NCBI GenBank assembly: GCA_021801355.1
Contig: JAJYYB010000002.1
Location: 1 to 63,801, forward strand
DNA: 63,801 bases
Reading direction: 5' to 3'
Origin: Microcaldota archaeon
GTDB lineage: Archaea; Micrarchaeota; Micrarchaeia; Micrarchaeales; Micrarchaeaceae
In this document: positions 1-63,801 of the stretch, piece after piece
Position numbering within the stretch: the first letter of the stretch is position 1
Layout: each line of letters starts with the position of its first letter
The notes under the pieces: model-generated
Database searches by the model: none
What the model was told of the DNA's origin: nothing
What the model saw: the letters and a program-made list of their open reading frames with translations, nothing else
Position numbers and translations under genes: made by a program

Positions 1-1010
1 CAAGAAGCCGGAGCTAAACAACGAAGTCAAGCTAATCATCGTGCTGGACGAGGCTTGGCAAATCCTGCAATCGAAGATAGGCGAGGAGAACATGGAGTCG
101 CTGCCCAGCAGAATCGTGAGGCTCGGAAGAAAATACGGCTTCGGTATGCTCGTAAGCACGCAGCAAATCGAGGACGTGCCCAACACTTTCATAAACTCAA
201 GCTCGATTCGCGTGATACACAGCTACCACGGCGCGAGCGTCTACGGAAACACGGCCGATATTTTCGGCTTGGGCGATTTCGAGACCGCCTACCTCAAAAC
301 TTCCGAGCGCGGCGAGGCTCTGATCTTCGACAAAGGCAGAGCCATGAGGGGCCAGCTTTGGGCCGATTACGTCAAGGTGGACATGCTAACCAAGCAAGAG
401 CTAGAAGCAATGAAGGCTAAATCTGACAAGTTCAAGCCAGCACTAATAGACGAGCCAGAGCTGCCGCTGGACATGGGCGCGAAGAAGCCAGTCCAGAAGA
501 CCGCAAGTGCTGTCGAGTTCTTCAAGCCGCCGAACGACAGACCGACCGCCACGCAACACGCGGCTATGCTCGCTGTGCTAGCCAACCCGAACACAGACAG
601 AGGCGAGATGATAAAATGGCTGGAAAACAAGAAGTGGATAACGGCTAGCAATACCTTATACGGAAGGAAACAAAACCCAAGCGTCTTTGACGCAATAGTA
701 AAGCTGGGCTTGGCTAAGGATGAAAACGGGAAGCTATCTCTTACTGAAAAAGGCGAGAAGTGGGTAGTGCCTGCCAAGATTCTTGAAAACGAATCCGAAA
801 TCGGCGGCGATTTGCACAGGCAGATTCTAATAAAGACCATAGAATACCTGCATGAAAGCAATATATTTGTTATGGCTACGCCAGAACCAGAATCTTTCGA
901 CCTTATAGCTTATGACGTAGACGCTAAAAAGAAATTCTTGTGGGACGATAAAAACAGAAAGGCTTATGAAATACAGACAACGGCAAGGAAGGACTCAATT
1001 TTAGCAAATT
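1..1010 (+). pseudogene. 5' part of a HerA/VirB4-like ATPase gene with nuclease-like C-terminus, cut by an IS
   Basis: The reading frame is open from base 2, so the true start and the Walker A motif lie upstream of the window. The visible part opens with a Walker B strand (LIIVLDEAW, bases 26-52) and a sensor-like segment GRKYGFGMLVSTQQ. This closely parallels GRKYQFGLIVASQN in the ATPase at 53370-54881, so the two are related. After the ATPase core comes a linker, a probable winged helix (around bases 545-780) and a C-terminal region with SFDLIAYD followed by AYEIQTTA. That resembles a PD-(D/E)XK nuclease core with Q in place of the last K; this domain call is inference. At base 1010 an insertion sequence interrupts the codon after GCA AAT; the present frame ends in IS sequence at 1036. 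The 3' remainder is at 2546-2667. The ATPase could be part of a plasmid, defence or transfer module. Confidence 0.75.
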
Positions 1011-2540
1011 CAGTAGTTGGTCATTTCGTGACGTAAATAGCCACACTTCCGATAATACGGAAGTTTCATAGATTTTTCTTGCGAATCAGAATTGGGCGGA
1101 CCCACTTCCGCAGACGACCGCGAAATAAATAGATATCTATAAACGTTAGCGGAGCGATCGCCCCATGTGTTAGGACGACCAACTCTCCGCCTAGCCTATA
1201 CAATGAGAACAACGAAGAGAAAAAATAAGATACCTGCGCCTTTCGGTGGACTGGCAAAAAGAGGATACAAAGGCACCAATGTCCTCCAAAACATATCCAA
1301 AGTTCTGACAACAATCCTAAATAACGCATCAAAAACGGTCCACAAACAAAGACTTGTTTCTGATGCTGCGTCAGTCGTGATAAAGGCCGCATCGTTACGC
1401 AGTAGCATTCATGGCGCAAGAAAAAGGATGAAGAGAGGGAAATCGAGAAGGCAGATTGCAAGAGTTCTTGAGGGTCTCGACCTGAATAAAGTCGAAGACG
1501 AGACCAATTCGATTCTCAGAATTGATGCAAAGAAAAGGTTCGGCGGTCAGATAATCGATGCTGCAATAGACATACACGAAATACCCTATCATGGTGGACC
1601 GAATGAGGATAAGAAGGAGATTGGTAGAGACAAACAAAAGGATGGCACCACAAAATTCCACATGATTGCGACCATATACCTCATCGGAAAGAAGAGAAAA
1701 CGTTTCACGTTGGCAGTCACATTCGTACCTCTAGGAACGACGAAGAGGGCGATAGTGCAAACCCTTCTTTACCTGCTGAGAGGATGCGGCATAAAGGTGA
1801 GAATACTGCTTCTCGACAAAGGATTCTACTCTATCGAGGTTGTGCGATTACTCATGCGACTCAACATCGGATTCATAATGCCGATGAGAGGCAACAGGCT
1901 TAAAAAGAAAAAGGGGTGCTACAAAACAACGTATCTTATGAAGAGCGCAAAAGATGGAAAACCGATCAGTCAACTAGTTGCTGCGGTAAGTGTGATCAAA
2001 TACAACAGGGGAAAGCGGTTCAAACATCATGGTGCAATGCAGCTCTGCTTCATAACCGGAGGGATAGATTTCTCCCTGCACAAGATTGCGGAGTTCTACC
2101 GCAAGAGGTTTGGCATCGAATCGAGTTACAAACTCGACAAGTCGATAAGACCAAGAACAAGTTCAAGGAATCCTGCAATAAGGATGTTCCTTTTCAATGC
2201 GGCGCTGCTGATGCAGAATTTCTGGGTTGTAGTAAAACAGGTCTTTTGCAAGCGCATCTGTAGGGCGTCTGAACGGATGATTACACTCCGTGATTTTGCA
2301 GACCTACTGCTACATCAGATTCGGATCCGTTACGGGGAGAAGGTGGTGATAGGGACATAGGCAAACTCTGCAAAACTATACACTACTTAGTTAGCTCCAG
2401 CCGTTTTACCGATGTAAACTTCGGGACATAACAGAGTAGAGTACCGTCCAGTGCATGTCTACGGGCGGTTTTGCTTACCGAACCAATTCACGTTTCAACC
2501 TTAGAAGCATGGTATTTTGTGCCTTTATGACCAACTACTG
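1011..2540 (+). mobile_element. ISH3-like insertion sequence with 14-bp inverted repeats and 5-bp target duplication
   Basis: The left end CAGTAGTTGGTCAT (1011-1024) is the exact reverse complement of the right end ATGACCAACTACTG (2527-2540). The element is flanked by a direct repeat AAATT (1006-1010 and 2541-2545), the target-site duplication. It is 1530 bp long and encodes one DDE transposase. Element length, transposase size and a 5-bp duplication agree with the ISH3 family, but the family call rests on memory of motifs, not on a search. It sits inside an ATPase gene and both ends are perfect, so the insertion looks recent. Confidence 0.9.
1203..2360 (+). CDS. DDE transposase, ISH3-like
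   Basis: This 385-residue basic protein would catalyse cut-and-paste movement of the surrounding element. Visible motifs are a first acidic strand IDIHEIPYHGG, a second LLLDKGFYSIEVVRLL and a third region around RFGIESSYK followed by RTSSRNPAIR. The spacing fits a DDE nuclease of the ISH3/IS4 group, where the glutamate of IESSYK would be the third catalytic residue. The frame is intact, so the enzyme may be active. I chose ATG 1203; a GTG at 1167 would add 12 residues, but nothing supports it. The gene lies wholly between the inverted repeats at 1011 and 2540. Confidence 0.85.
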   Translation: MRTTKRKNKIPAPFGGLAKRGYKGTNVLQNISKVLTTILNNASKTVHKQRLVSDAASVVIKAASLRSSIHGARKRMKRGKSRRQIARVLEGLDLNKVEDETNSILRIDAKKRFGGQIIDAAIDIHEIPYHGGPNEDKKEIGRDKQKDGTTKFHMIATIYLIGKKRKRFTLAVTFVPLGTTKRAIVQTLLYLLRGCGIKVRILLLDKGFYSIEVVRLLMRLNIGFIMPMRGNRLKKKKGCYKTTYLMKSAKDGKPISQLVAAVSVIKYNRGKRFKHHGAMQLCFITGGIDFSLHKIAEFYRKRFGIESSYKLDKSIRPRTSSRNPAIRMFLFNAALLMQNFWVVVKQVFCKRICRASERMITLRDFADLLLHQIRIRYGEKVVIGT

Positions 2541-2667
2541 AAATTGGGATAAGAAGGAAAAATACAAAGTGCCGATAACATGGGTAACTTACGATGAACA
2601 AATAATGGACGAAATAAAGAAAATCACTGAAAATAAAGATGAATACTTACTGATAAAGGTGGGATGA
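2541..2667 (+). pseudogene. 3' remainder of the IS-interrupted ATPase gene
   Basis: If the IS and one AAATT copy are removed, the upstream frame (GCA AAT T) joins 2546 as TGG GAT AAG and stays open for 40 codons to TGA 2665-2667. The joined protein continues through KYKVPITWVTYDEQI and ends LLIKVG. This restores the end of the nuclease-like domain. The next gene starts at ATG 2669, one base after the stop, so the intact gene was probably translationally coupled to it. Confidence 0.85.
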
Positions 2668-2668
2668 A

Positions 2669-2980
2669 ATGCGTTTTTATGTTAATAGTCGAATCAATCC
2701 AACTCAAAGAATATATGTAACATTTGGGATGCAACCTGCAAAGAGAGAAAATATACCATATGAAACCTTTTTTGTAATAGAGCTAAATGGTGTGCAACAA
2801 CTATACACAAGAAACGATGTTTTGGCTGAAACTGGAACAGAACCGGCTGGGATTGCTTTGATTATCGGAGCGTTACTATTTATTGTAGACCCACTGCTCG
2901 GAATTATAGCTGGACTTGGAAGCGGTATCTTAGCAAATCAGTCTGAAGAGGACAGAGTCAGAATTTTTAATCAGTCGTAG
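2669..2980 (+). CDS. small membrane protein, unknown function
   Basis: This 103-residue protein has a soluble N-terminal half of about 60 residues, in which a short strand-rich stretch (RIYVTFGMQPAKRENIPY) can be seen. A long hydrophobic, glycine-rich segment follows (IALIIGALLFIVDPLLGIIAGL), probably one or two membrane passes, and a short charged tail. I recognise no family. It starts one base after the stop of the interrupted ATPase gene and is followed after 8 bases by another membrane protein, so the four genes from the ATPase to the nuclease-like gene probably formed one operon before the insertions. It may have served the ATPase. Confidence 0.6.
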   Translation: MRFYVNSRINPTQRIYVTFGMQPAKRENIPYETFFVIELNGVQQLYTRNDVLAETGTEPAGIALIIGALLFIVDPLLGIIAGLGSGILANQSEEDRVRIFNQS

Positions 2981-2988
2981 GTTTTGAT

Positions 2989-3336
2989 ATGGTAACAATT
3001 CAAATAGCGGCCGTTATACAATATTCAACCTACATCATATTACTAGCCATAACTTCAATATTTTATTATCGTTTTGGTAAATACGCAAAAGGAAGGATGA
3101 GAGACAGTATATTTATAGCAAACGGAGTAACTGCAATAATATTTCTTGTTATTACATTGTGGATATTGCCAGAATTTGTTGGTATAAATTTACCATGGCC
3201 TGACCCAGCTACATTTGTAAGTATATTGATAGCTGCGATTGACTACGGTAACCTTCTTCAAGGGCAGAAGATAGAAGAGAATACTACCACTTCAAGTAAT
3301 GGAAATAAAAAGGGCAAAAGGGCGAAAAGAAAATAG
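2989..3336 (+). CDS. three-TM membrane protein, unknown function
   Basis: This 115-residue protein has three predicted membrane segments: about residues 5-28 (VIQYSTYIILLAITSIFYY), 38-62 (IANGVTAIIFLVITLW) and 72-88. A very basic tail (KKGKRAKRK) would face the cytoplasm. No family is recognised. It lies in the AT-rich island between a one- or two-TM protein and a nuclease-like gene, with short spacing on both sides, so it is probably co-transcribed with them. An overlapping frame in another phase starts at 3299, but the next gene more likely starts at 3356. Confidence 0.6.
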   Translation: MVTIQIAAVIQYSTYIILLAITSIFYYRFGKYAKGRMRDSIFIANGVTAIIFLVITLWILPEFVGINLPWPDPATFVSILIAAIDYGNLLQGQKIEENTTTSSNGNKKGKRAKRK

Positions 3337-3355
3337 CTTAACTATTGGTGTAGAT

Positions 3356-3625
3356 ATGGACATAGTAGCAATAATTAACGAAATTATAAATGAGGTAAAT
3401 CCACTCATAGAACATAAGGATACAGTAAGCCAGATAGAGATGATATTTAGAAAACATGGGTTTTACACCACTAGAGAATATCCAATATACAAGATAAAAG
3501 ACGGCTCAGGGAGGAGGGGAAGGATTGATTTAGTAGCAAGGAAAGGTAAATTTAGAGTTGCAATAGAATATGACCATCATGAAGTTATAAAGTGGAAAAG
3601 TTTTCAGAAGATAGTACAAATAAAG
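3356..3625 (+). pseudogene. 5' part of a PD-(D/E)XK nuclease-like gene, cut by IS66
   Basis: The start is ATG 3356, preceded by GGTG at a suitable distance; the frame also extends back to 3299 without support. The protein begins with a helical region, then shows GRIDLVARKG followed by FRVAIEYDHHEV, the order D...ExD of a restriction-endonuclease-like core, although the final lysine is not in the usual place. At 3626 the IS66 element interrupts it and the present frame stops at TAG 3635-3637 inside the IS. The rest of the gene is at 5172-5321. Function unknown; it sits between a possible ATPase/membrane module and a type III R-M system. Confidence 0.7.
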
Positions 3626-5163
3626 GTAACTGTTTAGCAGAATGAAGTAAAATTAAGGTTGTAGTTCCGTTATTCTTTTTCTCCGAAAGACATTCAATCG
3701 TTATCAGAGGATAGGTTCTGGGGCTGAACAGTTAGGAGCAAGACAATGAAGGAAGATAAGTATCTAGATGCATTTACCGATGAAGAACGATTTGAAATCG
3801 ATTCGGAAGAGCTAGAAGAAAAGAACAAAGACATGGAAAAGAAAGTCCGACTCCTTATAAAAAAGGTAGAGAAACTCGAAAAGGAGGTGGCAGGACTCAG
3901 AAAGGAGAATCAAGAATTACGTGAACGTCTGGGACAGAAAATAGATCCAGAAATAATACCTGATTTCGTAAAGGAGAACCAACATCATCGCCACCAGAAA
4001 CCAGGTCAAAAAGAAGGTCATGAAGGAACCACGAGACCGATACCAGATCATGTCGATGAAACAAGGGACGCAATCATGGGCCAATGTCCTGATTGTGGAG
4101 GAATCGTCAGCGATGTCGGCGAACGAAAACGGATAGTAGAGACGATAATTCCTGCAAAAGTACACGTCAAAATGATAAAGGTCCACAGATACTGGTGCCC
4201 CTGCTGCAGGAAGGTTGTGGATGCACCTGTAACTGATGCATTCCAAAACTGCCGACTAGGTCTTGAGGTATACATTCTCGTTGCGCTCATGCGATACAGA
4301 ATGGGTATGACGTACGAGAAGATAGAGGAAATGCTCCAGATTGCCTACAATCTGTGCCTGTCGAGAGGCGAACTGCCACAGATGATGGATCGCCTTGCAT
4401 ACGAATTTGGAGACCATTATGAAGAGTTGATAGACGAAATGAGGAATTCGCCGTCTGCAAACGGCGATGAGACTGGATGGAGGATTGATGGAAGGAGCGC
4501 CTGGTTGTGGGTGTTCATTAACAAAGCAGTCGCGATATACAGAGTAGACAAGAGTAGGGGGAAGAAGGTAGTGCGACGTATACTCGGTCGACATTACAAA
4601 GGGGCATTGGGCAGCGACTTTCACTCCGCGTACAATCTAAACGGAGTCGTGCAGCAGAAGTGTCATGTACACCTCAAGAGGGATTTAAAAGAGGTTGCAG
4701 AAGACAAAGACGGAAGAAGCCAGTTCCATAGATTCAGGAAGAAGTTGATGAGAATCCTCGACGATAGCGTCAGGGCAAAGAAGAGGACAAGAGATAGCTC
4801 CGAATTGCAGCGGCAAAAGGACCATCTCGATGAGAGAATCGCCGCTCTCTGTAATGATACGTATACTGACATTGATTGCCTCCGGATCGTCAAAAGATTG
4901 AAGGGAAGAGGGAGAGACTTATTTACGTTCCTCGTGACAGACATAGATCCCGACAACAACATTGCAGAGCGGGGCATACGACCTGCAGTTGTGATGCGAA
5001 AGAACTCCTACGGAAACAGGAGCAATAAGGGCGCAAATACCATGTCCGTGATGTTGAGTGTAGTAGAAACGTGCGACCTAAAAGATCAGAACTTCCTAGA
5101 TTGGGGCAAGGGATACATGGAGAATCGGTTGTCGTTGGGCGCTTCACAAAGCTAAACAGTTAC
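3626..5163 (+). mobile_element. IS66-family element with 8-bp target duplication
   Basis: The element starts GTAACTGTTTAGC (3626-3638) and ends with its exact reverse complement GCTAAACAGTTAC (5151-5163); similarity continues imperfectly for about ten more bases. It is flanked by the 8-bp direct repeat AAATAAAG (3618-3625 and 5164-5171). GTAA termini and an 8-bp duplication are hallmarks of IS66. Only the large transposase gene is present, without the two small accessory genes of typical IS66, as in the ISBst12-type subgroup. The insertion splits a nuclease-like gene in frame-restorable fashion. Confidence 0.92.
3746..5155 (+). CDS. tnpC: IS66-family transposase
   Basis: This is a 469-residue transposase. 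It has an N-terminal leucine-zipper-like coiled coil (about residues 18-66, many E/K/L), then a His-rich segment, then a zinc-binding pair (CPDCGG and CPCC, about residues 114-155). The catalytic part carries the IS66 signature NGDETGWRIDGRSAWLWVF around residue 240 and ALGSDFHSAYN around 288. The C-terminal NIAERGIRPAVVMRKNSYGN includes the conserved glutamate. The frame is complete and lies inside perfect inverted repeats, so it may be functional. Confidence 0.95.
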   Translation: MKEDKYLDAFTDEERFEIDSEELEEKNKDMEKKVRLLIKKVEKLEKEVAGLRKENQELRERLGQKIDPEIIPDFVKENQHHRHQKPGQKEGHEGTTRPIPDHVDETRDAIMGQCPDCGGIVSDVGERKRIVETIIPAKVHVKMIKVHRYWCPCCRKVVDAPVTDAFQNCRLGLEVYILVALMRYRMGMTYEKIEEMLQIAYNLCLSRGELPQMMDRLAYEFGDHYEELIDEMRNSPSANGDETGWRIDGRSAWLWVFINKAVAIYRVDKSRGKKVVRRILGRHYKGALGSDFHSAYNLNGVVQQKCHVHLKRDLKEVAEDKDGRSQFHRFRKKLMRILDDSVRAKKRTRDSSELQRQKDHLDERIAALCNDTYTDIDCLRIVKRLKGRGRDLFTFLVTDIDPDNNIAERGIRPAVVMRKNSYGNRSNKGANTMSVMLSVVETCDLKDQNFLDWGKGYMENRLSLGASQS

Positions 5164-5171
5164 AAATAAAG

Positions 5172-5321
5172 CCAGATATAGCTATTGGCATTGCTGGGAA
5201 AGGAGATCTAGAGCCTAATCTTGAAAGAGCAACAAAGTATATTAAAGCACTAAGCTCACCATTATATGTAATATCTTTAAAACAGAGAACTTACAAATCT
5301 GTACAAAACGGAAAGGACTGA
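5172..5321 (+). pseudogene. 3' remainder of the IS66-interrupted nuclease-like gene
   Basis: Joining AAG 3623-3625 to CCA 5172-5174, i.e. removing the IS and one AAATAAAG copy, keeps the frame open for 49 more codons to TGA 5319-5321. The restored protein is about 140 residues and ends with a helix and strand (LYVISLKQRTYKSV). The following methyltransferase gene starts 4 bases later at 5326, so the intact gene was probably in one operon with the type III R-M genes. Confidence 0.8.
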
Positions 5322-5325
5322 TTGA

Positions 5326-7443
5326 ATGAAAGATTCGTTAATTGAAGAACTTCCTAAAATTGTTGAAAAGGGTAAGAAAGATGCGCAAAAGTTACTTGAC
5401 GGACTATCGAAGGCGCAAAGAATAACATTACAAACTAATGAGCTGGTGCTTCCAACAAAAGCAAAAAGAGGCCTATCTGCGTTTACTGGCCAAAGCGTAA
5501 AAGAAACAAAAGTAAAGGAACTGCTTAACCGGCTTATATATGGAGACAATTTACTTGCAATGCAAGCTTTGATAGCTGGCGATCCGGCCACAGGATTGCC
5601 ATCAATGCGAGGAAAGATAGATTTGATATACATAGATCCGCCTTTTGACAGCAAGGCGGATTATAGGACTAAAATACATCTGCCCAGCATAGACATAGAA
5701 CAAAAAGCATCAGTCATAGAACAGTTTGCATATTCGGATACTTGGAAAGATGGAACTAAATCTTATCTTGAAATGATAGTACCTAGATTAATTTTAATGC
5801 GAGAACTTCTAAGCGAGCAAGGCTCTATTTATGTTCATATAGATTCACGAGTAGGACATTATGTAAAGGTGATCATGGACGCGCTAATGGGAAAAGACAA
5901 ATTTCAAAGTGAAATTATCTGGAAGCAGACAAGGGCAAAGAGCACTGGTTTTAAGAACTACGGTTTAGAACATAATAGTATCTTTTTTTATACAAAATCA
6001 GACAATTTTATATGGAACATGCAATATAAAGAATATGAACTAGATAAAATTGATAGATATTACTGTTTTTTTGAGAAGGAAGATGGAAGTTACGAGAAAT
6101 TCACAAAATCTGAAATGAGAGCCTTTAGAGAATCGAGAAGGATGCCTACTGGAAAAAGGTTTGCTTTGATTCCTTTATTGAATTTAAATAAAAATAGACC
6201 AAATTTAAGATATGAATATAAGGGCTTTTTGGAAACGTGGGCTACCACAAAAGAAAAAATGCTTGAGCTTGAAGCACAAGGCCTGATCGTTCAGACTTCG
6301 CCGGGAGCTATGCCGTTAAAAAAACAATACTTTGAAAACATGGAAGGTGTAAAAGTTGGTACGTTATGGGATGATATATATCCTGTGAATTCACAGGCTA
6401 AAGAAAAAGTAGATTATCCCACTCAAAAGCCTGAAGCACTACTTGAGAGAATCATTGAAACATCTTCAAATAAAAACTCAATAGTAGGTGATTTCTTTGT
6501 AGGGTCAGGGACTACAGCAGAAGTAGCTGAACGGTTGGGGAGAGAATGGATCATATCGGATTTAGGAAAACCCGCATGTATGATTACAAGAAAAAGTCTT
6601 ATAGACCAAGATGCAAAACCATTTCTGTTTCAGTCAATAGGCGATTATCAGAAAGAGCAGTTTGAACAATCTTCGTTCAAGAGTATAGGAGATTTGGCGC
6701 AGGTCGTTTTGAATCTTTATGGTGCACTGCCATTTCCTATGCAGCAAGGCACGCCAAATAATTTAGGTTACATAAAACAGACAAAGACATTGGTCTTTGT
6801 AGATTCACCTACTAAGATGACTGGCTATGCTACTCTGAAGAAAGCACAAGAACTTAGAGCATCTTTTATGGGAGGATGGCAGAAAATAGTCGTGCTTGGA
6901 TGGAACTTTGATTTGAATATTAGTAGGATAATTGAAAGTTTCCAAAAAGAGATTGAAGAAAACAGGTTAGAAATATTAGTTATACCACCGGATCTATTAG
7001 AAAAACTAAAGCACAAGGCAGATTATGAAAAGCTCATAAGAGAAGGAAAGGTGAGATTTTCTTCATTGCAATATCTAAATGTAAAACCAATAAGGAAGAA
7101 GGAATCTGATAAAGATAATGATGAAATCGATGTGGAACTAGAGAATTATGTTTTATTGTCTCCAGATGCGTTGCCATTAGACAAGGAGAACAAAGAGAAA
7201 TTGGAGGAAGTAATAGAAAAAGACCCGTTAAGTCTTATAGAATATTGGAGCATAGATCCAGATTATGACGATGAGATATTTAGAAGCAAATGGCAAGATT
7301 ATAGGGAAAATCATGAGGACACACTAAAAATAGAAAGAAAGGCTAAACTTATAGTCCCTAAAGTGAACGGAAAAAGGAAAATCTGCGTCAAAGCCGTAGA
7401 TGTATTTGGCTTTGAAAGCGTTGCCGTAAAAGAAGTGAGTTAA
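5326..7443 (+). CDS. mod: type III restriction-modification system, modification (Mod) subunit
   Basis: This 705-residue N6-adenine DNA methyltransferase methylates one strand of a short asymmetric site and supplies specificity to the Res partner. Motif IV comes first (IDLIYIDPPFDSKADYR, about residues 104-120) and the AdoMet motif follows late (VGDFFVGSGTTAEVAERLG, about residues 388-406), the beta-class order of type III Mod enzymes. YPTQKPEALLERII precedes it, as expected. The region between is the target-recognition part. The long C-terminal third is of the length seen in larger Mod-like proteins. The stop overlaps the start of res (TAATG). Codon use is more AT-rich than in the housekeeping genes, which suggests horizontal acquisition. 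Confidence 0.93.
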   Translation: MKDSLIEELPKIVEKGKKDAQKLLDGLSKAQRITLQTNELVLPTKAKRGLSAFTGQSVKETKVKELLNRLIYGDNLLAMQALIAGDPATGLPSMRGKIDLIYIDPPFDSKADYRTKIHLPSIDIEQKASVIEQFAYSDTWKDGTKSYLEMIVPRLILMRELLSEQGSIYVHIDSRVGHYVKVIMDALMGKDKFQSEIIWKQTRAKSTGFKNYGLEHNSIFFYTKSDNFIWNMQYKEYELDKIDRYYCFFEKEDGSYEKFTKSEMRAFRESRRMPTGKRFALIPLLNLNKNRPNLRYEYKGFLETWATTKEKMLELEAQGLIVQTSPGAMPLKKQYFENMEGVKVGTLWDDIYPVNSQAKEKVDYPTQKPEALLERIIETSSNKNSIVGDFFVGSGTTAEVAERLGREWIISDLGKPACMITRKSLIDQDAKPFLFQSIGDYQKEQFEQSSFKSIGDLAQVVLNLYGALPFPMQQGTPNNLGYIKQTKTLVFVDSPTKMTGYATLKKAQELRASFMGGWQKIVVLGWNFDLNISRIIESFQKEIEENRLEILVIPPDLLEKLKHKADYEKLIREGKVRFSSLQYLNVKPIRKKESDKDNDEIDVELENYVLLSPDALPLDKENKEKLEEVIEKDPLSLIEYWSIDPDYDDEIFRSKWQDYRENHEDTLKIERKAKLIVPKVNGKRKICVKAVDVFGFESVAVKEVS

Positions 7444-10361
7444 TGGTTAATACAAGATCATTAGGAACGGGAGATATACCGATAAGATTAGCCAAGCAAT
7501 TAACTGACATAGTAAATAAAGAATGGAGGGATGGGAGTCTTATAGAAAAAGTAACTCCAGTTACTAGAGAGTTGATTAAGTTTTGGGATCCTAAAGGAAG
7601 CTTTGCAGATGAAAGAGATTTCAATTTTCATGAGGGACAATGGCAGGCTATATTAAATACGATTTATGCACATGAAATTTTGAAGATAAATAACGTAAAA
7701 GATATTTATATGAGGGTCTATCCTGAATTGCTTGAAGACCTAGACTTAATTGATCTAAAGAAGGAAAAATACAACAACCCTAAATATTGTATCAAGATGG
7801 CAACTGGGACAGGGAAGACGTGGGTGTTGCATGCCTTATTAATATGGCAATATCTCAACAGGAAGCATGAAGAGTCGCTTAGTGGTAGATTTTCAGAGAA
7901 TTTCTTATTGGTCGCGCCGGGAATAATAGTTTATGAGAGATTATTAGACGCTTATGTTGGAAAGAGGACTGAGGACGGTAATAGAGATTTTGATCAATCG
8001 GATTTTATGAGGTATGGAGATTTGTTTATACCTGCCGCATATAAAGAAGAAATTTTTGGGTTTGTTAAGGGCTGCGTTGCACAAAAAGACGAGATCGGGA
8101 AGAAAGTAACCGGAGAAGGATTGATTGCGGTAACTAACTGGCACTTATTAGAAGGAGAAGAAGAGGAGGAAGACGTCGACGAGGCATTGGAGACGCCGGA
8201 GAAGACAGTTAAAAAACTATTACCAATAACTCCGGGGACTTCTGCGGGGCATTCGTTGGCAGAATTGGATAATCAATATTTAGGAGGACGAGAATTGGAA
8301 TACTTGGCGGATTTAGATAATTTGGTGGTGTTTAACGATGAAGCTCATCATCTTGGAGAATTTAAGAACTCGACTGAAACTCTGGAAAAAGAATGGCAAA
8401 AGGCATTAGATATAATAGCAGGAAATAAAGGGGAAAGAATCATGCAGATTGATTTTTCAGCAACGCCTTATACTGTAACTGGAAGCGGCCAGAAAAGGGC
8501 ACTTCATTATTTTCCACATATTATAGTTAATTTTGAATTAGTAGAAGCTATAAGACAAGGGTTAGTCAAGACAGTGGCAATAGACAAAAGAAAGGAAATT
8601 GCTTCAATGCCTTTAGATTTTAAAGCGGAAAAGGAAGGCAGTGAAATAAGAAGCCTGTCTGAGGGGCAAAGAGTAATGCTGCGAGCTGGCATTACAAAAC
8701 TTAAGATTTTAGAAGAAGGATTTACCAAATTGGATAAAAACAAATTTCCGAAAATGTTGGTAATATGTGAGAATACGTTTGTTGTGCCGCATGTCATAGA
8801 TTTTTTGAAACAAGAGGGATATTCAGATGATGAACTAATGGAAGTTCATTCTAATAAGAAGGGTGAGATTGGTGAGGATGAGTGGAACGAGATAAAACAA
8901 AGACTTTTTGATGTTGACAGACACGAAAAACCTAAAATTATTGTTTCTGTTTTGATGCTAAGAGAAGGATTCGATGTGAATAACATTTGTGTTATTGTGC
9001 CGTTGAGGTCGAGTAGTTCATATATATTGTTGGAACAAACAATAGGAAGAGGTTTGCGGTTGATGTGGAGAGAGCCAGAATATGAAGAAACAAAGAGAGA
9101 GAATAGAGAAAAGTTATTGATTAAAAAAGAGGAACCAGATAACTATATGGATATTCTAAGTATTGTTGAACATCCTGCATTTATCGAGTTTTACGACAGA
9201 GTGCTAGAAGGAAATGTTGGGAAAGTTAAGGAACTACCAACTAAAGATAGAGTTGTTGGGGATATAATTAATATTGGATTGAAAGAAAGTTACAAAAAAT
9301 ACGACTTATTCTGGCCATTAATTATACACGACAAAGAAGAAGAAATGGGCGGGATAAATTTATCAATCGAACAATTAGAACAATTTCCAATAAGACTTGA
9401 AGAGTTAAAGCCATTAGTAAAGAGGACGGGCGACATATTTTACGGAGAGGAAATAACAGTCAAGACAAGGTTTGGTGAATATTCGGTAACTGCGGACATA
9501 TTTACAGCAAAAAGTTATAATTCATTTATACAGAAGATAGTAAGCGCGGTGTCCATAGTTCATGTGAAATCTGGAACGAAAAAAAATGCAAAAAGTTTTC
9601 CATTAATCCAGATAAATTCAGCAGTTATTGCTAAATTAACTGACGATTACATAAGACATAAATTATTCGGAGAAGATTTCGACCCGTTGAAAGATAACAA
9701 CTGGAGAGTCTTGCTGATAACACAAGAACGGATAATACAACATATTGTTACAAACATAGCAAAGTCAATATATGATCTACAAAATAACCTAAAAGTGAAT
9801 GAAGCTACAATAATAAAGAGGTACTTTTCGGAAATACCAGAAATAAAAATAAGAGGATCATACGCTTTAAATGTGGCGAAGACGATCTACGACAGGATAG
9901 CATATCCATCAAATAGCGGGGGTTATGAAAGAGATTTTATACAATTTATAGATGGAGATACCAAAGTTCAGGCATTTATGAAGATCAATGAACATTACCA
10001 CGACTTTTCTAATATAATTTACATACGTGATGATGGATTACTGGCGCATTATTATCCTGATTTTATTGTAAAGATTGAAGATAAAACTTATCTTGTAGAA
10101 ACAAAATCTGAAAGAGATATGAATAACCAAAATGTTAAGAGTAAAAGATTGGCTGCTGTGGATTGGGTGGATAAGGTTAATGAACTGAAACCCGAAGATA
10201 GAATGAATTCGACGTGGAGCTATGTGTTACTGGGGCAAAATACTTTCTATAGTATGAGCAAACAAGGGGCAACAACTGAAGAGATATTAGAATATGCAAA
10301 ACTTAATAAATCAAAAATAAAGGGAACACTCAGAGAAAGTTTGGGAGAAAAGGAGTATTGA
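7443..10361 (+). CDS. res: type III restriction-modification system, restriction (Res) subunit
   Basis: This 972-residue helicase-nuclease cleaves DNA with unmethylated sites together with Mod. Superfamily 2 helicase motifs are visible: Walker A MATGTGKTWVLHALL (about residue 119), the DEAH box VVFNDEAHHLG (about 297), motif III DFSATPYTV (about 338) and motif VI EQTIGRGLRL (about 535). The C-terminal nuclease has YPDFIVKIEDKTYLVETKSE (about residues 870-890), the PD...ExK signature. No frameshift is seen, so the R-M pair looks complete. The start overlaps the mod stop by one base, indicating translational coupling. AT-rich like mod. Confidence 0.93.
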   Translation: MVNTRSLGTGDIPIRLAKQLTDIVNKEWRDGSLIEKVTPVTRELIKFWDPKGSFADERDFNFHEGQWQAILNTIYAHEILKINNVKDIYMRVYPELLEDLDLIDLKKEKYNNPKYCIKMATGTGKTWVLHALLIWQYLNRKHEESLSGRFSENFLLVAPGIIVYERLLDAYVGKRTEDGNRDFDQSDFMRYGDLFIPAAYKEEIFGFVKGCVAQKDEIGKKVTGEGLIAVTNWHLLEGEEEEEDVDEALETPEKTVKKLLPITPGTSAGHSLAELDNQYLGGRELEYLADLDNLVVFNDEAHHLGEFKNSTETLEKEWQKALDIIAGNKGERIMQIDFSATPYTVTGSGQKRALHYFPHIIVNFELVEAIRQGLVKTVAIDKRKEIASMPLDFKAEKEGSEIRSLSEGQRVMLRAGITKLKILEEGFTKLDKNKFPKMLVICENTFVVPHVIDFLKQEGYSDDELMEVHSNKKGEIGEDEWNEIKQRLFDVDRHEKPKIIVSVLMLREGFDVNNICVIVPLRSSSSYILLEQTIGRGLRLMWREPEYEETKRENREKLLIKKEEPDNYMDILSIVEHPAFIEFYDRVLEGNVGKVKELPTKDRVVGDIINIGLKESYKKYDLFWPLIIHDKEEEMGGINLSIEQLEQFPIRLEELKPLVKRTGDIFYGEEITVKTRFGEYSVTADIFTAKSYNSFIQKIVSAVSIVHVKSGTKKNAKSFPLIQINSAVIAKLTDDYIRHKLFGEDFDPLKDNNWRVLLITQERIIQHIVTNIAKSIYDLQNNLKVNEATIIKRYFSEIPEIKIRGSYALNVAKTIYDRIAYPSNSGGYERDFIQFIDGDTKVQAFMKINEHYHDFSNIIYIRDDGLLAHYYPDFIVKIEDKTYLVETKSERDMNNQNVKSKRLAAVDWVDKVNELKPEDRMNSTWSYVLLGQNTFYSMSKQGATTEEILEYAKLNKSKIKGTLRESLGEKEY

Positions 10362-10393
10362 AGATGAATTACTGCCGTTGGGCATTGCAGCAC

Positions 10394-10985
10394 GTTGGTG
10401 CGGTAGACCTCGTAAGTGGCGTTGGCCGCACACGAGCCGTCGTAGCTTAGGGTTGTGGGTTACCTGTTTACAAAACCTTTTTACGAAAAGCTTTACCAAA
10501 AAGTCTGGGTGCGTAACCTTTTTGGAAAGGTTAATCGAAAACACTGGGTGCGGTTTCGGCTAGAATCGCACCGTATCTGTTTATATTTCTAAATGCGCTA
10601 TAATCTGTGTGCGAAGACACAGATGTTCGCATTTTTGAAAACAACATCTACGGTGGCTATATGGAAACAAAAGCTAGACGAGAAAGCTACGGTCTCGCAC
10701 CCGTTCGCAACGATGAGGCCGCGGGTGCGATTCCCGCCGAGTCCATCTTTTGCTCTGGCAGGAATTCCGGCGTCAAATCCGCCAGCGGGTCTGGGTGCGA
10801 ATACCAGCTTGTAACCGCACCATATTCATTCATATTTCTAAATGCGGTATGATCTGTGTGCGAAGACGCATACGTTCGCATTTTAAAACAAATGTCTAAC
10901 GACAAGATTCTACGAATCCACACCGTTCGCAATGATGGATACCTTGTTTCAAATTCTGCAGAGTCTATCCAATTATCTCATCAAT
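10394..10985. repeat. structured non-coding region with degenerate ~250-bp tandem duplication
   Basis: There is no convincing gene here. Two copies of a unit can be aligned, one starting near 10567 and one near 10816. Both run CGCACC, then ATATTTCTAAATGCG, then TCTGTGTGCGAAGAC, a hairpin TGCGAA...TTCGCATTT, and later CCGTTCGCAA and GAGTC. The second copy is shorter in the middle. GGTGCG occurs five times (near 10397, 10508, 10547, 10724 and 10794) and its complement CGCACC three times (10567, 10696, 10816), forming several possible hairpins. A separate 7-bp hairpin AACCTTT-TTGG-AAAGGTT lies at 10515-10532. The unit could be a structured RNA, a protein-binding array or the remains of a mobile element; I cannot decide. 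Confidence 0.55.
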
Positions 10986-11539
10986 ACTATCCCAAAATGA
11001 TTCTTTCCTACTTCAAATCTCTTAGTAATTTTGAACTCAGTGAACCACCTAAGATAATCCGTTTCTGACATGCGTATTTTATCTGGGGGACCACAACGTC
11101 TTTCACCACTTTGTTCTATGCCTTTCTTCCAGTCAACTACTATTATCCTTCCCTCGAACTTTAGAATCCTATTGACCTCCGCGCTGGTTTTATGCCTATC
11201 CATGTCGTGGAATGAATTTGCTAGGAAAACTACGTCTACAGATAAAGCAGGAAGTGAGGTTCTTGACGAATCCTCTTCTAAGAATCTTACGGTCTTACCA
11301 TGTATCCTATTTCGCGCTACTGAGAGCATCGCCTTGCTGCTATCTATGCAATAAAGTATAGACGCAAACGGCTTTAACTTCGCAGCGTAGAACCCCGATC
11401 CGCAACCAAGATCCACTATAACTAGCTTATTCGGTCCAATAATATAATTTAGGAAAGCAGCGTTCTCAGAGCGCTTCCTATCATTGCTAAGCAATCGTTG
11501 TGCTGCAACTTCATCCCATACGTGGAGATGATTTCCCAT
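10973..11539 (-). CDS. class I SAM-dependent methyltransferase
   Basis: This 188-residue methyltransferase has a Rossmann fold with a clear AdoMet motif I, VIVDLGCGSGFYAAKL (about residues 40-55). The acidic end of strand 2 is CIDSSKAML, and motifs II/III include EEDSSRTSLP and VDVVFLANSFHDMD. It resembles the UbiE/Methyltransf_11 group; the substrate cannot be told. A TATA-like TTTATAAAA on the opposite strand lies about 25 bases before the ATG, so the transcript is probably leaderless. It is monocistronic; its 3' end reaches into the edge of the repeat-rich region. Confidence 0.85.
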   Translation of the reverse strand: MGNHLHVWDEVAAQRLLSNDRKRSENAAFLNYIIGPNKLVIVDLGCGSGFYAAKLKPFASILYCIDSSKAMLSVARNRIHGKTVRFLEEDSSRTSLPALSVDVVFLANSFHDMDRHKTSAEVNRILKFEGRIIVVDWKKGIEQSGERRCGPPDKIRMSETDYLRWFTEFKITKRFEVGKNHFGIVLMR

Positions 11540-11852
11540 GGTTATTCGAGGGTGTTAAAATTTATAAAAGTTCCTGAACTCATGCTGTGTTGGATAATCC
11601 CCCCCCCAACTAAATCGACTCATATCCAAACACAGGAATTAATTTGGCCAACAAGTTAAGGCCAACAAGCAAGTGCTCTAGAAAAATGAATAGGCCATCA
11701 TCCTATGCACTACCAAATTTACGGTTGCATAACTTCTACACATAAGACGCAAAACTAATGCTAGAATAATGCAGCATAATATGCAGTATAATGATAAGTT
11801 CAAAGTTCAGTAAGTTTTATAGATTTTCAACACAATCTTGAATCATATAACC
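11540..11852. promoter_or_regulatory. divergent promoter region between methyltransferase and NicO-like transporter
   Basis: This gap separates two genes facing away from each other. For the minus-strand gene the TATA-like TTTATAAAA is at 11561-11569. For the plus-strand gene AGTTTTATAGA near 11812-11822 is a candidate TATA box about 35 bases before ATG 11853. Between them lie a run of nine C (11599-11607) and a short direct repeat GGCCAACAAG near 11645 and 11661. No RNA gene is seen. Confidence 0.45.
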
Positions 11853-12836
11853 ATGAATAAAAAATGGTATGTAATTGCAGCAGTAATAGCCGTAGTATTT
11901 ATACTAGCCATAATATTACTACGCTACGCCTTCCCCCAGCTCAACTTATCTACCATACTTAATCCTACGGTGAAACTCACACTTATAGAGATACTTATAA
12001 TAGCGTTCATACTTGGCGTACTGCATGGGATTACCCCAGATGAGCATACGTGGCCTATAACCTTCAGCTATGCAATTGGCAGTTATAGCACACGCAAAGG
12101 CATGAAAGCAGGATTCTCTTTCTCGCTGGGCTTTACCATCCAAAGAGCATTTCTTACTACTCTCGGATTCCTTGGCTTGGCTGCATTCTACAAAGAGTAC
12201 AATCTTGACGGTCCGGTATACGTGCTAGTTGGCGTTGCTATGACAGTGGTAGGGATGTATATGCTGAACAAAAAGATTGACATCCACATACCATTTGACA
12301 GGCTATTAATGAGTGAGCATCATTCGGTAAAATCAGAACGCGTTCAAATGCATGACATAAAGCCCAAGGTTGCCATAGTACACGGATTAATAGCAGGATT
12401 TGGTTTCGGTGCATATGCTACGGTGATAACTTTTATACTAGCGCCCCAAGTTCCTAGCTTGATATACGCTCCATTACCTGGTATCATGTTCGGGCTTGGC
12501 ACAATGACAATGCAAATAATATTCGGAGCTATATTTGCTAACTTTGCAAGAGTCAAAAAATTAAGCGAAGATCAGGTGAAGTATGTAGGAAGAAAGACGG
12601 CTGGAAGGACCCTTTTTTACGGGGGAATAGCATTTGCCGTGATAGGTGCACTCATAGTATTGTTTCCGATAATAGATAACATTGCCATAAGCACAGGCAA
12701 TCCAATACCAAACCTTAGTTCGATTGGCATATCAACAGTGCTTGTGCTTTTGGTTGTTGGTGTGATAGGGATAGGGAGTTTGATATCCGGCATACGTGAA
12801 GCGCTAAAACTCAACAATGGGCACAAAATTGATTAG
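11853..12836 (+). CDS. polytopic membrane transporter, NicO/UreH-like
   Basis: This 327-residue membrane protein has about eight predicted segments. After an N-terminal segment (VIAAVIAVVFILAIILL) it shows LGVLHGITPDEHTWPITFSYAIG, with HGITPDEH matching the H-x4-D-x-H type motif of nickel/cobalt transporters of the NicO/RcnA superfamily. The loop after residue 140 carries several His (MSEHHSVKSE), which could bind metal. The metal-exporter role is inference. The open frame begins at a TTG 15 bases earlier, but ATG 11853 gives a natural start (MNKKWYVIA). It has its own promoter and no operon partners. Confidence 0.65.
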   Translation: MNKKWYVIAAVIAVVFILAIILLRYAFPQLNLSTILNPTVKLTLIEILIIAFILGVLHGITPDEHTWPITFSYAIGSYSTRKGMKAGFSFSLGFTIQRAFLTTLGFLGLAAFYKEYNLDGPVYVLVGVAMTVVGMYMLNKKIDIHIPFDRLLMSEHHSVKSERVQMHDIKPKVAIVHGLIAGFGFGAYATVITFILAPQVPSLIYAPLPGIMFGLGTMTMQIIFGAIFANFARVKKLSEDQVKYVGRKTAGRTLFYGGIAFAVIGALIVLFPIIDNIAISTGNPIPNLSSIGISTVLVLLVVGVIGIGSLISGIREALKLNNGHKID

Positions 12837-13018
12837 TATGGATTTGAAGGGCCTGCGCAAAGCTTATTGACGGTGAACGCCGCCATTAAACACTATCGTT
12901 TGTACATTGGACTTTGAACTCCGTTGCTGACGTTTGTCGAGTCAAAAATGTGTAGCTACAAGCGCAAGCCAGAAAATATAGATCACACGTTGCGCGTTAT
13001 TGCAGCAGCATTGGAACA

Positions 13019-14239
13019 TCAGCTATTCGTCCTGAGATGGGATACAAAAGATAGGTCGAGCTTTCCGGAAGCCGCCTTGCGTACGTAGTCTTCCGAATCT
13101 GCAGCCAGTTTCTCCAGCACATACCTCGGCGTGCTGCTGTTGGTGGCAACTGCGTATCTCACGCGCCAGTCTTTATCAGAAGAGAGTTTCTGCAGGGTCG
13201 GTACAGTGGCGTTGTTGTTGGAAGCAACGCCATATCTCACTGAAATAGCCCTGTCCGTAGCGAGTTTTTCCAGAATTGTACCATTCACGCCACTGTTCAC
13301 CGCCACTTCATACCTTACCATTTCATCGCGATCGGTTGACAGCTTTGCCAGTATGTGTAACGGCGTTCTGTGGCTGGTTGCAATCGAAGCCCTGACGTCC
13401 GGCTTGGCGTCTGACACTAGAATGCCGAGTATATCTTCAGTTACATTGGCATTGCCTACCACTGCGCGTCTTATTCCGCTATCCCGGTCTTTCGCTAGCG
13501 TCTTAAGCGTTTTTATATCTGTATTACTGTTCTCCGCTACGGCGTAGCGCACCCACATCTCCTTATCATTTGCCAGTTCGTTAAGCACCCACTTGGCAGT
13601 ATACTTATTCTCCGCTATCGCGAACCGCATGCGCCAGTCTTTGTCATCTATTAAGTCTTTCTCATCAACAAACAGCTTGTCCTGGATTGCTTGTGGTGTG
13701 TTATAGTTGGTAAGCACTGCATACCTTACGAAAGGCTCCGGGTCTTCGGCAAGCCATGTCAGCGTAGCCTTGGATGCGTTCTGGTTCTTCGCGACCTCGT
13801 AGCGTACCATGGCCTCGCTATCCCTAGCCAGTCTGTTAAGCAGGCGTTCTGGAACTCTTACGTTCTGCGCTACGCCACGCCTTACTTCGTAATCACTGTC
13901 ACCTGCAAGCTCATCCAGCAGTGCCTCAGTTATCTTCGGGTGGCGGGAAACAGCGTATCTTACACTGAACTCCGGATCCTTAGAGAGCGTCTGGAGTATG
14001 GACACGGTGGCATTCCTGTTAGTGGCTACAGATCCGCGCACGAGCCAGAATTCGGCTTGTGTTAAGGCCTTTAAGAATTCCTCGGGGCTCATCCTGTTAT
14101 AAGCCACTGCTAACTGCATCTCTTTCTTCGCCCTGAGTAAATCTATCAATACCTTCGCTTCGTTACGGGAAACTAATCCAGATTCTTCTGAGCCACCGGA
14201 AGTTTTTGCAGCGCCATCTACGGCTTTATATATTGTCAT
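13019..14239 (-). CDS. leucine-rich-repeat-variant (LRV) protein
   Basis: This 406-residue protein is built almost wholly of about twelve tandem repeats of ~24 residues, from about residue 70 to 395. The consensus is VRYAVAxNxNTPxxxLxxLAxD, typical of the LRV alpha/3-10-helix solenoid. A four-cysteine iron-sulfur cluster is known at the N-terminus of some LRV proteins, but there is none here: the N-terminal 60 residues are charged and lack cysteines. Such solenoids usually bind proteins; the partner is unknown. One repeat (about residues 182-200) carries an insertion (FVDEKDLIDDKDWR). It stands alone, and a MITE lies about 60 bases upstream of its start. Confidence 0.85.
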   Translation of the reverse strand: MTIYKAVDGAAKTSGGSEESGLVSRNEAKVLIDLLRAKKEMQLAVAYNRMSPEEFLKALTQAEFWLVRGSVATNRNATVSILQTLSKDPEFSVRYAVSRHPKITEALLDELAGDSDYEVRRGVAQNVRVPERLLNRLARDSEAMVRYEVAKNQNASKATLTWLAEDPEPFVRYAVLTNYNTPQAIQDKLFVDEKDLIDDKDWRMRFAIAENKYTAKWVLNELANDKEMWVRYAVAENSNTDIKTLKTLAKDRDSGIRRAVVGNANVTEDILGILVSDAKPDVRASIATSHRTPLHILAKLSTDRDEMVRYEVAVNSGVNGTILEKLATDRAISVRYGVASNNNATVPTLQKLSSDKDWRVRYAVATNSSTPRYVLEKLAADSEDYVRKAASGKLDLSFVSHLRTNS

Positions 14240-14297
14240 GCCCTCGATATAAATATTACTTTAATATATTTAATGCTTTCATTGGCTTCTGAAATTA

Positions 14298-14406
14298 TAG
14301 GAAGTTGACAAATCGTTTTGCATCGAGGAAACATGGTCGCAAGATTTTCCATACCTATGAAATCCCTTCGATAAAATATTCCATAAATTCAAATGTCAAC
14401 TTCCTA
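14298..14406. mobile_element. MITE copy 1 (109 bp)
   Basis: The element begins TAGGAAGTTGACA and ends TGTCAACTTCCTA, perfect inverted repeats. It is flanked by the direct repeat TTCTGAAATTA (14287-14297 and 14407-14417), probably the target duplication. The interior is nearly identical to the copies at 23998 and 35651. It has no coding capacity. It was inserted next to the end of an IS remnant with a related terminal sequence (AGGGACTTGACATTT at 14417). Confidence 0.9.
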
Positions 14407-14416
14407 TTCTGAAATT

Positions 14417-14690
14417 AGGGACTTGACATTTACCTTCAATCACCTTGTCAAACCAATTCGGTCACATAACGTACCTTATTGCGTATGCAAGAAGGCAGGA
14501 AAACACGTGTGTTGAGTTTTTTTTATCCCCCACAAACCTATTCTTTGCCATGCAAAACGCCTCCTTGAGTCTTGAGAAGATGCGTTCTACCGCCCCTCGC
14601 CTTCCGTAGTCAGAATCCTTCGGAGTTTCGGACTGTCTACTAGATGCATATAGCACTTGTTGCACACTATTCGGAAATAAAACGTGTTAA
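14417..14690 (-). mobile_element. remnant of an IS5-like insertion sequence
   Basis: A terminal sequence AGGGACTTGACATTT (14417-14431) resembles the MITE ends (AGGAAGTTGACA) and the right end of the 24132-24274 element. It is followed on the minus strand by the last 67 codons of a transposase. No matching second end is seen, so the element is truncated, its 5' part being lost near 14665-14690 where the K+ channel upstream region begins. A full copy elsewhere in the genome could mobilise the MITEs. Confidence 0.7.
14462..14665 (-). pseudogene. C-terminal fragment of an IS5/IS4-type DDE transposase
   Basis: The 67-residue frame reads RRGAVERIFSRLKEAF then HVFSCLLAYAIRYVM. This matches the C-terminal region of IS5-like transposases, where the conserved E of VERIFSRLK is the last catalytic acid. 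The rest of the enzyme, including both aspartates, is missing, so it cannot be active. The frame ends 30 bases before the IS terminus. Confidence 0.75.
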
Positions 14691-14740
14691 ATGAGAAAGG
14701 CTTATATCTTATTTTACTAATATCAGATGTTGGAGATTCT

Positions 14741-15517
14741 GTGCGCATAGCCAATAGGAAGATAATTTTCTACATATTTGCAATAGCTGCTGTGCTAGCA
14801 TATGGCGTGATAGGCACCTATGTGTTGGGGCAATGGAACAATTTCAACGTAAAGATAAATTCATGGAACGAAGCGCTATACTTCACAATAGTCACCATAT
14901 CGACTGTCGGATATGGCGACATAGTGCCGATTACCAACACTGCACGCGACTTTGTAATAGTTTTAATAATTTCAGGTCTGAGTATATTCCTAAGCGCTTT
15001 GACTGTGCTTTCGGGTGAATTTATGGGTGCCAGGTTAGAACATTTATATACTGGTATGTCTGCCATAGACAGGAAAAGGTTCAGCAATCATATAGTGTTA
15101 GTGGGTTTTAACACCACAAACCAGTTAGTCGCGCGCGAACTCATGAATCAGAAAAGTAATTTCATAATAATAACTAGGGATAAGGCCACGGCAGAGGAGC
15201 TTAGGAAAGACGGATATCCTGCTTACCTGGTGGACTATACGCAGCGGACTGATCTCATGAGGTTCAACTTAGATAAGGCAAGGGACATAGTAGTGGACTT
15301 AAAAGACAATTCAGAAACCGTTTATGTGGTCTTGATAATAAGGAAGATTGCTTCGAAGGCAATGCTATCTGTAGTTGCACCTACACCTGAGGCAGAGATG
15401 CATCTTTCGGATCTGAACGTAGATACTATTATAAGTCCGGTGCGCATGGCTGCAAATATGTTATCACATGTGCTTGATAGGGATGACAAAAAGGTTACGA
15501 GTAAGCCATACAAATGA
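14741..15517 (+). CDS. two-TM potassium channel with RCK (TrkA-N) domain
   Basis: This 258-residue MthK-like channel has TM1 (IIFYIFAIAAVLAYGVIGTYV), a pore helix with the selectivity filter STVGYGD, TM2 (FVIVLIISGLSIFLSAL) and a cytoplasmic Rossmann RCK domain (HIVLVGFNTTNQLVARELM). The glycine pattern of the nucleotide motif is reduced (GFNTTN), which suggests a different ligand. I start it at GTG 14741 because GGAG lies five bases upstream; an earlier in-frame GTG at 14684 would add 19 residues that overlap IS-remnant sequence. The RCK-C subdomain seems absent. Confidence 0.88.
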   Translation: MRIANRKIIFYIFAIAAVLAYGVIGTYVLGQWNNFNVKINSWNEALYFTIVTISTVGYGDIVPITNTARDFVIVLIISGLSIFLSALTVLSGEFMGARLEHLYTGMSAIDRKRFSNHIVLVGFNTTNQLVARELMNQKSNFIIITRDKATAEELRKDGYPAYLVDYTQRTDLMRFNLDKARDIVVDLKDNSETVYVVLIIRKIASKAMLSVVAPTPEAEMHLSDLNVDTIISPVRMAANMLSHVLDRDDKKVTSKPYK

Positions 15518-15681
15518 GTGCCTAATGTCCAAACCATGGAACTCCTGCACGTAATTTGTCATTATGCTTTTGGTTCTAATACTATATAACACACTAAATT
15601 ACATTATCGAGGACAAAAAGGATTTCAGGAAAGCAGCATCGAATCGTCTTAAATCGTTTTAATAGCACCATAATACAATGT

Positions 15682-17007
15682 CTAATGCTTTTTTACTGGT
15701 TCATCCCTATTGAGCAGCTTCCAGTAAATTACACCGCTCACAGACATGAAAATTCCGCCTATTGCGATGGGAAGCGACAAGAATGAAGGCAAAGCCTCAG
15801 ATAGAAATCCAGAAAGGCCGACGCTTGCCTGCGGCAGCTGTATCGACATTCCCATTACCGCACTCGCAGTGCCATAATCCTGGTTATTTACACCACCTAT
15901 ATTTATCGCTGATCTGAGTGGTGCTCCAATGCCTATAAACATCGCATATACTGAATACAGCATACTCAAGAGCAACAATCCGAATTCTGCACCATATGGT
16001 ATAGCTATACCTATGGATATTACGAATGCAATCAGTACCATTGCCACACCCTGCATCGCCCTTACTATAGATGCTACCTTAAGGGTATTCACCTTTTTCC
16101 TGTATATCAATCTGGACATATAGAACGAAGCCATAGCGATTATAATGTAACTGGCTCCGAACATATAACCAATGAATTGCGATGCGGTTGAGGCATCCAA
16201 TGCGTAAGATTTTGCCACAATGGCAGGCAGTATAGGGATAGCAAGTCCGACCCCTATACCTGCAAATATCTGGGATGCCATTACCTTGAAAATATGAGGC
16301 GAGGACTCCTTCTTGATGAAGAGCGCCTGCTTCTTCTCAGTTTTTGCAGTCTCTTTAATGAAGAAGAGGCTAAGCATGGATAGAAACATAAGCAGCATAC
16401 ATATGGCGAACATATACCTGAAGGCGAGCGCGGCTGATTGCAGCTCTGCAAAACCATATTGGTGTAAGACGTTTGTGAGCGTTCCCTGCAACGCCAATAG
16501 GAGGCTGCCTAATATAGATCCTATAGCGGCCATAGTGAATATCCTGCTGAGTCTGTGTACTCTATCATTCTGGTCCTTCCAGTTGTTTGCGACTAGTGCC
16601 TGCTGCCCGGCAGAAAACGCACCCCTCATTCCACCTGCGGTGCTTATACCGGCAAGCATGGCGGATATTACGACAATTGTCAGCATCAAGCTTGCGTTGT
16701 CAGTAACAAATGTTGAAATAGTAAGCCCTGTCAAGCCTAAAAGTGGTAGCACTTCCGCAATAATCATTGTATTGCCATATCCTATCCTATCTCCTAGCAT
16801 GCCAAATATGAAAGACGTTAGCGAAACGAATAGTATTATGACAAAATACGTCGCACTAACGCCTATCAAATCCTGATTCAATACGAATACAAGATACAAA
16901 GGTAACGCCGAAGTGGTGAATGATATTGCAATACTCCTAATGGTGCGTGATGCAAGCAAGTACTTAAATGAATCATTTATCTCTTTAACCGTATATTTCC
17001 CAATCAT
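15682..17007 (-). CDS. MFS transporter
   Basis: This 441-residue protein has about twelve hydrophobic segments. Between TM2 and TM3 the loop reads GMLGDRIGYGNT, the major-facilitator motif G-x-L-x-D-R-x-G. An N-terminal cytoplasmic helix precedes TM1 (FTTSALPLYLVFVL). The central loop is basic and charged (KETAKTEKKQALFIKKESS), separating two six-TM halves. The substrate is unknown; general similarity is to drug or sugar efflux members. It appears monocistronic. The upstream 300 bases contain no gene. Confidence 0.85.
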   Translation of the reverse strand: MIGKYTVKEINDSFKYLLASRTIRSIAISFTTSALPLYLVFVLNQDLIGVSATYFVIILFVSLTSFIFGMLGDRIGYGNTMIIAEVLPLLGLTGLTISTFVTDNASLMLTIVVISAMLAGISTAGGMRGAFSAGQQALVANNWKDQNDRVHRLSRIFTMAAIGSILGSLLLALQGTLTNVLHQYGFAELQSAALAFRYMFAICMLLMFLSMLSLFFIKETAKTEKKQALFIKKESSPHIFKVMASQIFAGIGVGLAIPILPAIVAKSYALDASTASQFIGYMFGASYIIIAMASFYMSRLIYRKKVNTLKVASIVRAMQGVAMVLIAFVISIGIAIPYGAEFGLLLLSMLYSVYAMFIGIGAPLRSAINIGGVNNQDYGTASAVMGMSIQLPQASVGLSGFLSEALPSFLSLPIAIGGIFMSVSGVIYWKLLNRDEPVKKH

Positions 17008-17323
17008 CTGATCATCATATGTTTATTTGACATATAATCCTTTTTCTGGTTCATCCAAGAAATATGACTATGTTATCATATGCCATGTAATTATGGTACG
17101 CAGATGCATTATAGTGATGGTTACCACAATGGACTGTCTGCGAGGCCATGACAGCAAATAGGTTGGCCGCGTAACGGTGGATTATGGTCGCACCCTCGCG
17201 AGTTTGGCAGACAATGCGCGTGTTGTCACAATACTAGTTTCTATGGCATACTCCTGTGGCACAACGTCCTCGGGCTAACGTAATTCCTAAAGTGTCCAAA
17301 ATTTTCCTAATGGATAAATTTTC
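17008..17323. other. intergenic stretch without recognised features
   Basis: This 316-base gap lies upstream of the minus-strand MFS gene and downstream of the minus-strand secreted protein. The part near 17025-17075 is AT-rich and likely holds the MFS promoter. I found no RNA gene, repeat or conserved frame in the rest. Confidence 0.4.
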
Positions 17324-17890
17324 TCACTTTGTTGCTACCTTAAAGCCGCCCAGATTGTTGCCATTAGTCTGTCCGGCTGCGGAGTCCCCAACGAACAGGT
17401 ACAGTGGCATACCATTGTAAGTCAACTGCTTGGATTCTCCGTTCATTATTGTCTTGAAGCTGGAAGCATTTAACCCAGGAGGCAAGACAAGAGTTGCTGT
17501 GTAGAACGGAGGCCATGAACTGGCACAGCTGCCGGTGCAGGCGCTCGTCCCGCTGTTTGGAGTATCACCGCTGTACGTGTATAGTGTGAATCCGCTTGCG
17601 TTTGCAAGGTACGTTCCCAAACTCGAACTATTTTCAAGCTCAATCGTGTACGCTGCAGCAATGGTAGTTGATGCTGCTGTAGTGGTCGATGCCATTGTAG
17701 TTGAAGGGCCGGTGCTATTTTGTCTGGTAGAAGTTGTGGGCGCGACCGAAGTTGAAGCAACAACTGCATGAACCGATGTACTTGCTACTGTAGTAGTGTA
17801 TCCGCTGTGGCCAGAGGAGAGTAAGTAGTACCCTACACCAACTACAATTATTATTGCTATCGCGGCTATAACTATTCCTACGTTGTTCAT
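17324..17890 (-). CDS. membrane-anchored protein with COG4315-type (YxFxxD) repeat domain
   Basis: This 188-residue protein has an N-terminal membrane anchor (VIAAIAIIIVVGVGYYLL), a Ser/Thr-rich linker (about residues 30-80) suited to glycosylation, and a globular part. The globular part contains FTLYTYSGDTPNSGTSACTG, CASSWPPFY and MPLYLFVGDSAAGQTNG. These are the paired (Y/L)xYxxD-type motifs of the secreted-repeat family (Pfam PF03640), of unknown biochemical function. The two Cys could form a disulphide. I start at ATG 17890, behind the strong site GAGGTG; a GTG six bases earlier is also in frame. It follows a 59-residue two-TM gene and is probably co-transcribed with it. Confidence 0.8.
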   Translation of the reverse strand: MNNVGIVIAAIAIIIVVGVGYYLLSSGHSGYTTTVASTSVHAVVASTSVAPTTSTRQNSTGPSTTMASTTTAASTTIAAAYTIELENSSSLGTYLANASGFTLYTYSGDTPNSGTSACTGSCASSWPPFYTATLVLPPGLNASSFKTIMNGESKQLTYNGMPLYLFVGDSAAGQTNGNNLGGFKVATK

Positions 17891-17899
17891 ATCCACACC

Positions 17900-18079
17900 T
17901 CAGTACTTGCTCATCCAGTCCCAATCAAGGACAAGCCAAATTATCGTTGCAATGAAGATAATCACTCCAAGCACGAGCCATGTCAGGTCATAGTAACTCG
18001 TGTAAGTCCAATAGAGATCCGCTATAATGATTATTACACCCATCAACAGGGCAAGCATAGATTTCGCGCTCTTTGCCAT
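17900..18079 (-). CDS. 59-residue two-TM protein
   Basis: The short frame starts at ATG 18079 (MAKSAKSMLALLMG) and ends at TGA 17900. Two hydrophobic segments are clear: MLALLMGVIIIIADLYW and WLVLGVIIFIATIIWLVL, with a short acidic-aromatic tail. Its stop codon lies next to the ribosome site of the following secreted-protein gene, so the two are probably co-translated. Similar two-TM proteins are common beside archaeal surface proteins, but I recognise no named family. Confidence 0.65.
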   Translation of the reverse strand: MAKSAKSMLALLMGVIIIIADLYWTYTSYYDLTWLVLGVIIFIATIIWLVLDWDWMSKY

Positions 18080-18186
18080 TCAAATCACTAAAAATTATTG
18101 TCAGTTAACAATTAAAATGCAATGGTATCTCATGTAGCACATAATCTTCCAGGCATGTGGCGATCTGTCATTATTTAAGCAAAAGC

Positions 18187-18194
18187 TTTATAAA
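18187..18194 (+). promoter_or_regulatory. TATA box of the ArsR-AHSA1 operon
   Basis: TTTATAAA lies 23-30 bases before ATG 18217, which puts the transcription start at or next to the start codon, so the message is likely leaderless. The following AT-rich TACTTTAAAATA could be an operator for the ArsR protein itself. Confidence 0.65.
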
Positions 18195-18216
18195 GTATTT
18201 ACTTTAAAATATCTCT

Positions 18217-18543
18217 ATGGATTACTTTTATGCCATAGCCGAACCACACAGGCGCAAGATAATAGAACTGCTGGCCGATGAAGGCCAGCTATCTGCTTCG
18301 CAGATATATGCGAAGTTCGATGTCACTGCTCAGGCCGTATCACAACACCTTAAGGTGTTGTTGGATACCAAGTTCGTGAAAATGGAGCGGCACGCACAGC
18401 AGCATATCTACCAGCTTAATCCGGATTCCATATCAGAGATAGCAATGTGGGTCAGTAAGATGGAAGCGCTATGGGATGGCCGATTGGATAAGCTCGACGC
18501 CATATTGAAAAGCGAGATAGCAAAGGATGCCAAAAAAAGGTAA
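18217..18543 (+). CDS. ArsR-family winged-helix repressor
   Basis: This 108-residue regulator has a helix-turn-helix in SASQIYAKFDVTAQAVSQHLKVLLDTKFVKMER (split here by the recognition helix AVSQHLKVL) and an opening AIAEPHRRKIIELLADEG typical of ArsR proteins. There is no metal-binding CxC motif in the recognition region, so it is not a classical metal sensor. It is paired with a downstream AHSA1 gene, a common combination in bacteria and archaea in which the repressor usually controls its own operon. The sequence AAGGTGTT-type half sites were not analysed further. Confidence 0.88.
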   Translation: MDYFYAIAEPHRRKIIELLADEGQLSASQIYAKFDVTAQAVSQHLKVLLDTKFVKMERHAQQHIYQLNPDSISEIAMWVSKMEALWDGRLDKLDAILKSEIAKDAKKR

Positions 18544-18638
18544 TCACATGAAAATTGCCCCTGCTTTCAGTAAATTGAAGAAAGGAACAAAAGTTGCAAA
18601 ATTCTGTTAGTTCCTGGATTACGTTTAAAAGTGGGATA

Positions 18639-19133
18639 ATGGAAGAACCTAAAAAAGAACTGATAATAACGCGCACATTCGATGCGCCTGTAGGCCTTGT
18701 GTGGAAGGCATGGACAGACCAGAGCCTTATCAAGAAATGGTGGGGCCCTAATGGCGTTACAAATCCTACGTGTGTATGGGACGCGAGACCCGGAGGCGAG
18801 ATTTACATAGTTATGCTCGCCGGAAAGGAATTAGGCCCGGTTGAGGGAACTAAGTGGCCTATGAAAGGCACATTTAAGGAGGTAACGCCCAAGAAGATGA
18901 TTGTGTTCGTTGGCGGCGCACTGGACGATGTTGACAGGAGCAGCGATACGTTCATAGAGCAGCTGATTACTGTCGATTTCGAAGATCTCGGGAAAAAGAC
19001 GAAAATGAACTTGCATCTTGTGGTTACGAAGGTTGTGGGTCCAAAGGCTCCTGCGGCGCTTCAGGGCATGTCGTATGGATGGAACCAGCAGACTGACAAG
19101 CTTGCCGCTATGCTCATAGGGATGGCTAAGTAA
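18639..19133 (+). CDS. AHSA1/SRPBCC-domain protein
   Basis: This 164-residue protein of the START-like superfamily begins ELIITRTFDAPVGLVWKAWT and continues KKWWGPNGVTNPTCVWDARPGG. These are the typical motifs of the Aha1 C-terminal-like group (PF08327), which forms a hydrophobic ligand pocket. The C-terminal helix runs through GWNQQTDKLAAML. I start at ATG 18639 (MEEPKKELI); the frame extends back to 18594 without support. It lies about 95 bases after the ArsR gene in the same direction. Ligand and role are unknown. Confidence 0.87.
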   Translation: MEEPKKELIITRTFDAPVGLVWKAWTDQSLIKKWWGPNGVTNPTCVWDARPGGEIYIVMLAGKELGPVEGTKWPMKGTFKEVTPKKMIVFVGGALDDVDRSSDTFIEQLITVDFEDLGKKTKMNLHLVVTKVVGPKAPAALQGMSYGWNQQTDKLAAMLIGMAK

Positions 19134-19380
19134 TTGCCGATAAACTCGTAGGCTTAAGAAAAAGCCACGGCGTATAAATGAAGCGTTAGCTTGCGGTCCA
19201 AACATAATCGAAAGGCGTGAGCCTGTCCTTATCCAGTACGCTTCATATCAGCGTGCGAACGTGCCATAATTTTCTTGGCGCTCTAAAAGTCTAATATAGG
19301 ACATGCTATATATTTTTATATCTGATTTTCATATATATAATCAAAGCGCACTGTTTTGGTGTATGATTTAGGTAGGTATA

Positions 19381-19986
19381 ATGGATGAAAAAATAAAGAT
19401 AAAGATTATAATAGGGAGCATAAGGGACGGCCGGTTCGGTGAAAGGCCTGCGAATTGGATAAACGAAGAGCTCAAAAAATGGGATGGTATAGATGTCGAA
19501 CTTCTGGACCTTAAAGATTATCCTATGCCATTGTTTGATTCTGCGATCCCTCCGTCTGGCCTTAAGATGAAGTACCCGGACGAAAACGTACAGAAATGGT
19601 CAGCAAAGGTAAATGATGGCGACGCTTTCATAATCATCACTCCTGAATACAACTACGGCTACCCGTCTAGCCTTAAGAACGCAATAGACTGGCTGTTCCC
19701 TGAATGGGCGAGGAAAGCTGTGGGTTTCATCAGCTACGGGTCGGTGGGCGGCGGAAGGGCGGCGGAACAGTTGCGCATAGTCGCATTGGGGGTGAAGCTC
19801 GTGCCAATAAATAGGGGCATATACATAAGCTGGGAGTATTTGATGAAGGCGATGAACGACAAAAGCCTTTCAAATGCAGATCTTTTCGCTCCGCTTAGGA
19901 ATAGGGCAGGGTCTGATCAGCTAGCCATATTCATGGACGACTTACTTTGGATGGCTAAGGCGCTTAAAGCTGCGAGGAAAGCATAA
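19381..19986 (+). CDS. NADPH-dependent FMN reductase-like flavoprotein
   Basis: This 201-residue flavodoxin-fold protein binds FMN through IIIGSIRDGRFGERPANW at the N-terminus. It then shows ITPEYNYGYPSSLKNAIDW, the diagnostic motif of the NADPH-dependent FMN reductase/azoreductase family (PF03358), and SYGSVGGGRAAEQLR. It would reduce quinones, azo compounds or free flavin with NAD(P)H. An AT-rich stretch TATATATTTTTATATC about 75 bases upstream may hold its promoter. Monocistronic. Confidence 0.9.
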   Translation: MDEKIKIKIIIGSIRDGRFGERPANWINEELKKWDGIDVELLDLKDYPMPLFDSAIPPSGLKMKYPDENVQKWSAKVNDGDAFIIITPEYNYGYPSSLKNAIDWLFPEWARKAVGFISYGSVGGGRAAEQLRIVALGVKLVPINRGIYISWEYLMKAMNDKSLSNADLFAPLRNRAGSDQLAIFMDDLLWMAKALKAARKA

Positions 19987-20036
19987 TAATTGTTGTTCTG
20001 CATAAGCTTCAAGCTACTTAAATCGGGTGGCTAGCA

Positions 20037-20516
20037 GTGCAAATTAGCAGAACCATAATAATCCCTGTGTTCATCTTGCTTTTCGCAGCTGTAATCCTTA
20101 ATCTGACCTACCGCTCTCAAGCCACTTCACCTAAAGTTTATACGTCGTTTTATCTGAACGGCAAAAGCTACAACATAACTGCCATTGCAGTGACCGAGGC
20201 CCAGCAGATTCATGGTCTGATGAATACCACGATATCAAACAGCACAATAATGCTGTTCGAGTTTCCAGTGCTTGGCATATATCCTTTCTGGATGTACGAC
20301 ACATACTCAAATCTTGATATGCTATGGCTGAATGCTAGCGGAGGCAGCGGAACAGTGGTTTACATAGAATCCAACGCGACCAGCTGCCTGGTCCTGGCGA
20401 AATGCCTTAACCAGACATACACGCCGAACGCCTTGGCAAACTACGTGATAGAGGCTAAAGCCGGTTTTGTGCAGCGCAACGGCATAAGTGTCGGTGACAA
20501 GATAACGCTTAAGTAA
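20037..20516 (+). CDS. DUF192 protein with membrane anchor
   Basis: This 159-residue protein has an N-terminal anchor (IIIPVFILLFAAVILNL) and an extracytoplasmic DUF192 domain (PF02643). The family pattern is visible in order: HGLMNTT, MLFEFPVLGIYPFWMYDT, LDMLWLNA, VVYIES, the Cys pair, and YVIEAKAGFVQRNGISVGD. The biochemical role of DUF192 is not established. The start is GTG 20037. It directly precedes the ammonium-transporter pseudogene. Confidence 0.85.
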   Translation: MQISRTIIIPVFILLFAAVILNLTYRSQATSPKVYTSFYLNGKSYNITAIAVTEAQQIHGLMNTTISNSTIMLFEFPVLGIYPFWMYDTYSNLDMLWLNASGGSGTVVYIESNATSCLVLAKCLNQTYTPNALANYVIEAKAGFVQRNGISVGDKITLK

Positions 20517-20525
20517 GCTTTTTAT

Positions 20526-21372
20526 TTGCTGGCTGATTATCATACAAACGTCGTGCAGATAATAGCCGTAGATCCAATATCTCCGATAAATAATCTGTGG
20601 CTGCTTATCGCAGGTCTTCTTGTTTTTGTTATGACAATAGCAGTCGGTTTCCTTGGGTCGGCGAGCTGGGCGAGACTTTCTCGAGAAGCCTATTCAAGAC
20701 TGTACTGATAACGGGCTCCGTTATCTTCTTCATGGCTCTCGTAGGCTTCAATACTGCTTTCGCCCCAATGATATTCAACCATCTAATAGGATGGTTCAGC
20801 TTCAACCCATGGAGCGCGCTGGCTTTCAATGCGAGTGCAATGACAGTCGTGATTACGACGTTCCTGGCAGCTGCCTCGGCCATGCTCTCAACGCTGTTCT
20901 TCTACTACATAGACTCAAAGAAGAACCCCGATGTGCTCTACGCAGTTAACGGCATACTCATAGGCCTCATAATGATAACGCCGCTTGCAGGGTTCGTCAG
21001 TCCAGCGAGCTCCGTTGTTCTTGGCCTGCTCGGAGGCCCACTCTTCGTTTACGGCAGCAAGCGGTTTGCAACGCACAAGCGGTACTCCGACCTGATAGAT
21101 CTATTCCCTGGCCACCTAGTCAGTGGCATATTCGGGATTCTTATGATATAGCGTTCTCTACTCAAAGCTCTTTCGCTACAGCTTCAGGCAATCCCACTCT
21201 GCCAAACGGCATATTGTTCGGGAGCGGCACGGCAGCAGTGACACAGCTCGGCTTAGAAGTTTTTGGTATAGTTGTAGTGATGGTGGTCGTGTTCCTGCTG
21301 TCATATATAACATGCGCCATACTTGCAGGCTTTATGGGAGGGATAACAAGAAAGAACTACAGCAAGGGCTAG
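20526..21372 (+). pseudogene. ammonium transporter (Amt) pseudogene with two frameshifts and an internal deletion
   Basis: Three frames must be joined to read one Amt-like protein. The first (20526 to about 20660) gives NNLWLLIAGLLVFVMTIAVG, the usual TM1. The second (to the TAG at 21149-21151) gives AFNASAMTVVITTFLAAASA, VNGILIGLIMITPLAGFVSP and FPGHLVSGIFG, conserved parts of TM6-TM9. The third (about 21140-21372) gives GNPTLPNGILFGSG and a last TM. Between the first and second blocks about 100 residues (TM3-TM5) of a normal Amt are missing. The gene is therefore decayed; sequencing error alone would not explain the deletion. Confidence 0.8.
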
Positions 21373-21383
21373 ACGGTCGCGGC

Positions 21384-22907
21384 TTATTGGGCAGCATGAT
21401 TGCTGCTTGTTGCTCCATCTGCCTGATTGGGCCATTGGTGCCTCTGCTCCTTGCCCCTGAGCACCGAGAGCAAAGCTGCTATAACCAGTATCATCGCCGA
21501 GATTATGAATACAGCCTGTATCCCTCCAAGGAATTCAGTTGATATGTTCCCGCTAAGATCGCTTGTGCCTATGAAAACGCTGAATGCGACCTTGCTCGAC
21601 ACTGCAAGCGACGCTACTGTTATGGTTATTATGTAGCTGCCCAGCGTTCCTATGTTAGACATCATTCTGAGTAATCCGGATGCTGAGCCGAAAGCGTTGC
21701 CCTGCACGTTGGCCATCACGGCGCTGCTGTTGGCTGGGAAGAACATTGAGGCACCTATTCCTGAAATCACTGTGGCTAGCACTATAAGGTAATACGATGT
21801 GTTGGCGGTAAGGAAGAACACGTACAGGATAACCGTTGCAAGCATTAGCAATATGCCGACCGTAGCCAGCACCCTTGCGCCAAGCTTATCGGACAGCCTA
21901 CCCATGTAAGGTCCGGTAAAGCCGCTAAGTACATAGCCCGGTATGAGCAACAACGACGCATCAAGAGGTGTCAGGCCCCTGACGCCCTGGAGATACATTA
22001 TGACGATGAAGACCACTGCCAGGTATCCTAAGCCCTGAAAAAGAGCTGCAAGCATCGAAGCCGCAAGTATCCTGTTCTTGAAGACCGCGAAATCTACTGT
22101 GGGGAATTTGACTCTGCGTTCTATAATCACGAAAACCGGCAGCATTATAAAGCCTATTATTATCATTGCTATGTTAAGCGATGTTGCGCCCTGTGACACT
22201 ATCTCTGTACCGCCCAATGTTATGAGCATCAGCATCGCACTGAGTACGGCCATCCCCTTGAGATCCAGCTGCTCGTTCTTGTGCTCATTATCCTTTATGT
22301 ATCTCAGCCCATACCAAAGCGCCACCGCGCCTATCGGCAGATTGATGTAGAAAATATAGGGCCATCCGGCAAACGTGGTCAGGACCCCGCCTAATACTAT
22401 GCCTAGCATCGAGCCTACGTTCCATCCTAGCGCTACATATCCGAAAGCCTTGCCCCTGTGATGCCTCTCAAACGTATCCGCTATTATCGCGCCGCTGTTG
22501 GCCTGGAGCATAGCGCCGCCTATGCCCTGCAGCACCCTGAATGCTATGAGCAGGTATATACCTGCTGAGATGCCCAGAAAGCCCCCTATGAATCCTGAGG
22601 CCCCGCACAGTATAGAGCCTACGGTGAATACCATGAAGCCAAGGTTGAACATCTTGCCCCGACCGAATATGTCGCCGACCCTACCTAGTTGGGTGGTAAG
22701 TATGGCTATTACGAGCAGGTACGCTATTATTACCCATATGCTTGTGGCAAGGTTAGTACCCAAAGCGTTTGTGATCTGCGGTATTGCAAGCAGGACTATA
22801 GTCGTGTCTACCGCTGACATCATAGTGCCCAGCATCAGTACTGCTAGTATGCGCTTCTGGAGCCCGCTCATTTTAGCGGAAGTTTGCATCTGGCTTCCCG
22901 ATTCCAT
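21384..22907 (-). CDS. MFS drug:H+ antiporter, DHA2 (14-TM, EmrB/QacA-like)
   Basis: This 507-residue transporter has about fourteen hydrophobic segments. The first contains AVDTTIVLLAIPQI, matching the LDxTIVNVALP motif of the DHA2 family. The loop motif A GRVGDIFGRGKMFNLG and the antiporter-type motif C region GLGWNVGSMLGIVLGGVL-like (VALGWNVGSMLGIVLGG) are present. It probably exports toxic compounds or lipid-like molecules with proton exchange. It ends 11 bases from the Amt pseudogene, tail to tail. The start is ATG 22907; the stomatin gene upstream on the same strand stops 33 bases before it. Confidence 0.9.
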   Translation of the reverse strand: MESGSQMQTSAKMSGLQKRILAVLMLGTMMSAVDTTIVLLAIPQITNALGTNLATSIWVIIAYLLVIAILTTQLGRVGDIFGRGKMFNLGFMVFTVGSILCGASGFIGGFLGISAGIYLLIAFRVLQGIGGAMLQANSGAIIADTFERHHRGKAFGYVALGWNVGSMLGIVLGGVLTTFAGWPYIFYINLPIGAVALWYGLRYIKDNEHKNEQLDLKGMAVLSAMLMLITLGGTEIVSQGATSLNIAMIIIGFIMLPVFVIIERRVKFPTVDFAVFKNRILAASMLAALFQGLGYLAVVFIVIMYLQGVRGLTPLDASLLLIPGYVLSGFTGPYMGRLSDKLGARVLATVGILLMLATVILYVFFLTANTSYYLIVLATVISGIGASMFFPANSSAVMANVQGNAFGSASGLLRMMSNIGTLGSYIITITVASLAVSSKVAFSVFIGTSDLSGNISTEFLGGIQAVFIISAMILVIAALLSVLRGKEQRHQWPNQADGATSSNHAAQ

Positions 22908-22940
22908 GTCAAATCAACGCGTAAAAAAGTAAAATCAATT

Positions 22941-23942
22941 TCATGACTTGTCCATGTCATTTGGATTGCGTTTATGCTTTGGAGCCGTAGTAAAGCTGGG
23001 TGTGCTTCCGCCACTACCATTATTGATGTACTCATTTATGCCTGTCACGCCGAAAGGTATCGGCATACTGAGTCCCTTGCTCTCTGTTGGTATGAATACC
23101 ATGATATTCTTACCTGCGAGGCTTATCTCATACATCATGTTAAGTGCCCTGAGTTGCATCGCCTTAGGATCAGTCCTGTACTTGTGTGCAGCTTCGAGCA
23201 TTTTATCTGCTGCCAATGATTCGCTCTCAGCAAGTATAACCCTGGCCTGCTTCTCCCTGTCAGATGTGGCTACCCTAGCCATCGCATTCTGCAACTCGTT
23301 TGGTATAGTTACGTCTCTTATCTCAACGGATATAGCCTCTATGCCCCAGTCTGTGACCCGGTCCTCTATGAGCCTCTTTATATCCTCACCTATTATGTCC
23401 CTGCCAGCAAGCATCTCCGCCAGGACGCTCTTACCTATTACATCACGCATAGCAGTTTGGGATGCCAAGAGCACAGAATCGTAGTAAGACTGCACATTAA
23501 GTATCGCACCTTGTGGCTCCTTCACCTGCCAAAACAGTATCGCATCTACGTCCACCGGCACGTTGTCCTTCGTAAGCGTCTTCTCTGCCTTGAAAGGCGT
23601 GCTTATCACCCTGATATCGATGTTTATCGGTGTTGAATCTATCATTGGCACTATAAAGTAAAGCCCAGGACCTATTACCCCTACATACCTGCCGAGCCTA
23701 AGCACCGCCATCCTGTTCCACTGGTTGAGGACCCTTATAGAAAGCGCTCCAACTACTATAACAAAGAATATGAACACAGCCGCAGCGATGTCGAGATTGC
23801 CTGTGAAGTTCCAAGCCAGGAACGTGGGCAGCAGTATTATTACAAAGTCTACTACTATCGCAGCAGCTCCGTAATATGAGGAGCTAGGTTCGGACTGAAT
23901 CTTAAATTGCGTTTTCATAGCCCTAGAATTATCGGCAGCCAT
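22941..23942 (-). CDS. stomatin/SPFH (band 7) membrane protein
   Basis: This 333-residue protein has two adjacent hydrophobic segments (about residues 18-75) followed by the SPFH domain. Family motifs include LRLGRYVGVIGPGLYFIVP, VPVDVDAILFWQV, MRDVIGKSVLAEMLAGRD and WGIEAISVEIRDVTIPNEL. A long charged helix follows (REKQARVILAESESLAADKM). Stomatins form rings that organise membrane domains and often partner with a NfeD protease-like protein; none is seen here. The frame continues upstream to 24092, but that part is MITE sequence. I use ATG 23942, behind GTGAT. Confidence 0.93.
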   Translation of the reverse strand: MAADNSRAMKTQFKIQSEPSSSYYGAAAIVVDFVIILLPTFLAWNFTGNLDIAAAVFIFFVIVVGALSIRVLNQWNRMAVLRLGRYVGVIGPGLYFIVPMIDSTPINIDIRVISTPFKAEKTLTKDNVPVDVDAILFWQVKEPQGAILNVQSYYDSVLLASQTAMRDVIGKSVLAEMLAGRDIIGEDIKRLIEDRVTDWGIEAISVEIRDVTIPNELQNAMARVATSDREKQARVILAESESLAADKMLEAAHKYRTDPKAMQLRALNMMYEISLAGKNIMVFIPTESKGLSMPIPFGVTGINEYINNGSGGSTPSFTTAPKHKRNPNDMDKS

Positions 23943-23997
23943 ATAATCACTTAGGATAACAATCAAATCTATATAAGCCTTTGTCATCGCGAACAAA

Positions 23998-24106
23998 TAG
24001 GAAGTTGACAAATCGTTTTGTATTGAGGAAACATGGTCGCAAGATTTTCCATACCTATGAAATCCCTTAGATAAAATATTCCATAAATTCAAATGTCAAC
24101 TTCCTA
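23998..24106. mobile_element. MITE copy 2 (109 bp)
   Basis: It is almost identical to copy 1 at 14298, with the same perfect ends TAGGAAGTTGACA / TGTCAACTTCCTA. It is flanked by the direct repeat GAACAAA (23991-23997 and 24107-24113). It lies just upstream of the stomatin gene and creates a false N-terminal extension of that frame. Confidence 0.9.
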
Positions 24107-24131
24107 GAACAAAAACATTCTGTTTATGGGC

Positions 24132-24274
24132 AGGAAGTTGACAAATAGACGTAAAGCGGAGAAATAAACGTTAAGCAACGAATTTCTGGAAATGGCTTGT
24201 AGAGGAAAATACACTGTAACTTCATGCAAACGGAGAAGGAAACAGGTCTTTCTAGATCAAATGTCAAGTCCCTA
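24132..24274. mobile_element. second type of non-autonomous element (143 bp), related ends
   Basis: The left end AGGAAGTTGACAAAT (24132-24146) and right end AAATGTCAAGTCCCTA are imperfect inverted repeats. The right end matches the terminus of the IS5-like remnant at 14417. A 10-bp direct repeat GTTTATGGGC flanks the element (24122-24131 and 24275-24284). The interior differs from the 109-bp MITEs and has no coding capacity. It is probably an internally deleted IS of the same family. Confidence 0.85.
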
Positions 24275-24334
24275 GTTTATGGGCCATATATAATGATATA
24301 ATAAGCTTTACATAGATATAATCTTGGTGCTTTA

Positions 24335-24586
24335 ATGGTTGTAGCGAAACAGATAGACTACGTATCTGCCGGGATGGTAGGGGCAATCTTCGGAGTTATA
24401 GGCGGGATAATTGACATATTGCTATCCTTGCTATCATTCAATCCTATCGTGATAATAGTGGCTGCTGTCATTGGTATAATAGGTGGCATTATATCGGGCT
24501 TTATAGGTGGAGTCATATTTGCCCTGATATACAACGTACTATATAACTCTATTTTCTCTAAAGTAGGCGGCTTGAAGGTTCAATAA
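24335..24586 (+). CDS. small glycine-rich membrane protein
   Basis: This 83-residue protein is nearly all membrane: GMVGAIFGVIGGIIDILLSLL, then IVIIVAAVIGIIGGIISG and GGVIFALIYNVLYNSIF. Short loops and many Gly-Gly pairs suggest tight helix packing. No family is recognised with certainty; archaeal small membrane proteins of this type are mostly of unknown role. A TATA-like AAGCTTTACATAG lies 25-35 bases upstream. It is followed after 94 bases by the NMN adenylyltransferase gene. Confidence 0.6.
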   Translation: MVVAKQIDYVSAGMVGAIFGVIGGIIDILLSLLSFNPIVIIVAAVIGIIGGIISGFIGGVIFALIYNVLYNSIFSKVGGLKVQ

Positions 24587-24679
24587 CATGAATAAACAGG
24601 GCAGCCGTGCGCATATACCGCTATTCCAAGCATTTCTCTTATCCTTTTTACTATTTTATCCCAGCTAAAAGGCGTTCTA

Positions 24680-25195
24680 ATGCCAAAAAAATTCAGTGTA
24701 GGGCTATTCATAGGCCGTTTCCAGCCTTTTCACAAGGGCCACATGCATGCGATCATGGAAGCAAGCACACTGTGTGAAAGATTAATCGTCGGAATAGGCA
24801 GTTCTCAGGTTTCAGGCACACCAGACAATCCTCTTACTGCACTGGACAGAATAAAAATAATAAAGGCAGCGCTCCGTGGCTCCGGCATCACAGACAGAGG
24901 TATAAAATTTATATCACTTCCAGATTTCAATGACAACGATGCATGGTTCGCTTATATAATCAAGAAAGCACCAAATGCTGATGTCGTTTTCTCAAGGAAC
25001 CCTATCGTGAAGAGGATTTTCAACAGGCATAAAATGAAGGTCATTGAACCAAAATGGTACCAAAGGGGCAGGCTATCCGCCACAGAGGTGAGACGTACCA
25101 TAAGGAAAGGCGAAAACTGGCAGCATCTCGTTCCAAATGGCGCAGTGCACGAGATAGAGAAGGGCAAAGAAAAGATAATAAAAGCCGGGAAATAG
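24680..25195 (+). CDS. nadM: nicotinamide-nucleotide adenylyltransferase (archaeal type)
   Basis: This 171-residue enzyme makes NAD+ from NMN and ATP, the last step of NAD synthesis and salvage. The nucleotidyltransferase signature GLFIGRFQPFHKGHMHAIM includes the (H/T)xGH motif. SATEVRRTIRKGENW is the second conserved motif (ISxTxxR). Size and motifs fit the archaeal NadM family. It overlaps nothing; TruD ends 10 bases downstream on the other strand. Confidence 0.93.
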   Translation: MPKKFSVGLFIGRFQPFHKGHMHAIMEASTLCERLIVGIGSSQVSGTPDNPLTALDRIKIIKAALRGSGITDRGIKFISLPDFNDNDAWFAYIIKKAPNADVVFSRNPIVKRIFNRHKMKVIEPKWYQRGRLSATEVRRTIRKGENWQHLVPNGAVHEIEKGKEKIIKAGK

Positions 25196-25204
25196 CCTGA
25201 ATAT

Positions 25205-26431
25205 TTAATCTGCTAAAAATTCATCGAGCAATACGGTAGCGTAGGAACCTGCAGGCAGCGAGAACCTGAGCGAGGCGTCATTTCCATCCACGCTGCTCGA
25301 AAATCCAAGATAAGGCGCAAAAAGAACCCTGAAAGTACCATTTACATTTAGCTCCGGCATCCTCTTTATCCTGAACATCTCCTTCGAGATTCCAAGCCTG
25401 TCCAACAGCTCCACTTCATATTCAGTCAGTGTCTTGGATTCGAATCCTACTATGTTGGCTACGGGAAAGAGCTTTGCTCCATCTACATACCCTGCCTTAT
25501 CAATACTGCTCAAATCAGGAAAGCCGAATTTATCTGCGCGGCACGTGCGGTCGTTTTCTTTTGCATCAGTTTCGCCATTAATTATCCTGAGTTCAAGTTC
25601 TGCATTGAATATGTAAGCCTCTACCGAATGAACAAACATCATTAGCAGCTGTCTTGGTAGTCTTCTAAGAGCGTCAGAATACGCAGTAGGGTACTGTGAC
25701 AGATATTCGAGCATAAGCCTTTCATATTTCAGGTATGATGGAAAATATTTGGCAGCCTCCCAAAAGTCACGCTCATCACGTAACCTTGTCCGTGCCTGCA
25801 ATGCGGCCTCATTTGTTTCGTTTTTAGTTTCGGTAAGGAAGGACATCACTGCATCCTCAAATTCGCCCCTCATCATAGACAAGCCTATGCTTACATTGTT
25901 CTCCCTTGCACCAAATCTTTGACCTCCAAAATAATTCGGGAATGCGCCATTCAGTTCTGCTTTAATCCCATCTATTACATCAGGGCGTTCCAAGTCCCTT
26001 ATCCTGATCGTGAACCTGTTACCCAAGAGGTCGCCCAGTTTTACACCAGAAACACTGTTCCAAGCGCCATTTATCGATATGTCCTTTATACGCAGGCCCA
26101 TAAGTTCTGCTGGCCTTGCGCCAAAGATACTGCAAAGCTGGGTCGATACGGACACCTTATCCTTAGTACCTGCAAATCCTACCGATTTGAATCCATGCTT
26201 CAGGCTCTTGGCTATGGTCCTTAACGCTTGTATGGTGTTCCAGCCCCTCTTTTCCATTATAAATGTAGAAAACTTCCCGTTTTCCGGATTCTCCAGACCA
26301 AGATCCGCACTGCTATGCCTAATGCCTATCCCGAGCGTTACACCTCCATTTTGAATTTCCTCGACGCAGAAATCATCTGCTGTGCTTTTTATCCTGCCTC
26401 CTGAACCTTTGAGCGTTGAGAGTTTCTGCAT
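25205..26431 (-). CDS. truD: tRNA pseudouridine synthase TruD
   Basis: This 408-residue enzyme converts a uridine (position 13 in known cases) of tRNA to pseudouridine. The catalytic motif is GFAGTKDKVSVSTQ (about residues 87-100), with the Asp of TKDK as nucleophile. The family motif NYFGGQRFG is present (about residues 165-173), and the N-terminal block reads DDFCVEEIQNGG. The insertion (TRUD) domain is of normal size for archaea. Monocistronic, tail to tail with nadM. Confidence 0.95.
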   Translation of the reverse strand: MQKLSTLKGSGGRIKSTADDFCVEEIQNGGVTLGIGIRHSSADLGLENPENGKFSTFIMEKRGWNTIQALRTIAKSLKHGFKSVGFAGTKDKVSVSTQLCSIFGARPAELMGLRIKDISINGAWNSVSGVKLGDLLGNRFTIRIRDLERPDVIDGIKAELNGAFPNYFGGQRFGARENNVSIGLSMMRGEFEDAVMSFLTETKNETNEAALQARTRLRDERDFWEAAKYFPSYLKYERLMLEYLSQYPTAYSDALRRLPRQLLMMFVHSVEAYIFNAELELRIINGETDAKENDRTCRADKFGFPDLSSIDKAGYVDGAKLFPVANIVGFESKTLTEYEVELLDRLGISKEMFRIKRMPELNVNGTFRVLFAPYLGFSSSVDGNDASLRFSLPAGSYATVLLDEFLAD

Positions 26432-26761
26432 TCAATCATTAACTGCGTGCATATGATCAATCATGCAATAGAAGAGTAAAGTTTGCCGTAATGGCTTCTT
26501 GGTTCTAGGATAATGTTAGGGGATTCCAGCCGCTCAATAAGTTGTTCGAATCGTTCATCCGCCTGTTATTCAAGCACGGGTTGAAGTTAGAAGGGCCGCT
26601 AGAGCTTGAAGACTGTGCTGTAACCGAAGGAACGCATAAATTGTACATACAAATGAAAGTGCCAACATGTATATTTTACTGCACATACATACGTCAACAA
26701 ATTAAGCCCTAAATCCACAGTATATGAGCTCTTTTAAAAGGTACGTGCGCATATAAGGTTT
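26432..26761. other. intergenic stretch, possible decayed frame
   Basis: This gap lies between two genes on the minus strand and should contain the truD promoter near 26440-26470. On the plus strand an open frame of about 60 codons (near 26511-26710) reads FQPLNKLFESFIRLLF but has no start codon or family resemblance. No RNA gene seen. Confidence 0.35.
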
Positions 26762-27727
26762 TCAATTTCTTGGCCTCCTGTTGTTATTCCTCCTCCCTCC
26801 TCCACCCCTATAATTTCCTCTGCGAGTACCGCCGTTGTACCTCATTGCTGGTCGTTCCGGCTTCCATGGCTTCTGTTCCGGCTCAGGGCTGCTCTTTATC
26901 CTTTCTACTGCGCTATCCAGACTCTTCTTAAGTGCCTCCCCTATGAAACGCTTAGAGTAAACATCGCCTTTCAGCCCTATGCTTATCTTGGTCGCATAAG
27001 CCCTTGCAATCCTGCCCCTCATGTACTTCGGTGCTGTGCCTATCGCCGGCAGCTTGAAAAGTATCCCATACTTCGGCGGCTTGCTGCCGAACTTTATGTG
27101 CTTGAAAAGGGCCTTCTCAGCGCCCAGAAGCTGTATCGTGCTAGCAGGCATGGTTGCAAGCTTGTCCAGAGACCCTGCCTTGCTGAGCAGCTCTGCAGCT
27201 ATAGTCTCATCTGTCAGGTAAGACGTGTTAGGCAGCATCCTGGTTGAAGCGGCTTTTATGTAAGCCTTCAGCTGCTCTGTGGCTACCTCCATGCTCAGGC
27301 TGAGCTCAGCGAACTTTACCAGCGCATCCCTCTCCTCGGCGCCCATCTTCCTGCCTATTGTTGCCGATGCCTTACTGTAGACATCATCCACCTTGGAAGG
27401 GTCCTCGATCACCTTAGCTATTGCCTCTCTGTCAGGGGGGTTGGAATTAAGCGCAATTGCAAGCTGTGCCAGGCTCTTGGGGTTGCTGAGCTTTATCTCG
27501 GGGAAGTATATACCGTACCATTCGCTGAGCCTCTCGTAAGCGAGGTTGTAAGACTTTGACAGCTCCCTGAAAGCGTTGCTGGCCTGCATCAGTGCGAACT
27601 CCTCGCTCTCGTAGGCGCTCTTTATGCCCTCCTTAACGCTGTTGAGCATCCTGCTCCTCAGCTCGTCCAAAGAATCCAATTCAACACCAGAAGTAAAAGC
27701 TGTTATTGTTATTATCCAACAAAGCAT
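26762..27727 (-). CDS. nop5: Nop5/Nop56-58 family C/D-box RNP core protein, short N-terminus
   Basis: This 321-residue protein is the scaffold of the C/D-box guide RNP that 2'-O-methylates rRNA and tRNA with fibrillarin and L7Ae. The coiled-coil region (around YERLSEWYGIYFPEI, about residues 62-77) and the Nop domain (LLGAEKALFKHIKFGSKPPK, then GRIARAYATK) are clear. A basic Arg/Gly/Asn-rich tail ends it (GGGRRNNNRRPRN). Only about 60 residues precede the coiled coil, while archaeal Nop5 usually has about 120 that bind fibrillarin, so this domain seems missing or much reduced. The first 15 residues look odd (LCWIITITAF), so the real start may be a little downstream. Divergent from the glyS gene. 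Confidence 0.88.
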   Translation of the reverse strand: MLCWIITITAFTSGVELDSLDELRSRMLNSVKEGIKSAYESEEFALMQASNAFRELSKSYNLAYERLSEWYGIYFPEIKLSNPKSLAQLAIALNSNPPDREAIAKVIEDPSKVDDVYSKASATIGRKMGAEERDALVKFAELSLSMEVATEQLKAYIKAASTRMLPNTSYLTDETIAAELLSKAGSLDKLATMPASTIQLLGAEKALFKHIKFGSKPPKYGILFKLPAIGTAPKYMRGRIARAYATKISIGLKGDVYSKRFIGEALKKSLDSAVERIKSSPEPEQKPWKPERPAMRYNGGTRRGNYRGGGGRRNNNRRPRN

Positions 27728-27813
27728 TTAATAGGATGATGTTTGGAAATATTAAACATTGAGCCTCTACTGATTTTCATGGCTTTTGTAATCAAAAATT
27801 CAGGCGCTGTTCA

Positions 27814-29313
27814 ATGAACATCGACGAAATGCTCGCCTTTGCAAAGAGCAGGGGGCTGTTCTGGCAGACCGCAGAGATATACGGAGCCGTGGCAGGGCTT
27901 TATGACTACGGGCATATAGGGGCTGTGGTTAAGAGGCGCTTCGAGCAGACCTGGCTCTCATATTTTGTCGATACAAACGACGCATACCATCTGATAGAGG
28001 GCTCCAACATGCTGCCTGAGAAGCCGCTCGTCGCATCGGGCCACGCATCACGCTTCAACGACATAATAATTGGTTGCAGCAAGTGCTGCACATACTACAG
28101 AGCTGACGTCCTGCTTGTCGATATGGGTGTTAACGTTTCTGAGGGCGCGACTCCAGATGAGATAGACAAGGCGGTCGTGGAGAAAGGCCTGAAATGCCCC
28201 AAGTGCAAGGGCATGTTCCTCAAGTCTAAACCGTTTAACATGATGCTTGACCTGTATCTAGGACCAGAGAAATCGGACAAGGGATATCTGAGGCCTGAGA
28301 CCGCGCAATCCTCCTACCTGAATTTTTTCAGGGAGTTCAACATACTCAGGAAATCGCTACCACTTGGCCTGGCAATAATAGGCAGGGCTTACAGGAACGA
28401 GATTTCACCAAGGCAGGGTCTGTACAGGATGCGCGAACTTACACAGGCCGAGCTTCAGATATTCTTCGACCCGCAGGCATGGAAGGTCAATATAGACAAG
28501 GTAAAAGGAAGGAAAGTAAATGTGGTGCTATACAGCAAGAAGGTCATGGAGAACAAGACGATAGGCGAGCTTATCGAGCAGGACGGGATACCTGATTTTT
28601 ATGCTTTCCATCTCGCGATGATTGATGCATTCTATAGGGACGTGATTGGCGTGCCTGCAGAGAAGCTGCGCTTCCTTGAGAAGGGCGGTGACGAGAAGGC
28701 CTTCTACAACAAGGTGCACATGGACATAGAAATCGACGTTGAGAGTTGGGGGGGCTTCAAAGAGGTCGGAGGACTTCATTATAGGGGCGACTATGATCTC
28801 GCCTCGCACTCAAAGGGTTCAATGCAGGATCTTTCAGTGAATGTTGATGACAAGAAGGTTCTCCCGAACGTTCTAGAGCTCAGCTTCGGAGTCGACAGGA
28901 ACATCTGGATGCTCATAGACGTCTTCCTCAAGAAGGACGGTGACAGGTCGGTGCTGCAGATTGCGCCCTACCTCGCCCCATACGAAGCCGCAATATTCCC
29001 CCTCCAGAAGGATGACAAGATAACTGCAGCAGCAAAGGCGATACACGCAGACCTTAGGCAGTACTTCAGCATGACGACCGATGAATCTGGTTCAATAGGC
29101 AGGAGATACGCGAGGAACGATGAGATAGGTGTACCGTTCTGCATAACTGTGGACTTTGACACCATAGATGAGAGATCTTCGAACAAAGACACCGTTACGG
29201 TAAGGAGCAGGGATGACAAGAAACAGATAAGACTTCCTATATCCGGACTCAAGGAATTCATAGAGAGCCGCACATCTTTTAATCCGTACAAAAATTTCGA
29301 GGGCTTTGCATGA
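27814..29313 (+). CDS. glyS: glycyl-tRNA synthetase (class II)
   Basis: This 499-residue dimeric (alpha2-type) enzyme charges tRNA-Gly. Visible are the N-terminal block GLFWQTAEIYGAVAGLYDYG, a zinc-type insertion with two Cys pairs (CSKC and CPKCKG), and LRPETAQSSYLNF. Motif 2 is AIIGRAYRNEISPRQGLYRMRE (read around IGRAYRNEISPRQ) and motif 3 is PNVLELSFGVDRN. The C-terminal anticodon-binding domain includes GSIGRRYARNDEIGVPFC. Complete and of normal size. Its stop overlaps the start of the glycosylase gene (ATGA), so the two are co-translated. Confidence 0.97.
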   Translation: MNIDEMLAFAKSRGLFWQTAEIYGAVAGLYDYGHIGAVVKRRFEQTWLSYFVDTNDAYHLIEGSNMLPEKPLVASGHASRFNDIIIGCSKCCTYYRADVLLVDMGVNVSEGATPDEIDKAVVEKGLKCPKCKGMFLKSKPFNMMLDLYLGPEKSDKGYLRPETAQSSYLNFFREFNILRKSLPLGLAIIGRAYRNEISPRQGLYRMRELTQAELQIFFDPQAWKVNIDKVKGRKVNVVLYSKKVMENKTIGELIEQDGIPDFYAFHLAMIDAFYRDVIGVPAEKLRFLEKGGDEKAFYNKVHMDIEIDVESWGGFKEVGGLHYRGDYDLASHSKGSMQDLSVNVDDKKVLPNVLELSFGVDRNIWMLIDVFLKKDGDRSVLQIAPYLAPYEAAIFPLQKDDKITAAAKAIHADLRQYFSMTTDESGSIGRRYARNDEIGVPFCITVDFDTIDERSSNKDTVTVRSRDDKKQIRLPISGLKEFIESRTSFNPYKNFEGFA

Positions 29314-30254
29314 CAGACATGTCAACGATAACGATACCTGTCAACCATTTCTACTTGAAGGATACTTTCGAGAGCGGCCAGCCGCTTTCGTTCCACGCGC
29401 ACTACGACAAGTATAGCGACACGCTCACCTACATAACAGGTATGGAAATAGTTAACCTAAGGTTCTCGGGCACAAGGATTGTAGGTAACCTCGTGGCAGC
29501 GGGCAGCGGCACACGCTTCCTTTCCAATGAGATAAGTACCAGGTTCAGGCTCAACGATGACATGGAGCACATCTATGACCGGATAGCCACCGATGACTTC
29601 ATGAAGAGCGCTATAGAAAAATACGATGGCATGCGCCTGACCATAAACGATCCTTGGGAGACGGCACTATGCTTCATAATATCGCAGTACAACAACATGA
29701 AGCGCATAAGGGGCATAGTCAAAGCGATAATCAACAAGTACGGTGACGCCATAAAGGACGAAAATGATAAGATGGTTGCAAAGAGCTTCCCGACCAGCGC
29801 TACAATGGCATCTGCTTCCGAAAGAGACCTGATGGAATGCGGTGCAGGCTTCCGCGCCAAATATATAAAGGAGGCTGCGGCATACTGCACTGAAACCCTG
29901 GATCTTGACAAGTTAAAAAGCAAGAAATATCCAGAGCTCAAGGAGGAGCTTCTCGAGATAAAGGGCGTGGGCGACAAGGTCGCTGACTGCATAGCGCTCA
30001 TGGGCTACGGCAAACTTGAGGCATTTCCGATAGACGTCTGGGTCAAGAGGACCATGGAGATAGAGTATTTCAAGGGGCGGAAGAAGACCATAAATGAGCT
30101 GCACAGGTTCGCTCTCAAAAAGTGGGGCGAGTATGCAGGCTACGCGCAGCAGTACATATTCTGGCAGGGCATGCACATGGAGGACGTGACAAATTCTATC
30201 GAAGGACCAGAGGACAAGCAGGAAAAGCCAGCTCCTAAGCACAAGAAGAAGTGA
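29310..30254 (+). CDS. HhH-GPD DNA glycosylase, OGG1-like
   Basis: This 314-residue enzyme probably removes 8-oxoguanine from DNA. The N-terminal domain is followed by helices with ISQYNNMKRIRGIVKAI. The hairpin and catalytic region contain CGAGFRAKYIKEAA, where Lys of AKYI fits the Schiff-base lysine of OGG1/AlkA-type enzymes. LLEIKGVGDKVADCIALMG is the helix-hairpin-helix, and FPIDVWVKR supplies the catalytic Asp. A lysine-rich tail ends it. Translationally coupled to glyS by ATGA overlap and followed after 4 bases by the translin gene. Confidence 0.9.
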   Translation: MTDMSTITIPVNHFYLKDTFESGQPLSFHAHYDKYSDTLTYITGMEIVNLRFSGTRIVGNLVAAGSGTRFLSNEISTRFRLNDDMEHIYDRIATDDFMKSAIEKYDGMRLTINDPWETALCFIISQYNNMKRIRGIVKAIINKYGDAIKDENDKMVAKSFPTSATMASASERDLMECGAGFRAKYIKEAAAYCTETLDLDKLKSKKYPELKEELLEIKGVGDKVADCIALMGYGKLEAFPIDVWVKRTMEIEYFKGRKKTINELHRFALKKWGEYAGYAQQYIFWQGMHMEDVTNSIEGPEDKQEKPAPKHKKK

Positions 30255-30258
30255 TCGT

Positions 30259-30831
30259 TTGGAAAACCTGGAGGATGACGTTGAAGCTACAATAAACTAT
30301 CTGATAAGCAAGCAGGAAGACTTCGACAAAGTCATGCAGATTTCTAGGGAGATAATAAGAGAGTCGGCACAAGCGATAACATACATACACATAGGCAGGG
30401 ATCCAAGCAAACTTATCAAAGAGCTTGATTCAAAGGTGGCAGAGCTCAAGCGTATCGACAAGGACTTCAAGTACAACACACTGCAGGCCTACCAGGAATA
30501 TTCAGAGGCGATGATACTTTACGGCATAAAGAACGGCAGAGAGATACCAACACAGAAGGCGGTTGGCGTAGACAATGACGCATACCTGATGGGTCTGATG
30601 GACGCCGTTGGCGAACTCAAGCGCGAAATTATAGACTGTCTCAGTGCCGGCAAAATTAAAGATGCGGAATTCTACTTCGAGAAGATGCGCAACATATACG
30701 ATTCCACAAGGAGCATAAGGTTCGCTGAGGCTGTGCTACAGGGCTTTAGGCACAAGCAGGACACTGCAAGGATACAGATTGAGAATGCGGGAAGCGAGAT
30801 ACTCTCATTCAAAGGCAGAGTTGCCAAATAG
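30259..30831 (+). CDS. translin-family protein
   Basis: This 190-residue all-helical protein of the translin/TRAX family forms nucleic-acid-binding rings. It opens with REIIRESAQAITYIHIGRD. The family signature DAYLMGLMDAVGELKREII lies around residues 107-125, with acidic residues typical of the TRAX-type RNase centre (E-x..E, D). The start is TTG 30259, four bases after the stop of the glycosylase gene. Role in archaea: probably RNA processing. Its last 27 bases overlap, tail to tail, the HTH gene on the other strand. Confidence 0.88.
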   Translation: MENLEDDVEATINYLISKQEDFDKVMQISREIIRESAQAITYIHIGRDPSKLIKELDSKVAELKRIDKDFKYNTLQAYQEYSEAMILYGIKNGREIPTQKAVGVDNDAYLMGLMDAVGELKREIIDCLSAGKIKDAEFYFEKMRNIYDSTRSIRFAEAVLQGFRHKQDTARIQIENAGSEILSFKGRVAK

Positions 30832-31152
30832 TCTCCGCGCTATCCTTATTATCGGCTTTTCCGTTGCCATCCTGTTGATCGAATCCTTTATCGATGAATA
30901 ATCATCTTCGTCAGCTGACTCCCTCTCAAGTTCCATAATGACTCTTGTGGCCTTTATCGCTTCAGCGAGCTTTGCTATGTCGCGCGAATACCTGCCGTTG
31001 AAGTATTTGCTCACCGATGCTTGCGTGATGCCTAATCTATCTGCTATCTCCTCCTGTCCTTTGCCATATTTTTCATGCAAGCCTGACGCCACTGCTATCC
31101 TCACCGCAGGCAGAGATATTTTTATCAGCTTTTCGCAGTTCACGTAGCTCAT
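30805..31152 (-). CDS. XRE-type HTH transcriptional regulator
   Basis: This 115-residue protein has a helix-turn-helix of the XRE/cro type in QEEIADRLGITQASVSKYFNG (about residues 33-53). An N-terminal helix (IKISLPAVRIAVASGLHEKYG) resembles the archaeal COG2522 group of predicted regulators. A charged helical tail follows. The start overlaps the stop of the gene at 31149-31745, so both come from one message that starts near 31780. Confidence 0.85.
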   Translation of the reverse strand: MSYVNCEKLIKISLPAVRIAVASGLHEKYGKGQEEIADRLGITQASVSKYFNGRYSRDIAKLAEAIKATRVIMELERESADEDDYSSIKDSINRMATEKPIIRIARRLFGNSAFE

Positions 31153-31745
31153 TCGATCCCTAACTCATCCTTCATAGCTTTCAGCAGCCCTTTCTTCTTG
31201 GCCTTATCAACGAAGTTTTCCCCATCCAAATAGGTTCCATCTTCAGAATCGCGCCCCTCCAGCTTTTTAGGCCTCTCTTTTGGCTTCGCTTTCTCGGTCA
31301 TCATATGTAAGCCTTCCATTATGCCCCGCTTCTTTTGCTGTTTTACTGGCACCTCCTGTTCTTCGCTCTCTTCAGGCATCCATTTCCTTATCTCAACAAG
31401 CTCCGCCAGTATTGTGAGCAGATCTCGCTTCGCCACTAAAGTAGCGTCTATCACCATGACATTGAATTTCCCGCCATCCATAATCCTCTTTACCGCACCG
31501 CTGTTGTCACATACTACGGCTCTCGCCCCGTCAATCTTGTTTATGTCAGCGCAAGCGTCGAAAGGCTTTTTGGAGAAGAAGAGCGCCATATCATAATTCT
31601 TGACGCGCGCTTCCACCTCGGCCAAAAGATCCCTATAGTCAGATTTCCTTGCTTCGCTTATTATTGCTGAGTTGCCACTGTTGTTGATTATATTCGCAGC
31701 GGTTATTGCCAGTTCCGCGCTGTCCCCTGCTATGTATATCTTCAT
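31149..31745 (-). CDS. RpiB-like fold protein with extended C-terminus
   Basis: The N-terminal 135 residues resemble ribose-5-phosphate isomerase B. The similarity covers MKIYIAGDSAELAITAANII, then SDYRDLLAEVEARVKNYDMA, INKIDGARAVVCDNSGAVK and NVMVIDATLV, in the order and spacing of RpiB (GDHAG, DYPD, G-R-A-x-x-C-D). The catalytic Cys-Gly-Thr-Gly segment of typical RpiB is replaced by FFSKKPFD and the GDHAG His by Ser, so it is probably not an isomerase. A charged, lysine-rich C-terminal tail of about 60 residues follows. ATG 31745 is preceded by GGTGA. Function unknown; perhaps a ligand-sensing partner of the adjacent HTH protein. Confidence 0.55.
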   Translation of the reverse strand: MKIYIAGDSAELAITAANIINNSGNSAIISEARKSDYRDLLAEVEARVKNYDMALFFSKKPFDACADINKIDGARAVVCDNSGAVKRIMDGGKFNVMVIDATLVAKRDLLTILAELVEIRKWMPEESEEQEVPVKQQKKRGIMEGLHMMTEKAKPKERPKKLEGRDSEDGTYLDGENFVDKAKKKGLLKAMKDELGIE

Positions 31746-31891
31746 TTGGTCACCGTATGGTTATGGTTTGTCAACTTTATAAATCTAATTGCAGGCTTGA
31801 CGTCACTGGGGTGGTGCGGCAAGACACCATCGGCATCATCATCTATTATTAATATATATTCCCTCATGATAATGTAAGTGAAGTGTTTATT
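31746..31891. promoter_or_regulatory. divergent promoters for RpiB-like/HTH operon and eS26 gene
   Basis: On the minus strand a TATA box ATTTATAAAG (31776-31784 region) lies about 35 bases before ATG 31745. On the plus strand TTAATATATA (31849-31858) lies about 35-40 bases before ATG 31892. Nothing else is recognised between them. Confidence 0.6.
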
Positions 31892-32122
31892 ATGCGAGGA
31901 AGCGAAACAAGCACAACCTGTGAGTCATGCGGAAGGAGCGTGCCGAGAGACAAGGCAGTTATATTTGAGAGGGCGATAACATTCAGCACTGACCTTCACA
32001 CCACCAATGACGTCAGGTTCTTCGAAAAGAGGAAGACCTACTACTGCATAAGCTGCGCGAAGCACAGAGGCATCTTTGAGAAGAAGAAGAGGCAAGCTAT
32101 AGAACGAGCCAAGCGCCTGTGA
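31892..32122 (+). CDS. rps26e: 30S ribosomal protein eS26
   Basis: This 76-residue protein binds zinc through two Cys pairs, CESCGR near the N-terminus and YYCISCAKHRG near residue 53. Between them is VPRDKAVIFERAI. The pattern CxxCGRxVPxDKA ... YYCxSCAxH is that of eukaryotic/archaeal S26e, which sits at the mRNA exit on the small subunit. A basic helix (EKKKRQAIERAKRL) ends it. An in-frame GTG lies nine bases earlier, at 31883. The gene is followed after five bases by the Zn-finger membrane protein gene. Confidence 0.8.
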   Translation: MRGSETSTTCESCGRSVPRDKAVIFERAITFSTDLHTTNDVRFFEKRKTYYCISCAKHRGIFEKKKRQAIERAKRL

Positions 32123-32127
32123 TCTAG

Positions 32128-33240
32128 ATGCCAGTGGACCCGGATGACCTTCTAATATTCAAGGTAAGACGGAAGGGGCCGGGAGAGGAAGCCGGAGCAA
32201 CCAACAAGCCTCAAGAGACTCCGCCGCAGGAGCAGAAGAAACCAGTACCGGAGCCGCCTCGTACCCCTCAACCTGAGATACAGCTTCCAAAGGCAGAGCC
32301 AAAGCCGCCTCAAGTCCTACTAAAGCTTTTCCCTCAGCAGAAACAGCCAACACAGCAGAAAGTTATGCCGCAAGCCAATTCAAAGCAGGAGCCCAAGGTG
32401 CAGCAACAGCCCAGCCAGCTGCAGAATGAAGAGGTGAAGCAGCAGCAAGCTATAACAGTACCAAAGGCCACGCCACAGGTGGTCAGCACTGCATCGTACC
32501 AGCAGGTGGAGGAAGCGATACGCGCTGCGACAGGAGGGCATGGCAACAACCCATTCATAGGGTCAGCTAAAAAAGAGTCAAAGCAGGGTGCTGACAGCAG
32601 AAGTGCAGTCTCTGGAATGTTCTGCGTATGGCATCCATGGAGGCCGGCTTATGCCGCGTGCGGATACTGCAAAAGGCCCTTCTGCTTCGAGGACATAACA
32701 GAGTTCACGGGTAATTACTACTGCCTTGAGGACATAGACAAGGTAGCTTCAAAGCCCATCGTTTCGATAAGCGGCAGATACACGACACTAAGCTTCGTAT
32801 CCAGCCTCCTTCTATTCATCGCGTTCTTCGTCTTCGTTTATTACAATGCCGCCTCGCTGCTTTCGCTCTATACATCAGTCTCTGCGCAGATGGCTAGGTC
32901 AGGCTTTAACGGTGCGATCAAGGCGTTCTCCATCGCTTACATAGAAGACGTTATAGGACTCATGCTTACATTACTTGGACTGCTGTCGGGATTCCTTATA
33001 ATTGTTAGGTCCAGAAAGAGCTTCATAGTGAGCCTCTCAATAAGCATGATGATGATAATCTTCTTCGGTTACTCCTATGCAACGTCAAATTACATAGTCG
33101 ATCTAATAATACCGGGGCTGGTGACGCTTGCGCTTATAGTGCTTATACTGTCAGCTAATTTCATGTCAGGGAGGGAGGAGTCGGACGTAGTGCAGCATTC
33201 GGCAGAGCAGCTCAATTGGTCAAACACCGGAAGGTTCTAA
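32128..33240 (+). CDS. B-box-like zinc-finger membrane protein with Pro/Gln-rich N-terminus
   Basis: This 370-residue protein has three parts. Residues 1-160 are low-complexity, rich in Pro, Gln and Lys (PQEQKKPVPEPPRTPQPEIQ), and probably disordered. Residues ~165-205 hold a Cys/His module, FCVWHPWRPAYAACGYCKRP then CFEDI and YYCLED, like a degenerate B-box zinc finger seen in many archaeal and bacterial membrane proteins. Residues ~215-355 contain about four TM segments. The zinc module would lie on the cytoplasmic side. It is probably co-transcribed with eS26 and ends tail to tail with bud32, overlapping by four bases. Function unknown. Confidence 0.7.
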   Translation: MPVDPDDLLIFKVRRKGPGEEAGATNKPQETPPQEQKKPVPEPPRTPQPEIQLPKAEPKPPQVLLKLFPQQKQPTQQKVMPQANSKQEPKVQQQPSQLQNEEVKQQQAITVPKATPQVVSTASYQQVEEAIRAATGGHGNNPFIGSAKKESKQGADSRSAVSGMFCVWHPWRPAYAACGYCKRPFCFEDITEFTGNYYCLEDIDKVASKPIVSISGRYTTLSFVSSLLLFIAFFVFVYYNAASLLSLYTSVSAQMARSGFNGAIKAFSIAYIEDVIGLMLTLLGLLSGFLIIVRSRKSFIVSLSISMMMIIFFGYSYATSNYIVDLIIPGLVTLALIVLILSANFMSGREESDVVQHSAEQLNWSNTGRF

Positions 33241-33884
33241 GCAGTAACGTCACCATTAGTGATTAGAGTCCTTGTCTTGTACCTGCCCCTTGTTTCAATC
33301 GCTGAAAGCCTTTGCATAATATCTCTTGCTTCTTTCGCAGATTTTGCATAGCCATTTGCAAAAGAAATATACTGGTCCGGATTCAAAGACCTCTTCATCA
33401 GAAGCAGGTCTACTGCCTTCGATTCTGTTGAGTTTGTTATCTCAGACAAGCCGAAGTCTATCACAATAGCATCACCTCCGCGTCCTACAATCACGTTCGC
33501 AGGCGTATAATCGCCGTGCACAATGTCCGCATTATGAAGTATTCCAAGTTCACTGCCAGCACTAAAAAGTGTTCGGTGGGCAGCCACTTTTTCTCCTTCG
33601 GTTCCTTTCAAGAATTCATCAAGTCTTACGCCAGCTATCTTTGTCATGTAAATGTCATACGTGCTTACCATGAGCACACGAGGCACCATTGCGCCAACTG
33701 ATGACGCGGCACTTGTCACTCTTGCCTCCACTTTCGTGCGTTGCTTACGCAACTGCACGTCAAGACTTTTTATCCTGTAGTGCTTCTCAACTCTGTGCTT
33801 GACCACCGCTTCCAATCCGAGAAATTTTCCTGAATAGATCAGCGCTTCGGCGCCTTCAGCTATGAGCCTCACGCCATTCACCAC
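33237..33884 (-). CDS. bud32: Bud32/PRPK-type kinase-ATPase of the KEOPS complex
   Basis: This 215-residue small atypical kinase partners Kae1 in making t6A37 of tRNAs. The catalytic loop is IVHGDYTPANVIVG (about residues 116-129) and the metal-binding motif is VIDFGLSE. N-terminal RLIAEGAEALIY is the shortened glycine region, and KHRVEKHYRIKSLD is the family's lysine/arginine block. It overlaps the kae1 gene by seven bases; in many archaea the two are fused, here they are separate but clearly coupled. Confidence 0.93.
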   Translation of the reverse strand: MVNGVRLIAEGAEALIYSGKFLGLEAVVKHRVEKHYRIKSLDVQLRKQRTKVEARVTSAASSVGAMVPRVLMVSTYDIYMTKIAGVRLDEFLKGTEGEKVAAHRTLFSAGSELGILHNADIVHGDYTPANVIVGRGGDAIVIDFGLSEITNSTESKAVDLLLMKRSLNPDQYISFANGYAKSAKEARDIMQRLSAIETRGRYKTRTLITNGDVTA

Positions 33885-34849
33885 GTTACCACTGCAGAAT
33901 CGGGTCTGCTCCTTTGGTTTATTATCGGTGCCTCTGGTCTAGCACCGGAATACAGCATTTTCTCCGCAACTAACGCGATCATTGCGCCATTATCGGCGTT
34001 AAGCTCATCTGGTGCAGCCACGAACCTGACTGCATGTTCCATCGCCATTAAGGAGAGCATCTCCTTAAGCCTTGCGCTCTGCGCCACTCCGCCGCAGGTG
34101 AGCAGTTCCTTTTTACCGGTAAGCATTATGGCCCGCTCCACTGCCTCGCAAAGCATGGCGAATGAGGTCTCCTGCAAGGAATAAGCCACATCGCTCACTC
34201 CTGTATAGCTCAGAGCCTTTGTCGCATGCGTGAGTATGCCGGCGAAAGCGAAGTCCATCCCTTTTACTGTATACGGCATCTGGATGTAGCTGCCACCTAG
34301 GGCCACTTTTGCCACGGTGGAACCCCATGCCGGATTTAACCCTGCGGCTCTTGCAAAATTGTCGAGCATGTTGCCCACTCCTATATCTAGTGTCTCACCG
34401 TAAACCTTGTAGTGCCTGAATGGCTGCTCGTCAAGCGCAAGTATCTGTGAGTTTCCGCCGCTCACATATAATGCTATTGGATCGTGCATGTGGAAAGCCT
34501 GCCTTGTCACTTCTATGTGTCCTAAGCCGTGGTTGACCGGGAAAAGCGGTACACCAATGGATACGGCGAGAGTTTTTGCTGAGAGTTGGCCTACTCTCAA
34601 GCACGGTCCCAATCCGGGTCCTTTCGTATAGCCTATCGCCTCTATGTCGGCAATTGATATACCTGCTTCTGCTATGGCGCTTTCTATCACCGAACGCGCA
34701 TTCTTTGAATGAAATTCGGCAACCTTGACCGGAATCATTCCGGTCTTTCCGATTTTGTACATCCTCTTCCTGTTTGCAATAATCTTTCCATTCTCTATTA
34801 TGCCAACTCCAAATGTATGCGCGCTGCTTTCTATACCCAAAACGGCCAT
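33878..34849 (-). CDS. kae1: tRNA N6-threonylcarbamoyladenosine synthase Kae1
   Basis: This 323-residue enzyme of the ASKHA fold transfers threonylcarbamoyl to A37 of ANN-decoding tRNAs. It begins VLGIESSAHTFGVGIIENG. It carries the metal-binding HGLGHIEVTR (HxxxH), ALYVSGGNSQILALD and GGVAQSARLKEML, all characteristic. Normal size. It is followed by bud32 with a seven-base overlap. A minus-strand gene for orotate phosphoribosyltransferase lies upstream, its stop 36 bases before the kae1 start. Confidence 0.96.
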   Translation of the reverse strand: MAVLGIESSAHTFGVGIIENGKIIANRKRMYKIGKTGMIPVKVAEFHSKNARSVIESAIAEAGISIADIEAIGYTKGPGLGPCLRVGQLSAKTLAVSIGVPLFPVNHGLGHIEVTRQAFHMHDPIALYVSGGNSQILALDEQPFRHYKVYGETLDIGVGNMLDNFARAAGLNPAWGSTVAKVALGGSYIQMPYTVKGMDFAFAGILTHATKALSYTGVSDVAYSLQETSFAMLCEAVERAIMLTGKKELLTCGGVAQSARLKEMLSLMAMEHAVRFVAAPDELNADNGAMIALVAEKMLYSGARPEAPIINQRSRPDSAVVTW

Positions 34850-34885
34850 AAGTCTACAACCTACAGAATTGCAGCATGATCTAGC

Positions 34886-35581
34886 TCAAAGTTTTATCGG
34901 TTTTATCCCGAGTTGGTCAAATTCTTTCCCTATCGACTTGCGCACCGCGGTACTAGCTTTTCCGCGTCTGGAAGCTTCAGGAAGCATCTCCAGCGCATTG
35001 CTCATAGCGTAATACTTTATCCCCATCGAGGCTAGCGTGTCCTTCACGCTTTTGCCGTAAACGCTTTTCTCGTTCCTGTCAGTGAGCGCAATAGTTCCGA
35101 TTACTTTGACATGCATTGACTTGAGCATATTTACCACGTTTATCAAAGACTCGCCCATCACTGTGACATCCTCTATCACAAGAGTAGGGCCTTTCGGCTC
35201 ACCTACGAAAAATCTGTCCTTGGGCATACCGTGTTCCTTTGGCTTGCTCCTGCCCATAGGTACCGGATATTTTCCTTTGGTGAAATCAGGCATTGACTTT
35301 GCCCATTTGAGCTGCGATATCACGGCCCATTTCGTAGCCCCGTCCGGCACGCCGTATATGCACCTTGGCTTTAAGCCAGTATAAGATATGAAGTCTATTA
35401 TGTAATCCGATACTTTGTCTAGCATGAAGGCGTCACTTGCAAGAGCGCGCCAATTGATGTACCAGTTTGAGAACATCCCACGCTTTATCTCAACAGGCTT
35501 ATCATAGAAGCCTATTATCCCGGAGCGTAGTACCAGCTCATTAAACTCCTTTTGCCTAGCCCATTCAGAGCCCTTAACCAT
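34886..35581 (-). CDS. pyrE: orotate phosphoribosyltransferase
   Basis: This 231-residue enzyme makes OMP from orotate and PRPP in pyrimidine synthesis. The PRPP loop is TLVIEDVTVMGESL (about residues 142-155). The orotate end begins with GIIGFYDKPVEIKRGMFSNWYIN, matching the ..F.LkSG..S..Y.d. block of PyrE. IYGVPDGATKWAVI is the second substrate loop. I start at ATG 35581; a TTG one codon earlier is in frame. CTATATAG at 35606-35613 lies about 25 bases before the ATG, so the message is probably leaderless. Confidence 0.85.
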   Translation of the reverse strand: MVKGSEWARQKEFNELVLRSGIIGFYDKPVEIKRGMFSNWYINWRALASDAFMLDKVSDYIIDFISYTGLKPRCIYGVPDGATKWAVISQLKWAKSMPDFTKGKYPVPMGRSKPKEHGMPKDRFFVGEPKGPTLVIEDVTVMGESLINVVNMLKSMHVKVIGTIALTDRNEKSVYGKSVKDTLASMGIKYYAMSNALEMLPEASRRGKASTAVRKSIGKEFDQLGIKPIKL

Positions 35582-35650
35582 CAAACCACGCGAACGTTGC
35601 TGCCACTATATAGCGGGCAAACTTTAAATCACTTGTCAAATACGTTGAAG

Positions 35651-35760
35651 TAGGAAGTTGACAAATCGTTTTGTACCGAGGAAAAATGGTCGCAATATTT
35701 TCCATACATATGAAAATTCATTCGATAAAATATTCCATAAATTCAAATGCCAACTTCCTA
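35651..35760. mobile_element. MITE copy 3 (110 bp, diverged)
   Basis: It starts TAGGAAGTTGACA and ends GCCAACTTCCTA, so one base of the right repeat has changed. The interior shows several substitutions relative to the copies at 14298 and 23998, so this is the oldest copy. No clear target duplication remains (GTTGAAG against GTCTAAG). It separates the pyrE promoter from the stop of the radical SAM gene. Confidence 0.88.
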
Positions 35761-35778
35761 GTCTAAGGAAAAGTGCTT

Positions 35779-36840
35779 TTATTTTATAAGGCTGAAAACG
35801 TCGCCAACTAGAGTCTGGTACGCTTCGCAAGAGGTCCATTGGGCCGGCTCGGTCCCATCCTTCGCCATCTTCCTGACCTCATGAGCAGCATCGCTTTGCC
35901 ATATACTGGACAGGTCGTAGCTTATCTCCCTTAAGTTTGCGAGCTTCCTATCCCACATTATCGATGGATAAACGTTGCCATAGCTATCTATGAATGCCGA
36001 GGCCTCAAGGCTCCTGCTTCTCATTGGCTGCTTTCCGGTCTTTGCGTACAAGACCAGCCTTTTCATGTAAGCGTTCTCTATTATTGGTATTATTGCCAGC
36101 TGCATGTCCCTCTTTTTGCGTATAGTAGCAAGCTCCTCCACTACGACAGGGTCGTTCGGCTTTATGTCCAGAGTCTCGTTCCCGTAGTAATTCGATGAGA
36201 GCTGCGCCAGGTTTATATGGAAATCGTTGCGCTTCAAGTCTGGTATGTCCTTCTTGACTAGCTCAAAAGTCTTCTCGAACTGTCCTTGGTTGAAACGGCT
36301 GAGAGTGTAACCGAAGACGAAGAACAGGTTCTTGTGCGTCCTCTTCAATTCCTTGAGACGCTTGAACATGTCTATTGCCTTGTCGTAGTTGCCGGGGATG
36401 CCCCTTATCTTGTCGTGCAGCTCCCTGTATCCGTCCAGGCTTACGGTCACTGCAACTCTTGGTATGCCGAGCTTCAATATGTTCTCAAGCTTGGCCACCA
36501 CCTTGTCATGGTTCACAAGCGAGTTGGTGGGCACGGTAAGTATGTAAAGGCTCTTGCAGTTCTCCTTGAAAGCCCTAGCTATCTCGTCAATGTCCTCCCT
36601 CAAGAAAGGCTCACCGCCGGTGAGCTCCACCCACTTGAAGCTGTTGTTCTTCTTCGCGAACTCGCGCACTTCATCTATGGTGAGCTCTCCCTTCGGCCTC
36701 ATCTGCCATATATTGCACGTGAGGCATCTACTTTGGCATAAATAAGTTATGCAGTAGTTGACCTTGTAGGGCTTGTCCAGAGTGGTGAAGTTTGATTTTA
36801 AGGCGGTCAGCCCGAGCCCAAGAAGATTCTTTAAAGTCAT
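35779..36840 (-). CDS. radical SAM protein, MoaA/SPASM-like
   Basis: This 353-residue protein has the iron-sulfur motif CQSRCLTCNIW (CxxxCxxC, about residues 34-42) and the AdoMet motif WVELTGGEPFLRED (GGE). VTVSLDGYRELHDKIRG and IPGNYDKAIDMFKRLK are typical of MoaA-like family members. The C-terminal part has FIDSYGNVYPSIMW, where SPASM proteins carry Cys ligands, but only one late Cys is seen (WTSCEAYQTL), so auxiliary clusters are doubtful. It lies beside surface-glycan genes and may modify a lipid, glycan or peptide. Substrate unknown. Confidence 0.85.
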   Translation of the reverse strand: MTLKNLLGLGLTALKSNFTTLDKPYKVNYCITYLCQSRCLTCNIWQMRPKGELTIDEVREFAKKNNSFKWVELTGGEPFLREDIDEIARAFKENCKSLYILTVPTNSLVNHDKVVAKLENILKLGIPRVAVTVSLDGYRELHDKIRGIPGNYDKAIDMFKRLKELKRTHKNLFFVFGYTLSRFNQGQFEKTFELVKKDIPDLKRNDFHINLAQLSSNYYGNETLDIKPNDPVVVEELATIRKKRDMQLAIIPIIENAYMKRLVLYAKTGKQPMRSRSLEASAFIDSYGNVYPSIMWDRKLANLREISYDLSSIWQSDAAHEVRKMAKDGTEPAQWTSCEAYQTLVGDVFSLIK

Positions 36841-36967
36841 TGAACCATTTTATAGATATTCGACTACAGCAGTGCGTAAGTTTGCGATGGCATTCCTGCA
36901 ACCAGGCTTAGAGTTGTTATATAAATCCTAATATTTATTGTTTCCTATAAATAAGTATCACCCGCTG

Positions 36968-37789
36968 ATGAACATGCAAACCAAGGCACTTCTGCTTATA
37001 ATCATATCGCTGTTGCTTAGCTCAGGCATGGCTTCTGCGGATACGATAACTCTAACAGGCACCTGTTCATCGGGCCTGATAAATGCAACCAACGACCACA
37101 TAGCGTTCAACCTATCCAATTCCGGCAACGGCACTGCAACCAACATACTGCTGATACCTCAGCTCTCCGGCGCCTCGACTTACAACGGCACCGTTTCAGC
37201 AAACATACTCCCCCCTGATGGTTCGGTTCTGTTCAGCGTTCCGCTATCTAACTTCTCATATCCAGGTGACTACGCCGAGAATTTCTTGATAGAGTACGAT
37301 CAGGGTTCAAGCCAGTTCATAGCACTATTCCCGTGCCTTGTCCCAATAATCAGGGGTTCGCAGAGTCCTGTGATAGCGGAAGGGATATCAAATTCTGGCG
37401 GGCACGCCTACAACGCGACCCTGATCGATCCATCGTCTGCGGTAAATGCAACTGTGCAGATAATCGTACCGCAGGAGCTTGTCGCGAACCCAACGAGCAT
37501 AAATGTTCATATAAGCCCTTCAAAACCATCTACTATAAACTTCAACGTATCACCAATCCAGAGTCTGGTTGGCTCATTTACTTCCGCCATAGAGACGTCT
37601 TACGTGCTCAACGGCGTGCATTACGCTTCACTCCAGACCTTTGCAGTCACAATTGGCAGTTCTGGCTCCAATGGATCTGGCGATCTGCTTTTGATTTTTA
37701 TCGCGGTAATAGTTGCCGCGTTGATAGCCCTAATAATAGCTTCGGCGGTTAGGGGGCGTAAACCAACAACAGAAGCCAAGCAGGAATGA
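36968..37789 (+). CDS. secreted, C-terminally membrane-anchored surface protein
   Basis: This 273-residue protein has a signal peptide (ALLLIISLLLSSGMASA), an extracytoplasmic part of about 220 residues rich in Ser, Thr and Asn, and a C-terminal anchor (LLLIFIAVIVAALIALIIAS) with a basic end. The exposed part looks like two beta-sandwich domains of the CARDB/COG1361 kind (AFNLSNSGNGTATNILLIP; SPVIAEGISNSGGHAYNATL). Many N-x-S/T sites suggest glycosylation. I use ATG 36968; ATG 36974 is equally possible. The GT2 gene follows after four bases, so they probably form one operon. Confidence 0.75.
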   Translation: MNMQTKALLLIIISLLLSSGMASADTITLTGTCSSGLINATNDHIAFNLSNSGNGTATNILLIPQLSGASTYNGTVSANILPPDGSVLFSVPLSNFSYPGDYAENFLIEYDQGSSQFIALFPCLVPIIRGSQSPVIAEGISNSGGHAYNATLIDPSSAVNATVQIIVPQELVANPTSINVHISPSKPSTINFNVSPIQSLVGSFTSAIETSYVLNGVHYASLQTFAVTIGSSGSNGSGDLLLIFIAVIVAALIALIIASAVRGRKPTTEAKQE

Positions 37790-37793
37790 TAAT

Positions 37794-38492
37794 ATGGCAG
37801 CAGCACCTAAAAAACGCAAGCTCATGATAAGCGTAATAATACCGACTTTCAACGAGGCTGCCAACATATCAGAGGTCATAAGTGGCGTCAAGCGCGTACT
37901 GGGCGGTGAATATGATTATGAGATAATAGTGGTTGACAAGCATTCAAATGACGGAACCATGCAAATAGCAAAAGGGTCGGGCGCAAAGGTGCTGTTCGAT
38001 GATATAGGCAAGGGCTCTGCACTTGTAAAAGGCTTCAACGCAGCAAAAGGCGATGTCGTAATATCAATGGATGCGGACCTCTCACACAGATCGGATGAGC
38101 TCAGGTTGCTGATAGCAGGCATAGAAGCAGGATACGACGTATGCATGGGCTCCCGGTTTCTTACGGGAGGTGGTTCGGACGACATGCCGTTGATAAGGAG
38201 GCTAGGCAACAAGTTTTTCGTCAGCATCGTTAACGTTATTTACGGATCGCATTACAGTGACATGTGTTACGGCTACAGAAGTTTCGGCAAAGAGGTCGCG
38301 CAGAAGCTTGACCTAAAGGAGAAAGGCTTCGGCATCGAGACCGAAATAAGCATAAACGCGCAGAAGAAGCGCCTCAGGATACTGGAGGTCCCCAGCTTCG
38401 AGAAAAAGCGTGCCTCAGGCGAGGCCCACCTAAGGACTTTCAGTGACGGATGGATAATACTGAAGGCGATAATAAGGAGCCTACGAACTTAA
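37794..38492 (+). CDS. family 2 glycosyltransferase, dolichyl-phosphate mannose synthase-like
   Basis: This 232-residue GT-A enzyme would transfer a sugar to dolichyl phosphate for surface glycosylation. It begins SVIIPTFNEAANISEVISGV. It has IIVVDKHSNDGTMQIAK in place of the usual DDxSxDGT, then ISMDADLSHRSDELRLL with the metal-binding DAD, and MGSRFLTGGG. There is no C-terminal membrane segment. Its 3' end overlaps that of the GT39 gene on the other strand by 12 bases. It could supply the lipid-linked sugar used by the GT39 protein. Confidence 0.9.
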   Translation: MAAAPKKRKLMISVIIPTFNEAANISEVISGVKRVLGGEYDYEIIVVDKHSNDGTMQIAKGSGAKVLFDDIGKGSALVKGFNAAKGDVVISMDADLSHRSDELRLLIAGIEAGYDVCMGSRFLTGGGSDDMPLIRRLGNKFFVSIVNVIYGSHYSDMCYGYRSFGKEVAQKLDLKEKGFGIETEISINAQKKRLRILEVPSFEKKRASGEAHLRTFSDGWIILKAIIRSLRT

Positions 38493-40283
38493 CGAGGACT
38501 CATTCACAAGGTAGAACCCAAATGTTTGATTGACCTGCGTGTCCGTGTCTGTCACTATGGGACTCAGCTTGAACTCCTGCTTCGCCGTGGTGCAATAATT
38601 ATTTGGCGTGTAGCACCAGTAGCCCCAATCTATGACAAGGCAGCTGTAGCTCGATGTGTAGTTAGCCAGCTCGCTCTTGTCATATATGGTGTCGAGCTGG
38701 GTGGAGCTCCTGTTGTTTACTATGAAAAGCGTAGGATCATACGAGAAGACAAGGCATTCTGGTGGGATGAGGTGGCTCTCGTTGAAGACAAAGTTCTCAT
38801 CGAACCTCGCAGGCTGCGCCTGCGTTATCTGCGACGGGAGGAGGCCCACTTCAGGCAGCTCAGTGTAAAGCGAGTATGCGATCCCGGCGATTATTATCAG
38901 CACCGCGCAATACAGTATGATTTTCCTGAATCCCCCCGGCCTGTCCCTGTCTTTGCCAGAACCTAACTTTCCCAACTTTATCTTGGACGTCTCAAGCAAG
39001 GTGAACGCCCCGAAGCCACTGAATATGCTGACCTGTGCTATAAGGCCCAGCTGGAAGCGCCAGTCAACGCCGTATGTAACGCTTCCGGCATAGAAAGCAG
39101 TGTAAAGCACAAAGAAGGCAGCGAGCCATATGAAAATCGCAAGGAACTCCCTCCTCTTGCCGAACACAGCATACATAGACGCTGCGCCGAAAACGGCGAA
39201 CAGGGTGAACACAAGCGGCTGCGTTATCGGGTAGCCAGGTATGGACGCATATGAATTGAACCAGAAGAGGACGTTGCTGCAGACGTTGGCCTCAAAGTTT
39301 TGTAGGTTCATGGTGCTTGAAGGTATTATCGTAGCGGGTGAATTCCCGCAGGTGTTCTGCACTATCGTGCCTGCATATCCGTAGCCGCCGCCGAGCTCCT
39401 GCTGAACGAAGATTATCTCTGGCGCTATCGCTATTATGAATACGAGTATCACGATGAGAGCCTTGGTGTTCATCAGGCTGCTGCTTACGAGCTTGATGTT
39501 ATCCCTCAACGAGTTAGCTATGCTGGTTCCATCGAGCAGTACGTACATGAAAGGTATCACAAAAACATAAGCAATCGCGTCTACCTTCATATAGGTGCAC
39601 AGCGCCATCGACATCGTCGTGAGCGCAAATGTCCCTATGGTCTTTTTGCGCATGAAGACGAGCATACAGAATACAGCTATCAGCGAGTATGTCATTGTCG
39701 GCAGGTCGGAGTTGGTAGGCATGGTCCATATCAGGACTATCGGCGAAAGCGCCATGAAAGCAGAGGAGAGGAAGGCGATCCGCCTATCTTTGAACATCAA
39801 TAGTGCTATGAAGAAAACCGCAATGACCGCCGCCGCTCCGAGCAGGATCCCTGTGTCGTATGCAACTGTACGGCTTACCCCGAGCACAGCGAATCCAATT
39901 GCCAGGTTAAATGACTCCCCTATCGGCTCGTGCAATATGCCACCACTATAGCAGGCAGTTGGAGTGCCATAGTTGCACATCCAAGCCTGTCCCGTGTGCA
40001 ACAGGTCCTGCGCCATGGCAAGGTATATGTCATCGTCAAAGAATATCTGCTGCGTAGGGTGCACCACAAATATCTCAATGGCCATGAAGGTCAGCAATGC
40101 GACGATGAGCATCAGCGCCGCTGTTTTTCCGAATCCGCTTTCCCTGACTGCTCTACTTATCTCCTTCCTTGAAAGTGCAAGAGCGATTATAAGGCCAATG
40201 AAAGATACAAGTATGCCAGCAGTAAAAAGATATTCTTGCAAAGATAAAGAAAGCGTAAAGTCAGCCATAAAAGCCCCACTCAT
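38481..40283 (-). CDS. GT39-like (PMT superfamily) membrane glycosyltransferase
   Basis: This 600-residue protein has about twelve to thirteen membrane segments. The first extracytoplasmic loop contains FFDDDIYLAMAQDLLHTG, the acidic DD(D/E) motif of lipid-sugar-dependent GT-C enzymes. A C-terminal soluble region of about 110 residues (from ITQAQPARFDENF) lies outside. It would transfer a sugar from dolichyl phosphate to protein or glycan. The ATG overlaps the stop of the carbamoyltransferase gene (ATGA), so both are translated from one message. Confidence 0.85.
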   Translation of the reverse strand: MSGAFMADFTLSLSLQEYLFTAGILVSFIGLIIALALSRKEISRAVRESGFGKTAALMLIVALLTFMAIEIFVVHPTQQIFFDDDIYLAMAQDLLHTGQAWMCNYGTPTACYSGGILHEPIGESFNLAIGFAVLGVSRTVAYDTGILLGAAAVIAVFFIALLMFKDRRIAFLSSAFMALSPIVLIWTMPTNSDLPTMTYSLIAVFCMLVFMRKKTIGTFALTTMSMALCTYMKVDAIAYVFVIPFMYVLLDGTSIANSLRDNIKLVSSSLMNTKALIVILVFIIAIAPEIIFVQQELGGGYGYAGTIVQNTCGNSPATIIPSSTMNLQNFEANVCSNVLFWFNSYASIPGYPITQPLVFTLFAVFGAASMYAVFGKRREFLAIFIWLAAFFVLYTAFYAGSVTYGVDWRFQLGLIAQVSIFSGFGAFTLLETSKIKLGKLGSGKDRDRPGGFRKIILYCAVLIIIAGIAYSLYTELPEVGLLPSQITQAQPARFDENFVFNESHLIPPECLVFSYDPTLFIVNNRSSTQLDTIYDKSELANYTSSYSCLVIDWGYWCYTPNNYCTTAKQEFKLSPIVTDTDTQVNQTFGFYLVNESSLSS

Positions 40284-41986
40284 ACCCCTCTGCGATTGGT
40301 CAGGAAGAGGCCGTTCATGAACATGTACTTTGTTTTTGTGAGCTTCATGGTGTTAAGTGCATCCTCCGGGCTCATCACTATTGGCGCTCCATGAAGGTTG
40401 AAGCTGGTATTTAGCATCACGCCGTATCCTCTTATGCGCTTTATGTTTCTGAGTACGTCTTCGTACATCTTGTTTTCCTCGCCAACCATCTGTGGCCTCG
40501 CCGATCCATCGATGTTCACCACTGATTTAGTCGCATCCCTGAACTCCTTCCTAACCATGTATGCCATTGTCATGAACTTGTCCAGCCTCTTGTCGTCGTA
40601 TTCGAGTATACGGTCAACTTCGCTATCAAGCACTGCTGGCGCGAATGGCTGGAACCATTCACGCCTCTTTACGTAGGTATTCAGCCGGTCCTTTACCTCT
40701 TCGGAATCGCTCGGTGCGAGTATACTCCTGTCACCAAGCGCCCTAGGTCCGTACTCCATGCGCCCTTGGAACCACATTATGTAATTACCATCAGCTATAA
40801 GCTCAGCTGCATGTTTGGCCTGCTCATGCGGCCCCTCCATCTCGTGTTTGATCCAGTCCTCCTTCTTCACCGCGGCTTCGGTGGCGTCCTCGCTGTAGCC
40901 ATCGCCAAGATAGGCGCCGAAATCATAGTTAGTCTTGCCTGTTAGCATGTAGCTCGCATAAAGTGCACTTCCCAAAGCAATCCCTCCATCGCCCATGTGT
41001 GGGAACACGTACCAATGCTTCACTGTGTCGAGGTTCCTTATCGCCATGTTAGCCTTCACGTTCGAGAAGATGCCGCCAGCGAACACCACGTTGCCTATGT
41101 TGAACCTGTCTATCGCGTTACTCACGAACTTCACCATGACGCTCTCAAGGAGCTGCTGCGCCATGTAGGAGAACTGCTCCCTCGGCATCTGCCACCCCAT
41201 CCGTTGCAGCATGTCAAACTGTTTGAGCGGCCCATATTTCGCGGTGATAGCGGTGCCCTCGACCTTGAAGAAATCCTTGAACCTGTTGTCCTCGAAGCTG
41301 AACGGGTACGAGTAATCGGCCATCGCCATTACCTTGCCCTCGTCCTCAAGCTCTCTCATACCAACCAGGTTGGTAACCTGCTCGTAGAATATGCCTACCG
41401 AATCTCCCGCCATTATCCTGGCATGCCTTGAAAGCTTTCCGTTCTCAAGCACGCTTATGGACCCGGAAAGCCCGTCGCCAAGTCCGTCAACCGTTATGAC
41501 CAGCGACTTGTTATAAGGGCTCGTGAATGCAGCAGTGGCTGCATGCGCCATGTGGTGCTCCACCACGTGCAGCTTGAAGTCCTTGAACCCCATGCTACTT
41601 AGCTGCCTGGCTATTATTATCTTGCTTATGGTGGTGGACATAGGCACTATGCCTACGCTTGTCATGCCGTACTTGAGCTTGTGCCTCAGGTTCTCAAATC
41701 TTGGCCTGAGTATCTTTCTCCTCCTAAACTGGTAGTAGCTCTCCTTCATGCTCGGGAATAGCCTCTCCAGAGTTTTGGTGAATTCTGTCGTGCTGAACGC
41801 GACGTGCTGCACATCAGTTGGCTTTATCTTTGCATAAGCCAAGGCAGCTGCTATGGAGTTGTACGGGAAATTGATCTCCAGCTTCCTTTTCGTGAAGCGC
41901 TCCTCGTTCGCAGCGTATAATATAATATCATCATTCAGCAGCGCAGCTCCGGCATCATGCCCGTCCCACACCCCCAATACGTACAT
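40280..41986 (-). CDS. NodU/CmcH-family O-carbamoyltransferase
   Basis: This 568-residue enzyme adds carbamoyl groups to a sugar or related hydroxyl using carbamoyl phosphate and ATP. The N-terminal ASKHA fold begins YVLGVWDGHDAGAALL. HHMAHAATAAF supplies the metal-binding HxxxH, and VVFAGGIFSNVKANMAI and GDGGIALGSALYAS are typical. The C-terminal domain has GRMEYGPRALGDRSILA and PFAPAVL, the carbamoyl-phosphate site of this family. I start at ATG 41986; the frame extends to 42013. Coupled by ATGA to the GT39 gene, which suggests joint modification of a surface glycan. Confidence 0.93.
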   Translation of the reverse strand: MYVLGVWDGHDAGAALLNDDIILYAANEERFTKRKLEINFPYNSIAAALAYAKIKPTDVQHVAFSTTEFTKTLERLFPSMKESYYQFRRRKILRPRFENLRHKLKYGMTSVGIVPMSTTISKIIIARQLSSMGFKDFKLHVVEHHMAHAATAAFTSPYNKSLVITVDGLGDGLSGSISVLENGKLSRHARIMAGDSVGIFYEQVTNLVGMRELEDEGKVMAMADYSYPFSFEDNRFKDFFKVEGTAITAKYGPLKQFDMLQRMGWQMPREQFSYMAQQLLESVMVKFVSNAIDRFNIGNVVFAGGIFSNVKANMAIRNLDTVKHWYVFPHMGDGGIALGSALYASYMLTGKTNYDFGAYLGDGYSEDATEAAVKKEDWIKHEMEGPHEQAKHAAELIADGNYIMWFQGRMEYGPRALGDRSILAPSDSEEVKDRLNTYVKRREWFQPFAPAVLDSEVDRILEYDDKRLDKFMTMAYMVRKEFRDATKSVVNIDGSARPQMVGEENKMYEDVLRNIKRIRGYGVMLNTSFNLHGAPIVMSPEDALNTMKLTKTKYMFMNGLFLTNRRGV

Positions 41987-42072
41987 AATATACCACGCCG
42001 GTTCTGCCGGCAAGTGTGCATAAATCGCAGCCAGGCAGAAAAAATAAAATCGAAGTGATTAAATCAGAAAAG

Positions 42073-42083
42073 CTTATAAATAG
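42073..42083 (+). promoter_or_regulatory. promoter of the type IV secretion-like locus
   Basis: CTTATAAATAG is a strong archaeal TATA box, preceded by the A-rich AATCAGAAAAG (BRE-like). Transcription would start near 42105 and give a leader of about 45 bases before ATG 42149, which carries a GTGAT ribosome site. The region also lies upstream of the minus-strand carbamoyltransferase gene. Confidence 0.6.
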
Positions 42084-42148
42084 CTATGTATATAAGATAA
42101 CACATAATTATTTAAGGGTTTTATCGCTTAGAATTAAACGTGATTCTG

Positions 42149-42580
42149 ATGGGAAATACAAAGGACAAGTTGTTTGCAAAGCTGAACGTCATCTCTATGC
42201 ATGCAAGCGCAATACACAAGTCGTACATGGTGCTGATGCTTCTCTCACTAGTTTCAGTAATGTACGCCCAGTTACCACCTCAAGGCACAGCTGAATATAA
42301 CGCCATGTCAGCGCTTTGCTCTGTATATAATCCTATAGTAGGTATAATATTCATACTTGCACTGGTTCTGATAGTGCTCGGAGGCGCACTTTTCGCAGGG
42401 TCTAACATGCTTCCTGCTCAAACAAAAGGCCAAATACAGAGCTACGGCATGTCAATGATAATAGGCGGCGTTATAGGCATAGTAATATACCTGATCGCAC
42501 CATTTATGATAGGCGTGCTAGGGGGCACAGCGGCTTCTACCCAGATAGGTTACTGCAGCCAATTTGCAACTACTGCATGA
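42149..42580 (+). CDS. VirB2/TrbC-like pilin candidate
   Basis: This 143-residue protein has a long basic start, a signal-like hydrophobic segment ending SVMYAQ (about residue 45), then a mature part of about 95 residues. The mature part holds two membrane helices, IVGIIFILALVLIVLGGALF and MSMIIGGVIGIVIYLIAPFM, joined by a short polar loop (AGSNMLPAQTKGQIQSYG). Cleavable signal plus two-helix hairpin with a Gly-rich turn is the layout of VirB2/TrbC pilins and of archaeal TedC-like pilins. Two Cys flank the hairpin. I start at ATG 42149, behind GTGAT; a GTG at 42140 is also in frame. It stands first in the putative secretion locus. The call rests on topology, not on a search. Confidence 0.55.
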   Translation: MGNTKDKLFAKLNVISMHASAIHKSYMVLMLLSLVSVMYAQLPPQGTAEYNAMSALCSVYNPIVGIIFILALVLIVLGGALFAGSNMLPAQTKGQIQSYGMSMIIGGVIGIVIYLIAPFMIGVLGGTAASTQIGYCSQFATTA

Positions 42581-43065
42581 TAGCTAACTAGCTAAATAAG
42601 GGGTCTTTCAATAGACGCAGTAGCAACGCCGTATGTCTATTAAGTATCACCTGTACACAATAAACCAATCACCAAAATCATACATTTTGGCCTTCCAGGT
42701 TCATATACCAAGTCAGAATCACAGTGAAATCGTTTACATATTTAGAGGTGTGCTCTGCACATGACTAGAATATTAAGGAATAAGATGAGACAATAGCTAA
42801 TAGTAAGGTTCAACTGAGTGAGCATGGTTAGTCAAGGCAGTTACCATGTCTTATCAAATCCATTCAAGTTGACTACTCGTTTTTGATTCATTGTAATAAA
42901 TCGCAACTATCGAGATACAGATATTATTTTTTCTGTGCGACTAAACACACCATTGCTTTTAGATTACAGTATCATTCTGTGCAGTAATGAAAATTATTTA
43001 CAAACAATACATATGAACAGCTATTTATTTTTTGTCATTCAAGAATACTAAGCCACAGTGTTTGC
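42581..43065. other. 485-base AT-rich intergenic stretch
   Basis: No gene is seen here. It follows the pilin-like gene and contains AGCTAACTAGCT (near 42583), a short palindrome, and T-rich runs near 43020-43033. The latter may end pilin transcription or hold a second TATA box (CTATTTATTTTT) for the downstream genes. A strongly expressed pilin with its own terminator would fit. Confidence 0.4.
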
Positions 43066-43824
43066 ATGGCAGACGTAATAACCAACGCGCTTGAGACCTA
43101 CACCAAGCACGCGCAGTTGCTTCTCATCTCATCGATTTCGTTCGTTATAGCCATATTGATACCTATTTTCGCTGCTTTTCCAACCTACACTGCAATGGGT
43201 GGCATATACCTTAGGACTGCAAGCATATTTTCCAACCTAACAGTTCTGAACACTGCAGTGATTGTCGTTTCTGTGTTCTTTTCTCTCCTATTCATAAGCT
43301 TCGCCATGGTGGCAATAAACATAATAGTAAAGCACAGCAGGACCTATGCGAAGATAAGGCAGGAGGTGTTCAGGGGGCTTGAGAAGTATACGAGCAGGGT
43401 CTTCGTTGTGCTGCTCATATTAGAGACAATAATAATACTTGCAAATGCGCTCAGTTTCGCCGTAACCAACTCAACACTATGGTCCGGCGCGTTGACCGCC
43501 ATAGTGGGCCTGATAATATCGCCGTTCTTCTTCTACGCTCCTGCCTCAATAATAATAGATGAGAAAAACACGCCAAGGGCCATGGTCGCCAGCTTCAGGT
43601 TCTTCTTCAAGCGCTTCGACTACGTGATTCTCTGGCTTGCGATAAGCATAGTGCTTATAACGGTGTTCGACTTCGTTTTTGTTGCAATAGGGAATGCAGC
43701 ACCGACCATCGCCTACCTACTGCAGATAGTGGAGCTCATCATAGTCACTGTAATACTGCTTCCTTTCCTGATAGTGCTGCAAAGCGAATCGTACATGAAG
43801 CGTTTCGCCATGCTGAAACACTAA
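43066..43824 (+). CDS. six-TM membrane protein, unknown
   Basis: This 252-residue protein has about six membrane segments in two groups of three (around residues 18-38, 58-88, 110-132, 138-165, 190-215 and 220-240). The long middle loop is basic (KHSRTYAKIRQEVFRGLEKYTS). The repeated pattern resembles the DUF975/GlpQ-type membrane domain (AMVASFRFFFKRFDYVILWLA), seen in many archaeal polytopic proteins of unknown role. It lies between the pilin-like gene and the six VirB6-like paralogues, in the same direction. It may belong to the locus or be a bystander. Confidence 0.6.
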   Translation: MADVITNALETYTKHAQLLLISSISFVIAILIPIFAAFPTYTAMGGIYLRTASIFSNLTVLNTAVIVVSVFFSLLFISFAMVAINIIVKHSRTYAKIRQEVFRGLEKYTSRVFVVLLILETIIILANALSFAVTNSTLWSGALTAIVGLIISPFFFYAPASIIIDEKNTPRAMVASFRFFFKRFDYVILWLAISIVLITVFDFVFVAIGNAAPTIAYLLQIVELIIVTVILLPFLIVLQSESYMKRFAMLKH

Positions 43825-43855
43825 CCTTATAATACTTTTTTACGTCTATCTTACC

Positions 43856-45160
43856 ATGTTAAAAGCAGCCGCATTTCGCATGCGCTTCATAACGATCTTG
43901 GTATTAATTTTTGCCTTATTCCAGTTCATTAATTCCTCCAGCGCCCAGTCACCTTTCGGGTCTGTGAACTGCATCATCACCGGCACGAGCATTCCTGTGG
44001 GGAGCTGCATAGAGTCAGCGATACCGCTCTGGGCAATCGGTATTATGCTCTCATTCGCGCTGATAGGGCTTAGCTACATGCTCGGCGAGATCTTCCAGCT
44101 CAGCGCCCTTAAGGGCTGGTACAGGTCAGAGCTCTGGGAATCAACGAAGACCATGATGCTTGTGGCCGTGATCTTTTCAGTTCTGGTGATATTCAGCTCC
44201 ATAGCTTCATCGCTTGCCGGTACTGGAAGCGCACCTGCTTCTCTTGGCACTACCGGCCAGATATCTCAGAACCTCGGCGGACTATACGCTGTGGCTGGCA
44301 ACTACCTAACGGTAGCATCGCAAAATGCCACGAACTCCATGCTCACGCTATTCGGCGCAGCGTCACAGATAGACTTCTTGAAAAGCTTCCGAATCAGCGT
44401 CTGGTTCCCAATCCCTACGCTGATAGGGCCTGAGACAATAGCGTTCCATTTCGGCGCCGACACCCCGATATTCATAAGCAACCTTATAGACGCAGGACCA
44501 AATTCGTCATCGCTCCTCAGTAACGCTGCGACATTGGTGGTCTTGCCCACACTGATAATGCTGCAGTCGCTCTCCAACCTCTTCTATGACATAGTTGCCT
44601 TGGGCTTCGGCCTCTTTATTCCGCTTGGATTAGTATTCAGGGCAATACCATTCCTCAGGGGTTTCGGCGGCACATTCATCGCTATAGGTCTAACGCTCTC
44701 ATTGGTGCTTCCGATGATTTTCGTCACGGTCAACATACCTGTAAGCGATCTTGTCCTTGGGCAGGGCGTCTACTGCACCTCCGGCAGCCAATCGGTATGT
44801 TCAGCCATAGCCGCGGCGTCAGGTTCAAGCTCTGGATCCTCATGCAATACGGCTTACTCACAATACGGCGCCATACTGGACGCAATACTAGGGTTCCTGG
44901 GCTGCATTTCATCAAACATATCATCGACGTTATCATCCGGATCGGCCTTCTCTACGGGCTACAATGTAGCTAGCGCCACGTTCTCGGAAACGTCAATATA
45001 CCCTATAGCCGACCTTGTTACTTCAATAGTACTGAACTCGGTACTGCAATTCATATTGCTCATAGTTGATTTCATTATAGGTTATACAATAGCAAAGGCA
45101 ATAGCGCAGCAGCTCGGCGGCACGATAAGGCTCGGCTTCGGAAAGATGAGGATGGCATAA
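43856..45160 (+). CDS. VirB6/TrbL-like polytopic membrane protein, paralogue 1
   Basis: This 434-residue protein has a signal-like N-terminus (TILVLIFALFQFINSSSAQ) and about seven further membrane segments. The first inner segment is followed by a cytoplasmic stretch with conserved acidic residues (YMLGEIFQLSALKGWYRSELW). Around residue 260 is the shared signature LVFRAIPFLRGFGGTFIAIG followed by a TM ending in Pro. The last TM has LIVDFIIGYTIAKAIAQQLGG. The same three blocks occur in the next five genes. A late Ser-rich extracytoplasmic loop carries Cys. Alternative start ATG 43880. VirB6/TrbL assignment is by topology and context. Confidence 0.6.
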   Translation: MLKAAAFRMRFITILVLIFALFQFINSSSAQSPFGSVNCIITGTSIPVGSCIESAIPLWAIGIMLSFALIGLSYMLGEIFQLSALKGWYRSELWESTKTMMLVAVIFSVLVIFSSIASSLAGTGSAPASLGTTGQISQNLGGLYAVAGNYLTVASQNATNSMLTLFGAASQIDFLKSFRISVWFPIPTLIGPETIAFHFGADTPIFISNLIDAGPNSSSLLSNAATLVVLPTLIMLQSLSNLFYDIVALGFGLFIPLGLVFRAIPFLRGFGGTFIAIGLTLSLVLPMIFVTVNIPVSDLVLGQGVYCTSGSQSVCSAIAAASGSSSGSSCNTAYSQYGAILDAILGFLGCISSNISSTLSSGSAFSTGYNVASATFSETSIYPIADLVTSIVLNSVLQFILLIVDFIIGYTIAKAIAQQLGGTIRLGFGKMRMA

Positions 45161-45174
45161 ATACGGCAGATTAT

Positions 45175-46452
45175 ATGCAAACGCAATCCAACAAATGCAA
45201 GTTCCTCGTACGCTTGCTAGCCGTGCTCTCAATATTCATACTTGTGGCGCTGCCTTCGACGGCATATGGCGCCCCAACATCGCTAACATCAGATGTCTAC
45301 AACACCGCCTGGATACCAATAAACCTGCTTGTTATAACAGTGAGCTTCGCCATCATAGCGCTAATTTACACCCTATCGAACGTGCTTCCCAGGGACATGA
45401 GGGCCAAGCTCCACTCGCTTGTCATGACAGAGATAAACCAGAACCTGATAAGCGTTCTCATACTGATTATACTCTTCTCGGCTACTGTTATAGTGGGCCA
45501 ATTCTCCGCATCGCTGCCGCTGACTGGTCAGTATGCCTGCAATCTGGAAAGCTCTAGTTGCAACCCGTTCATAATAGCTGATGCATACGTTGACACACTG
45601 ACATTTGTTACCGGTATCAACCTGCTCAACCAGATATACAGCAATTCGATAAGCTACGCTATAAATGCGAGGATTTGGAGCGGGGTCGGGCAGAGCATAC
45701 CTAGCTCTATAGTACCTTCAATAGCCTCACTACTGCAGCTGAAGTCCATAAGCCTGCCATTCATCCAGATAACTCCTGTGTTCGGAGGCGACCTCGGCAT
45801 CTCATACGCCATAATCAGCGACCTCCTTGTTGGGATATTCACGCCGCTGCTCATGGTGACATTGGGTACCATGTTCATACAGTACATAATGATATCCGTC
45901 ATAGAATTCTCTGCATTCTCCATAGTATTGCCTATAGCGCTTATGATGCGCTCCTTCGCGTTCACCGGAGCCGGGCTTAGGACCGCGGCAAACTCGGTTC
46001 TTGCTGTAGCAATAGCAGCCTACCTGATCTACCCGACAATGGTCGCGTTCAATCCAAGCATAATATCATGGATATTCACCTCATGCCAATCCACAACAAC
46101 TGCTTCTGGAGGGTGGTGCAACCCTACATACAAGTACCTTAACACTGCTTACACTCTACCAGACATAACGGTCTCAACTTTTCTGTCGCAGAGTTCAACC
46201 CAGGTCATTTCTGGGGGGCCTTCGCTGACGACATTGGGCATAGGCCAACTGAGCTCGGTGCTAGCGGCAGCGGATCCTTTCTCAGTCACACAAACACTGT
46301 TCACTATCTCGAACAACGTCGCACAATTCATGTTCACTTCAGTAATGCTGTTCGCTCTTGACCTCACCGTAACCCTCGGTTTCGGCGTTGGTCTTGCAAA
46401 GGCGCTCACTGGTGGGCTCGACGGCGTTGCGTCGTTCTGGAGCAACGTATAG
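45175..46452 (+). CDS. VirB6/TrbL-like polytopic membrane protein, paralogue 2
   Basis: This 425-residue protein repeats the plan of its upstream neighbour: signal-like start (LLAVLSIFILVALPSTAYGA), then TM, then a cytoplasmic block LSNVLPRDMRAKLHSLVMTE. The signature is more diverged, MMRSFAFTGAGLRTAANS (about residue 258), followed by a TM ending LIYP. An extracytoplasmic loop with two Cys (CQSTTTASGGWC) and the last TM with ALDLTVTLGFGVGLAKALTGG complete it. The start lies 15 bases after the previous stop. Low sequence identity but the same order of blocks argues for an old duplication. Confidence 0.6.
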   Translation: MQTQSNKCKFLVRLLAVLSIFILVALPSTAYGAPTSLTSDVYNTAWIPINLLVITVSFAIIALIYTLSNVLPRDMRAKLHSLVMTEINQNLISVLILIILFSATVIVGQFSASLPLTGQYACNLESSSCNPFIIADAYVDTLTFVTGINLLNQIYSNSISYAINARIWSGVGQSIPSSIVPSIASLLQLKSISLPFIQITPVFGGDLGISYAIISDLLVGIFTPLLMVTLGTMFIQYIMISVIEFSAFSIVLPIALMMRSFAFTGAGLRTAANSVLAVAIAAYLIYPTMVAFNPSIISWIFTSCQSTTTASGGWCNPTYKYLNTAYTLPDITVSTFLSQSSTQVISGGPSLTTLGIGQLSSVLAAADPFSVTQTLFTISNNVAQFMFTSVMLFALDLTVTLGFGVGLAKALTGGLDGVASFWSNV

Positions 46453-46462
46453 GTGTTGGTTT

Positions 46463-48031
46463 ATGCTTCCGCTATCAAACTTGGTGCTTCAGGTAACCGG
46501 CACATCAGCCATATCGTCGTGTTCAGGGGCCACCTCCGCTCTGGGCCCGGCAAGTGTATGCACCGCACAGACAAGCCTGGCCACATTCATAATATTCGCC
46601 ATCATCATCGACGCGGTGATAATCGGCGTATGGTTCATGATAGGCTATGTGCTCAACGACCAGCGCATCAAGGCAACTGCAAGGGGAGAGTTCCTGCAGC
46701 TGATAGGCACAGGCATATTGGTGGCTGTCGTAGTAGGTGTGCTTGTATTCTTCGCCTCGCTGTATATATCATCATTGGGTTCGTCCGCGCTGAATCCACA
46801 GGCTATGTTCTACACTTGTAACAATATAGCCGCGGGCTCCAGGCTGACGCTCTTTTCCGGTAACTTCCTCGCCGGCACCTCGTACAGCACTGCCAGCAGC
46901 CAGAATGTGCTTGCAGCAAACGGCAATCCAAGCAACTTATACGAGCCTTACAACCTGCTCGCCGGTACTACCACATTCCCCGGTCTTTGTGCCATGGTGG
47001 CAAGCCCTTCGTCATTCACAAACCAGATAGACTATCCTCTCGCTACTACCGCAGTCCTAATAGCGAATCTCACAAACCAGACTGCAGGCAATCTAAATGG
47101 CCTTTTTGAACTCGATACATACTTAGGTTTCCTGGACAGCTTCACGCCATTCGTCGAAGAGTGCGATTCCGCAGGCCTCGCATGCTTGATACCTGGATTG
47201 GGTGTGATAGAATTCAATGGGAAGGTGTCATTCCAGCCTTATGCCGGCTATGATCTAATATTCCAGTCGTACGCGCCGCTTGGCGACCTCCTCTCGCTCG
47301 CTTTCGAGTCGTACATTGCTCAGTTCGTTTTCATAATCGCAGCGCTTTTCATATGGCCTTATCTGCTGTTCATAGGGATAGTGCTTAGGGCCACTCCTTT
47401 CACCAGGGCCATAGGCGGCCTTTTCATAGCGATAGCCATAGGTGTTGTGATATTCCTACCCGTAATATACGGACTCGAATACACCAACCTGTGTTCTGGG
47501 GTGCCATACAACCTGAATGTCGGCCAGCCGCCACCCAGTTGCAACGGTTACAGCAGCACTCCGACAAGCGCATACGCGTTCAACTCGTTCTCCTACGGGT
47601 TCAACGGCATAACGCAGATACCTGCCAACTCTCCGATCACAGGCAATCAATACGTAATAAACTTCTTCGTCCTGCCGAACGTAACGTACATAGGCACCCA
47701 TAACAATTGCTGGCCCAACGGAGGCATATTCAGCTCAGAGCTAAATAACATATTAGCAGCCATGGTGCCTTTCAGCGAAATAACTAGCGCAATCTTTATA
47801 GCCTCGGGCAACGGAGTGCCGAGCGGCGTGCCTGTTCTGAGCACTCAGGCCTGCCAGCCAACTGACGCCAGGATGTTGCTCTACCAGCTCTTCGACGCCT
47901 ACGGGGTAGTTGGCGTGAGCGCTTACTTCATGCCGATAATAGATTTGATGGTGGTCATATCCGGGATAATAGGCCTTTCCGGCATGCTCGGCGGCGACAC
48001 CGAGCTCGCAGGCCTGGCTAAGCTCGTTTAG
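46463..48031 (+). CDS. VirB6/TrbL-like polytopic membrane protein, paralogue 3 (longest)
   Basis: This 522-residue paralogue starts at ATG 46463, behind AGGTGT; the frame extends to 46388 inside the previous gene, but that is unlikely. There is no classical signal; it opens with a short extracytoplasmic segment containing Cys (SSCSGA, SVCTAQ). The cytoplasmic block reads LNDQRIKATARGEFLQLIG and the signature is IVLRATPFTRAIGGLFIAIA (about residue 306), followed by a TM ending LPVIYG. Two extracytoplasmic inserts make it longer than the others. The last TM ends GLSGMLGGDTELAGLAKLV. Confidence 0.6.
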   Translation: MLPLSNLVLQVTGTSAISSCSGATSALGPASVCTAQTSLATFIIFAIIIDAVIIGVWFMIGYVLNDQRIKATARGEFLQLIGTGILVAVVVGVLVFFASLYISSLGSSALNPQAMFYTCNNIAAGSRLTLFSGNFLAGTSYSTASSQNVLAANGNPSNLYEPYNLLAGTTTFPGLCAMVASPSSFTNQIDYPLATTAVLIANLTNQTAGNLNGLFELDTYLGFLDSFTPFVEECDSAGLACLIPGLGVIEFNGKVSFQPYAGYDLIFQSYAPLGDLLSLAFESYIAQFVFIIAALFIWPYLLFIGIVLRATPFTRAIGGLFIAIAIGVVIFLPVIYGLEYTNLCSGVPYNLNVGQPPPSCNGYSSTPTSAYAFNSFSYGFNGITQIPANSPITGNQYVINFFVLPNVTYIGTHNNCWPNGGIFSSELNNILAAMVPFSEITSAIFIASGNGVPSGVPVLSTQACQPTDARMLLYQLFDAYGVVGVSAYFMPIIDLMVVISGIIGLSGMLGGDTELAGLAKLV

Positions 48032-48039
48032 GTATTAGC

Positions 48040-49257
48040 ATGTCAATGAAACAAAACGCATTGCCAAGATTCGCATTGATAATGCTAGCGCTGCTCATGC
48101 TGACCAATGTGGCATACGCCCAAACGTCGCAGGGGACCACGTCCAGCCAGGTCTGCCAGAGCATAATACAGGCCTACACGACCTCTACAGTGCCGCAGTC
48201 GCAGGGCTCGTCTTCATCATCAGGCGCATCAATAACTGTAAACATAGCCAGCTTCACATCCCTGATAGTGATATCGCTGCTGATAATAAGCCTGATGGGC
48301 GCGCTGATAGCTATAATATACGCGGTTGGCCAGGCATTCGGTATTGATAGGCTTACCAGGTTCGCCAAGGCCGAGGTCGGCGAGATAGCCATAACGCTCC
48401 TGATAATATTCATATTCCTCGGCACGCTCTCCTTGACTGGCACTTTCACAAATTCGAGCAGTCTCTTCGCAGCTGCAGGCAGTTCGTTCAATACGAACAT
48501 ATTCGTCGATGATTGCAATGCTGTCATGGCGTCTTCATATTCGCTAATATCGCCAGAACTCTCTTTCGTCATCGATAGCGGCCTGATTAACATAGCGTCT
48601 GGAACCGTCATATCAACGCAGCTTTCGGATTTCGGCGTTTCGTTCAATCCGTTCGCAGGCGATGAGTTCCTCGGCACTATATTGCAGACGCTGATAAGCA
48701 TAGGCGGGGTGATGATAGGGCTGCTTTTCGGCATAGGCGTATTCCTTGCGGTGATATACGGCATGTTCCCGATGTTCCTCTTCGCAGGAATAGTGCTGAG
48801 GACGCTCCCTTTCACCAGGCCGGCAGGCGGTGCGTTCCTCGGGCTTTTCGTAGGGTTCTACATATTCCTGCCATTGATACTCCATTTCCTGCTGTTCTAC
48901 AACAGCACGTTCCTCACGCAGAGCCAGAACGGCCTTTGCGGCCCGAGCTCGTGCAACACAGGTGACTTAATAACACAATTCGTGGGCTACATGAGCGGAG
49001 GGGCGACCACAGCACTGACTGGTAATTCAATCACAAGCGGTCTAAACGGTGCCTCGACCTTCGGGACGAGCACGATATCATTGCTGAACGGCTCCATCAT
49101 ACAGGCTTTCGTAAGCCTCATAATAGAGCCGGTATTCTACACGATGCTCGCTTTTATACTTTCATTGATAATGGCGTATGATTTTATGGAAGCCGTTGGC
49201 GACCTTCTCGGTGCGCCTAGCCTTAAGTCGAGCGCGATGCTCAAGAACGTGATATGA
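48040..49257 (+). CDS. VirB6/TrbL-like polytopic membrane protein, paralogue 4
   Basis: This 405-residue paralogue has a signal peptide (LPRFALIMLALLMLTNVAYAQ), then TM1 and the cytoplasmic block FGIDRLTRFAKAEVGEIAI. The signature is IVLRTLPFTRPAGGAFLGLF (about residue 250), followed by a TM ending FLPLIL. A Cys-containing loop (GLCGPSSCNTG) precedes the last TM, which reads LIMAYDFMEAVGDLLGAPS. The start is eight bases after the previous stop. It is the clearest representative of the conserved R-x2-P-F-T-R-x2-GG signature. Confidence 0.62.
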   Translation: MSMKQNALPRFALIMLALLMLTNVAYAQTSQGTTSSQVCQSIIQAYTTSTVPQSQGSSSSSGASITVNIASFTSLIVISLLIISLMGALIAIIYAVGQAFGIDRLTRFAKAEVGEIAITLLIIFIFLGTLSLTGTFTNSSSLFAAAGSSFNTNIFVDDCNAVMASSYSLISPELSFVIDSGLINIASGTVISTQLSDFGVSFNPFAGDEFLGTILQTLISIGGVMIGLLFGIGVFLAVIYGMFPMFLFAGIVLRTLPFTRPAGGAFLGLFVGFYIFLPLILHFLLFYNSTFLTQSQNGLCGPSSCNTGDLITQFVGYMSGGATTALTGNSITSGLNGASTFGTSTISLLNGSIIQAFVSLIIEPVFYTMLAFILSLIMAYDFMEAVGDLLGAPSLKSSAMLKNVI

Positions 49258-49258
49258 C

Positions 49259-50386
49259 ATGAAGCCGCAATCGCTCGCAATTGTATGCGTCGCCTCTCTA
49301 CTCATGCTAGCTTGCTCGACCAATGCGGCTTCGCTTGACGAGTCATTTTCGCATTACTACAATCCAGGTGCTCTTTTCACCGCATCAGCGCAATCCTATA
49401 CACTGCAATCCTATCTGCCAGTCGAGATAACAAGCTGGGAAGGCCTTGCAGTGATAGCGATACTGCTTGTTATAGCAGTGGCTTCCATAATCTATCAGCT
49501 AAGCGGTGTGACAGGCAGCAGCAATGCACGTGCATGGTCAAAGATGCAGGTGTATGAAGGCCTCGTTTCGCTACTTTTGATAGGGATATTCGGTACTTTC
49601 TCCTACCTCTTCTTCCTGAATCCTCAGGGCGCATTCCAGAGCGCAAACTTACTGCCTAACAGCTGTGGTCCTGTAAACGCGCCCAATGTCAACAACATAT
49701 ATAACTTGTCTACATGCGACCTGAGCTTCTTCCTGCTAAATGCAACGGGCTATTTCGAGGACCTGTACTACGTCGGTTTCATAGCAGGCGCAGCAACCCC
49801 TGGAGTCATACTAAATTTCACCCCCCTCAATCCGGTGCTGGGCCAGTCCGGGGTATTCGTACAGTTGGGCGATCCGAGCCTGCTTCCCTCTTCGATGGAA
49901 TCGCTGCTTACGACGGCTGATTCAGGCCTATTGTCTTTCATACTACTGAACCAGGTGCAGATGATCCTTCTTTCAGGGTCGCTACTGTTCCTGTCGTTCT
50001 TCATGGTGCTGGGTCTGGTAGCCAGGAGCTTCGGCTTCACAAGGACGTTCGGAGGCTCGATGATAGCTTTCGGCCTTGGCCTAGGCATGGTATACCCGCT
50101 TCTTGTCAGCATGAGCTACGGCTTCATAGACGTGCAACTGCAGCAGACATCTATAGCCTCGATAGGCTCCTCGCTGGCAAGCACAATATTCTCGATAGTG
50201 GGTAGCACGGTAACGAATTCGCCCCCTGCGCTCTCTACGGCCGTGCTCGAGACCGGCTATCTGCTGGTTGGGTTGTTGATAATACCATTGCTCAACTTTG
50301 CCATACTGGACGCGTTCATAGTCGACTTCTCTAAGGCGATCGGCGAGCGCATAGACTTCATGTCGATGATAGGCAGCGTGATATGA
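49259..50386 (+). CDS. VirB6/TrbL-like polytopic membrane protein, paralogue 5
   Basis: This 375-residue paralogue begins with a signal-like segment (LAIVCVASLLMLACSTNAAS); the Cys in LACS could make it a lipoprotein. TM1 is followed by LSGVTGSSNARAWSKMQVYE. The signature is LVARSFGFTRTFGGSMIAFG (about residue 250), followed by a TM ending YPLLV. The last TM has LDAFIVDFSKAIGERIDF. The start codon is one base after the previous stop, so translation is coupled. Confidence 0.6.
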   Translation: MKPQSLAIVCVASLLMLACSTNAASLDESFSHYYNPGALFTASAQSYTLQSYLPVEITSWEGLAVIAILLVIAVASIIYQLSGVTGSSNARAWSKMQVYEGLVSLLLIGIFGTFSYLFFLNPQGAFQSANLLPNSCGPVNAPNVNNIYNLSTCDLSFFLLNATGYFEDLYYVGFIAGAATPGVILNFTPLNPVLGQSGVFVQLGDPSLLPSSMESLLTTADSGLLSFILLNQVQMILLSGSLLFLSFFMVLGLVARSFGFTRTFGGSMIAFGLGLGMVYPLLVSMSYGFIDVQLQQTSIASIGSSLASTIFSIVGSTVTNSPPALSTAVLETGYLLVGLLIIPLLNFAILDAFIVDFSKAIGERIDFMSMIGSVI

Positions 50387-50387
50387 T

Positions 50388-51578
50388 ATGGTGAACCGCA
50401 GACTTAAGATAGAGGCGCTTGTCATAGCTCTTTTGCTAGCCATGGCTCTCTCGATTGTGCCTGCTAATGTAACTAATGCGCAGCAGACACAGCAAAGTAC
50501 TTTGCCTGATATAATCCTCGTGCAATCAGGCGGTACGCCCACTACCACTATACCTACATACCAGGCATGCGGGTATTATCCGCCCGAGCTCGCCACCCAG
50601 CTGGCCAACGTGCCATGGTACTGCCCAATAAACCAGCAGATAACTGCGGAGTGGAATGTCGACCTGCCATACGTTTTCATATCCCTTATACTAGCGTTCC
50701 TCGTCTCGGGCTTGATAATAATGATAGGGATCGCCGGGAAGAGCGATTCGGTAAGGAACTTCGGGATGGGAGAGCTCTACGAGGCTATCGCCAGCACTAT
50801 AATAGTAGGGCTATTCATCTACATAACCGCAGCCCTTTTCGGCCTGCTTCCTGCTAACCTTGTCGGCACTTACAATCCTTACGCAACAGCTCTCAACCTT
50901 ATAAACACCACGATAACCACGTCAGAGAATCTTTACACATCTTTGTACCAGACGTACATAACAGACAGCTTCTTCGCTTCGGTCAACATAGCGATAAGTT
51001 ATCCTCTTTCTGATGTGATAAATCCATGGTCGCTGATAGCAAACTTCTTCGACGCAGCCAAGCAGGAGGCGCTCATGATACAGGTCATAGAGCCGATCCA
51101 GGTCATAACGGGGGTGCTCAACAGCGCCATAATAGTGCTATGGTCGGAATATTACCTTATAGTATTCTTCTCAGTGGCTGCGATTCCGGTTTTCATAGTG
51201 CCAGGTGTGCTATTCAGGATATTCCTGCCGACGAGGCCGTTCGGTGGAATGCTCCTTTCGCTCGGGATAGGCTTCTACCTAGTAATGCCAACGCTTTTTG
51301 CCATAGTCTCTGTATTCGGTCTGTCAGGTGCAAATGCAAGCTTGGGCAATGCGACAGCGCAGATATCGAACCTTGGGGCCGGTGCAGGTGCCATAAACAA
51401 CAGCGGACAGATAGCCACGCAACTTCAGACCGTAACGGCAGCCATGAGCCAGTTCTGGCTCATGATAATATTCTTCCCCGGGCTCATAATCGCGCTCACG
51501 TATTCGTTCGTCACGCAGATGGCCAACTTCATAGGCGGTGTCTCGTATAGCGGGAGCAGGCTTAGGTCGTTCATATGA
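50388..51578 (+). CDS. VirB6/TrbL-like polytopic membrane protein, paralogue 6
   Basis: This 396-residue paralogue has a signal peptide (VIALLLAMALSIVPANVTNAQ), TM1 and the cytoplasmic block KSDSVRNFGMGELYEAIAS. The signature is VLFRIFLPTRPFGGMLLSLG (about residue 273), followed by a TM ending MPTLF. An extracytoplasmic loop rich in Gly, Ala and Asn precedes the last TM, LIIALTYSFVTQMANFIGG. The start is one base after the previous stop. It is the last of the six in a row; a 99-base gap follows. Confidence 0.6.
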   Translation: MVNRRLKIEALVIALLLAMALSIVPANVTNAQQTQQSTLPDIILVQSGGTPTTTIPTYQACGYYPPELATQLANVPWYCPINQQITAEWNVDLPYVFISLILAFLVSGLIIMIGIAGKSDSVRNFGMGELYEAIASTIIVGLFIYITAALFGLLPANLVGTYNPYATALNLINTTITTSENLYTSLYQTYITDSFFASVNIAISYPLSDVINPWSLIANFFDAAKQEALMIQVIEPIQVITGVLNSAIIVLWSEYYLIVFFSVAAIPVFIVPGVLFRIFLPTRPFGGMLLSLGIGFYLVMPTLFAIVSVFGLSGANASLGNATAQISNLGAGAGAINNSGQIATQLQTVTAAMSQFWLMIIFFPGLIIALTYSFVTQMANFIGGVSYSGSRLRSFI

Positions 51579-51677
51579 GCATGTGCAGTGACAATCGAAA
51601 AATCTTAGTGACACTACAGCAAAGTTAATAAAGATTAAACCACAAAATAGAATGTTTGGCATACAAGGCAGGTCCTC

Positions 51678-52508
51678 ATGCAAACTAAAACTTTGGTTCT
51701 GTTAGCTTTTTTGGGCGTTTCTGTAGTTCTGCTAGCATTTGCAGCTGCGCTTCCGTCCGGCGGCCTTCTCGACATACTGAAGCTGATACTTCTGGTCTTG
51801 GCTCTGCTCTTCGATATCCTGGCTTTCGCATCAAGGTTCTACACATATCTTATGGTGCCAGCGCTACAGCAGAGGAGCAAGGACATAATTCTGAGCAACG
51901 ACGAGGCTTACACAATATCGCCTTCAGCGGATTCAACTATACACAAGGAGGGCAGCGAATTCGTCGCCACTGTTTACGTCAGCATACCACTATATAGGTC
52001 CGCTACAGAAATGAGCGACGAGGAGAAGCTTGACTTTACGAGGCAGGTGAGCAAATTGGTGGGCGTGAGCGGCGATCCTGTGCGCTTCACTTCCGAGCTT
52101 TACGTGATGAATAAGGACGCTTACATACAGACGCTGAAGGACACGATAAATTCCCTTGAGAACGATGTGGTCGCCCTGACGAGCAAGAAGAGCCAGCCCA
52201 AGGAGCTGGATCGCGCGAAGGGCAAGCTCGCCATGTGGCATAACATGCTGGACAACATAGAAAAGGTGCAGTCGCTCGAGCTCGTGACCTACGCCGCAGT
52301 ATCGGCTAAAGGTACGAAGGAGTTCGAGGCGGTAAGTATAGCGCAGCAGAGGGCGAGGGACATAATGTCCGGCATAGGTTCGATATTCGGGGTCACTCCG
52401 AGCATAGTCACCGGACAGGAGCTGCTCAAGTTCATCGAGCCAGAGTACCTTATACCTTTCTCCACGATAAGCGAGCAGCTGAGCAGGAACATACAGCAGG
52501 TGATTTGA
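51678..52508 (+). CDS. membrane hairpin plus soluble domain, VirB3/VirB4-N-like (first of two)
   Basis: This 276-residue protein has two N-terminal membrane helices (TLVLLAFLGVSVVLLAFAAA and LLDILKLILLVLALLFDIL), then a cytoplasmic domain of about 210 residues. The domain mixes strands (EFVATVYVSIPLY) with long helices (YIQTLKDTINSLENDVVAL), then ELVTYAAVSAKG and ends near PEYLIPFST. A two-TM hairpin followed by such an alpha/beta domain is the layout of PrgI/VirB3 fused to the N-terminal domain of VirB4. Here the ATPase domain is a separate gene two positions downstream. The call is structural inference. The next gene starts directly at its stop. Confidence 0.5.
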   Translation: MQTKTLVLLAFLGVSVVLLAFAAALPSGGLLDILKLILLVLALLFDILAFASRFYTYLMVPALQQRSKDIILSNDEAYTISPSADSTIHKEGSEFVATVYVSIPLYRSATEMSDEEKLDFTRQVSKLVGVSGDPVRFTSELYVMNKDAYIQTLKDTINSLENDVVALTSKKSQPKELDRAKGKLAMWHNMLDNIEKVQSLELVTYAAVSAKGTKEFEAVSIAQQRARDIMSGIGSIFGVTPSIVTGQELLKFIEPEYLIPFSTISEQLSRNIQQVI

Positions 52509-53342
52509 TTGGATGAAGAAGCGATAATGTACCTCCTGTTAACGTTCATGGTAGCTCTCGCAGTGGTCCTAATATTGCCATCGTTCGGGAAGGGCATAGT
52601 TTCGATACTGGCCCTAATACTCGCGCTTGTCACAGTAGCCATAATAGTGATGCTTAACTGGGCAGACTTCATAATATTCCCGCTTGTGACCAGCCTGCTC
52701 GGCATGACCTTCCAGCCGGCCAGGAACTACAAGATAACAAAGAACCAGGATGCGATAGTGAAGAACGTCAACGGGCTGTACTACGCCACCGGCTATGTGA
52801 CTGCCAACCTCCTTCCTTACGTTTTCAAGCTCGAGTCGAGGCAGGAAGAGGAGAATCAGAAGATGTTGCAGGCCCCTGATACGTGGGAGCGCGCGATAAT
52901 GAACATAGGTTTCCCGTTCAAGTTCCACGTGCTTTCCTCGGGCCTTGACGTGCAGGACGTGAGGGACGAGCTTGAGGGCAAGAGGTCATACCAGGAGTTC
53001 CAGCTCTCCAGGCTGCAGCAGGGCTCCAACGCAAGCGAGACCGCAGTCACTGAAATAAGGAGGAAGATAAGCGTGCTGCAGACTAAGATCGACAGGATAT
53101 CGCAGGGAGAGAAGCCAATAGCCACAATAATGTACTTCGAGACTACTGCGGTTGACGTCTCGGAGAAGGCTGCGGTAGACAGGCTGTCGGCGCAGATAAA
53201 GAGCCTGCAGGTTTCGTTCAGCTCGCTAGACGTGCAGTTGGCCAAAGTGGTAGGCCGTGAACTTTACACGCTGTTCAAGTTCAATTTCTCGCTTCCAACG
53301 ACTTATACAGAGATATCAGGTTATTTCGACAGGCAGTCATGA
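52509..53342 (+). CDS. membrane hairpin plus soluble domain, VirB3/VirB4-N-like (second of two)
   Basis: This 277-residue protein has the same architecture as its upstream neighbour: two membrane helices (TFMVALAVVLILPSF and ILALILALVTVAIIVML), a short amphipathic segment, then an alpha/beta domain. The domain contains IVKNVNGLYYATGYVT, FPFKFHVLSSGLDVQDVRDE and a long coiled region (TEIRRKISVLQTKIDRIS), ending VGRELYTLFKFNFSLP. The segment with an MNIGFPFKFHV strand resembles VirB4/TraC N-domains. The TTG start at 52509 follows the previous stop without a gap; ATG 52527 is the alternative. It precedes the ATPase gene by 27 bases. Confidence 0.5.
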   Translation: MDEEAIMYLLLTFMVALAVVLILPSFGKGIVSILALILALVTVAIIVMLNWADFIIFPLVTSLLGMTFQPARNYKITKNQDAIVKNVNGLYYATGYVTANLLPYVFKLESRQEEENQKMLQAPDTWERAIMNIGFPFKFHVLSSGLDVQDVRDELEGKRSYQEFQLSRLQQGSNASETAVTEIRRKISVLQTKIDRISQGEKPIATIMYFETTAVDVSEKAAVDRLSAQIKSLQVSFSSLDVQLAKVVGRELYTLFKFNFSLPTTYTEISGYFDRQS

Positions 53343-53369
53343 GCAATAAAATGTTTTAGGGTTTGTAAA

Positions 53370-54881
53370 ATGACACTACTGAAGCTACAGAGCATCATGA
53401 GCAATGAGGTCGCCAAGCGGGCCTTCTTCTCCAGGCCACCCGAGCCCCCGGTAAGTGCGCTAATGACCGACCCTTTCAAGTCGCTCTACATAGGCACCAC
53501 TAAGATATTCAGGGTGCCATTCACATGGTCGTTCTTCAACCTGACCAACCCGCACATAGCAGTCGTCGGTATAACCGGTTCTGGAAAAAGCTATTTCGTC
53601 AAGACCCTTCTCATAAGGGCGAGCTACGTTTGGAACACCAACGCCGTTATAATAGACTGGGCCGGGGAGTACAAGGCATGGGTAAAGCAGAGCGGCGGTG
53701 TGGTCGTTGCATTAGCCAAGGGCGACTACCTGAACATAATGGATCTCTCCGGTATGAAGCCGCTCGACAGGACAAAGCAGATAATGAACTCGCTTGACAT
53801 ACTCACCGACATAAGCCAATTCCCAGAGCAGAAAAGGCTTACAGAGGAGGCGATAGAGCAGTCCTATGCAAACTTCGGTTTCATAGTCTCTGAGAGGCCG
53901 CTCGACAACAGGGATGCGCCAACGTTTAAGGACGTCATAGCGCTGCTCGAGGAGAAGCTGCAGGAAGGCACTTACGAATACCCTGCCGAGCTCGAGAACA
54001 CGATATACAGGCTTCGCCAGTTCGCGCGCGAAGGCGAGGACTATTTCGCCAGGAAGAGCACCATAGACCTCGGCAAGCTTTCCGAATCAGGCCTAGTCGA
54101 CATAGACCTATCGGGGCTCCCCGACGAGAAGTTCAGGGCTCTCGCCGGCCTATTCATACTGCAGACGCTGAAGGAACGCATGAGGAGCGAGGGCTGGAGC
54201 GAAAGCAAGGGGCTCAAGGCCATAGTCGTCCTGGACGAGGCATGGAAGATAGCAAGCGATGAGAAGAGCGACGCAATAATGATAGTCAGGGAGGGAAGGA
54301 AGTACCAGTTCGGCCTCATAGTAGCCTCGCAGAACCCGACCGACATAAACGAGGCAATATTCTCCAACGTCGGCACAACTTTCATACTAAGGATAAAGTT
54401 CGAAAAGTTTCTCAACTACTTACAGGGCTCGATGAATTTCTCAAGCTTCATAAGGAACGAGATAGGCAAGTTCGGGGTGGGCCAGGCCGCGGTAGAGATG
54501 GCTTTTCAGAGCGCGATAAGGTTCCCTGAGACATTCATACTAGAGAGGATACACGGCGAGGAGCCGCTTTACGTCTACACGATAGATATGACTGACGTAC
54601 TCACGCAGGCTGAGGTGGCTGCAGGAGTGATGCAGCGTGACTACCAGTTCGAGAGGGATGAGCTGAAGGATAGGCTGGTCGACTACAACGTCAGCAGCGA
54701 GGGCGTTAACGCTACTCTTTCATCATTCGACAGCAGTGGCAGGAGCATGAAGATGCTCGACATGCTGCGCATAGTTAAGGACACTGGCGGGATAACGAAC
54801 GAGAACCTCGTCTCGTTCCTAAAGAGCCTTAGCATAGATGACATACTCATAACGAGGATACTTGGCTCATTAGGTGTCTAG
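53370..54881 (+). CDS. VirB4/HerA-family ATPase of the secretion-like locus
   Basis: This 503-residue hexameric-type ATPase has Walker A VVGITGSGKSYFVKTL (about residues 65-80), Walker B AIVVLDEAWKIAS (about 285-297) and the sensor/finger segment REGRKYQFGLIVASQNPTDI (about 308-328). The N-terminal 60 residues form a short strand-rich entry, much less than a full VirB4 N-domain, which fits its supply by the two upstream genes. The C-terminus is helical and ends DDILITRILGSLGV. It would power pilus assembly or DNA movement. It is related to the broken ATPase at the left window edge. Strongest anchor for the T4SS-like call; a HerA-type translocase is the alternative. Confidence 0.85.
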   Translation: MTLLKLQSIMSNEVAKRAFFSRPPEPPVSALMTDPFKSLYIGTTKIFRVPFTWSFFNLTNPHIAVVGITGSGKSYFVKTLLIRASYVWNTNAVIIDWAGEYKAWVKQSGGVVVALAKGDYLNIMDLSGMKPLDRTKQIMNSLDILTDISQFPEQKRLTEEAIEQSYANFGFIVSERPLDNRDAPTFKDVIALLEEKLQEGTYEYPAELENTIYRLRQFAREGEDYFARKSTIDLGKLSESGLVDIDLSGLPDEKFRALAGLFILQTLKERMRSEGWSESKGLKAIVVLDEAWKIASDEKSDAIMIVREGRKYQFGLIVASQNPTDINEAIFSNVGTTFILRIKFEKFLNYLQGSMNFSSFIRNEIGKFGVGQAAVEMAFQSAIRFPETFILERIHGEEPLYVYTIDMTDVLTQAEVAAGVMQRDYQFERDELKDRLVDYNVSSEGVNATLSSFDSSGRSMKMLDMLRIVKDTGGITNENLVSFLKSLSIDDILITRILGSLGV

Positions 54882-54884
54882 CTG

Positions 54885-55193
54885 ATGGCTAACGAAGAGA
54901 CGTTCACGATAAGCCGCGCAGAACTGCGGCGCATACTGACAAATTTCGGCGTCACGGAAAAGAACCTGACGGCTCTTTTCAACTCCATGGAGAAGGCGCA
55001 CAGGCACATAAACATAATAGCATTCGTAAGCATGCTCGAGAAGGCAGGCATGGATCGCGACGAGACCGGCAACATATTCAGGAGGCTTAACATGGACGAC
55101 GTAACGATAAAGCGTGCGTTTGATATGGTGGACGAGGAGAAGATCAATTCAGAGACAGGCAGGCTTTACGATGCCTCTGTTGACATAAGTTGA
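54885..55193 (+). CDS. small helical protein, possible ATPase adaptor
   Basis: This 102-residue soluble, charged helical protein reads FVSMLEKAGMDRDETGNIF then RRLNMDDVTIKRAFDMVDEE. The C-terminus of the upstream ATPase has a similar run (LKSLSIDDILITRIL), so both may share one small helical module. The start lies three bases after the ATPase stop. No family is recognised. A role as adaptor or docking subunit of the ATPase is inference. Confidence 0.6.
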   Translation: MANEETFTISRAELRRILTNFGVTEKNLTALFNSMEKAHRHINIIAFVSMLEKAGMDRDETGNIFRRLNMDDVTIKRAFDMVDEEKINSETGRLYDASVDIS

Positions 55194-55197
55194 TGCT

Positions 55198-55608
55198 ATG
55201 GGAAAGAAGGGCGCCAAGGCTTCACCAGCTGCGTATGGTTCGAGATGTATAATCTGCGGCCTTGAAAAGGACGGCTTAGAGGTCAAGGAAGATTACGTAA
55301 TAAATGCCATGAGATACTTCAAGAAGAATATCACCAAGAACGCAAAGAACTACAGGCTTGTAGTGTGCAAGGAATGCTTCCCGAAATACGACAAGGCAAG
55401 GAACAGCTACGTGAAGAAGCAGATATCGTATGTCGCAATAGCCGTGGCTTTTGCTGTCTTGCTCATAATAGTCGCTGCTGGAAATTTGGGTGCAATAGTC
55501 TACGGCCTTGCAATCATAATATTCATGTACCTGCTTTCGCTGCTTAGCTACACGCCAGGAGTTAAAATGCCTCCTAATGTAAAGCCGCCGAAGGTTGGAC
55601 GCAAATAA
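55198..55608 (+). CDS. zinc-ribbon membrane protein
   Basis: This 136-residue protein has a zinc-binding N-terminal part with CIICGLEKDG (about residue 18) and CKECFPKYDK (about residue 56). Two close membrane helices follow (ISYVAIAVAFAVLLIIVAA and GAIVYGLAIIIFMYLLSLL), and the tail is basic and Pro-rich. The zinc knuckle faces the cytoplasm. It starts four bases after the preceding stop, so it is in the same operon. Similar Zn-ribbon plus two-TM proteins occur widely in archaea without known function. Confidence 0.65.
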   Translation: MGKKGAKASPAAYGSRCIICGLEKDGLEVKEDYVINAMRYFKKNITKNAKNYRLVVCKECFPKYDKARNSYVKKQISYVAIAVAFAVLLIIVAAGNLGAIVYGLAIIIFMYLLSLLSYTPGVKMPPNVKPPKVGRK

Positions 55609-55695
55609 AGCCGCAAAAAGAGACTATCAAAAGTGCTGTGTTGCAAATGTATTTATAGAATTAAGGTCGATAAGTAATCAGTGCCTCTGTGATCA

Positions 55696-56433
55696 GTGAT
55701 ACAAGTGCCTGATGAAAACGTTGTTCTTGAACCAAAAGTCGACGCTATAACTATTGGAGGCTCTCTGCAAGGCTCCTTCGAATCGATGGCAACAAGGCTT
55801 TCCCCGCTGCAGGTTTTCTCCATCAAGTCTACCCCGGACAGACTCGTGGTACTACGGGTCGAGAGCAGGGACATGCAGAAGAATCCATTCCTGTTCTTCA
55901 TGATGACATTCGAGAAGGACAAGATAACTGTCGAGTATTCCATAGTGCAGGACACAAGCTTCAAGCTGAGGCGCCTTTTCGTGCTCAGGAACCTCCTCAG
56001 CGTAATCTCACTCAATCTGGACATGTACCAGCCAAACCCAGTCGAGCTTTTCCAGCAGCTCAGCTCATCTATAGACGACGCGCTCAACTCACTTGATCAG
56101 AGCTACAGCTCCCTCGTTAACAATTACGATTATATATTCAACGAGTACAGGGAGCTGAAGAAGCTCGGCGCCCAGCTTATGGCCTCGAACAAGAGCATGA
56201 CCGTGCAGGCTTCGCAGTTGGCATCGGAGAACGAAGCGCTCAAGGCAAGGCTGAAGTCGCTTGAAGCATACTCCGACGAATCCCTGATGTCGATGATTGA
56301 GGACTGGATACAGGCCCATGACAACACGATAGACATAGACGAGTTCGCCAAGAACTACAAGATAGTCGCGCCACGCGTCGAGCAGATGCTCAACAAGATG
56401 GTCTCGCTTGGCTATATAGAGTTCAGGGGCTAG
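55696..56433 (+). CDS. coiled-coil protein with C-terminal winged helix
   Basis: This 245-residue soluble protein has an N-terminal beta-rich domain of about 110 residues (FSIKSTPDRLVVLRVESRD; KDKITVEYSIVQD), a coiled coil from about residue 115 to 195 (NEYRELKKLGAQLMASNKS), and a C-terminal winged helix (IDIDEFAKNYKIVAPRVEQM, then GYIEFRG). The start is GTG 55696 or GTG 55705; no ATG fits. An AT-rich stretch (ATGTATTTATAGAATTAAG, near 55650) may hold its own promoter. No family is recognised. It could regulate or organise the locus. Confidence 0.6.
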   Translation: MIQVPDENVVLEPKVDAITIGGSLQGSFESMATRLSPLQVFSIKSTPDRLVVLRVESRDMQKNPFLFFMMTFEKDKITVEYSIVQDTSFKLRRLFVLRNLLSVISLNLDMYQPNPVELFQQLSSSIDDALNSLDQSYSSLVNNYDYIFNEYRELKKLGAQLMASNKSMTVQASQLASENEALKARLKSLEAYSDESLMSMIEDWIQAHDNTIDIDEFAKNYKIVAPRVEQMLNKMVSLGYIEFRG

Positions 56434-56440
56434 TGGTCTC

Positions 56441-56590
56441 ATGAAGTACAACGTACGCGTCAGGAAGCGCGCAAACAATATGAAGGTATATACGATAGTA
56501 AAGAAGACAGGTGCGCAGGATAACTTCATAACCAAGCTGTTCATGAAGGTGTTCGCTAAGGGCAGCAAGGGTAGCCATTCAAACCAGTGA
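56441..56590 (+). CDS. 49-residue basic protein
   Basis: A short frame starts at ATG 56441 (MKYNVRVRKRANNMKVYTIV) and ends at TGA 56588-56590. It is strongly basic (about a quarter Lys and Arg) with an amphipathic middle (NFITKLFMKVFAKG). It sits seven bases after the preceding stop and 25 bases before the next gene, which supports it as a real gene. Function unknown; nucleic-acid binding or a membrane-surface role is possible. Confidence 0.5.
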   Translation: MKYNVRVRKRANNMKVYTIVKKTGAQDNFITKLFMKVFAKGSKGSHSNQ

Positions 56591-56615
56591 CCTGGATAGT
56601 AGCGGTGTTCAACAA

Positions 56616-59012
56616 ATGCAGGGCGGCACTAAAAAGAAAATAGTCATAGCAACATTGGTACTTGTAGTGCTTCTAGGTGCGCTGGCCTTCTATCTTAACG
56701 CAGCCCTATCCTCATTCAGGTCACAAATAAGCCAGCCGACCGGTCCGCCAGCAGTGCCATCAATATCTGCACAGCTACTAAACCAGAGCTTCATGGCCTA
56801 TAGTTCAGGATCTACGCTCTTGCCCTACGCCCTAATAAAAGTAGCATCCAGGAACGCCTCGACAATAAACGTGTATGCCAGCATATTCAAGAACCCTGTG
56901 CCGCAGCAGATATACATATTCAACATGACTAACGAATGCTACCAGTGCGGTAACATTACCGCTTTCACCGATTCTATAGATACTAGCCTTATAAAGTACG
57001 GCTTGATAAAGAACTCCGGCGTTGTGCTTTCAGTTTCAGGCTCCGAACTGGCTAATATATCTAATTACTCAATACTAATAGTGCCAAACGGCTACATCCC
57101 AGAGGCTTTCATGAGCAATTACAGCAACACGCAGAATTCCACAATCCAATACCTCATGAAAAAAGGCGTAAGCATCATATACGTCGGTGCAGACTTCTCT
57201 AACATGCTGGAGCCAGGATCCATAATAGTCCCTTCAGGCACGCTTCCTTACTTCCTGCGCACCCTGCCGTTCACCAAGCTTAACCAGAGCACAATAGGTT
57301 CATTCGGTAACTTCTATTTCAACAAGACGCAGTTCACCTTTGCCTCGGGCCAGTCCTATGGCTACCTATCATACGAGAACGTGCTGAATGGCTCTATTGT
57401 TGCATTCTCCAACTATGGGACCTCATGGTCAAACTCTACTGATGAGGGCAGGGACATAGCAAAGGCCATATCATCGCTGTTCTGGTTGCCGCGATACGCA
57501 AGCGGGACCCAATCGTTCAGCCTGATTAACTCAACCAAGTTCAATGGCGACATAGGCATACCACTCTACACGAGCTCCCTGCATTACACATATCCGGAAT
57601 CGCTGGCGCTAGGCAAGACATACGCACGTATAGCGCTTTACACCAACGCAAGCTACAATATAACTGCTCCGAACAGCGCCTACACATACGTCACATACAC
57701 ACCGCAATTCGGCATAAACGGTTCGGTATCAATACCATCATCCATTATACCGGGGCAACGCACGGCTTTCGACCTAGACATATTCACTCATTCCAACACC
57801 TCCATATCTCTGCTTCCGCATCTGCAAATATACGACCAGAACATGACCCCGGTTGAGGGAATCGCGCTCCCCTCGATACAGCAAGCGTCCGGCAACTTCA
57901 CGTTCCTTAAATACCTAACGCTAGAACTGCCTCCCGGAGTTTACATAGCTGCTCTAGACAACTTCACGGACCACCCATACGCGTACGGCCTATTCGACGT
58001 AAACCTCTCAGTAACGCTTCTGTCAGCCAACTTCTCTTCCAACCAGTTCACGTTCTACGTTTCTTCTGCCGGACAAGCCCTCAGCGGCGTTAACTACTCG
58101 GTGCATCTTTCGAACCAGCAATCAAAGTATGCATTCCCAGTAGAAAACGGCACGCTCACCAACGGCACTATTGTTTACACTGTACCAAGCGGCGCCCCGG
58201 CGCTGTATTACAGCTCCAACATAACTGTAAATATGCTGTCAAGCAGGTTCAGCTTCTTCGCTTTCAACCAGCCGCCCCCATTCCCGATAAATACGCAGGA
58301 CATAGAGATACTTGTAGTTTTCGCCGTCCTTGGCCTGATGGTCGTATTTGTCAGGGCGCCTAACAGGGACGAGTTCTACATAGACGTGCCTCACATGCCG
58401 CCCAAGAACAAGACGCAGATAAAAATCAAGGCGTCCGAGGTGACTGGTATATTCGACAAGCTAAACCTCTACTATCACTGGAACCACATGCCGCTTTCGA
58501 AGAGCGAGATAAAGCTTGCGATCTCGAAGTACATAAACTTCAGCGGCATGCCGGTCAACCTAACGTTCAGCAATGTCGAGAAGATCCTTGACCAACTCGT
58601 AGCGTCCGGCAAGCTCGTTACCGTAGACGGCCTCTACGCTCCCCAGTTATGGGTCCTGCATGGCCACGACATAGAGTACCTTGCTACTTTCAAGAAGCTC
58701 AGGGTGTTCCTGGTCTCGCACGGTTACCTTTTCACCGAAATAGACGCGAGCAACGTCGCTGACATAGTGGCTACACAGCACGGCGAGCATGCCTACATAG
58801 TGATTTATTCGAAAACCAGCAGGTTCGCCAACATGCCCGTATTCCAGAACGCCAAGACATACCTTGCATTCCTAAACTCAGACCGCATTGATGAATTCAG
58901 GATGAACCTTTACAATGACAGCACTAACGAGGCGGAGATGCTCAAGCTCTACATGGCTTCAGGGACGGTGGAGCTCATCGATGCGGACAACCAGCAGCCG
59001 ATACTTACTTGA
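56616..59012 (+). CDS. large bitopic membrane protein with glycosylatable ectodomain and cytoplasmic winged helix
   Basis: This 798-residue protein has an N-terminal TM (IVIATLVLVVLLGALAFYL), an ectodomain of about 530 residues, a second TM at about 561-580 (IEILVVFAVLGLMVVFV) and a cytoplasmic tail of about 215 residues. The ectodomain is rich in Asn, Ser and Thr with many N-x-S/T sites; its first part looks Rossmann-like (ILIVPNGYIPEAF; GVSIIYVGADFSNML) and the later part beta-sandwich-like. The tail has a winged-helix-like segment (MPVNLTFSNVEKILDQLVAS) and an alpha/beta end with AYIVIYSKTSRF. It ends the secretion-like locus. Cell-contact or receptor role is inference. Confidence 0.65.
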   Translation: MQGGTKKKIVIATLVLVVLLGALAFYLNAALSSFRSQISQPTGPPAVPSISAQLLNQSFMAYSSGSTLLPYALIKVASRNASTINVYASIFKNPVPQQIYIFNMTNECYQCGNITAFTDSIDTSLIKYGLIKNSGVVLSVSGSELANISNYSILIVPNGYIPEAFMSNYSNTQNSTIQYLMKKGVSIIYVGADFSNMLEPGSIIVPSGTLPYFLRTLPFTKLNQSTIGSFGNFYFNKTQFTFASGQSYGYLSYENVLNGSIVAFSNYGTSWSNSTDEGRDIAKAISSLFWLPRYASGTQSFSLINSTKFNGDIGIPLYTSSLHYTYPESLALGKTYARIALYTNASYNITAPNSAYTYVTYTPQFGINGSVSIPSSIIPGQRTAFDLDIFTHSNTSISLLPHLQIYDQNMTPVEGIALPSIQQASGNFTFLKYLTLELPPGVYIAALDNFTDHPYAYGLFDVNLSVTLLSANFSSNQFTFYVSSAGQALSGVNYSVHLSNQQSKYAFPVENGTLTNGTIVYTVPSGAPALYYSSNITVNMLSSRFSFFAFNQPPPFPINTQDIEILVVFAVLGLMVVFVRAPNRDEFYIDVPHMPPKNKTQIKIKASEVTGIFDKLNLYYHWNHMPLSKSEIKLAISKYINFSGMPVNLTFSNVEKILDQLVASGKLVTVDGLYAPQLWVLHGHDIEYLATFKKLRVFLVSHGYLFTEIDASNVADIVATQHGEHAYIVIYSKTSRFANMPVFQNAKTYLAFLNSDRIDEFRMNLYNDSTNEAEMLKLYMASGTVELIDADNQQPILT

Positions 59013-59023
59013 TTATAAGGCGA

Positions 59024-60646
59024 TCAGTTCTCTCCTCCTTCATCGGATTCTCCTGAAGTATCTTCTGACTTCTCTATCGCTTCCTCTTCCTCCCCAACAT
59101 AGGCCTTAGGGTAATGCTTTGCGACAAGCTTCTCGAGCGATCGGTCTATCGCTTCCCTATCCTCGCCTGTAAGGTCCGAGAGATCCTTTGACAGCTGCTC
59201 GGTGTACCTTATTATCGTCTTGTACTTGCTGGTCTCATGGCTTACCTGCAGCTTGCCGCTTATGTACCTCTGCACACCCCTGGCTGCCTCCATTATAGCC
59301 AGCTTTATCTCATCCACAACCTCGCTTTCCTGCGAGATCGCTTCCTTCCCGACCCCCGAGTATGGTATATAGACGGATGAGACATTTACAAAAATGCTGA
59401 TAGGCTGCGCTTCTATATCGATATTGTATCTTTTCCAGTCCATGTTCTTCGACGCTGCGGTTATCGCGCAAGTACCGCTATCGAAAAGCAGCGGCACCCT
59501 GTTAGCAAACCTCAGCAGGTTGCCTTCATAGCCCTCATCGGTCTTCTTCCCTGCGTTCCCTCCGTAGGCTACTGCGGCCTCAACTATGAAAGGCACCCCG
59601 CCCCTGAAGACCTTTGGCTTCCTTTCCACCACGTTCATGAATTCAGGATTCAGGATGTTCTTCATCGCTATCTTTACCTGTTCCTCCCCTATCGGTATAA
59701 CAGATGTCGCATCTGGCGCTATCCACTTGACGCTCTTGAAAGCCTTTATCAGCGCCTCCGCATCGTCCCAGGTTATGTCCTTGGGCGCCTTGCCCATGTT
59801 GACAGATGTCGCTATCCCGGCTATTTCATTTACCTTGTCCTGTGAGAACCTGGAAAAAGTGTCAGTCATAAAGGAAGAGAGCTTCCTGCTTTCACTTACC
59901 TGCGCGAAGTCTATAAGGTCGTTTACGGTAAGCCCAAGGGGGTGTGGCTTTATCGCCTTCGGCCTTAGCGGCATCGCCTCTATCGCCCTAAGGAATGCAT
60001 ATTCCTGGCCAGTAGGATCGGTAAACTTTATCTGAGCATGCGGGTTGGACAGCGCAGTCCTCCTAAGGTATTCGTAAACCCCGTGGTCGCTGTTCTCGTA
60101 TTTTATCTCGGCGAACTCGCCCTCGATCGTAAGCCCCCTCTTCAAGCCGTCAAGCTCTTTGTAGTCGCCTATTACCGGCTTGTTGTGCACCGTATCAAGC
60201 GAAATTGTGCATGTGTAACCCTTGCCTGTGCCTGTCATCGAAGTTGCCGCTATGGGCTTGCCGGTGGTTATCTGCGAGAAGAGCGTGCATCCGGATCCGC
60301 CTATGCCCTGCTGGCCCCTCTGCTGCATGTATCTGTGAAACTTTGTGCCGGCAAGTATGGTTGCAAGCACCTTGCCTATGTAGTTTTTCGGTATCCCGGG
60401 TCCGTTGTCTGACACCATGACTCTGTACCTGTTCTCGCCTGCCTCAGTTATCCTCACTTCTATGTCGGGCAATATGCCTGCTTCTTCGCATGCGTCCAGC
60501 GAGTTGGTCACGTATTCGTGAACTATGGTTACAAGCGACCTTGTCATTCCAGAATATCCGAGCATCTGCCTGTTCTTTTTGAAGAATTCGGCAACCGAAT
60601 GCTGCCTGAACTCCTTGAAAATCTCCTCTGCCTTAAGTTCCACCAT
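59024..60646 (-). CDS. top6B: DNA topoisomerase VI subunit B
   Basis: This 540-residue subunit binds ATP and gates the type IIB topoisomerase with subunit A, which is not in the window. The GHKL motifs are clear: TIVHEYVTNSLDACEEAG (N-box), VMVSDNGPGIPKNYIGKVL (G1) and GQQGIGGSGCTLFSQ (G2). The H2TH segment and transducer domain with RFANRVPLLFDSGTCAI follow. Normal size. ATG 60646 is preceded by GAGGTG, which overlaps the stop region of the KH gene upstream, so the two form an operon. An acidic tail ends it (EEEEAIEKSEDTSGESDEGG). Confidence 0.97.
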   Translation of the reverse strand: MVELKAEEIFKEFRQHSVAEFFKKNRQMLGYSGMTRSLVTIVHEYVTNSLDACEEAGILPDIEVRITEAGENRYRVMVSDNGPGIPKNYIGKVLATILAGTKFHRYMQQRGQQGIGGSGCTLFSQITTGKPIAATSMTGTGKGYTCTISLDTVHNKPVIGDYKELDGLKRGLTIEGEFAEIKYENSDHGVYEYLRRTALSNPHAQIKFTDPTGQEYAFLRAIEAMPLRPKAIKPHPLGLTVNDLIDFAQVSESRKLSSFMTDTFSRFSQDKVNEIAGIATSVNMGKAPKDITWDDAEALIKAFKSVKWIAPDATSVIPIGEEQVKIAMKNILNPEFMNVVERKPKVFRGGVPFIVEAAVAYGGNAGKKTDEGYEGNLLRFANRVPLLFDSGTCAITAASKNMDWKRYNIDIEAQPISIFVNVSSVYIPYSGVGKEAISQESEVVDEIKLAIMEAARGVQRYISGKLQVSHETSKYKTIIRYTEQLSKDLSDLTGEDREAIDRSLEKLVAKHYPKAYVGEEEEAIEKSEDTSGESDEGGEN

Positions 60647-60655
60647 ACAAACACC

Positions 60656-61177
60656 TCAGAAAGCAGGATTATGGAAGGCATCCTTGTTGCGCCTATGCAT
60701 GGCCTCCATCTTCTCATAAGCTGTCTTGTGCGTCCTCCCCTCTATAAGGGCACTGACAGCGGTTTCGGCCTCTGCTATAGCCTCGTTAGTGCCTATGAAA
60801 GATACTGTATCGCCGTACACGCTTATTTTGACATTGCTCACCTGCTCTATGTACCTCTTCGTCCTACCATTCTCGCCTATTATCCTGGCCTTTACCTGCA
60901 TTATCCTCTTGCTGCTTCCGAACGCCTGCCTCAAGTCTATGGAGCCGAAGTAATTGCCTTCATCAATAAGCGTCTCTGCGTCTACCATGTCGAAGCCCCT
61001 CCCGTAAGCGTATATTACGTTCTTTGCGGTGAATTCGTCGTAGGCGTCCCCCTGCACTACGACTGTCTCGTCGTCAATGGAAAGCGAACATCCGCAGAGC
61101 CTCCCGAGCTCCTGCAGGATGCCCTTTTTCTCCCTAAGGCCCCTTATCCGCTCCTTCGGTATGTATACTTGTTGCAT
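60656..61177 (-). CDS. KH-domain RNA-binding protein, Dim2/Krr1-like
   Basis: This 173-residue protein has two KH domains as in archaeal Dim2p (Pno1), which helps 16S rRNA maturation. The first reads IRGLREKKGILQELGRLCGC followed by SLSIDDETVVVQG; the second has ARIIGENGRTKRYIEQVSNV (GxxG as GENG) and KISVYGDTVSFIG. I start at ATG 61177 (MQQVYIPKERI); ATG 61207 would add ten residues. It precedes top6B in one operon, divergent from the EF-1 alpha gene. Confidence 0.9.
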   Translation of the reverse strand: MQQVYIPKERIRGLREKKGILQELGRLCGCSLSIDDETVVVQGDAYDEFTAKNVIYAYGRGFDMVDAETLIDEGNYFGSIDLRQAFGSSKRIMQVKARIIGENGRTKRYIEQVSNVKISVYGDTVSFIGTNEAIAEAETAVSALIEGRTHKTAYEKMEAMHRRNKDAFHNPAF

Positions 61178-61290
61178 ACTAACGTCCTTTAAATAAAACT
61201 GAGGCATAGGTTTTTATATTTAATATCTACATATTTTACGACGTAAATCTATGAAAAAGCCAATAGCCACAGTAGTTTAATCTAAGAAAG

Positions 61291-61440
61291 ATTTAAATTT
61301 CTTTTGCAGATAAAATATCATAAAACATTCAAGGTTGTGTTTTCAGGCTAGCTTTTCGGTACAAAAGCACATGATTTTGGCTCTCAGGGCGCCTTAGGCG
61401 TCTAATCATCAGTATTATGTTATAAAAGTAGGTGAATTAA
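61291..61440 (+). promoter_or_regulatory. promoter and leader of the EF-1 alpha gene
   Basis: A TATA-like ATTTAAAT at 61291-61298, preceded by the purine-rich AAGAAAG, would start transcription near 61323. The leader of about 120 bases contains a short hairpin GCGCC-TTA-GGCGT (61390-61402 region). It ends with the strong ribosome site GGTGA (61431-61435), six bases before ATG 61441. TATAAAAG at 61421 is too close to the ATG to be the main promoter. Confidence 0.5.
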
Positions 61441-62712
61441 ATGGCAGACAAACCACACATGAATTTGATTTTCATAGGGCACGTAGACCACGGAAAGTCT
61501 ACAACTGTAGGAAGACTTCTGTACGAAACAGGGGCCATTACCGATAGGGATATGGCCAGGTACAAGGAGCTCACGAAGGAAATGAACATGCCTACATTCG
61601 AGTTCGCTTTCGTAATGGACTCGCTCAAGGAGGAGAGGGAGCGTGGAATAACCATAGACATAGCTCACAGGGACTTCCAGACGCAAAAGTTCTACTTCAC
61701 TATAATAGACGCACCCGGTCACAGGGACTTCGTAAAGAACATGATTACCGGAGCCAGCCAGGCAGACGCAGCTGTGCTCGTAGTGAGCGCAGCAGAAGGC
61801 GTGATGGCTCAGACAAGGGAGCACGCAATACTCGCAAGCGTACTGGGCATACCGCAGCTTATAGTCGGAATCAACAAGATAGACGCTGTCAAGTACTCGC
61901 AGGAGGACTTCGAGAAGACCAAGAAAGCCGTCTATGACCTGCTCAAGACATTGGGATTCAAGGTCGACACGATACCATTCATACCGTACTCTGCAATAGA
62001 AGGCATAAACGTCGCCAAGAAGTCAGAAAAGTTGCCATGGTACAATGGCCAGACTCTGCTTGAGACTCTGGACGCTCTTAAGGTGCCGAACAAGCCGCTG
62101 GACAAGGCTCTCAGGCTGCCTATACAGGACGTTTTCAGCATATCTGGATTCGGAACAGTCCCTGTAGGGAGAGTTGAGACCGGAGTCATGAAGGTCGGAG
62201 ACCCGGTAATAATAATGCCTGGCGGCGTAAAGACAGAGGTCAAGAGCATAGAAATGCACCACCAGCAGTTGCAGAAGGCTGAGCCTGGTGACAACGTAGG
62301 CTTCAACATAAAGGGTGTCGAGAAGAAGGACGTGAAGCGTGGAGACGTCGTCGGACCAACGAGCAACCCGCCTACAGTAGCGGGGGAGTTTAAGGCGCAG
62401 GTGATAATACTTCACCACCAGAACGTGATAGCGAAGGGCTACACGCCTGTCTTCCACATACACACCGCACAGATAGCATGCACATTCTCCGAGCTGCTTG
62501 AGAAGAAGGATCCTAAGACTGGACAGACGCTAGAGAAGAACCCAGAGACTCTCAAGACCGGTGATGTTGCAATAGTTCAGATAAAGCCAACCAAGCCAAT
62601 TTGTCTTGAGAAGTACAGCGACTTCCCGCAACTCGGCAGGTTCGCCATTAGGGACATGGGAGAGACGATAGGAGCAGGAGTAATACTTGACGTAACTCCA
62701 CGGCAGCTTTGA
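61441..62712 (+). CDS. tuf: translation elongation factor EF-1 alpha (aEF1A)
   Basis: This 423-residue GTPase delivers aminoacyl-tRNA to the ribosome. The G1 loop is [14 protein letters not shown] (about residues 12-25), followed by the G2-region [17 protein letters not shown]3 [13 protein letters not shown] and G4 NKID. Domains II and III follow with [13 protein letters not shown] and [14 protein letters not shown]. The normal archaeal size and no insertion. It precedes the uS10 gene, as in many archaea; its stop lies eight bases before ATG 62721. Confidence 0.98.
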
Positions 62713-62720
62713 GTGATGCG

Positions 62721-63026
62721 ATGGGCATAGCAGTGATAAAACTGGTCAGCACTAAGAAGGAGGATGTCAACTCCATAGCCGGCCAGATAAAGACCATAGC
62801 TAGCTCGATGAACGTTAAGTGCAATGGCCCAGTGCCTTTGCCAACACACATACTCTCGCAGACCGTAAGGAAGACGCCTTGCGGTGACGGAAGCCACACT
62901 TACGAAAGGTGGGAGCTGAGGTTCCACAAGCGCCTCATACAGATAGACGTGAGCGAACAGGCCCTCAGACAGATAATGAGGATACCTGTGCCCGACACCG
63001 TGCAGATCGAGATAAGCCTAAGTTAA
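62721..63026 (+). CDS. rps10: 30S ribosomal protein uS10
   Basis: This 101-residue protein of the small-subunit head has GPVPLPTHILSQTVRKTPCG and RWELRFHKRLIQIDVSEQAL, then RIPVPDTVQIEISL, the archaeal/eukaryotic (S20e) form. I start at ATG 62721, behind GTGATG; a TTG at 62709 overlapping the EF-1 alpha stop is in frame. The pair tuf-rps10 is a conserved archaeal gene order, so it is co-transcribed with EF-1 alpha. Confidence 0.97.
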   Translation: MGIAVIKLVSTKKEDVNSIAGQIKTIASSMNVKCNGPVPLPTHILSQTVRKTPCGDGSHTYERWELRFHKRLIQIDVSEQALRQIMRIPVPDTVQIEISLS

Positions 63027-63053
63027 TTTTTTCTTTTCCTGAATTTATTTTTA
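63026..63053 (+). terminator. T-rich terminator after uS10
   Basis: Directly after the stop come AATTTTTTCTTTTCC and TTTATTTTTATC. Runs of T without a strong hairpin are typical archaeal termination signals. It would end the tuf-rps10 message. Confidence 0.6.
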
Positions 63054-63156
63054 TCATACCGCAGCCTGCACCATCGGCGCATTTTTATTTTTTGATCAAG
63101 ATAAGAAATAGAAAAAGTTCTGCTTTAGGTGCAGTAAAACGAACCGCATAGCTGCT

Positions 63157-63615
63157 GTGATAACATTCTGGGTCGCTCTACTACCAGTCGCGCTCTCTGC
63201 TTCAGTACTTTTTGCAATACCTGAATATACTGCAATATTCGCAATAGCGTTATCTTTTATAGGTTTCTGCATAAGTGCATACGTTTTTGCCTACAAAATC
63301 TTCCGAATCCCGCTCCTCTGTCCTAGTGGAGAGACTATAAATTGCAAGTTAGTACTGGACAGCAAGTATTCCATCTGGTTCGGTATACCATCGGCGTCTT
63401 TCGGCCTGCTTTATTTCCTCACCGATATGATCCTAATTAAATATACGCTTTACTTACCGGCCGCCGCGCTTGGTCTGATAGGCGTTGGATTCATAGGAGA
63501 GAGGATCATGGCGCAAGGCAAAATAGGGCGAATATGCCTTTACTGCAACGCCACCCATGTTATTACTGCAGCTGTATTCATATTATCTATATCGCTGATG
63601 CTAGGGATAAAGTGA
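63157..63615 (+). CDS. vitamin K epoxide reductase (VKOR) family protein
   Basis: This 152-residue membrane protein has about four to five TM segments. It has the VKOR pattern: a loop Cys pair around CPSGETINCKLVLDSKYS, then FGIPSASFGLLYFL, and the active-site CLYC near residue 129. VKOR proteins reoxidise a DsbA-like oxidase and thus drive disulphide formation outside the cytoplasm, linked to quinones. The start is GTG 63157. No Dsb-like partner is fused or adjacent in the window. The many Cys-containing outer loops of the 43-51 kb membrane proteins could be its substrates; this is inference. Confidence 0.88.
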   Translation: MITFWVALLPVALSASVLFAIPEYTAIFAIALSFIGFCISAYVFAYKIFRIPLLCPSGETINCKLVLDSKYSIWFGIPSASFGLLYFLTDMILIKYTLYLPAAALGLIGVGFIGERIMAQGKIGRICLYCNATHVITAAVFILSISLMLGIK

Positions 63616-63619
63616 CCTC

Positions 63620-63643
63620 CTCCCACACCTAAAGGTGTGGGCT
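63620..63643. repeat. palindrome at the right end of an IS200/IS605-type element
   Basis: CCCACACCT and AGGTGTGGG form a hairpin of nine base pairs with a two-base loop (63622-63641). It overlaps the last codons and stop of the TnpB gene. Subterminal hairpins mark the ends of IS200/IS605 elements, and the guide (omega) RNA of TnpB usually covers this end. The element therefore begins just after the VKOR stop at 63615. Confidence 0.7.
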
Positions 63644-63801
63644 TCCTCCGCGATTATCAATCACGGAGTATGTTCTCAGTTCCTTGGCAGCTGCTCCCTG
63701 TCGGAGTCTTACACTGTCTCCCTGAGCGTAAGTTCGGGCAAGCCCTGCCCTACCTCTTTTGAGTATGTTTATTGATGCGTTTATATCCCTGTCAATCTGC
63801 A
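63629..63801 (-). CDS. tnpB: C-terminal part of a TnpB nuclease (IS200/IS605), runs out of the window
   Basis: The visible 57 codons (from the window edge back to TAG 63629-63631) include DRDINASINILKRGRAGLA, whose first residues DRD-x-NA are the third RuvC motif with a catalytic Asp, and the ending NRGGSPHL, typical of TnpB C-termini. TnpB is an RNA-guided endonuclease that helps retain the transposon. The zinc-binding part and the other catalytic residues lie beyond the window. Whether a TnpA gene is present cannot be seen. Confidence 0.88.
   Translation of the reverse strand, partial: QIDRDINASINILKRGRAGLARTYAQGDSVRLRQGAAAKELRTYSVIDNRGGSPHL

Follow-up and report, generated by a model that had tools for sequence, protein, structure and literature searches.

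The closest described counterparts of the locus analysed here are the Ced system of Sulfolobales and Desulfurococcales (CedA, CedA1, CedB, CedD and CedE) and the Ted system of Thermoproteales. In Ced, the N-terminal part of the motor is divided between CedB and CedD (PMC11868833). In the R388 (VirB/Trw) machine, VirB6 forms a homopentamer (PMC9259494), and the type IV secretion system (T4SS) of S. epibionticum has neither a coupling protein nor a relaxase (PMC10633639). Within DPANN archaea, giant nanohaloarchaeal proteins with a VirB4/TraG domain (SPEARE) carry a T4SS-type ATPase, for which a role in host interaction has been proposed (PMC10266531). T4SS- and Ced-type machines are already known; the new finding is a system with exactly six VirB6-like genes, orthologous position by position, which a literature search (subscription papers and preprints lay outside its reach) found nowhere described. 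To our knowledge, how DPANN symbionts and their hosts exchange material is an open question, and we know of no proteins assigned to the filaments and bridges that microscopy has revealed.

The locus lies on a Micrarchaeota (DPANN) chromosome, within the 63,801-nucleotide stretch of DNA that was analysed (the window). In the ORF list of the window, 15 consecutive and tightly packed ORFs, all on the + strand, extend from 42140 (or from the ATG at 42149) to 59012, bearing out the first-pass annotation, which had reported about fifteen co-directional genes with short spacing. Its inventory was also right: one pilin with a signal peptide and two helices, six polytopic proteins, two membrane-hairpin proteins, one HerA/VirB4 ATPase and accessory proteins. 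The intergenic gaps are 0-99 bp from m2 through zn, and the last two, near the 3' end, measure 87 and 182 bp; the gap between the pilin gene and m2 is 485 bp, and a search for an ORF in it found none. The flanking genes lie on the opposite strand, with a carbamoyltransferase and a GT39-like glycosyltransferase upstream and topoisomerase VI B downstream. Conservation of the gene order in relatives, which had been proposed as a check, is present: orthologous loci of about 50 related genomes have the same order, and the ATPase occurs in 248 of the 295 genomes of the phylum, so the locus is far beyond chance.

The first gene, pil (42140..42580; the start may be GTG 42140, ATG 42149 or TTG 42170), encodes a VirB2/CedA1-like protein with a predicted signal peptide and two hydrophobic helices. 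Similarity to PF18895 (T4SS_pilin) is carried by the family, of which 25 of 39 members matched (best 2e-6), with the window protein alone giving E = 0.014-0.017; 22 of the 39 also matched PF04956 (TrbC/VirB2; best 1e-7). A profile search of the PDB with the pilin placed TrwL/VirB2 at the top (E = 1.4e-3), and TrwL ranked first among 344 plasmid ORFs (probability 81 versus 6). These matches point to a VirB2-type pilin.

atp (53370..54881) encodes a motor ATPase of the VirB4/CedB/HerA superfamily with no N-terminal domain of its own. Its Walker A motif (GITGSGKS, residues 67-74) and DEAWK (289-293) are conserved in 34 homologues. Among NCBIfam models, CedD ranked first (1e-21), followed by CedB (1e-17), VirB4 CD1110 (8e-16) and HerA (3e-15); the Pfam matches were PF01935 (1e-17), AAA_10 (2e-14) and the TraG P-loop (8e-10). 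The ATPase scored far under the curated CedB, CedD and VirB4 cut-offs (64 versus 700 bits for CedB, 77 versus 600 for CedD). HerA structures headed the list in a PDB sequence search. A HerA repair helicase was considered and rejected, with 51 bits against a cut-off of 970 and 55 against 800, and with CedD, CedB and VirB4 ranking higher; the earlier call of a VirB4/HerA ATPase, as opposed to a match to HerA only, stands. The profile ranking and the conserved motifs support a VirB4-type motor. The gene behind it, sm (54885..55193), encodes a free-standing relative of the C-terminal region of the ATPase (reciprocal profile matches of 6e-13 and 2e-15). A separate HerA-like DUF87 protein is present on contig C12.

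The N-terminal domain that the ATPase lacks is probably supplied in trans. h1 (51678..52508) encodes a membrane hairpin plus a cytoplasmic domain and is a paralogue of h2 by profile cross-hits; h2 (52509..53342) combines a VirB3-like membrane hairpin with a putative domain of the VirB4/CedB N-terminal type. When the AlphaFold2 model of h2 (pLDDT 86) was compared with all PDB chains using Foldseek, TrwK/VirB4 (7o42_E) came first with a probability of 0.98, and chains of the R388 VirB3-VirB4 complex followed (0.91). Of the 64 members of the h2 family, 9 gave a CedB profile match (2e-4 at best), and VirB4_plasma was matched by one (2e-4); the match of the window protein lies at CedB residues 147-217. 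The structural and profile matches support a VirB3 anchor and a VirB4 N-terminal domain split off from the ATPase.

The accessory genes are conserved as well. zn (55198..55608) encodes a CxxC...CxxC zinc-ribbon protein (cysteines 17, 20, 57 and 60) with a C-terminal membrane hairpin and is kept alongside the ATPase across families. cc (55696..56433), conserved in 74 loci, encodes a coiled-coil protein whose winged-helix-like C-terminal segment weakly matched the ESCRT-III winged helix (2xvc, E = 0.005). big (56616..59012), conserved in 70 loci, encodes a protein of about 800 aa with two TM segments, a cytoplasmic tail and a large part presumed to be extracellular. Family searches with big, cc and zn gave no usable match, and no protein of the locus matched a VirB8-type assembly protein in Pfam; big or cc could be VirB8 analogues.

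Between the pilin and the hairpin proteins lie m2 (43066..43824), a conserved six-helix membrane protein without a Pfam family, and the six polytopic genes t1 (43856..45160), t2 (45175..46452), t3 (46469..48031, usually the longest), t4 (48040..49257), t5 (49259..50386) and t6 (50388..51578). Profile cross-hits, together with position-wise clades in a tree, identify these six as paralogues; m2 was tried as a seventh subunit of this family and rejected, hhalign against the t profiles being negative. In relatives, the polytopic proteins have 5-7 predicted TM segments apiece. The AlphaFold2 model of t6 (pLDDT 80), compared with the whole PDB, retrieved R388 VirB6 first and second (8rtd_L and 8rt9_F, probability 0.99 and 0.97), with a TM-score of 0.37-0.38 by target, i.e. 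below 0.5; the next-best match had a probability of at most 0.47. At the sequence level, the family showed no similarity to a profile of ten plasmid VirB6 sequences (profile-profile scores equalled those of reversed-profile controls), and the polytopic proteins matched neither single plasmid VirB6 proteins nor any NCBIfam model, the route by which CedA was compared. Kinship with VirB6 is apparent in the modelled structure, not in the sequence. The VirB6-like assignment of the first-pass annotation accordingly holds in one part, in that the top structural match is VirB6 and not an unrelated transporter; sequence kinship to VirB6 did not emerge.

The lack of sequence similarity to VirB6, the HerA structures heading the PDB list and Foldseek E-values above 0.001 for the h2 and t6 matches would fit a membrane complex of another kind, one where a new polytopic set recruited an ATPase of the HerA family and where the pilin and VirB6 likenesses are those of generic helical hairpins. 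Against this, VirB2, the VirB3/VirB4 N-terminal part, the VirB4 motor and VirB6 were each matched independently in searches that covered the entire PDB, Pfam or NCBIfam, with weak and scattered runners-up. We regard such a complex as improbable; the independent tests on the pilin, the hairpin protein, the ATPase and the polytopic protein support the T4SS-like identity proposed earlier.

The strongest feature of the system, absent from the first-pass annotation, is the number of polytopic genes. Each of the 64 complete multi-gene arrays, drawn from 60 genomes in 12 families, contains exactly six; none has 2-5 or 7 or more, and a search for an overlooked seventh gene found none. The sole alternative is one gene, sited in a separate minimal locus. 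When 187 proteins were placed in a tree, positions 1-6 came out as orthologous (6 label changes, the minimum being 5); adding the single-gene type as a seventh label brought the count to 7 changes, where shuffled labels needed 123 on average. Duplication affects whole arrays, not single genes. Judged from this tree, all six positions appear to be ancient. Individual positions carry large unique insertions, and the giant proteins encoded behind the arrays in other families have no Pfam domain.

Based on these sequence comparisons, the six proteins may assemble into one hetero-hexameric VirB6-like channel whose ancestor was homomeric. Six genes by themselves do not prove one ring, and six-fold symmetry is not a given because VirB6 of R388 is pentameric (PMC9259494). 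The six could instead be alternative or stacked subunits, in separate pores or with distinct roles at the tip or in assembly, their number being historical; the large insertions at single positions would suit such a division, and Rickettsia retains five divergent VirB6 copies in an unknown arrangement (PMC2653234). Historical copies should sometimes be lost, so the absence of arrays of 2-5 genes speaks against this explanation, as do the absence of larger arrays, the duplication of arrays as wholes and the age of all six positions. We consider it possible but rather unlikely.

The first-pass annotation saw no relaxase and no coupling protein and judged conjugation less likely than uptake, effector delivery or host contact. 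For the families searched, this was confirmed: PF03432, the one relaxase family used, was found in 0 of 31 genomes, and the coupling protein PF02534 had no match in the genome of the window and two marginal matches among the 31. In a genome scan, the best 80 of 331 matches carry Micrarchaeota titles except for a few labelled Marsarchaeota, taken to be mislabelled. The polytopic array is sited away from the ATPase in most families and is mostly unlinked outside families f1, f2 and f11. Both were present in 106 genomes and both absent in 24, with 2 + 2 discordant (genomes counted without regard to phylogeny); the array and the ATPase are co-inherited, being retained or lost together. For most orthologues, divergence tracks kinship (82-90% within a genus, 47-61% between families). 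A conjugative element or integrated plasmid caught in the contig would account for components akin to conjugation machines, but not for near-universal occurrence, conserved order, divergence in step with kinship and the lack of the tested relaxase and coupling protein families. Moreover, no viral contig searched carried the ATPase, and the plasmid search found no place covering 80% of it and no close relative. The distribution in practice refutes such an element, and we rejected it as scarcely credible. The system is chromosomal, vertically inherited and not mobile.

Taken together, the locus probably encodes a chromosomal machine of the type IV secretion (conjugation) superfamily, Ced/Ted-like and greatly elaborated in Micrarchaeota, with a hetero-hexameric platform and a split VirB4 motor. 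The VirB2-like pilin would lose its signal peptide and polymerise into a pilus on a membrane platform, a ring with one copy each of six different VirB6-like subunits; duplications in a homomeric ring would have given rise to it. The split motor would sit beneath the ring: h1 and h2 would contribute a VirB3-like anchor together with an N-terminal domain of the VirB4/CedB type, and power would come from the separate ATPase. The single hetero-hexamer of all six, the production of a pilus and the identity of the cargo are what we infer.

By analogy with Ced, our first choice of cargo, held tentatively, is single-stranded DNA imported from neighbours or the host. Proteins or other molecules exchanged with the host come second and are somewhat doubtful; a pilus serving chiefly for attachment is unlikely, and conjugation very unlikely. 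The second choice corresponds to a T4SS-derived conduit between the micrarchaeon and its archaeal host that would carry effectors, metabolites or other small molecules and proteins, not DNA. It parallels what has been proposed for S. epibionticum, a bacterial epibiont whose T4SS is essential and has pilins but no coupling protein or relaxase (PMC10633639). Cryo-ET of ARM-1, which has the ATPase locus and the six-gene array (L066 and L263), showed thin cell filaments, a 21-nm docking barrel in the envelope and nanotubes between ARM-1 and its host, but the study assigned the nanotubes to the host cell rather than to ARM-1 (PMC11329633). The nearest ATPase families are DNA importers, the system occurs in nearly the whole class, including lineages proposed to be host-independent (PMC12892359), and no effector genes were recognised; such a conduit is a minority possibility. 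The broadest reading, plausible though short of probable, is a phylum-wide T4SS-derived organelle, with an obligate VirB6-like hetero-hexamer that arose before most of the phylum radiated and a six-fold split VirB4 motor. It would be a general conduit for DNA or other macromolecules from hosts, and the minimal locus with one VirB6 would represent the ancestral, homomeric state alongside it.

A machine found nearly phylum-wide in tiny, mostly host-dependent archaea is a strong candidate for exchange of DNA or molecules with neighbours, and its conserved gene set is available in cultured Ca. Micrarchaeum harzensis A_DKE and ARM-1. The one-or-six rule would be an unusually clean case of a possible shift from homo-oligomer to hetero-oligomer in a secretion channel, and a hetero-hexamer predicts six-fold symmetry, in contrast to the five-fold symmetry of the best-studied bacterial VirB6.

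Among bacterial systems, the R388 machine resembles the locus in structure (t6 and TrwI/VirB6; h2 and TrwK/VirB4 with the VirB3-VirB4 complex) and in its pilin (TrwL), but the locus has no recognised VirB5, VirB7-VirB11, VirD4 or relaxase, and has six paralogues where R388 has one VirB6. The rvh T4SS of Rickettsiales likewise has an array of divergent VirB6-type paralogues retained despite genome reduction; it differs in being bacterial, in having four or five copies, sometimes lost, and in the presence of VirB8-VirB11 and VirD4. The T4SS of Patescibacteria is near-universal, chromosomal, equipped with pilins and found in an ultrasmall, host-dependent lineage, and ultrasmall archaea, like these bacteria, retain a chromosomal T4SS with no recognisable relaxase or coupling protein; the bacterial system is kin to monoderm conjugation machines, has a full VirB4, PrgI/VirB3, VirB6 and VirB8, and has not been described as a six-VirB6 system. 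SPEARE differs in being a giant Ig-repeat protein fused to the ATPase, with no six-gene polytopic array reported.

Ced and Ted, like the micrarchaeal locus, are chromosomal and domesticated, and all three have a VirB2-type pilin and a VirB4/HerA-type ATPase, together with a polytopic protein that in Micrarchaeota resembles VirB6 in its modelled structure. CedD and CedB are the best matches of the micrarchaeal ATPase, although it misses their curated cut-offs, and in the locus, as in CedB/CedD, the N-terminal part of the motor is split between proteins. In Micrarchaeota, however, the VirB4-type N-terminal domain is placed on a separate membrane-hairpin protein, six paralogues in fixed order replace CedA (compared through the NCBIfam search only) and CedE, and zn, cc, big, sm and m2 are added as conserved accessories. 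Ced is a DNA importer; the micrarchaeal system may be one.

The window spans the whole of contig C19 (63,801 bases), from a genome of 1.07 Mb that is 96% complete. On the + strand, 15 ORFs occupy positions 42140-59012, and the gene inventory of this locus in the first-pass annotation proved correct. The pilin gene lies 485 bp from m2, which encodes a six-helix membrane protein, and spacing downstream of m2 is 0-182 bp; gene starts are uncertain, that of the pilin above all. Upstream, at 38481-42013, one divergent gene encodes a carbamoyltransferase with both the N and the C domain of Carbam_trans, and another a membrane glycosyltransferase that is GT39/PMT-like; the convergent neighbour on the far side is topoisomerase VI B. 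Based on reciprocal profile hits, sm (54885-55193) is a free-standing relative of the C-terminal region of the motor ATPase, atp. The C-terminal segment of the coiled-coil protein cc (55696-56433) showed a weak resemblance to the archaeal ESCRT-III winged helix (2xvc, E=0.005).

Among 39 members of the pilin family, 25 matched PF18895 (T4SS_pilin) and 22 matched PF04956 (TrbC/VirB2; best 1e-7). TrwL, the VirB2 pilin of conjugative plasmid R388, was the top PDB match of the pilin profile and also ranked first against it among 344 plasmid ORFs (probability 81, runner-up 6). Structures were predicted for the polytopic protein t6 and the hairpin protein h2, each as a monomer. With the t6 model (pLDDT 80), R388 VirB6 took PDB ranks 1 and 2 (0.99 and 0.97), and the next probability was <=0.47. 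Because TM-scores were low (0.28-0.38) and sequence profiles showed no link between the polytopic proteins and VirB6, the kinship is argued from structure and context. The core of the t proteins (G..LR.F..TR..GG.LIA.....P) has near-invariant residues, namely two arginines, a glycine and a proline. Their N-terminal hairpin (t genes, 43856-51578) was weakly matched by the profile of the pilin (42140-42580; hhalign probability 36), and several pilins matched the t profile at E ~1e-4, a hint of common ancestry or of a pilin-docking hairpin present in both.

The ATPase matched the models of CedD (1e-21), CedB (1e-17), VirB4 (8e-16) and HerA (3e-15), with scores far below the curated cut-offs throughout; it therefore represents a distinct family. 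It aligns to CedB from residue 253 on and lacks the earlier part. The CedB model was matched by 9/64 hairpin family members (best 2e-4) and VirB4_plasma by one. In the window, the match of h2 covers CedB residues 147-217, within the part absent from atp. A PDB search with the h2 model (pLDDT 86) returned the VirB4 protein TrwK first (0.98) and R388 VirB3-VirB4 chains next (0.91); the remaining top-ranked entries were weak. On these grounds, we read the hairpin protein and atp as a split VirB3/VirB4.

The ATPase was matched (E<=1e-20) in 248/295 genomes of the phylum and 89/96 high-quality genomes. Its identity dropped with kinship, from 82-90% in the genus to 66-78% in most genomes of the family and 47-61% in most orthologues of other families. 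Among the best 80 of 331 matches, the nearest named relatives were Candidatus Micrarchaeota/Micrarchaeaceae, including cultured Ca. Micrarchaeum sp. A_DKE, and ARM-1. No relative was found in 2.9 million viral contigs, and no place in the plasmids searched covered 80% of the ATPase. Gene order was compared in about 100 loci. Families f1, f2 and f11 keep (pilin)-m2-t1..t6-h1-h2-atp-sm-zn-cc-big, with variable placement of the pilin. Other families have a single hairpin gene in place of h1/h2; there h-atp-(sm)-zn-cc-big remains a cluster, with the t genes located away from it. In one genome (G059; L088:2662-5840), an in-frame intein of ~500 aa splits the ATPase gene just ahead of the Walker B motif VLDEAWK; it has a Hint-like start at C, LAGLIDADG-like motifs and an SN|C junction.

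The genes t1-t6 are paralogues of one another. Besides the window's own array, 64 complete multi-gene arrays were counted in 60 genomes of 12 families, each with six genes. The remainder were a further array of six genes close to the end of a locus, a four-gene array cut at a contig end, and t genes standing alone. Among all loci counted, no complete array had 2-5 or >6 t genes, and a sensitive profile search for an overlooked member yielded only pilin-sized hits and short fragments. Genomes of f3, f5 and f6 have two complete arrays each, and in G003, G005, G008 and G043 the two lie at different places (L253-L260); duplication thus acts on the whole array as a unit. In five loci of other families (L253, L255, L258, L266 and L271), the gene directly 3' of the six-gene array encodes a protein of 1,300-1,640 aa that has one or two TM segments and lacks any Pfam domain, a candidate surface or tip component.

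On an unrooted tree of 187 t proteins, position labels required 6 changes (minimum 5). Positions 2, 3, 5 and 6 each formed one side of a branch; counted separately, position 1 takes 2 changes and position 4 takes 5. Since the labels are nearly minimal, all six positions most likely predate the split of the 12 families. A short locus, pilin-t-h-atp, has one t gene in A_DKE (L265), ARM-1 (L264) and G019 (L268), with variants in L082, L084 and L087. A_DKE and ARM-1 carry it alongside the six-gene system; none was seen in the window's genome. Single-t proteins form their own group, and with this type as a seventh label the tree required 7 changes versus a shuffled mean of 123. This second, minimal system looks like a homomeric state that could have expanded into the six-gene one, a direction that the unrooted tree leaves to inference.

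Outside the window's order, 134 genomes of the same class were considered, in which array and ATPase are mostly unlinked. Both were present in 106, one only in 4 and neither in 24, the last count presuming that unlisted genomes fall in the same class. The array is missing from families f10, f13 and f15 and from some of f17, as is the ATPase at the threshold used, with one weak exception (G110). That genome, of a family without the phylum-wide system, holds a distant VirB4-like ORF of 763 aa together with polytopic genes and one that is pilin-like (L272, G110:C19), possibly a true conjugative element. We take the co-inheritance, by a statistic that ignores phylogenetic dependence, to indicate that array and motor work together.

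In R388, the pilus is assembled on VirB6, which forms a platform over a hexameric motor of VirB3/VirB4 (PMC9259494). By analogy, a VirB6-like ring could serve as such a platform over a VirB3/VirB4-type motor. The strict one-or-six rule would be explained most simply by a closed ring, encoded by one gene if homomeric and by six once each position is specialised. A six-fold ring is a real prediction and not a transfer, because R388 VirB6 is pentameric (PMC9259494) and Rickettsia retains five VirB6 copies (PMC2653234).

A 2025 T4SS review covers, for archaea, conjugative plasmids and the known crenarchaeal and thermococcal cases (PMC12857230). Of two Micrarchaeota genomics papers, the recent one leaves secretion, pili and VirB unmentioned (PMC12892359); the earlier, on Mia14, reported type IV pili along with Sec/Tat (PMC5498576). 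We found no open-licence paper on this Micrarchaeota system. We rate it as T4SS-derived, with a putative six-paralogue channel and split motor, known here from genes and two monomer models, that we did not find described in that literature. As for cargo, we favour DNA import, because the nearest families of the motor are DNA importers. Exchange with the host is the main rival: thin filaments and bridges were observed on ARM-1, but the bridges were traced to the host (PMC11329633). The relaxase family PF03432 and the coupling-protein family PF02534 are missing, a lack shared with the essential T4SS of a Patescibacterium epibiont (PMC10633639).

Follow-up and report, generated by a model that had tools for sequence, protein, structure and literature searches.

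A chromosomal type-IV-secretion-like operon in a Micrarchaeota genome carries six tandem VirB6-like genes (a1–a6), and this set stays together as six wherever it is fully countable, which suggests a secretion or DNA-transfer ring of six different parts. The operon lies in a 63,801-nt stretch (contig JAJYYB010000002.1; the window) and comprises a pilin, the six VirB6-like genes, two q genes, an ATPase gene and four further genes (Table 1). On balance, we favour a reading in which the products of a1–a6, none replaceable by another, build a single hetero-oligomeric VirB6-like channel that is probably hexameric; its stoichiometry we infer from indirect, gene-number evidence. This reading draws on the paralogy of the six, their conserved order, the constant six in bounded arrays, the survival of the hexad as a unit, position-specific departures, the VirB6-like fold and the VirB2/VirB4-like neighbours.

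Table 1 Genes of the operon in the window (positions counted from the first letter of the window).
Gene	Description	Position	Strand	Basis
pil	VirB2-like pilin	42140..42580	+	Hydropathy, Pfam, profile search of PDB
m6	6-TM protein without relation to a1–a6	43066..43824	+	hhalign ≤2.5%
a1	VirB6-like, position 1	43856..45160	+	
a2	VirB6-like, position 2; most divergent, without GG signature	45175..46452	+	
a3	VirB6-like, position 3, longest here	46463..48031 (probable start)	+	
a4	VirB6-like, position 4	48040..49257	+	AF2 model, R388 VirB6 as top VIA match
a5	VirB6-like, position 5	49259..50386	+	
a6	VirB6-like, position 6	50388..51578	+	
q1	Two N-terminal TM segments and VirB4 N-terminal-domain-like fold	51678..52508	+	AF2, Foldseek, VIA
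q2	q1 paralogue	52509..53342	+	hhalign 97.7%
ATPase	HerA/VirB4/CedD type	53370..54881	+	Pfam DUF87, NCBIfam CedD/CedB
s102	Small protein	54885..55193	+	phmmer match to ATPase, E 5e-5
s136	Cys pairs and 2 TM segments	55198..55608	+	Hydropathy; kept beside ATPase in relatives
c245	Coiled coil, perhaps with winged-helix-like end	55696..56433	+	Pfam ZapB and EAP30, sub-cut-off; conserved
g798	Large, probably surface-exposed	56616..59012	+	Hydropathy (N-terminal TM, late TM, tail); conserved

Six consecutive same-strand ORFs occupy 43856–51578, where an earlier note on this DNA had placed them. The a3 ORF as listed starts at 46388 and overlaps a2; judging from gene packing, 46463 is the likelier start, and with it the gaps between a1–a6 are 14, 10, 8, 1 and 1 nt, followed by 99 nt after a6. 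Among 40 loci of relatives from two families, 31 have an m6 orthologue, all 40 have s102, and 33 have all six VirB6-like genes in order. Pfam gave no match for g798 and, across the 20 window proteins searched, no relaxase.

That the six are divergent paralogues was borne out by hhalign of family profiles, which linked all 15 pairs at 96.2–99.5% probability. Chance similarity of polytopic proteins was ruled out by two controls, as the unrelated 6-TM protein m6 reached at most 2.5% and reversed profiles at most 9.1%. Single-sequence comparison was weaker, with 7/15 pairs at E <0.001 in one or both directions; the lowest E of a2 against the other five was 0.014. The note had also ascribed three blocks to all six proteins. 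When 30 sequences (the six paralogues of each of five genomes) were aligned without guidance, the signature's first Arg was conserved in 29/30, the second in 29/30 (its placement in a2 being aligner-dependent), the Pro closing the following TM segment in 30/30, the GG and the late Gly in 25/30 each, and the two Glu residues that follow the early TM segment in 24/30 and 21/30. Contrary to the note, the blocks are not common to all six, as a2 has neither the GG nor the late Gly (5/5 orthologues). In addition, Gln replaces the second Glu in a3, and Gln or Lys the first Glu in a5 (5/5 orthologues each). Searched by position, the pattern R-x5-R-x2-[GA][GA] was present in 34/34 sequences of a1, 0/35 of a2, 32/37 of a3, 36/37 of a4, 27/37 of a5 and 37/37 of a6. 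The old duplications and the specialisation that the note had suggested are supported; recent tandem duplication was rejected because identity is low and orthologues keep their order across two families, and on the tree described below.

We then counted members per array as profile hits at E ≤1e-3, in regions picked from profile hits and thus non-random, with arrays sharing the last 200 residues of the longest member counted once. One member, in L140 (751 aa), lies close to this E limit. Of the distinct arrays, 84 were flanked by ≥800 nt at each end; 67 of these had six members, 16 had one and 1 had ‘two’, the second being the pilin (i.e., one plus pilin). None had three to five, so the search for one, three or six copies proposed in the note returned one or six, and three in no case. 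The 51/135 distinct arrays excluded for having <800 nt on one side comprised 26 of six, 17 of two to five, 5 of one and 3 of seven or nine; in the last (L090, L127, L136) the surplus seems to come from split ORFs or one additional short ORF. Once the rule had been noticed, a second batch was fetched; it contained 18 hexad-type loci, 13 with six members and 5 cut near contig ends. At least 800 nt flanked both sides of 12/13 six-arrays in this batch (L174 was short) and of 18/20 arrays in the first batch (L138 and L142 were short). Part of the constancy of six is due to common ancestry, and a divergent seventh member beyond profile detection may exist: in L137, L145, L147 and L151 the array has, within 1.5 kb, a polytopic ORF on the same strand that gave no profile hit.

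One ancestral set, with positions conserved, appears to underlie three cassette types; two of these have no adjoining ATPase. Types were grouped by position-wise similarity, and profile scores between them were normalised by row and column means, using only scores and ranks and excluding L160, which formed its own cluster. The identity assignment ranked 1, 2 and 1 of 720 permutations; the second rank belongs to T1 versus T3, in which positions 4 and 5 matched crosswise. A FastTree tree of 22/44 cassettes, with long branches and 50/137 inner branches starred, required 9 position-label changes (two each for positions 1, 2, 4 and 6), against a possible minimum of 6 and a shuffled mean of 93.6. 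Single-sequence best hits of the ATPase-linked type against the others followed positions only in part. For example, in the mixed T2 cluster position 3 drew more hits from T1 position 6 than position 6 did (92 versus 72), and T1 position 1 hit T3 positions 5 and 6 (46 and 43) more often than position 1 (12). Overall, we consider the conservation of positions across cassette types well supported.

We regard as unlikely a different stoichiometry, namely an R388-like pentamer of a1 and a3–a6, the five that mostly keep the signature, and a2 in an accessory or assembly role. The R388 VirB6 ring is described as pentameric (PMC9259494), so the ring here may have five members and one accessory subunit. 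Tandem VirB6 genes number four or five in Rickettsiales, with five in Rickettsiaceae (PMC7648143); the count of paralogues may thus differ from the order of the ring. Within the window type, only a2 is without the pattern as a group (0/35; GG 0/5). However, position 1 is mostly without it in T2 (1/17) and T3 (4/12), and T2 position 4 retains it in 9/17; given these losses elsewhere, no constant 5+1 division is seen.

It is more doubtful still that a1–a6 form six separate homo-oligomeric channels, serving different substrates or states through one common ATPase. Every position is old and distinct, and large insertions occur in some hexad members (ORFs of up to 1409 aa), both of which would suit such channels. 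Against this, bounded arrays of three to five members are absent, the window-type operon has one ATPase per six, and the hexad remains together in the ARM-1 genome, in which the operon is split into three with the hexad intact.

For the VirB6-like identity that the note had proposed, R388 TrwI/VirB6 was the best VIA fold match, and the neighbours are T4SS-like. With the AF2 model of a4, R388 VirB6 filled the first three VIA ranks (Z 9.1–9.4); the best alignment covered 241 of 261 at 5.6 A, for a helical bundle in which Z ~9 can be a common arrangement. The same protein ranked tenth in Foldseek (E 0.34). Pfam and NCBIfam gave no VirB6/TrbL match for a1–a6 at E up to 1, and the a4 profile (A1) had no match among PDB sequences.

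Of the neighbours, pil has two strongly hydrophobic helices by hydropathy, and a weaker N-terminal hydrophobic segment may be its signal. It matched Pfam T4SS_pilin below the cut-off (E 0.017), and the best PDB chain for its profile (28 sequences, from the window and relatives) was TrwL, the R388 pilin (E 0.006). Both q1 and q2 have two N-terminal TM segments by hydropathy, a candidate VirB3-like membrane hairpin. For the q1 model, the first nine of 331 Foldseek matches were entries of the R388 inner-membrane complex or of VirB4 (E between 4e-3 and 0.1, none <0.001; 7o42_A at probability 1.00), and VIA placed 8rtd_g at Z 10.4 over 147 aligned residues, with the next unrelated entry at 8.5. The model thus points to a VirB4 N-terminal domain; the q1 profile (A2) gave no useful match to PDB sequences. 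The ATPase matched Pfam DUF87/HerA (1.2e-17), and its best NCBIfam scores were CedD (1.1e-21) and CedB (1.1e-17), then TraC (2.3e-13), all under the equivalog cut-offs. On these matches, the operon includes a VirB4/CedB-like ATPase.

Many hexads have no ATPase nearby. No ATPase hit was present in the fetched region of 17/20 first-batch loci or 18/18 second-batch hexad loci, and an ATPase partnership is assumed for these hexads. Of the second-type ATPase loci, 2/5 (L193, L196) show no VirB6-like gene. A fixed neighbour of stand-alone hexads was rejected, as the few flanking genes inspected differ (SMC-like, leucyl-tRNA-synthetase-like and ornithine-carbamoyltransferase-like, as recognised by eye), apart from a 1294–1640 aa Cys-rich lipoprotein-like gene, with no Pfam match, that follows three arrays (L150, L154, L161). 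A mobile element or virus was also rejected: profile A1 had no confirmed relative in viral contigs, and the plasmid search, for which the ATPase and not a1–a6 was the query, gave distant matches only (149 records, in none of which a single place matched 80% of the query; ten listed at 23.7–26.1% identity). Many relatives have a minimal locus of comparable layout, in which one VirB6-like gene goes with a single q gene (1/13, L056, without a q hit); none was found in the window's own genome. One-copy and six-copy loci coexist in many genomes. Although the absent VirB6 sequence-profile match and the absence of an ATPase near many hexads would suit a membrane complex outside type IV secretion (a transporter or envelope scaffold, co-operonic with the ATPase and no more), the VirB6 fold match, the VirB4-NTD-like fold of q1, the pilin match and the one-copy minimal locus of the same plan make this very improbable.

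If a1–a6 are subunits of one hetero-oligomeric channel, it would be the inner-membrane channel of a reduced archaeal type-IV-secretion-like machine, an analogue of Ced/Ted. Each ring would contain one subunit of each of a1–a6 and would sit above a HerA/VirB4-like ATPase hexamer, anchored by the q proteins, which resemble a separated TM hairpin plus VirB4 N-terminal domain. The pilin would be assembled on the ring, and the substrate, DNA or protein, would pass through it; the minimal locus, which has a single VirB6-like and a single q gene, would represent the homo-oligomeric version. We tentatively propose, as a scenario that falls just short of probable, that a homo-oligomeric VirB6-like ancestor became an obligate heterohexamer with six fixed positions once, early in Micrarchaeota, and that the set was copied as a unit into at least two cassettes per genome, some of which act apart from the ATPase locus. 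The channel would be the central pore of a transfer machine directed at hosts or partners. Archaeal MCM is homohexameric and its eukaryotic counterpart is MCM2-7, which such a conversion would parallel. Where one-copy and six-copy loci coexist, a presumed homomeric channel can be compared cleanly with a presumed heteromeric one, and the loci are a test case for why rings turn heteromeric.

Cultured Micrarchaeota live attached to hosts. For their exchange of material with partners, the operon is a conserved candidate machine, found across much of the phylum, ARM-1 among them. Contacts between ARM-1 and its host have been imaged by cryo-tomography; the account attributes the connecting nanotubes to the host and reports that the ARM-1 envelope contains a 21-nm barrel, which it does not identify (PMC11329633).

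Among known systems, the operon resembles Ced/Ted of Thermoproteota (CedA/TedA, CedA1/TedC, CedB/TedB, CedD, CedE), described in excerpts of PMC9905601 and PMC11868833 as mediating DNA exchange, in its VirB4/HerA-like ATPase and chromosomal location and in its probable VirB6-like multi-TM protein and VirB2-like pilin. As described there, Ced has CedA, plus the paralogue CedE in Saccharolobus only, whereas the window has six VirB6-like genes whose order is fixed, further conserved genes, and two copies of a VirB4-NTD-like protein that stands by itself. The Rickettsiales T4SS, in the portion of PMC7648143 on its genes, likewise has tandem VirB6 paralogues of unequal length in one operon, which also includes virB3 and virB4. 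Unlike these bacteria as described, with four or five copies, Micrarchaeota have six; many of their genomes with a hexad also carry the one-copy minimal locus, and hexads occur apart from the ATPase. Finally, the conjugative R388 system (PDB 7o3v, 8rtd, 7o42) gave matches to three products of the operon, in fold for TrwI/VirB6 (a4) and the N-terminal region of TrwK/VirB4 (q1), and by profile for TrwL (pil). It differs in that VirB6 forms a pentamer (PMC9259494), the matched VirB4 chain combines both parts, and an outer-membrane complex is also present.

The six consecutive VirB6-like genes (a1 to a6) are divergent paralogues. Using single sequences, phmmer gave E values under 0.001, one way or both ways, for 7 of the 15 pairs (the best value for a2 against the other five was E 0.014), and hhalign of profiles built from 33 to 37 sequences each joined all 15 pairs at 96.2 to 99.5% probability over 208 to 331 columns; as controls, the unrelated six-TM neighbour m6 gave at most 2.5% and reversed profiles at most 9.1%. 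The adjacent VirB4-N-terminal-like proteins, q1 and q2, are likewise paralogues (97.7%). The three blocks that the earlier note had described in all six proteins fell into register in an unguided alignment of 30 sequences, except that a2 is without the GG of the signature, keeping its Arg residues and Pro. Two glutamates also vary by position, the second being Gln in a3 and the first Gln or Lys in a5.

In the window, a 63.8-kb contig (contig 19) from a genome of 1.07 Mb, the array lies in a run of genes all on one strand, comprising a putative VirB2-like pilin gene (pil), m6, a1 to a6, q1, q2, the ATPase gene, s102, s136, c245 and g798, downstream of which are topoisomerase VI B and EF1A genes. 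No relaxase was recognised by Pfam among the window proteins scanned. Adjoining the operon are mannosyltransferase-like and carbamoyltransferase genes, and s102, similar by phmmer (5e-5) to one segment of the ATPase, may be a detached copy of that segment.

Coordinates of the array, its operon and the displaced array of ARM-1
Feature	Position	Strand	Remark
Operon, pil to g798	window 42140 to 59012	one strand	
Pilin gene (pil)	window 42140-42580		
a1 to a6	window 43856-51578	+	gaps 14, 10, 8, 1, 1 nt
a2	window 45175-46452		
a3, start	window 46463		likelier start
s102	window 54885-55193		
Mannosyltransferase-like and carbamoyltransferase genes	window 38481-42013	opposite	
ARM-1 (L108), six in order	~342.7-350.5 kb		
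ARM-1, ATPase	426.9 kb		
ARM-1, q1-q2	450.3 kb		
Peptidase M50-type gene	L197:13021-14556		directly after displaced ARM-1 array

The 80 named loci kept for the window's ATPase were titled Micrarchaeota (65), Marsarchaeota (7) and Micrarchaeaceae (3), the other five being Micrarchaeum, Mancarchaeum, Fermentimicrarchaeum, ainarchaeum and an uncultured archaeon. We searched 59 relatives and fetched loci from 40, covering two families. The ATPase was present in 40/40, q1 and q2 in 38, a3 to a6 in 36, a2 in 34 and a1 in 33, with all six VirB6-like genes in order in 33/40. Four of the remaining seven loci stop at contig borders (L013, L015, L021, L032), and three (L020, L035, L037) lack a six-gene array (hexad) beside the ATPase. 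The a4 profile matches 253/295 sampled genomes of the phylum; because some of them match through a single-copy homologue, the figure does not give the number of hexads.

That homologue belongs to a minimal locus found in many relatives as a second locus, with a pilin gene followed by single a-like and q-like genes and an ATPase gene. This ATPase is shorter and is followed by further genes, including a large one. Among 15 regions chosen from minimal-type matches (not a random sample), 13 held the minimal locus (L042-L053 and L056, the last without a q match), and two (L054, L055) were further hexad pieces from one draft genome. There, several copies of the ATPase-type hexad lie on different contigs, reflecting either real duplication or mixed strains. 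The minimal locus was also seen in L172, L192 and L195 and, with the pilin on the opposite strand, in L190; L193 and L196 carry the second-type ATPase without a VirB6-like gene.

In a first batch of regions from other orders of the class, 20/20 gave a six-member array (in L140, one member is recognised only with the threshold at 1e-3). To test the one-or-six rule, 20 more regions were then retrieved as a second batch; 18 were hexad-type loci, of which 13 had six members and 5 were truncated close to contig ends, and the other two were a minimal locus and a guessed region that was empty. Eleven genomes have two mapped hexads each. Copy numbers of one, three or six had been envisaged; the 84 of 135 distinct arrays that are flanked by 800 nt or more on each side comprise 67 with six members, 16 with one and a single "two", whose second member is the pilin ORF. 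As the window's own genome has a single ATPase match at E 1e-10 and six VirB6-like matches, it seems to be without a minimal locus.

The six-gene set moves as a unit. ARM-1 carries it apart from both the ATPase and q1-q2 (Table), and in G001, of the window's genus, m6 and the six occupy one contig, the ATPase a different one. All 14 main ATPase loci fetched from other orders keep one q, the ATPase, s136, c245 and g798 together with none of the six (pilin genes precede the ATPase locus in 3/14). No break inside a hexad was seen, contig ends and split ORFs aside. A mixed-profile search of 14 genomes recovered six genes in G000, G001 and ARM-1; G016, G040, G058 and G129 yielded just one or two, located at the minimal locus, and G164 and G170 a single weak fragment each; five genomes of other families gave no mixed-profile match and no strong ATPase match, absence being weak evidence since all 14 genomes except ARM-1 are in several contigs. 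Directly after three hexads (L150, L154, L161) lies a gene for a Cys-rich lipoprotein-like protein of 1294-1640 aa with no Pfam match. The pilin is multiplied too, with three pilin-like genes in a row ahead of q or a1 in L184, L191 and L148.

Cassettes were grouped by similarity into T1 (the ATPase-adjacent type, to which L147-L149 were reassigned), T2 and T3, leaving out L160. In position-wise profile scores between types, the identity assignment ranked first, second and first of 720 permutations, and on a tree built from 22 cassettes together with 8 minimal homologues the position labels required 9 changes, against a possible minimum of 6 and an average of 93.6 after shuffling. Together these results argue that the six positions most likely predate the split of the cassette types, all six having been kept in the sampled lineages. 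Positions 3 and 5 each form one starred group across all types in the same tree. Single-sequence best hits are clearly position-true for T2 vs T3, and for T1 only in part. The pattern R-x5-R-x2-[GA][GA] occurs at position 2 in 0/35 T1 (a2), 3/17 T2 and 0/12 T3 sequences and in 14/14 of the single-copy homologue, as would be expected if ring positions specialised.

With the a4 structure predicted by AF2 (mean pLDDT 74, pTM 0.69), VIA placed TrwI, the VirB6 of R388, at ranks 1-3 (best match Z 9.4, 241/261 residues, 5.6 A), and Foldseek alone placed it tenth (E 0.34). For q1 (pLDDT 79, pTM 0.52), Foldseek places 1-9 were R388 inner-membrane-complex or VirB4 entries (best E 4e-3), and VIA aligned 147 residues (Z 10.4) to region 218-378 of the matched chain, which we take to lie ahead of the VirB4 ATPase domain; two TM segments precede this part in q1. 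The best PDB chain for the pilin profile was the R388 pilin TrwL (E 0.006), and the operon ATPase fits HerA/VirB4/CedD-type models. These matches are modest singly; together they describe a putative minimal T4SS, with VirB4 predicted to be split in two, an N-terminal part anchored in the membrane and a separate ATPase.

The literature searched yielded no description of VirB6-like arrays in Micrarchaeota. Nearest to the array are the Thermoproteota DNA-exchange systems Ced/Ted (PMC9905601, PMC11868833), R388 (PMC9259494), the Patescibacteria T4SS and the tandem VirB6 genes, 4 or 5, of Rickettsiales (PMC7648143); VirB4-like domains are reported from giant surface proteins of nanohaloarchaea. The main ground for supposing that the six act together is the retention of all six probably ancient positions in the sampled lineages. 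The pore would contain one copy each of a1 to a6, and the tight gene spacing would favour their equal synthesis. R388 has a hexameric central VirB4 ring (PMC9259494), which would suit six pore subunits.

In a comparison of 15 proteins, a2 matched the pilin at E 8e-6, better than it matched any other VirB6-like gene; a similarity between CedA and the CedA1 pilin is reported in PMC9905601.

Follow-up and report, generated by a model that had tools for sequence, protein, structure and literature searches.

Detached VirB4 N1-like modules beside a stand-alone VirB4-type ATPase in Micrarchaeota

Genes of the locus

The window (the whole stretch of DNA that was analysed, 63,801 nucleotides) was found to contain three consecutive genes, P1, P2 and P0003, on the plus strand, where an earlier sequence-only reading had placed them. 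P1 (51678-52508, 276 aa, ATG start) and P2 (52509-53342, 277 aa, TTG start) each contained the N-terminal hairpin of two transmembrane (TM) segments described in that reading, located by hydropathy at residues 6-24 and 33-51 in P1 and at residues 5-23 and 30-48 in P2, followed by the presence of about 215-225 further residues in each protein. These residues are predicted to form the first and the second copy of a VirB4 N1-like domain, the alpha/beta nature of which we infer through this homology. The TTG start of P2 directly abuts the TGA stop of P1; it is credible because the orthologs of P2, which start with ATG, GTG or TTG, most often begin with M-D-E-E. The third gene, P0003 (53370-54881), encodes a VirB4/CedB/HerA-type ATPase of 503 aa without an N-domain. 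In the window genome all three genes lie in one frame, with stops between them.

Upstream, the plus strand contained a candidate VirB2/TrbC-like pilin (42140-42580) with a signal peptide and two hydrophobic helices, followed by the presence of six putative VirB6/CedA-like polytopic membrane proteins at 43856-45160, 45175-46452, 46388-48031 (the actual start probably lying a little further downstream), 48040-49257, 49259-50386 and 50388-51578. The pilin candidate matched PF18895 (T4SS_pilin) under the cut-off (E 0.017) and aligned with the pilins of locus L124, which matched PF04956 (1e-4) and PF18895 (2.4e-4), also below the cut-offs. The six membrane proteins (375-547 aa, 6-7 TM) were found to belong to one paralogous family, of which one VirB6-like profile picked up 7-8 members per locus at most; VirB6 family models gave no match to the six, which were assigned by topology, position and synteny.

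Downstream of the ATPase, also on the plus strand, a 102-aa homolog of the ATPase C-terminal helical domain (54885-55193) was conserved beside the ATPase, and the ATPase profile also found its orthologs, with E-values from 1e-11 to 1e-15. It was followed by a 136-aa protein with two CxxC pairs and two TM segments (55198-55608; 94 loci, one per locus), a 245-aa coiled-coil protein (55696-56433; 90 loci) and a 798-aa protein (56616-59012; 81 loci) with TM segments at 9-27 and 563-581 and about 215 residues after them. A large segment of the 798-aa protein sits between its two TM segments. The VirB2-like pilin and the six VirB6-like paralogs point to a core locus of the Ced/T4SS kind, and the window appears to hold a minimal T4SS/Ced-like locus, with a sub-cut-off pilin and VirB6-like proteins recognised by topology and synteny.

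The stand-alone ATPase

P0003 was found to contain a RecA-like core with Walker A, Walker B and VirB4/CedB-type motifs, which place it in the VirB4/HerA ATPase superfamily. The Walker A residues G67/G70/G72-K73-S74 and the Walker B residues V287-L-D-E290 were invariant across the ATPase alignment (28 sequences). The protein matched Pfam DUF87 at E 1.2e-17, and it matched CedD (E 1.1e-21, from profile position 223), CedB (E 1.1e-17, CedB profile 253-536) and CD1110 VirB4 (E 8e-16) over the ATPase part only. By hhalign, the ATPase core matched CD1110, TrsE and TraC at 96.8-98.4% probability.

The short N-terminus described in the sequence-only reading was confirmed, as only about 38 residues lie ahead of the motor core. 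The open frame has only 512 codons and therefore leaves no possibility of an in-frame N-domain. P0003 was found to contain neither N1 nor N2, no TM segment was found by hydropathy, and the N-terminal domain that a canonical VirB4 carries on the ATPase chain is absent. The CedB model (NF041017) requires 700 bits on a single chain as its curated cut-off, and the ATPase scored 61-64 bits against it.

Distribution of the split arrangement

An ATPase-based scan of genome contigs recovered 80 loci, almost all of which carried the label Micrarchaeota. Exactly two N-genes and an ATPase gene were found in 72 of them, most of the others being contig-edge or frameshifted copies. The N-genes and the ATPase gene were adjacent and co-directional in most loci, and within the 80-locus set the gaps were mostly -4 to +10 bases between P1 and P2 and mostly 4 to 60 bases between P2 and the ATPase gene. 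The complete genome of ARM-1 (L053, L213) was found to contain both N-genes more than 20 kb away from the ATPase gene, which shows that the N-genes are able to be fully separate genes.

Whole-genome searches of 146 Micrarchaeota genomes recovered the N-family in 133 and the ATPase in 130 of them; both were missing from 12 genomes and just one of them from 5 (Fisher p 1.9e-13 for the co-occurrence, a value that is indicative only, as the genomes are not independent). The sequence-only reading had regarded the arrangement as unusual. The split VirB4 was found instead to be the rule within Micrarchaeota, with both parts in about 130 of the 146 genomes, and detached N-portions are known elsewhere (TrsD; CedB/CedD). 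Most families outside the window's order contained one N-gene directly ahead of an ATPase of about 524 aa (L115-L118, L120, L122, L123, L125, L127, L128, L130, L131), and one N-gene is the commoner state there.

Many of the genomes with a single N-gene also contained a second pair, formed by one N-gene and an ATPase of about 480-530 aa (L132-L134 and many of L153-L195), and a third, more distant pair was found in some order-level genomes (L185, L194, L209-L211). Five of the six VirB6-like profiles, including that of 50388-51578, reached the membrane protein that lies ahead of the second-pair N-gene in L132 and L133, and the 245-aa coiled-coil protein also adjoins the second pair.

An assembly or sequencing artefact was rejected as the cause of the split, the same arrangement being present in more than 100 genomes, in which the genes overlap slightly or are separated by short gaps, in several different frames. 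No fusion of the N-domain with the ATPase was found among the matches listed for the CedB model in 196 genomes. Long ORFs of 550-750 aa that matched CedB were considered as fused forms and rejected, as they are separate HerA/TraG-like ATPases without an N-domain. No relatives were found in viral contigs with VirB4 and the ATPase as queries, and tblastn with an N-protein as query found none on plasmids.

Similarity of the soluble domains to VirB4 N1

The sequence-only reading had proposed a VirB3-VirB4N unit that seemed detached and duplicated, its hairpin being taken as VirB3-like, and the comparison of the soluble domains with VirB4 N-domains had been set beforehand as its refuting test. Reference VirB4, TraC, TrsC, TrsD and TrsE proteins were drawn from plasmid records. 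By hhalign, 150 soluble N-domains matched N1 of CD1110-type (Gram-positive) VirB4 and TrsD at 90.2% probability over 154 colinear columns, and the N1 set enlarged by five references at 89.7% over 161 columns, which is the level of the published TrsD-VirB4 relationship; the positive control, TrsD against CD1110 N1, gave 92.1%. N2 of those VirB4 proteins was matched at only 1.8%. The refuting test thus did not refute the proposal of a VirB4 N-portion that is detached, fused to a TM hairpin and duplicated beside the ATPase, and this portion was narrowed to N1 alone. From the pooled profile probability of about 90%, the soluble domains of P1 and P2 are predicted to be homologous to VirB4 N1.

The null comparisons gave at most 0.2% with column-shuffled references, 0.2% with reversed references, and at most 2.0% in 60 trials and 19.7% in 100 trials with block-shuffled references. 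Four neighbouring protein families and one membrane-array family, used as control queries, each gave less than 1% against the N1 set. The match was uneven among subfamilies, with 77.5% for P1, 73% for the third pair, 26% for the second pair, 23% (22.8) for P2 and 8.5% for the single N-genes; the N1 claim therefore rests on the pooled family, and the subfamily profiles matched one another at 98.6-100%. Against a TrsD-only profile, with the CD1110 sequences removed, the soluble N-domains gave 28%.

Searches with the CedB model gave matches of the same kind. The N-gene of locus L184 matched CedB over residues 12-219, including the hairpin (E 0.003), whereas P2 matched weakly, with residues 180-256 aligned to profile positions 147-217 (E 0.023), and 7 of 56 members of the P2 family matched the model (best E 0.0013). 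CedB matches crossed the stop codon between the N-gene and the ATPase gene in three genomes (G193, G077, G065); the ATPase therefore starts where the N-part ends. In single-sequence HMM comparisons the N-domain matched VirB4 and CedB weakly, mostly at E 0.001-0.02 and at best at 3.6e-5, amid coiled-coil noise, and single proteins gave only weak, noisy matches to Pfam and NCBIfam. The weak CD1110 match of L132 was not counted, as it falls in N2 and the coiled coil.

The soluble domains might instead belong to another superfamily, as a coiled-coil membrane adaptor whose likeness to N1 is a convergent helical insert between strands. Many coiled-coil families among the matches of single members would fit such an adaptor. 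So would the outcome of profile searches of the PDB, in which P1, P2 and a family of 50 sequences each returned mainly coiled coils and no VirB4 chain, although TrsD and TraC fail to match each other too and are nevertheless accepted relatives. The adaptor reading is nevertheless quite improbable, as the N1 match spans 154-161 colinear columns and is gone after block shuffling, as no such match was found for N2 or for the coiled-coil neighbour family of 55696-56433, and as the CedB read-through matches put the N-domain in the correct order before the ATPase.

Comparison with known systems

VirB3 is usually a separate protein, or is fused to a whole VirB4. P1 and P2 resemble VirB3, PrgI and TrsC in the two-TM hairpin, which directly precedes a VirB4 N-domain. 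With VirB4 itself (CD1110/PrgJ, TraC, R388 TrwK), a homologous ATPase core and, by prediction, a homologous N1 are shared; the canonical protein, which unites membrane anchor, collar domain and ATP-driven engine and serves in moving DNA from cell to cell, is one chain, whereas the window contained three chains in which N2 was not found.

TrsD is a stand-alone protein that is remotely homologous to the N-terminal portion of VirB4, is encoded mostly near VirB4, and is known from pGO1-type (MPF-FATA) plasmids and Patescibacteria (PMC12102498). P1 and P2 are likewise predicted to be stand-alone VirB4 N-portions, encoded beside a VirB4-type ATPase. However, TrsD is soluble and hairpin-free whereas P1 and P2 contain the hairpin, and the similarity to TrsD alone is low (28%). 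TrsE retains N2, aligning with CD1110 VirB4 from column 225, whereas the ATPase of the window contained neither N1 nor N2. All plasmid regions examined had a single TrsD, whereas the module is duplicated in the window. Plasmids of Geobacillus, Paenibacillus, Planococcus and Bacillus were found to contain one hairpin+TrsD fusion of 344-352 aa followed by a short VirB4, and this fusion has the architecture of P1 and P2.

In the crenarchaeon Saccharolobus, CedB and CedD each cover a different portion of the VirB4 N-domain, and DNA import requires both proteins (PMC11868833). The window resembles Ced, which has VirB6- and VirB2-like partners (PMC11868833, PMC9905601), in a VirB4 N-domain split over two proteins and in its putative VirB6- and VirB2-like genes, and positions 12-219 of the CedB profile correspond to the N-gene of a relative (hairpin and N-domain) and positions 253-536 to the ATPase. 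In Ced, however, each N-part stands on its own ATPase chain, with two ATPases, whereas in the window the N-parts are separate chains that share one ATPase, whose 61 bits lie far under the 700-bit cut-off for CedB.

Detached VirB4 N-portions (TrsD), hairpin+TrsD fusions (Bacillota plasmids) and the division of the N-domain in Ced are thus already known. As far as searches of the open-access literature reach, the split as the standard state of Micrarchaeota, the ATPase lacking N1 as well as N2, and an N-module duplicated repeatedly beside a single motor are new.

Proposed role of the N-modules

P1 and P2 are best read as membrane-anchored N1 modules, made separately, of a VirB4/CedB-type translocase of which P0003 is the motor (probability about 0.78). 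The N-proteins would supply the N-terminal functions of CedB, namely the membrane anchor and the N1 collar. At the membrane, a collar of N1 modules may keep a homomeric ATPase hexamer in place below the VirB6-like proteins, and DNA transfer (by analogy) and/or pilus assembly would be powered by ATP hydrolysis. The DNA would probably be imported or exchanged, as in Ced, or taken up from a host.

The N-modules could also lie outside the motor ring and serve the T4SS in assembly or gating, sharing only ancestry with N1, as TrsD perhaps does. TrsD is without an assigned function (PMC12102498), and TrsE retains its own N2 in the plasmids that carry TrsD. A role outside the ring is nonetheless unlikely, as the ATPase of the window has no N-domain and no membrane anchor of its own, so both must come from elsewhere.

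Micrarchaeota are small-genome archaea that are thought to be host-dependent. A VirB4/Ced-type translocase with its collar fully detached from the motor would be a core chromosomal system in nearly every sampled genome of the phylum. The Patescibacteria, bacteria that also depend on hosts, retain a T4SS in which the VirB4 N-portion is detached, and in one species this is listed as essential (PMC12102498). The parallel allows a test of whether the two kinds of episymbiont take host material through split T4SS motors. The detached and repeatedly duplicated collar would also be a natural experiment on the role of the VirB4 N-domain apart from the motor.

Duplication of the N-gene

P1 and P2 are full-length paralogs, as their family profiles matched by hhalign at 99.8% probability over 260 aligned columns. 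The paralogy was seen by profiles only; pairwise BLASTP found no similarity between the two proteins, and their identity is only about 16%. In the N-domain tree the stems of P1 and P2 in the window's order were very long, at 1.6-1.7 changes per site for each of them, which indicates a strong divergence between the copies.

Sister pairs of N-genes were found in the N-domain trees in L126 of family f12 (support 96/91) and in L212 of family f7 (support 97/92), the other sampled members of f7 and f12 containing one N-gene, and a further duplication was found in f11 and the window's order. The N-gene was thus duplicated independently at least three times beside one ATPase. The single N-gene was considered as a secondary loss and rejected, as deeper families more often have one N-gene and as the change to two N-genes took place within f7 and f12. 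Were the collar heteromeric, the at least three duplications would suggest that heteromerisation is repeatedly favoured.

A heteromeric P1/P2 ring, which the sequence-only reading had suggested might be alternating, is plausible by analogy with CedB and CedD, which share the N-domain and are both required, so that a shared collar is plausible. After the duplication P1 and P2 may have taken different positions or partners, giving a heteromeric collar on a homomeric motor, and in the window's lineage the duplicated anchor-plus-collar piece means that the membrane collar may comprise two different subunits. A hetero-oligomeric collar of P1 and P2 (for example 3+3 or 6+6), a homohexameric motor and a pore of six different VirB6-like paralogs, by which a symmetric machine would have been made asymmetric, can be put forward tentatively.

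Instead of a mixed or alternating ring, P1 and P2 could, with reserve, each make a homomeric collar of their own, either in alternative complexes or as two stacked rings on one motor. The divergence noted above would be expected if each protein meets only itself, and TM-less CedB and CedD formed stable homo-oligomers whereas a stable hetero-oligomer could not be purified (PMC11868833). One complex is favoured, however, by the strict co-occurrence of P1 and P2 and by their tandem order with a single ATPase gene.

The two-N loci of f1, f2 and f11 were also found to contain the tandem VirB6-like array, whereas the single-N loci were mostly without it. The link between N-pair and array is not strict, as the f8 loci contained two N-genes and no array. 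The two N-genes of f8 (L119, L129), which lie on long branches in the N-domain trees, may represent a further duplication.

A single protein in which a TrsC-like hairpin is fused to TrsD was found to be encoded on Geobacillus, Paenibacillus, Planococcus and Bacillus plasmids, such fusions being located at L147 (354-1400), L149 (354-1412), L223 (607-1641) and L224 (568-1605). The Haladaptatus plasmid at locus L148 was found to contain a 352-aa protein (2730-3788) followed by a 745-aa VirB4-like ATPase (3788-6025). The 352-aa protein matched TrsD at 59.9% probability, and a detached VirB4 N-portion may thus also be present on haloarchaeal plasmids. In ARM-1 (G016; loci L053 and L213), a single complete genome, more than 20 kb was found between both N-genes and the ATPase.

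The C-terminal helical domain of the ATPase (53370-54881) is, as judged from sequence homology, a further piece of the motor that is found both attached and detached. A stand-alone homolog of this domain, of 102 aa, was found at 54885-55193 in the window.

The ATPase ortholog at L222 (G059:C37:1500-6800) was found to have a frame of 1067 aa, enlarged by an apparent intein immediately ahead of the Walker B sequence VLDEAW. The insert contained the N-end CMHGDEE and the C-end FVVNRLFSSN/C, together with the LAGLIDADG-like motif LVKADGYI.

Six tandem paralogous polytopic membrane proteins of the six-TM type were found at 43856-51578 and are probably VirB6/CedA-like, whereas the second split pair of the deeper lineages was accompanied by only one such protein. 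The array was found to be headed by a VirB2/TrbC-like pilin candidate (42140-42580) with two helices flanked on both sides by conserved Cys; two copies of such a candidate were found at L124.

HerA/TraG-like ATPases of 550-750 aa (loci L196-L208) were found to be widespread in the order and may be VirD4-like coupling proteins; at least one (L196) contained two TM at the N-terminus. The contig itself starts inside another HerA/CedB-like ATPase frame (1-1036), which is partial, being truncated by the contig end, and in which 14-184 matched CedB 468-521 (E 3.4e-8).
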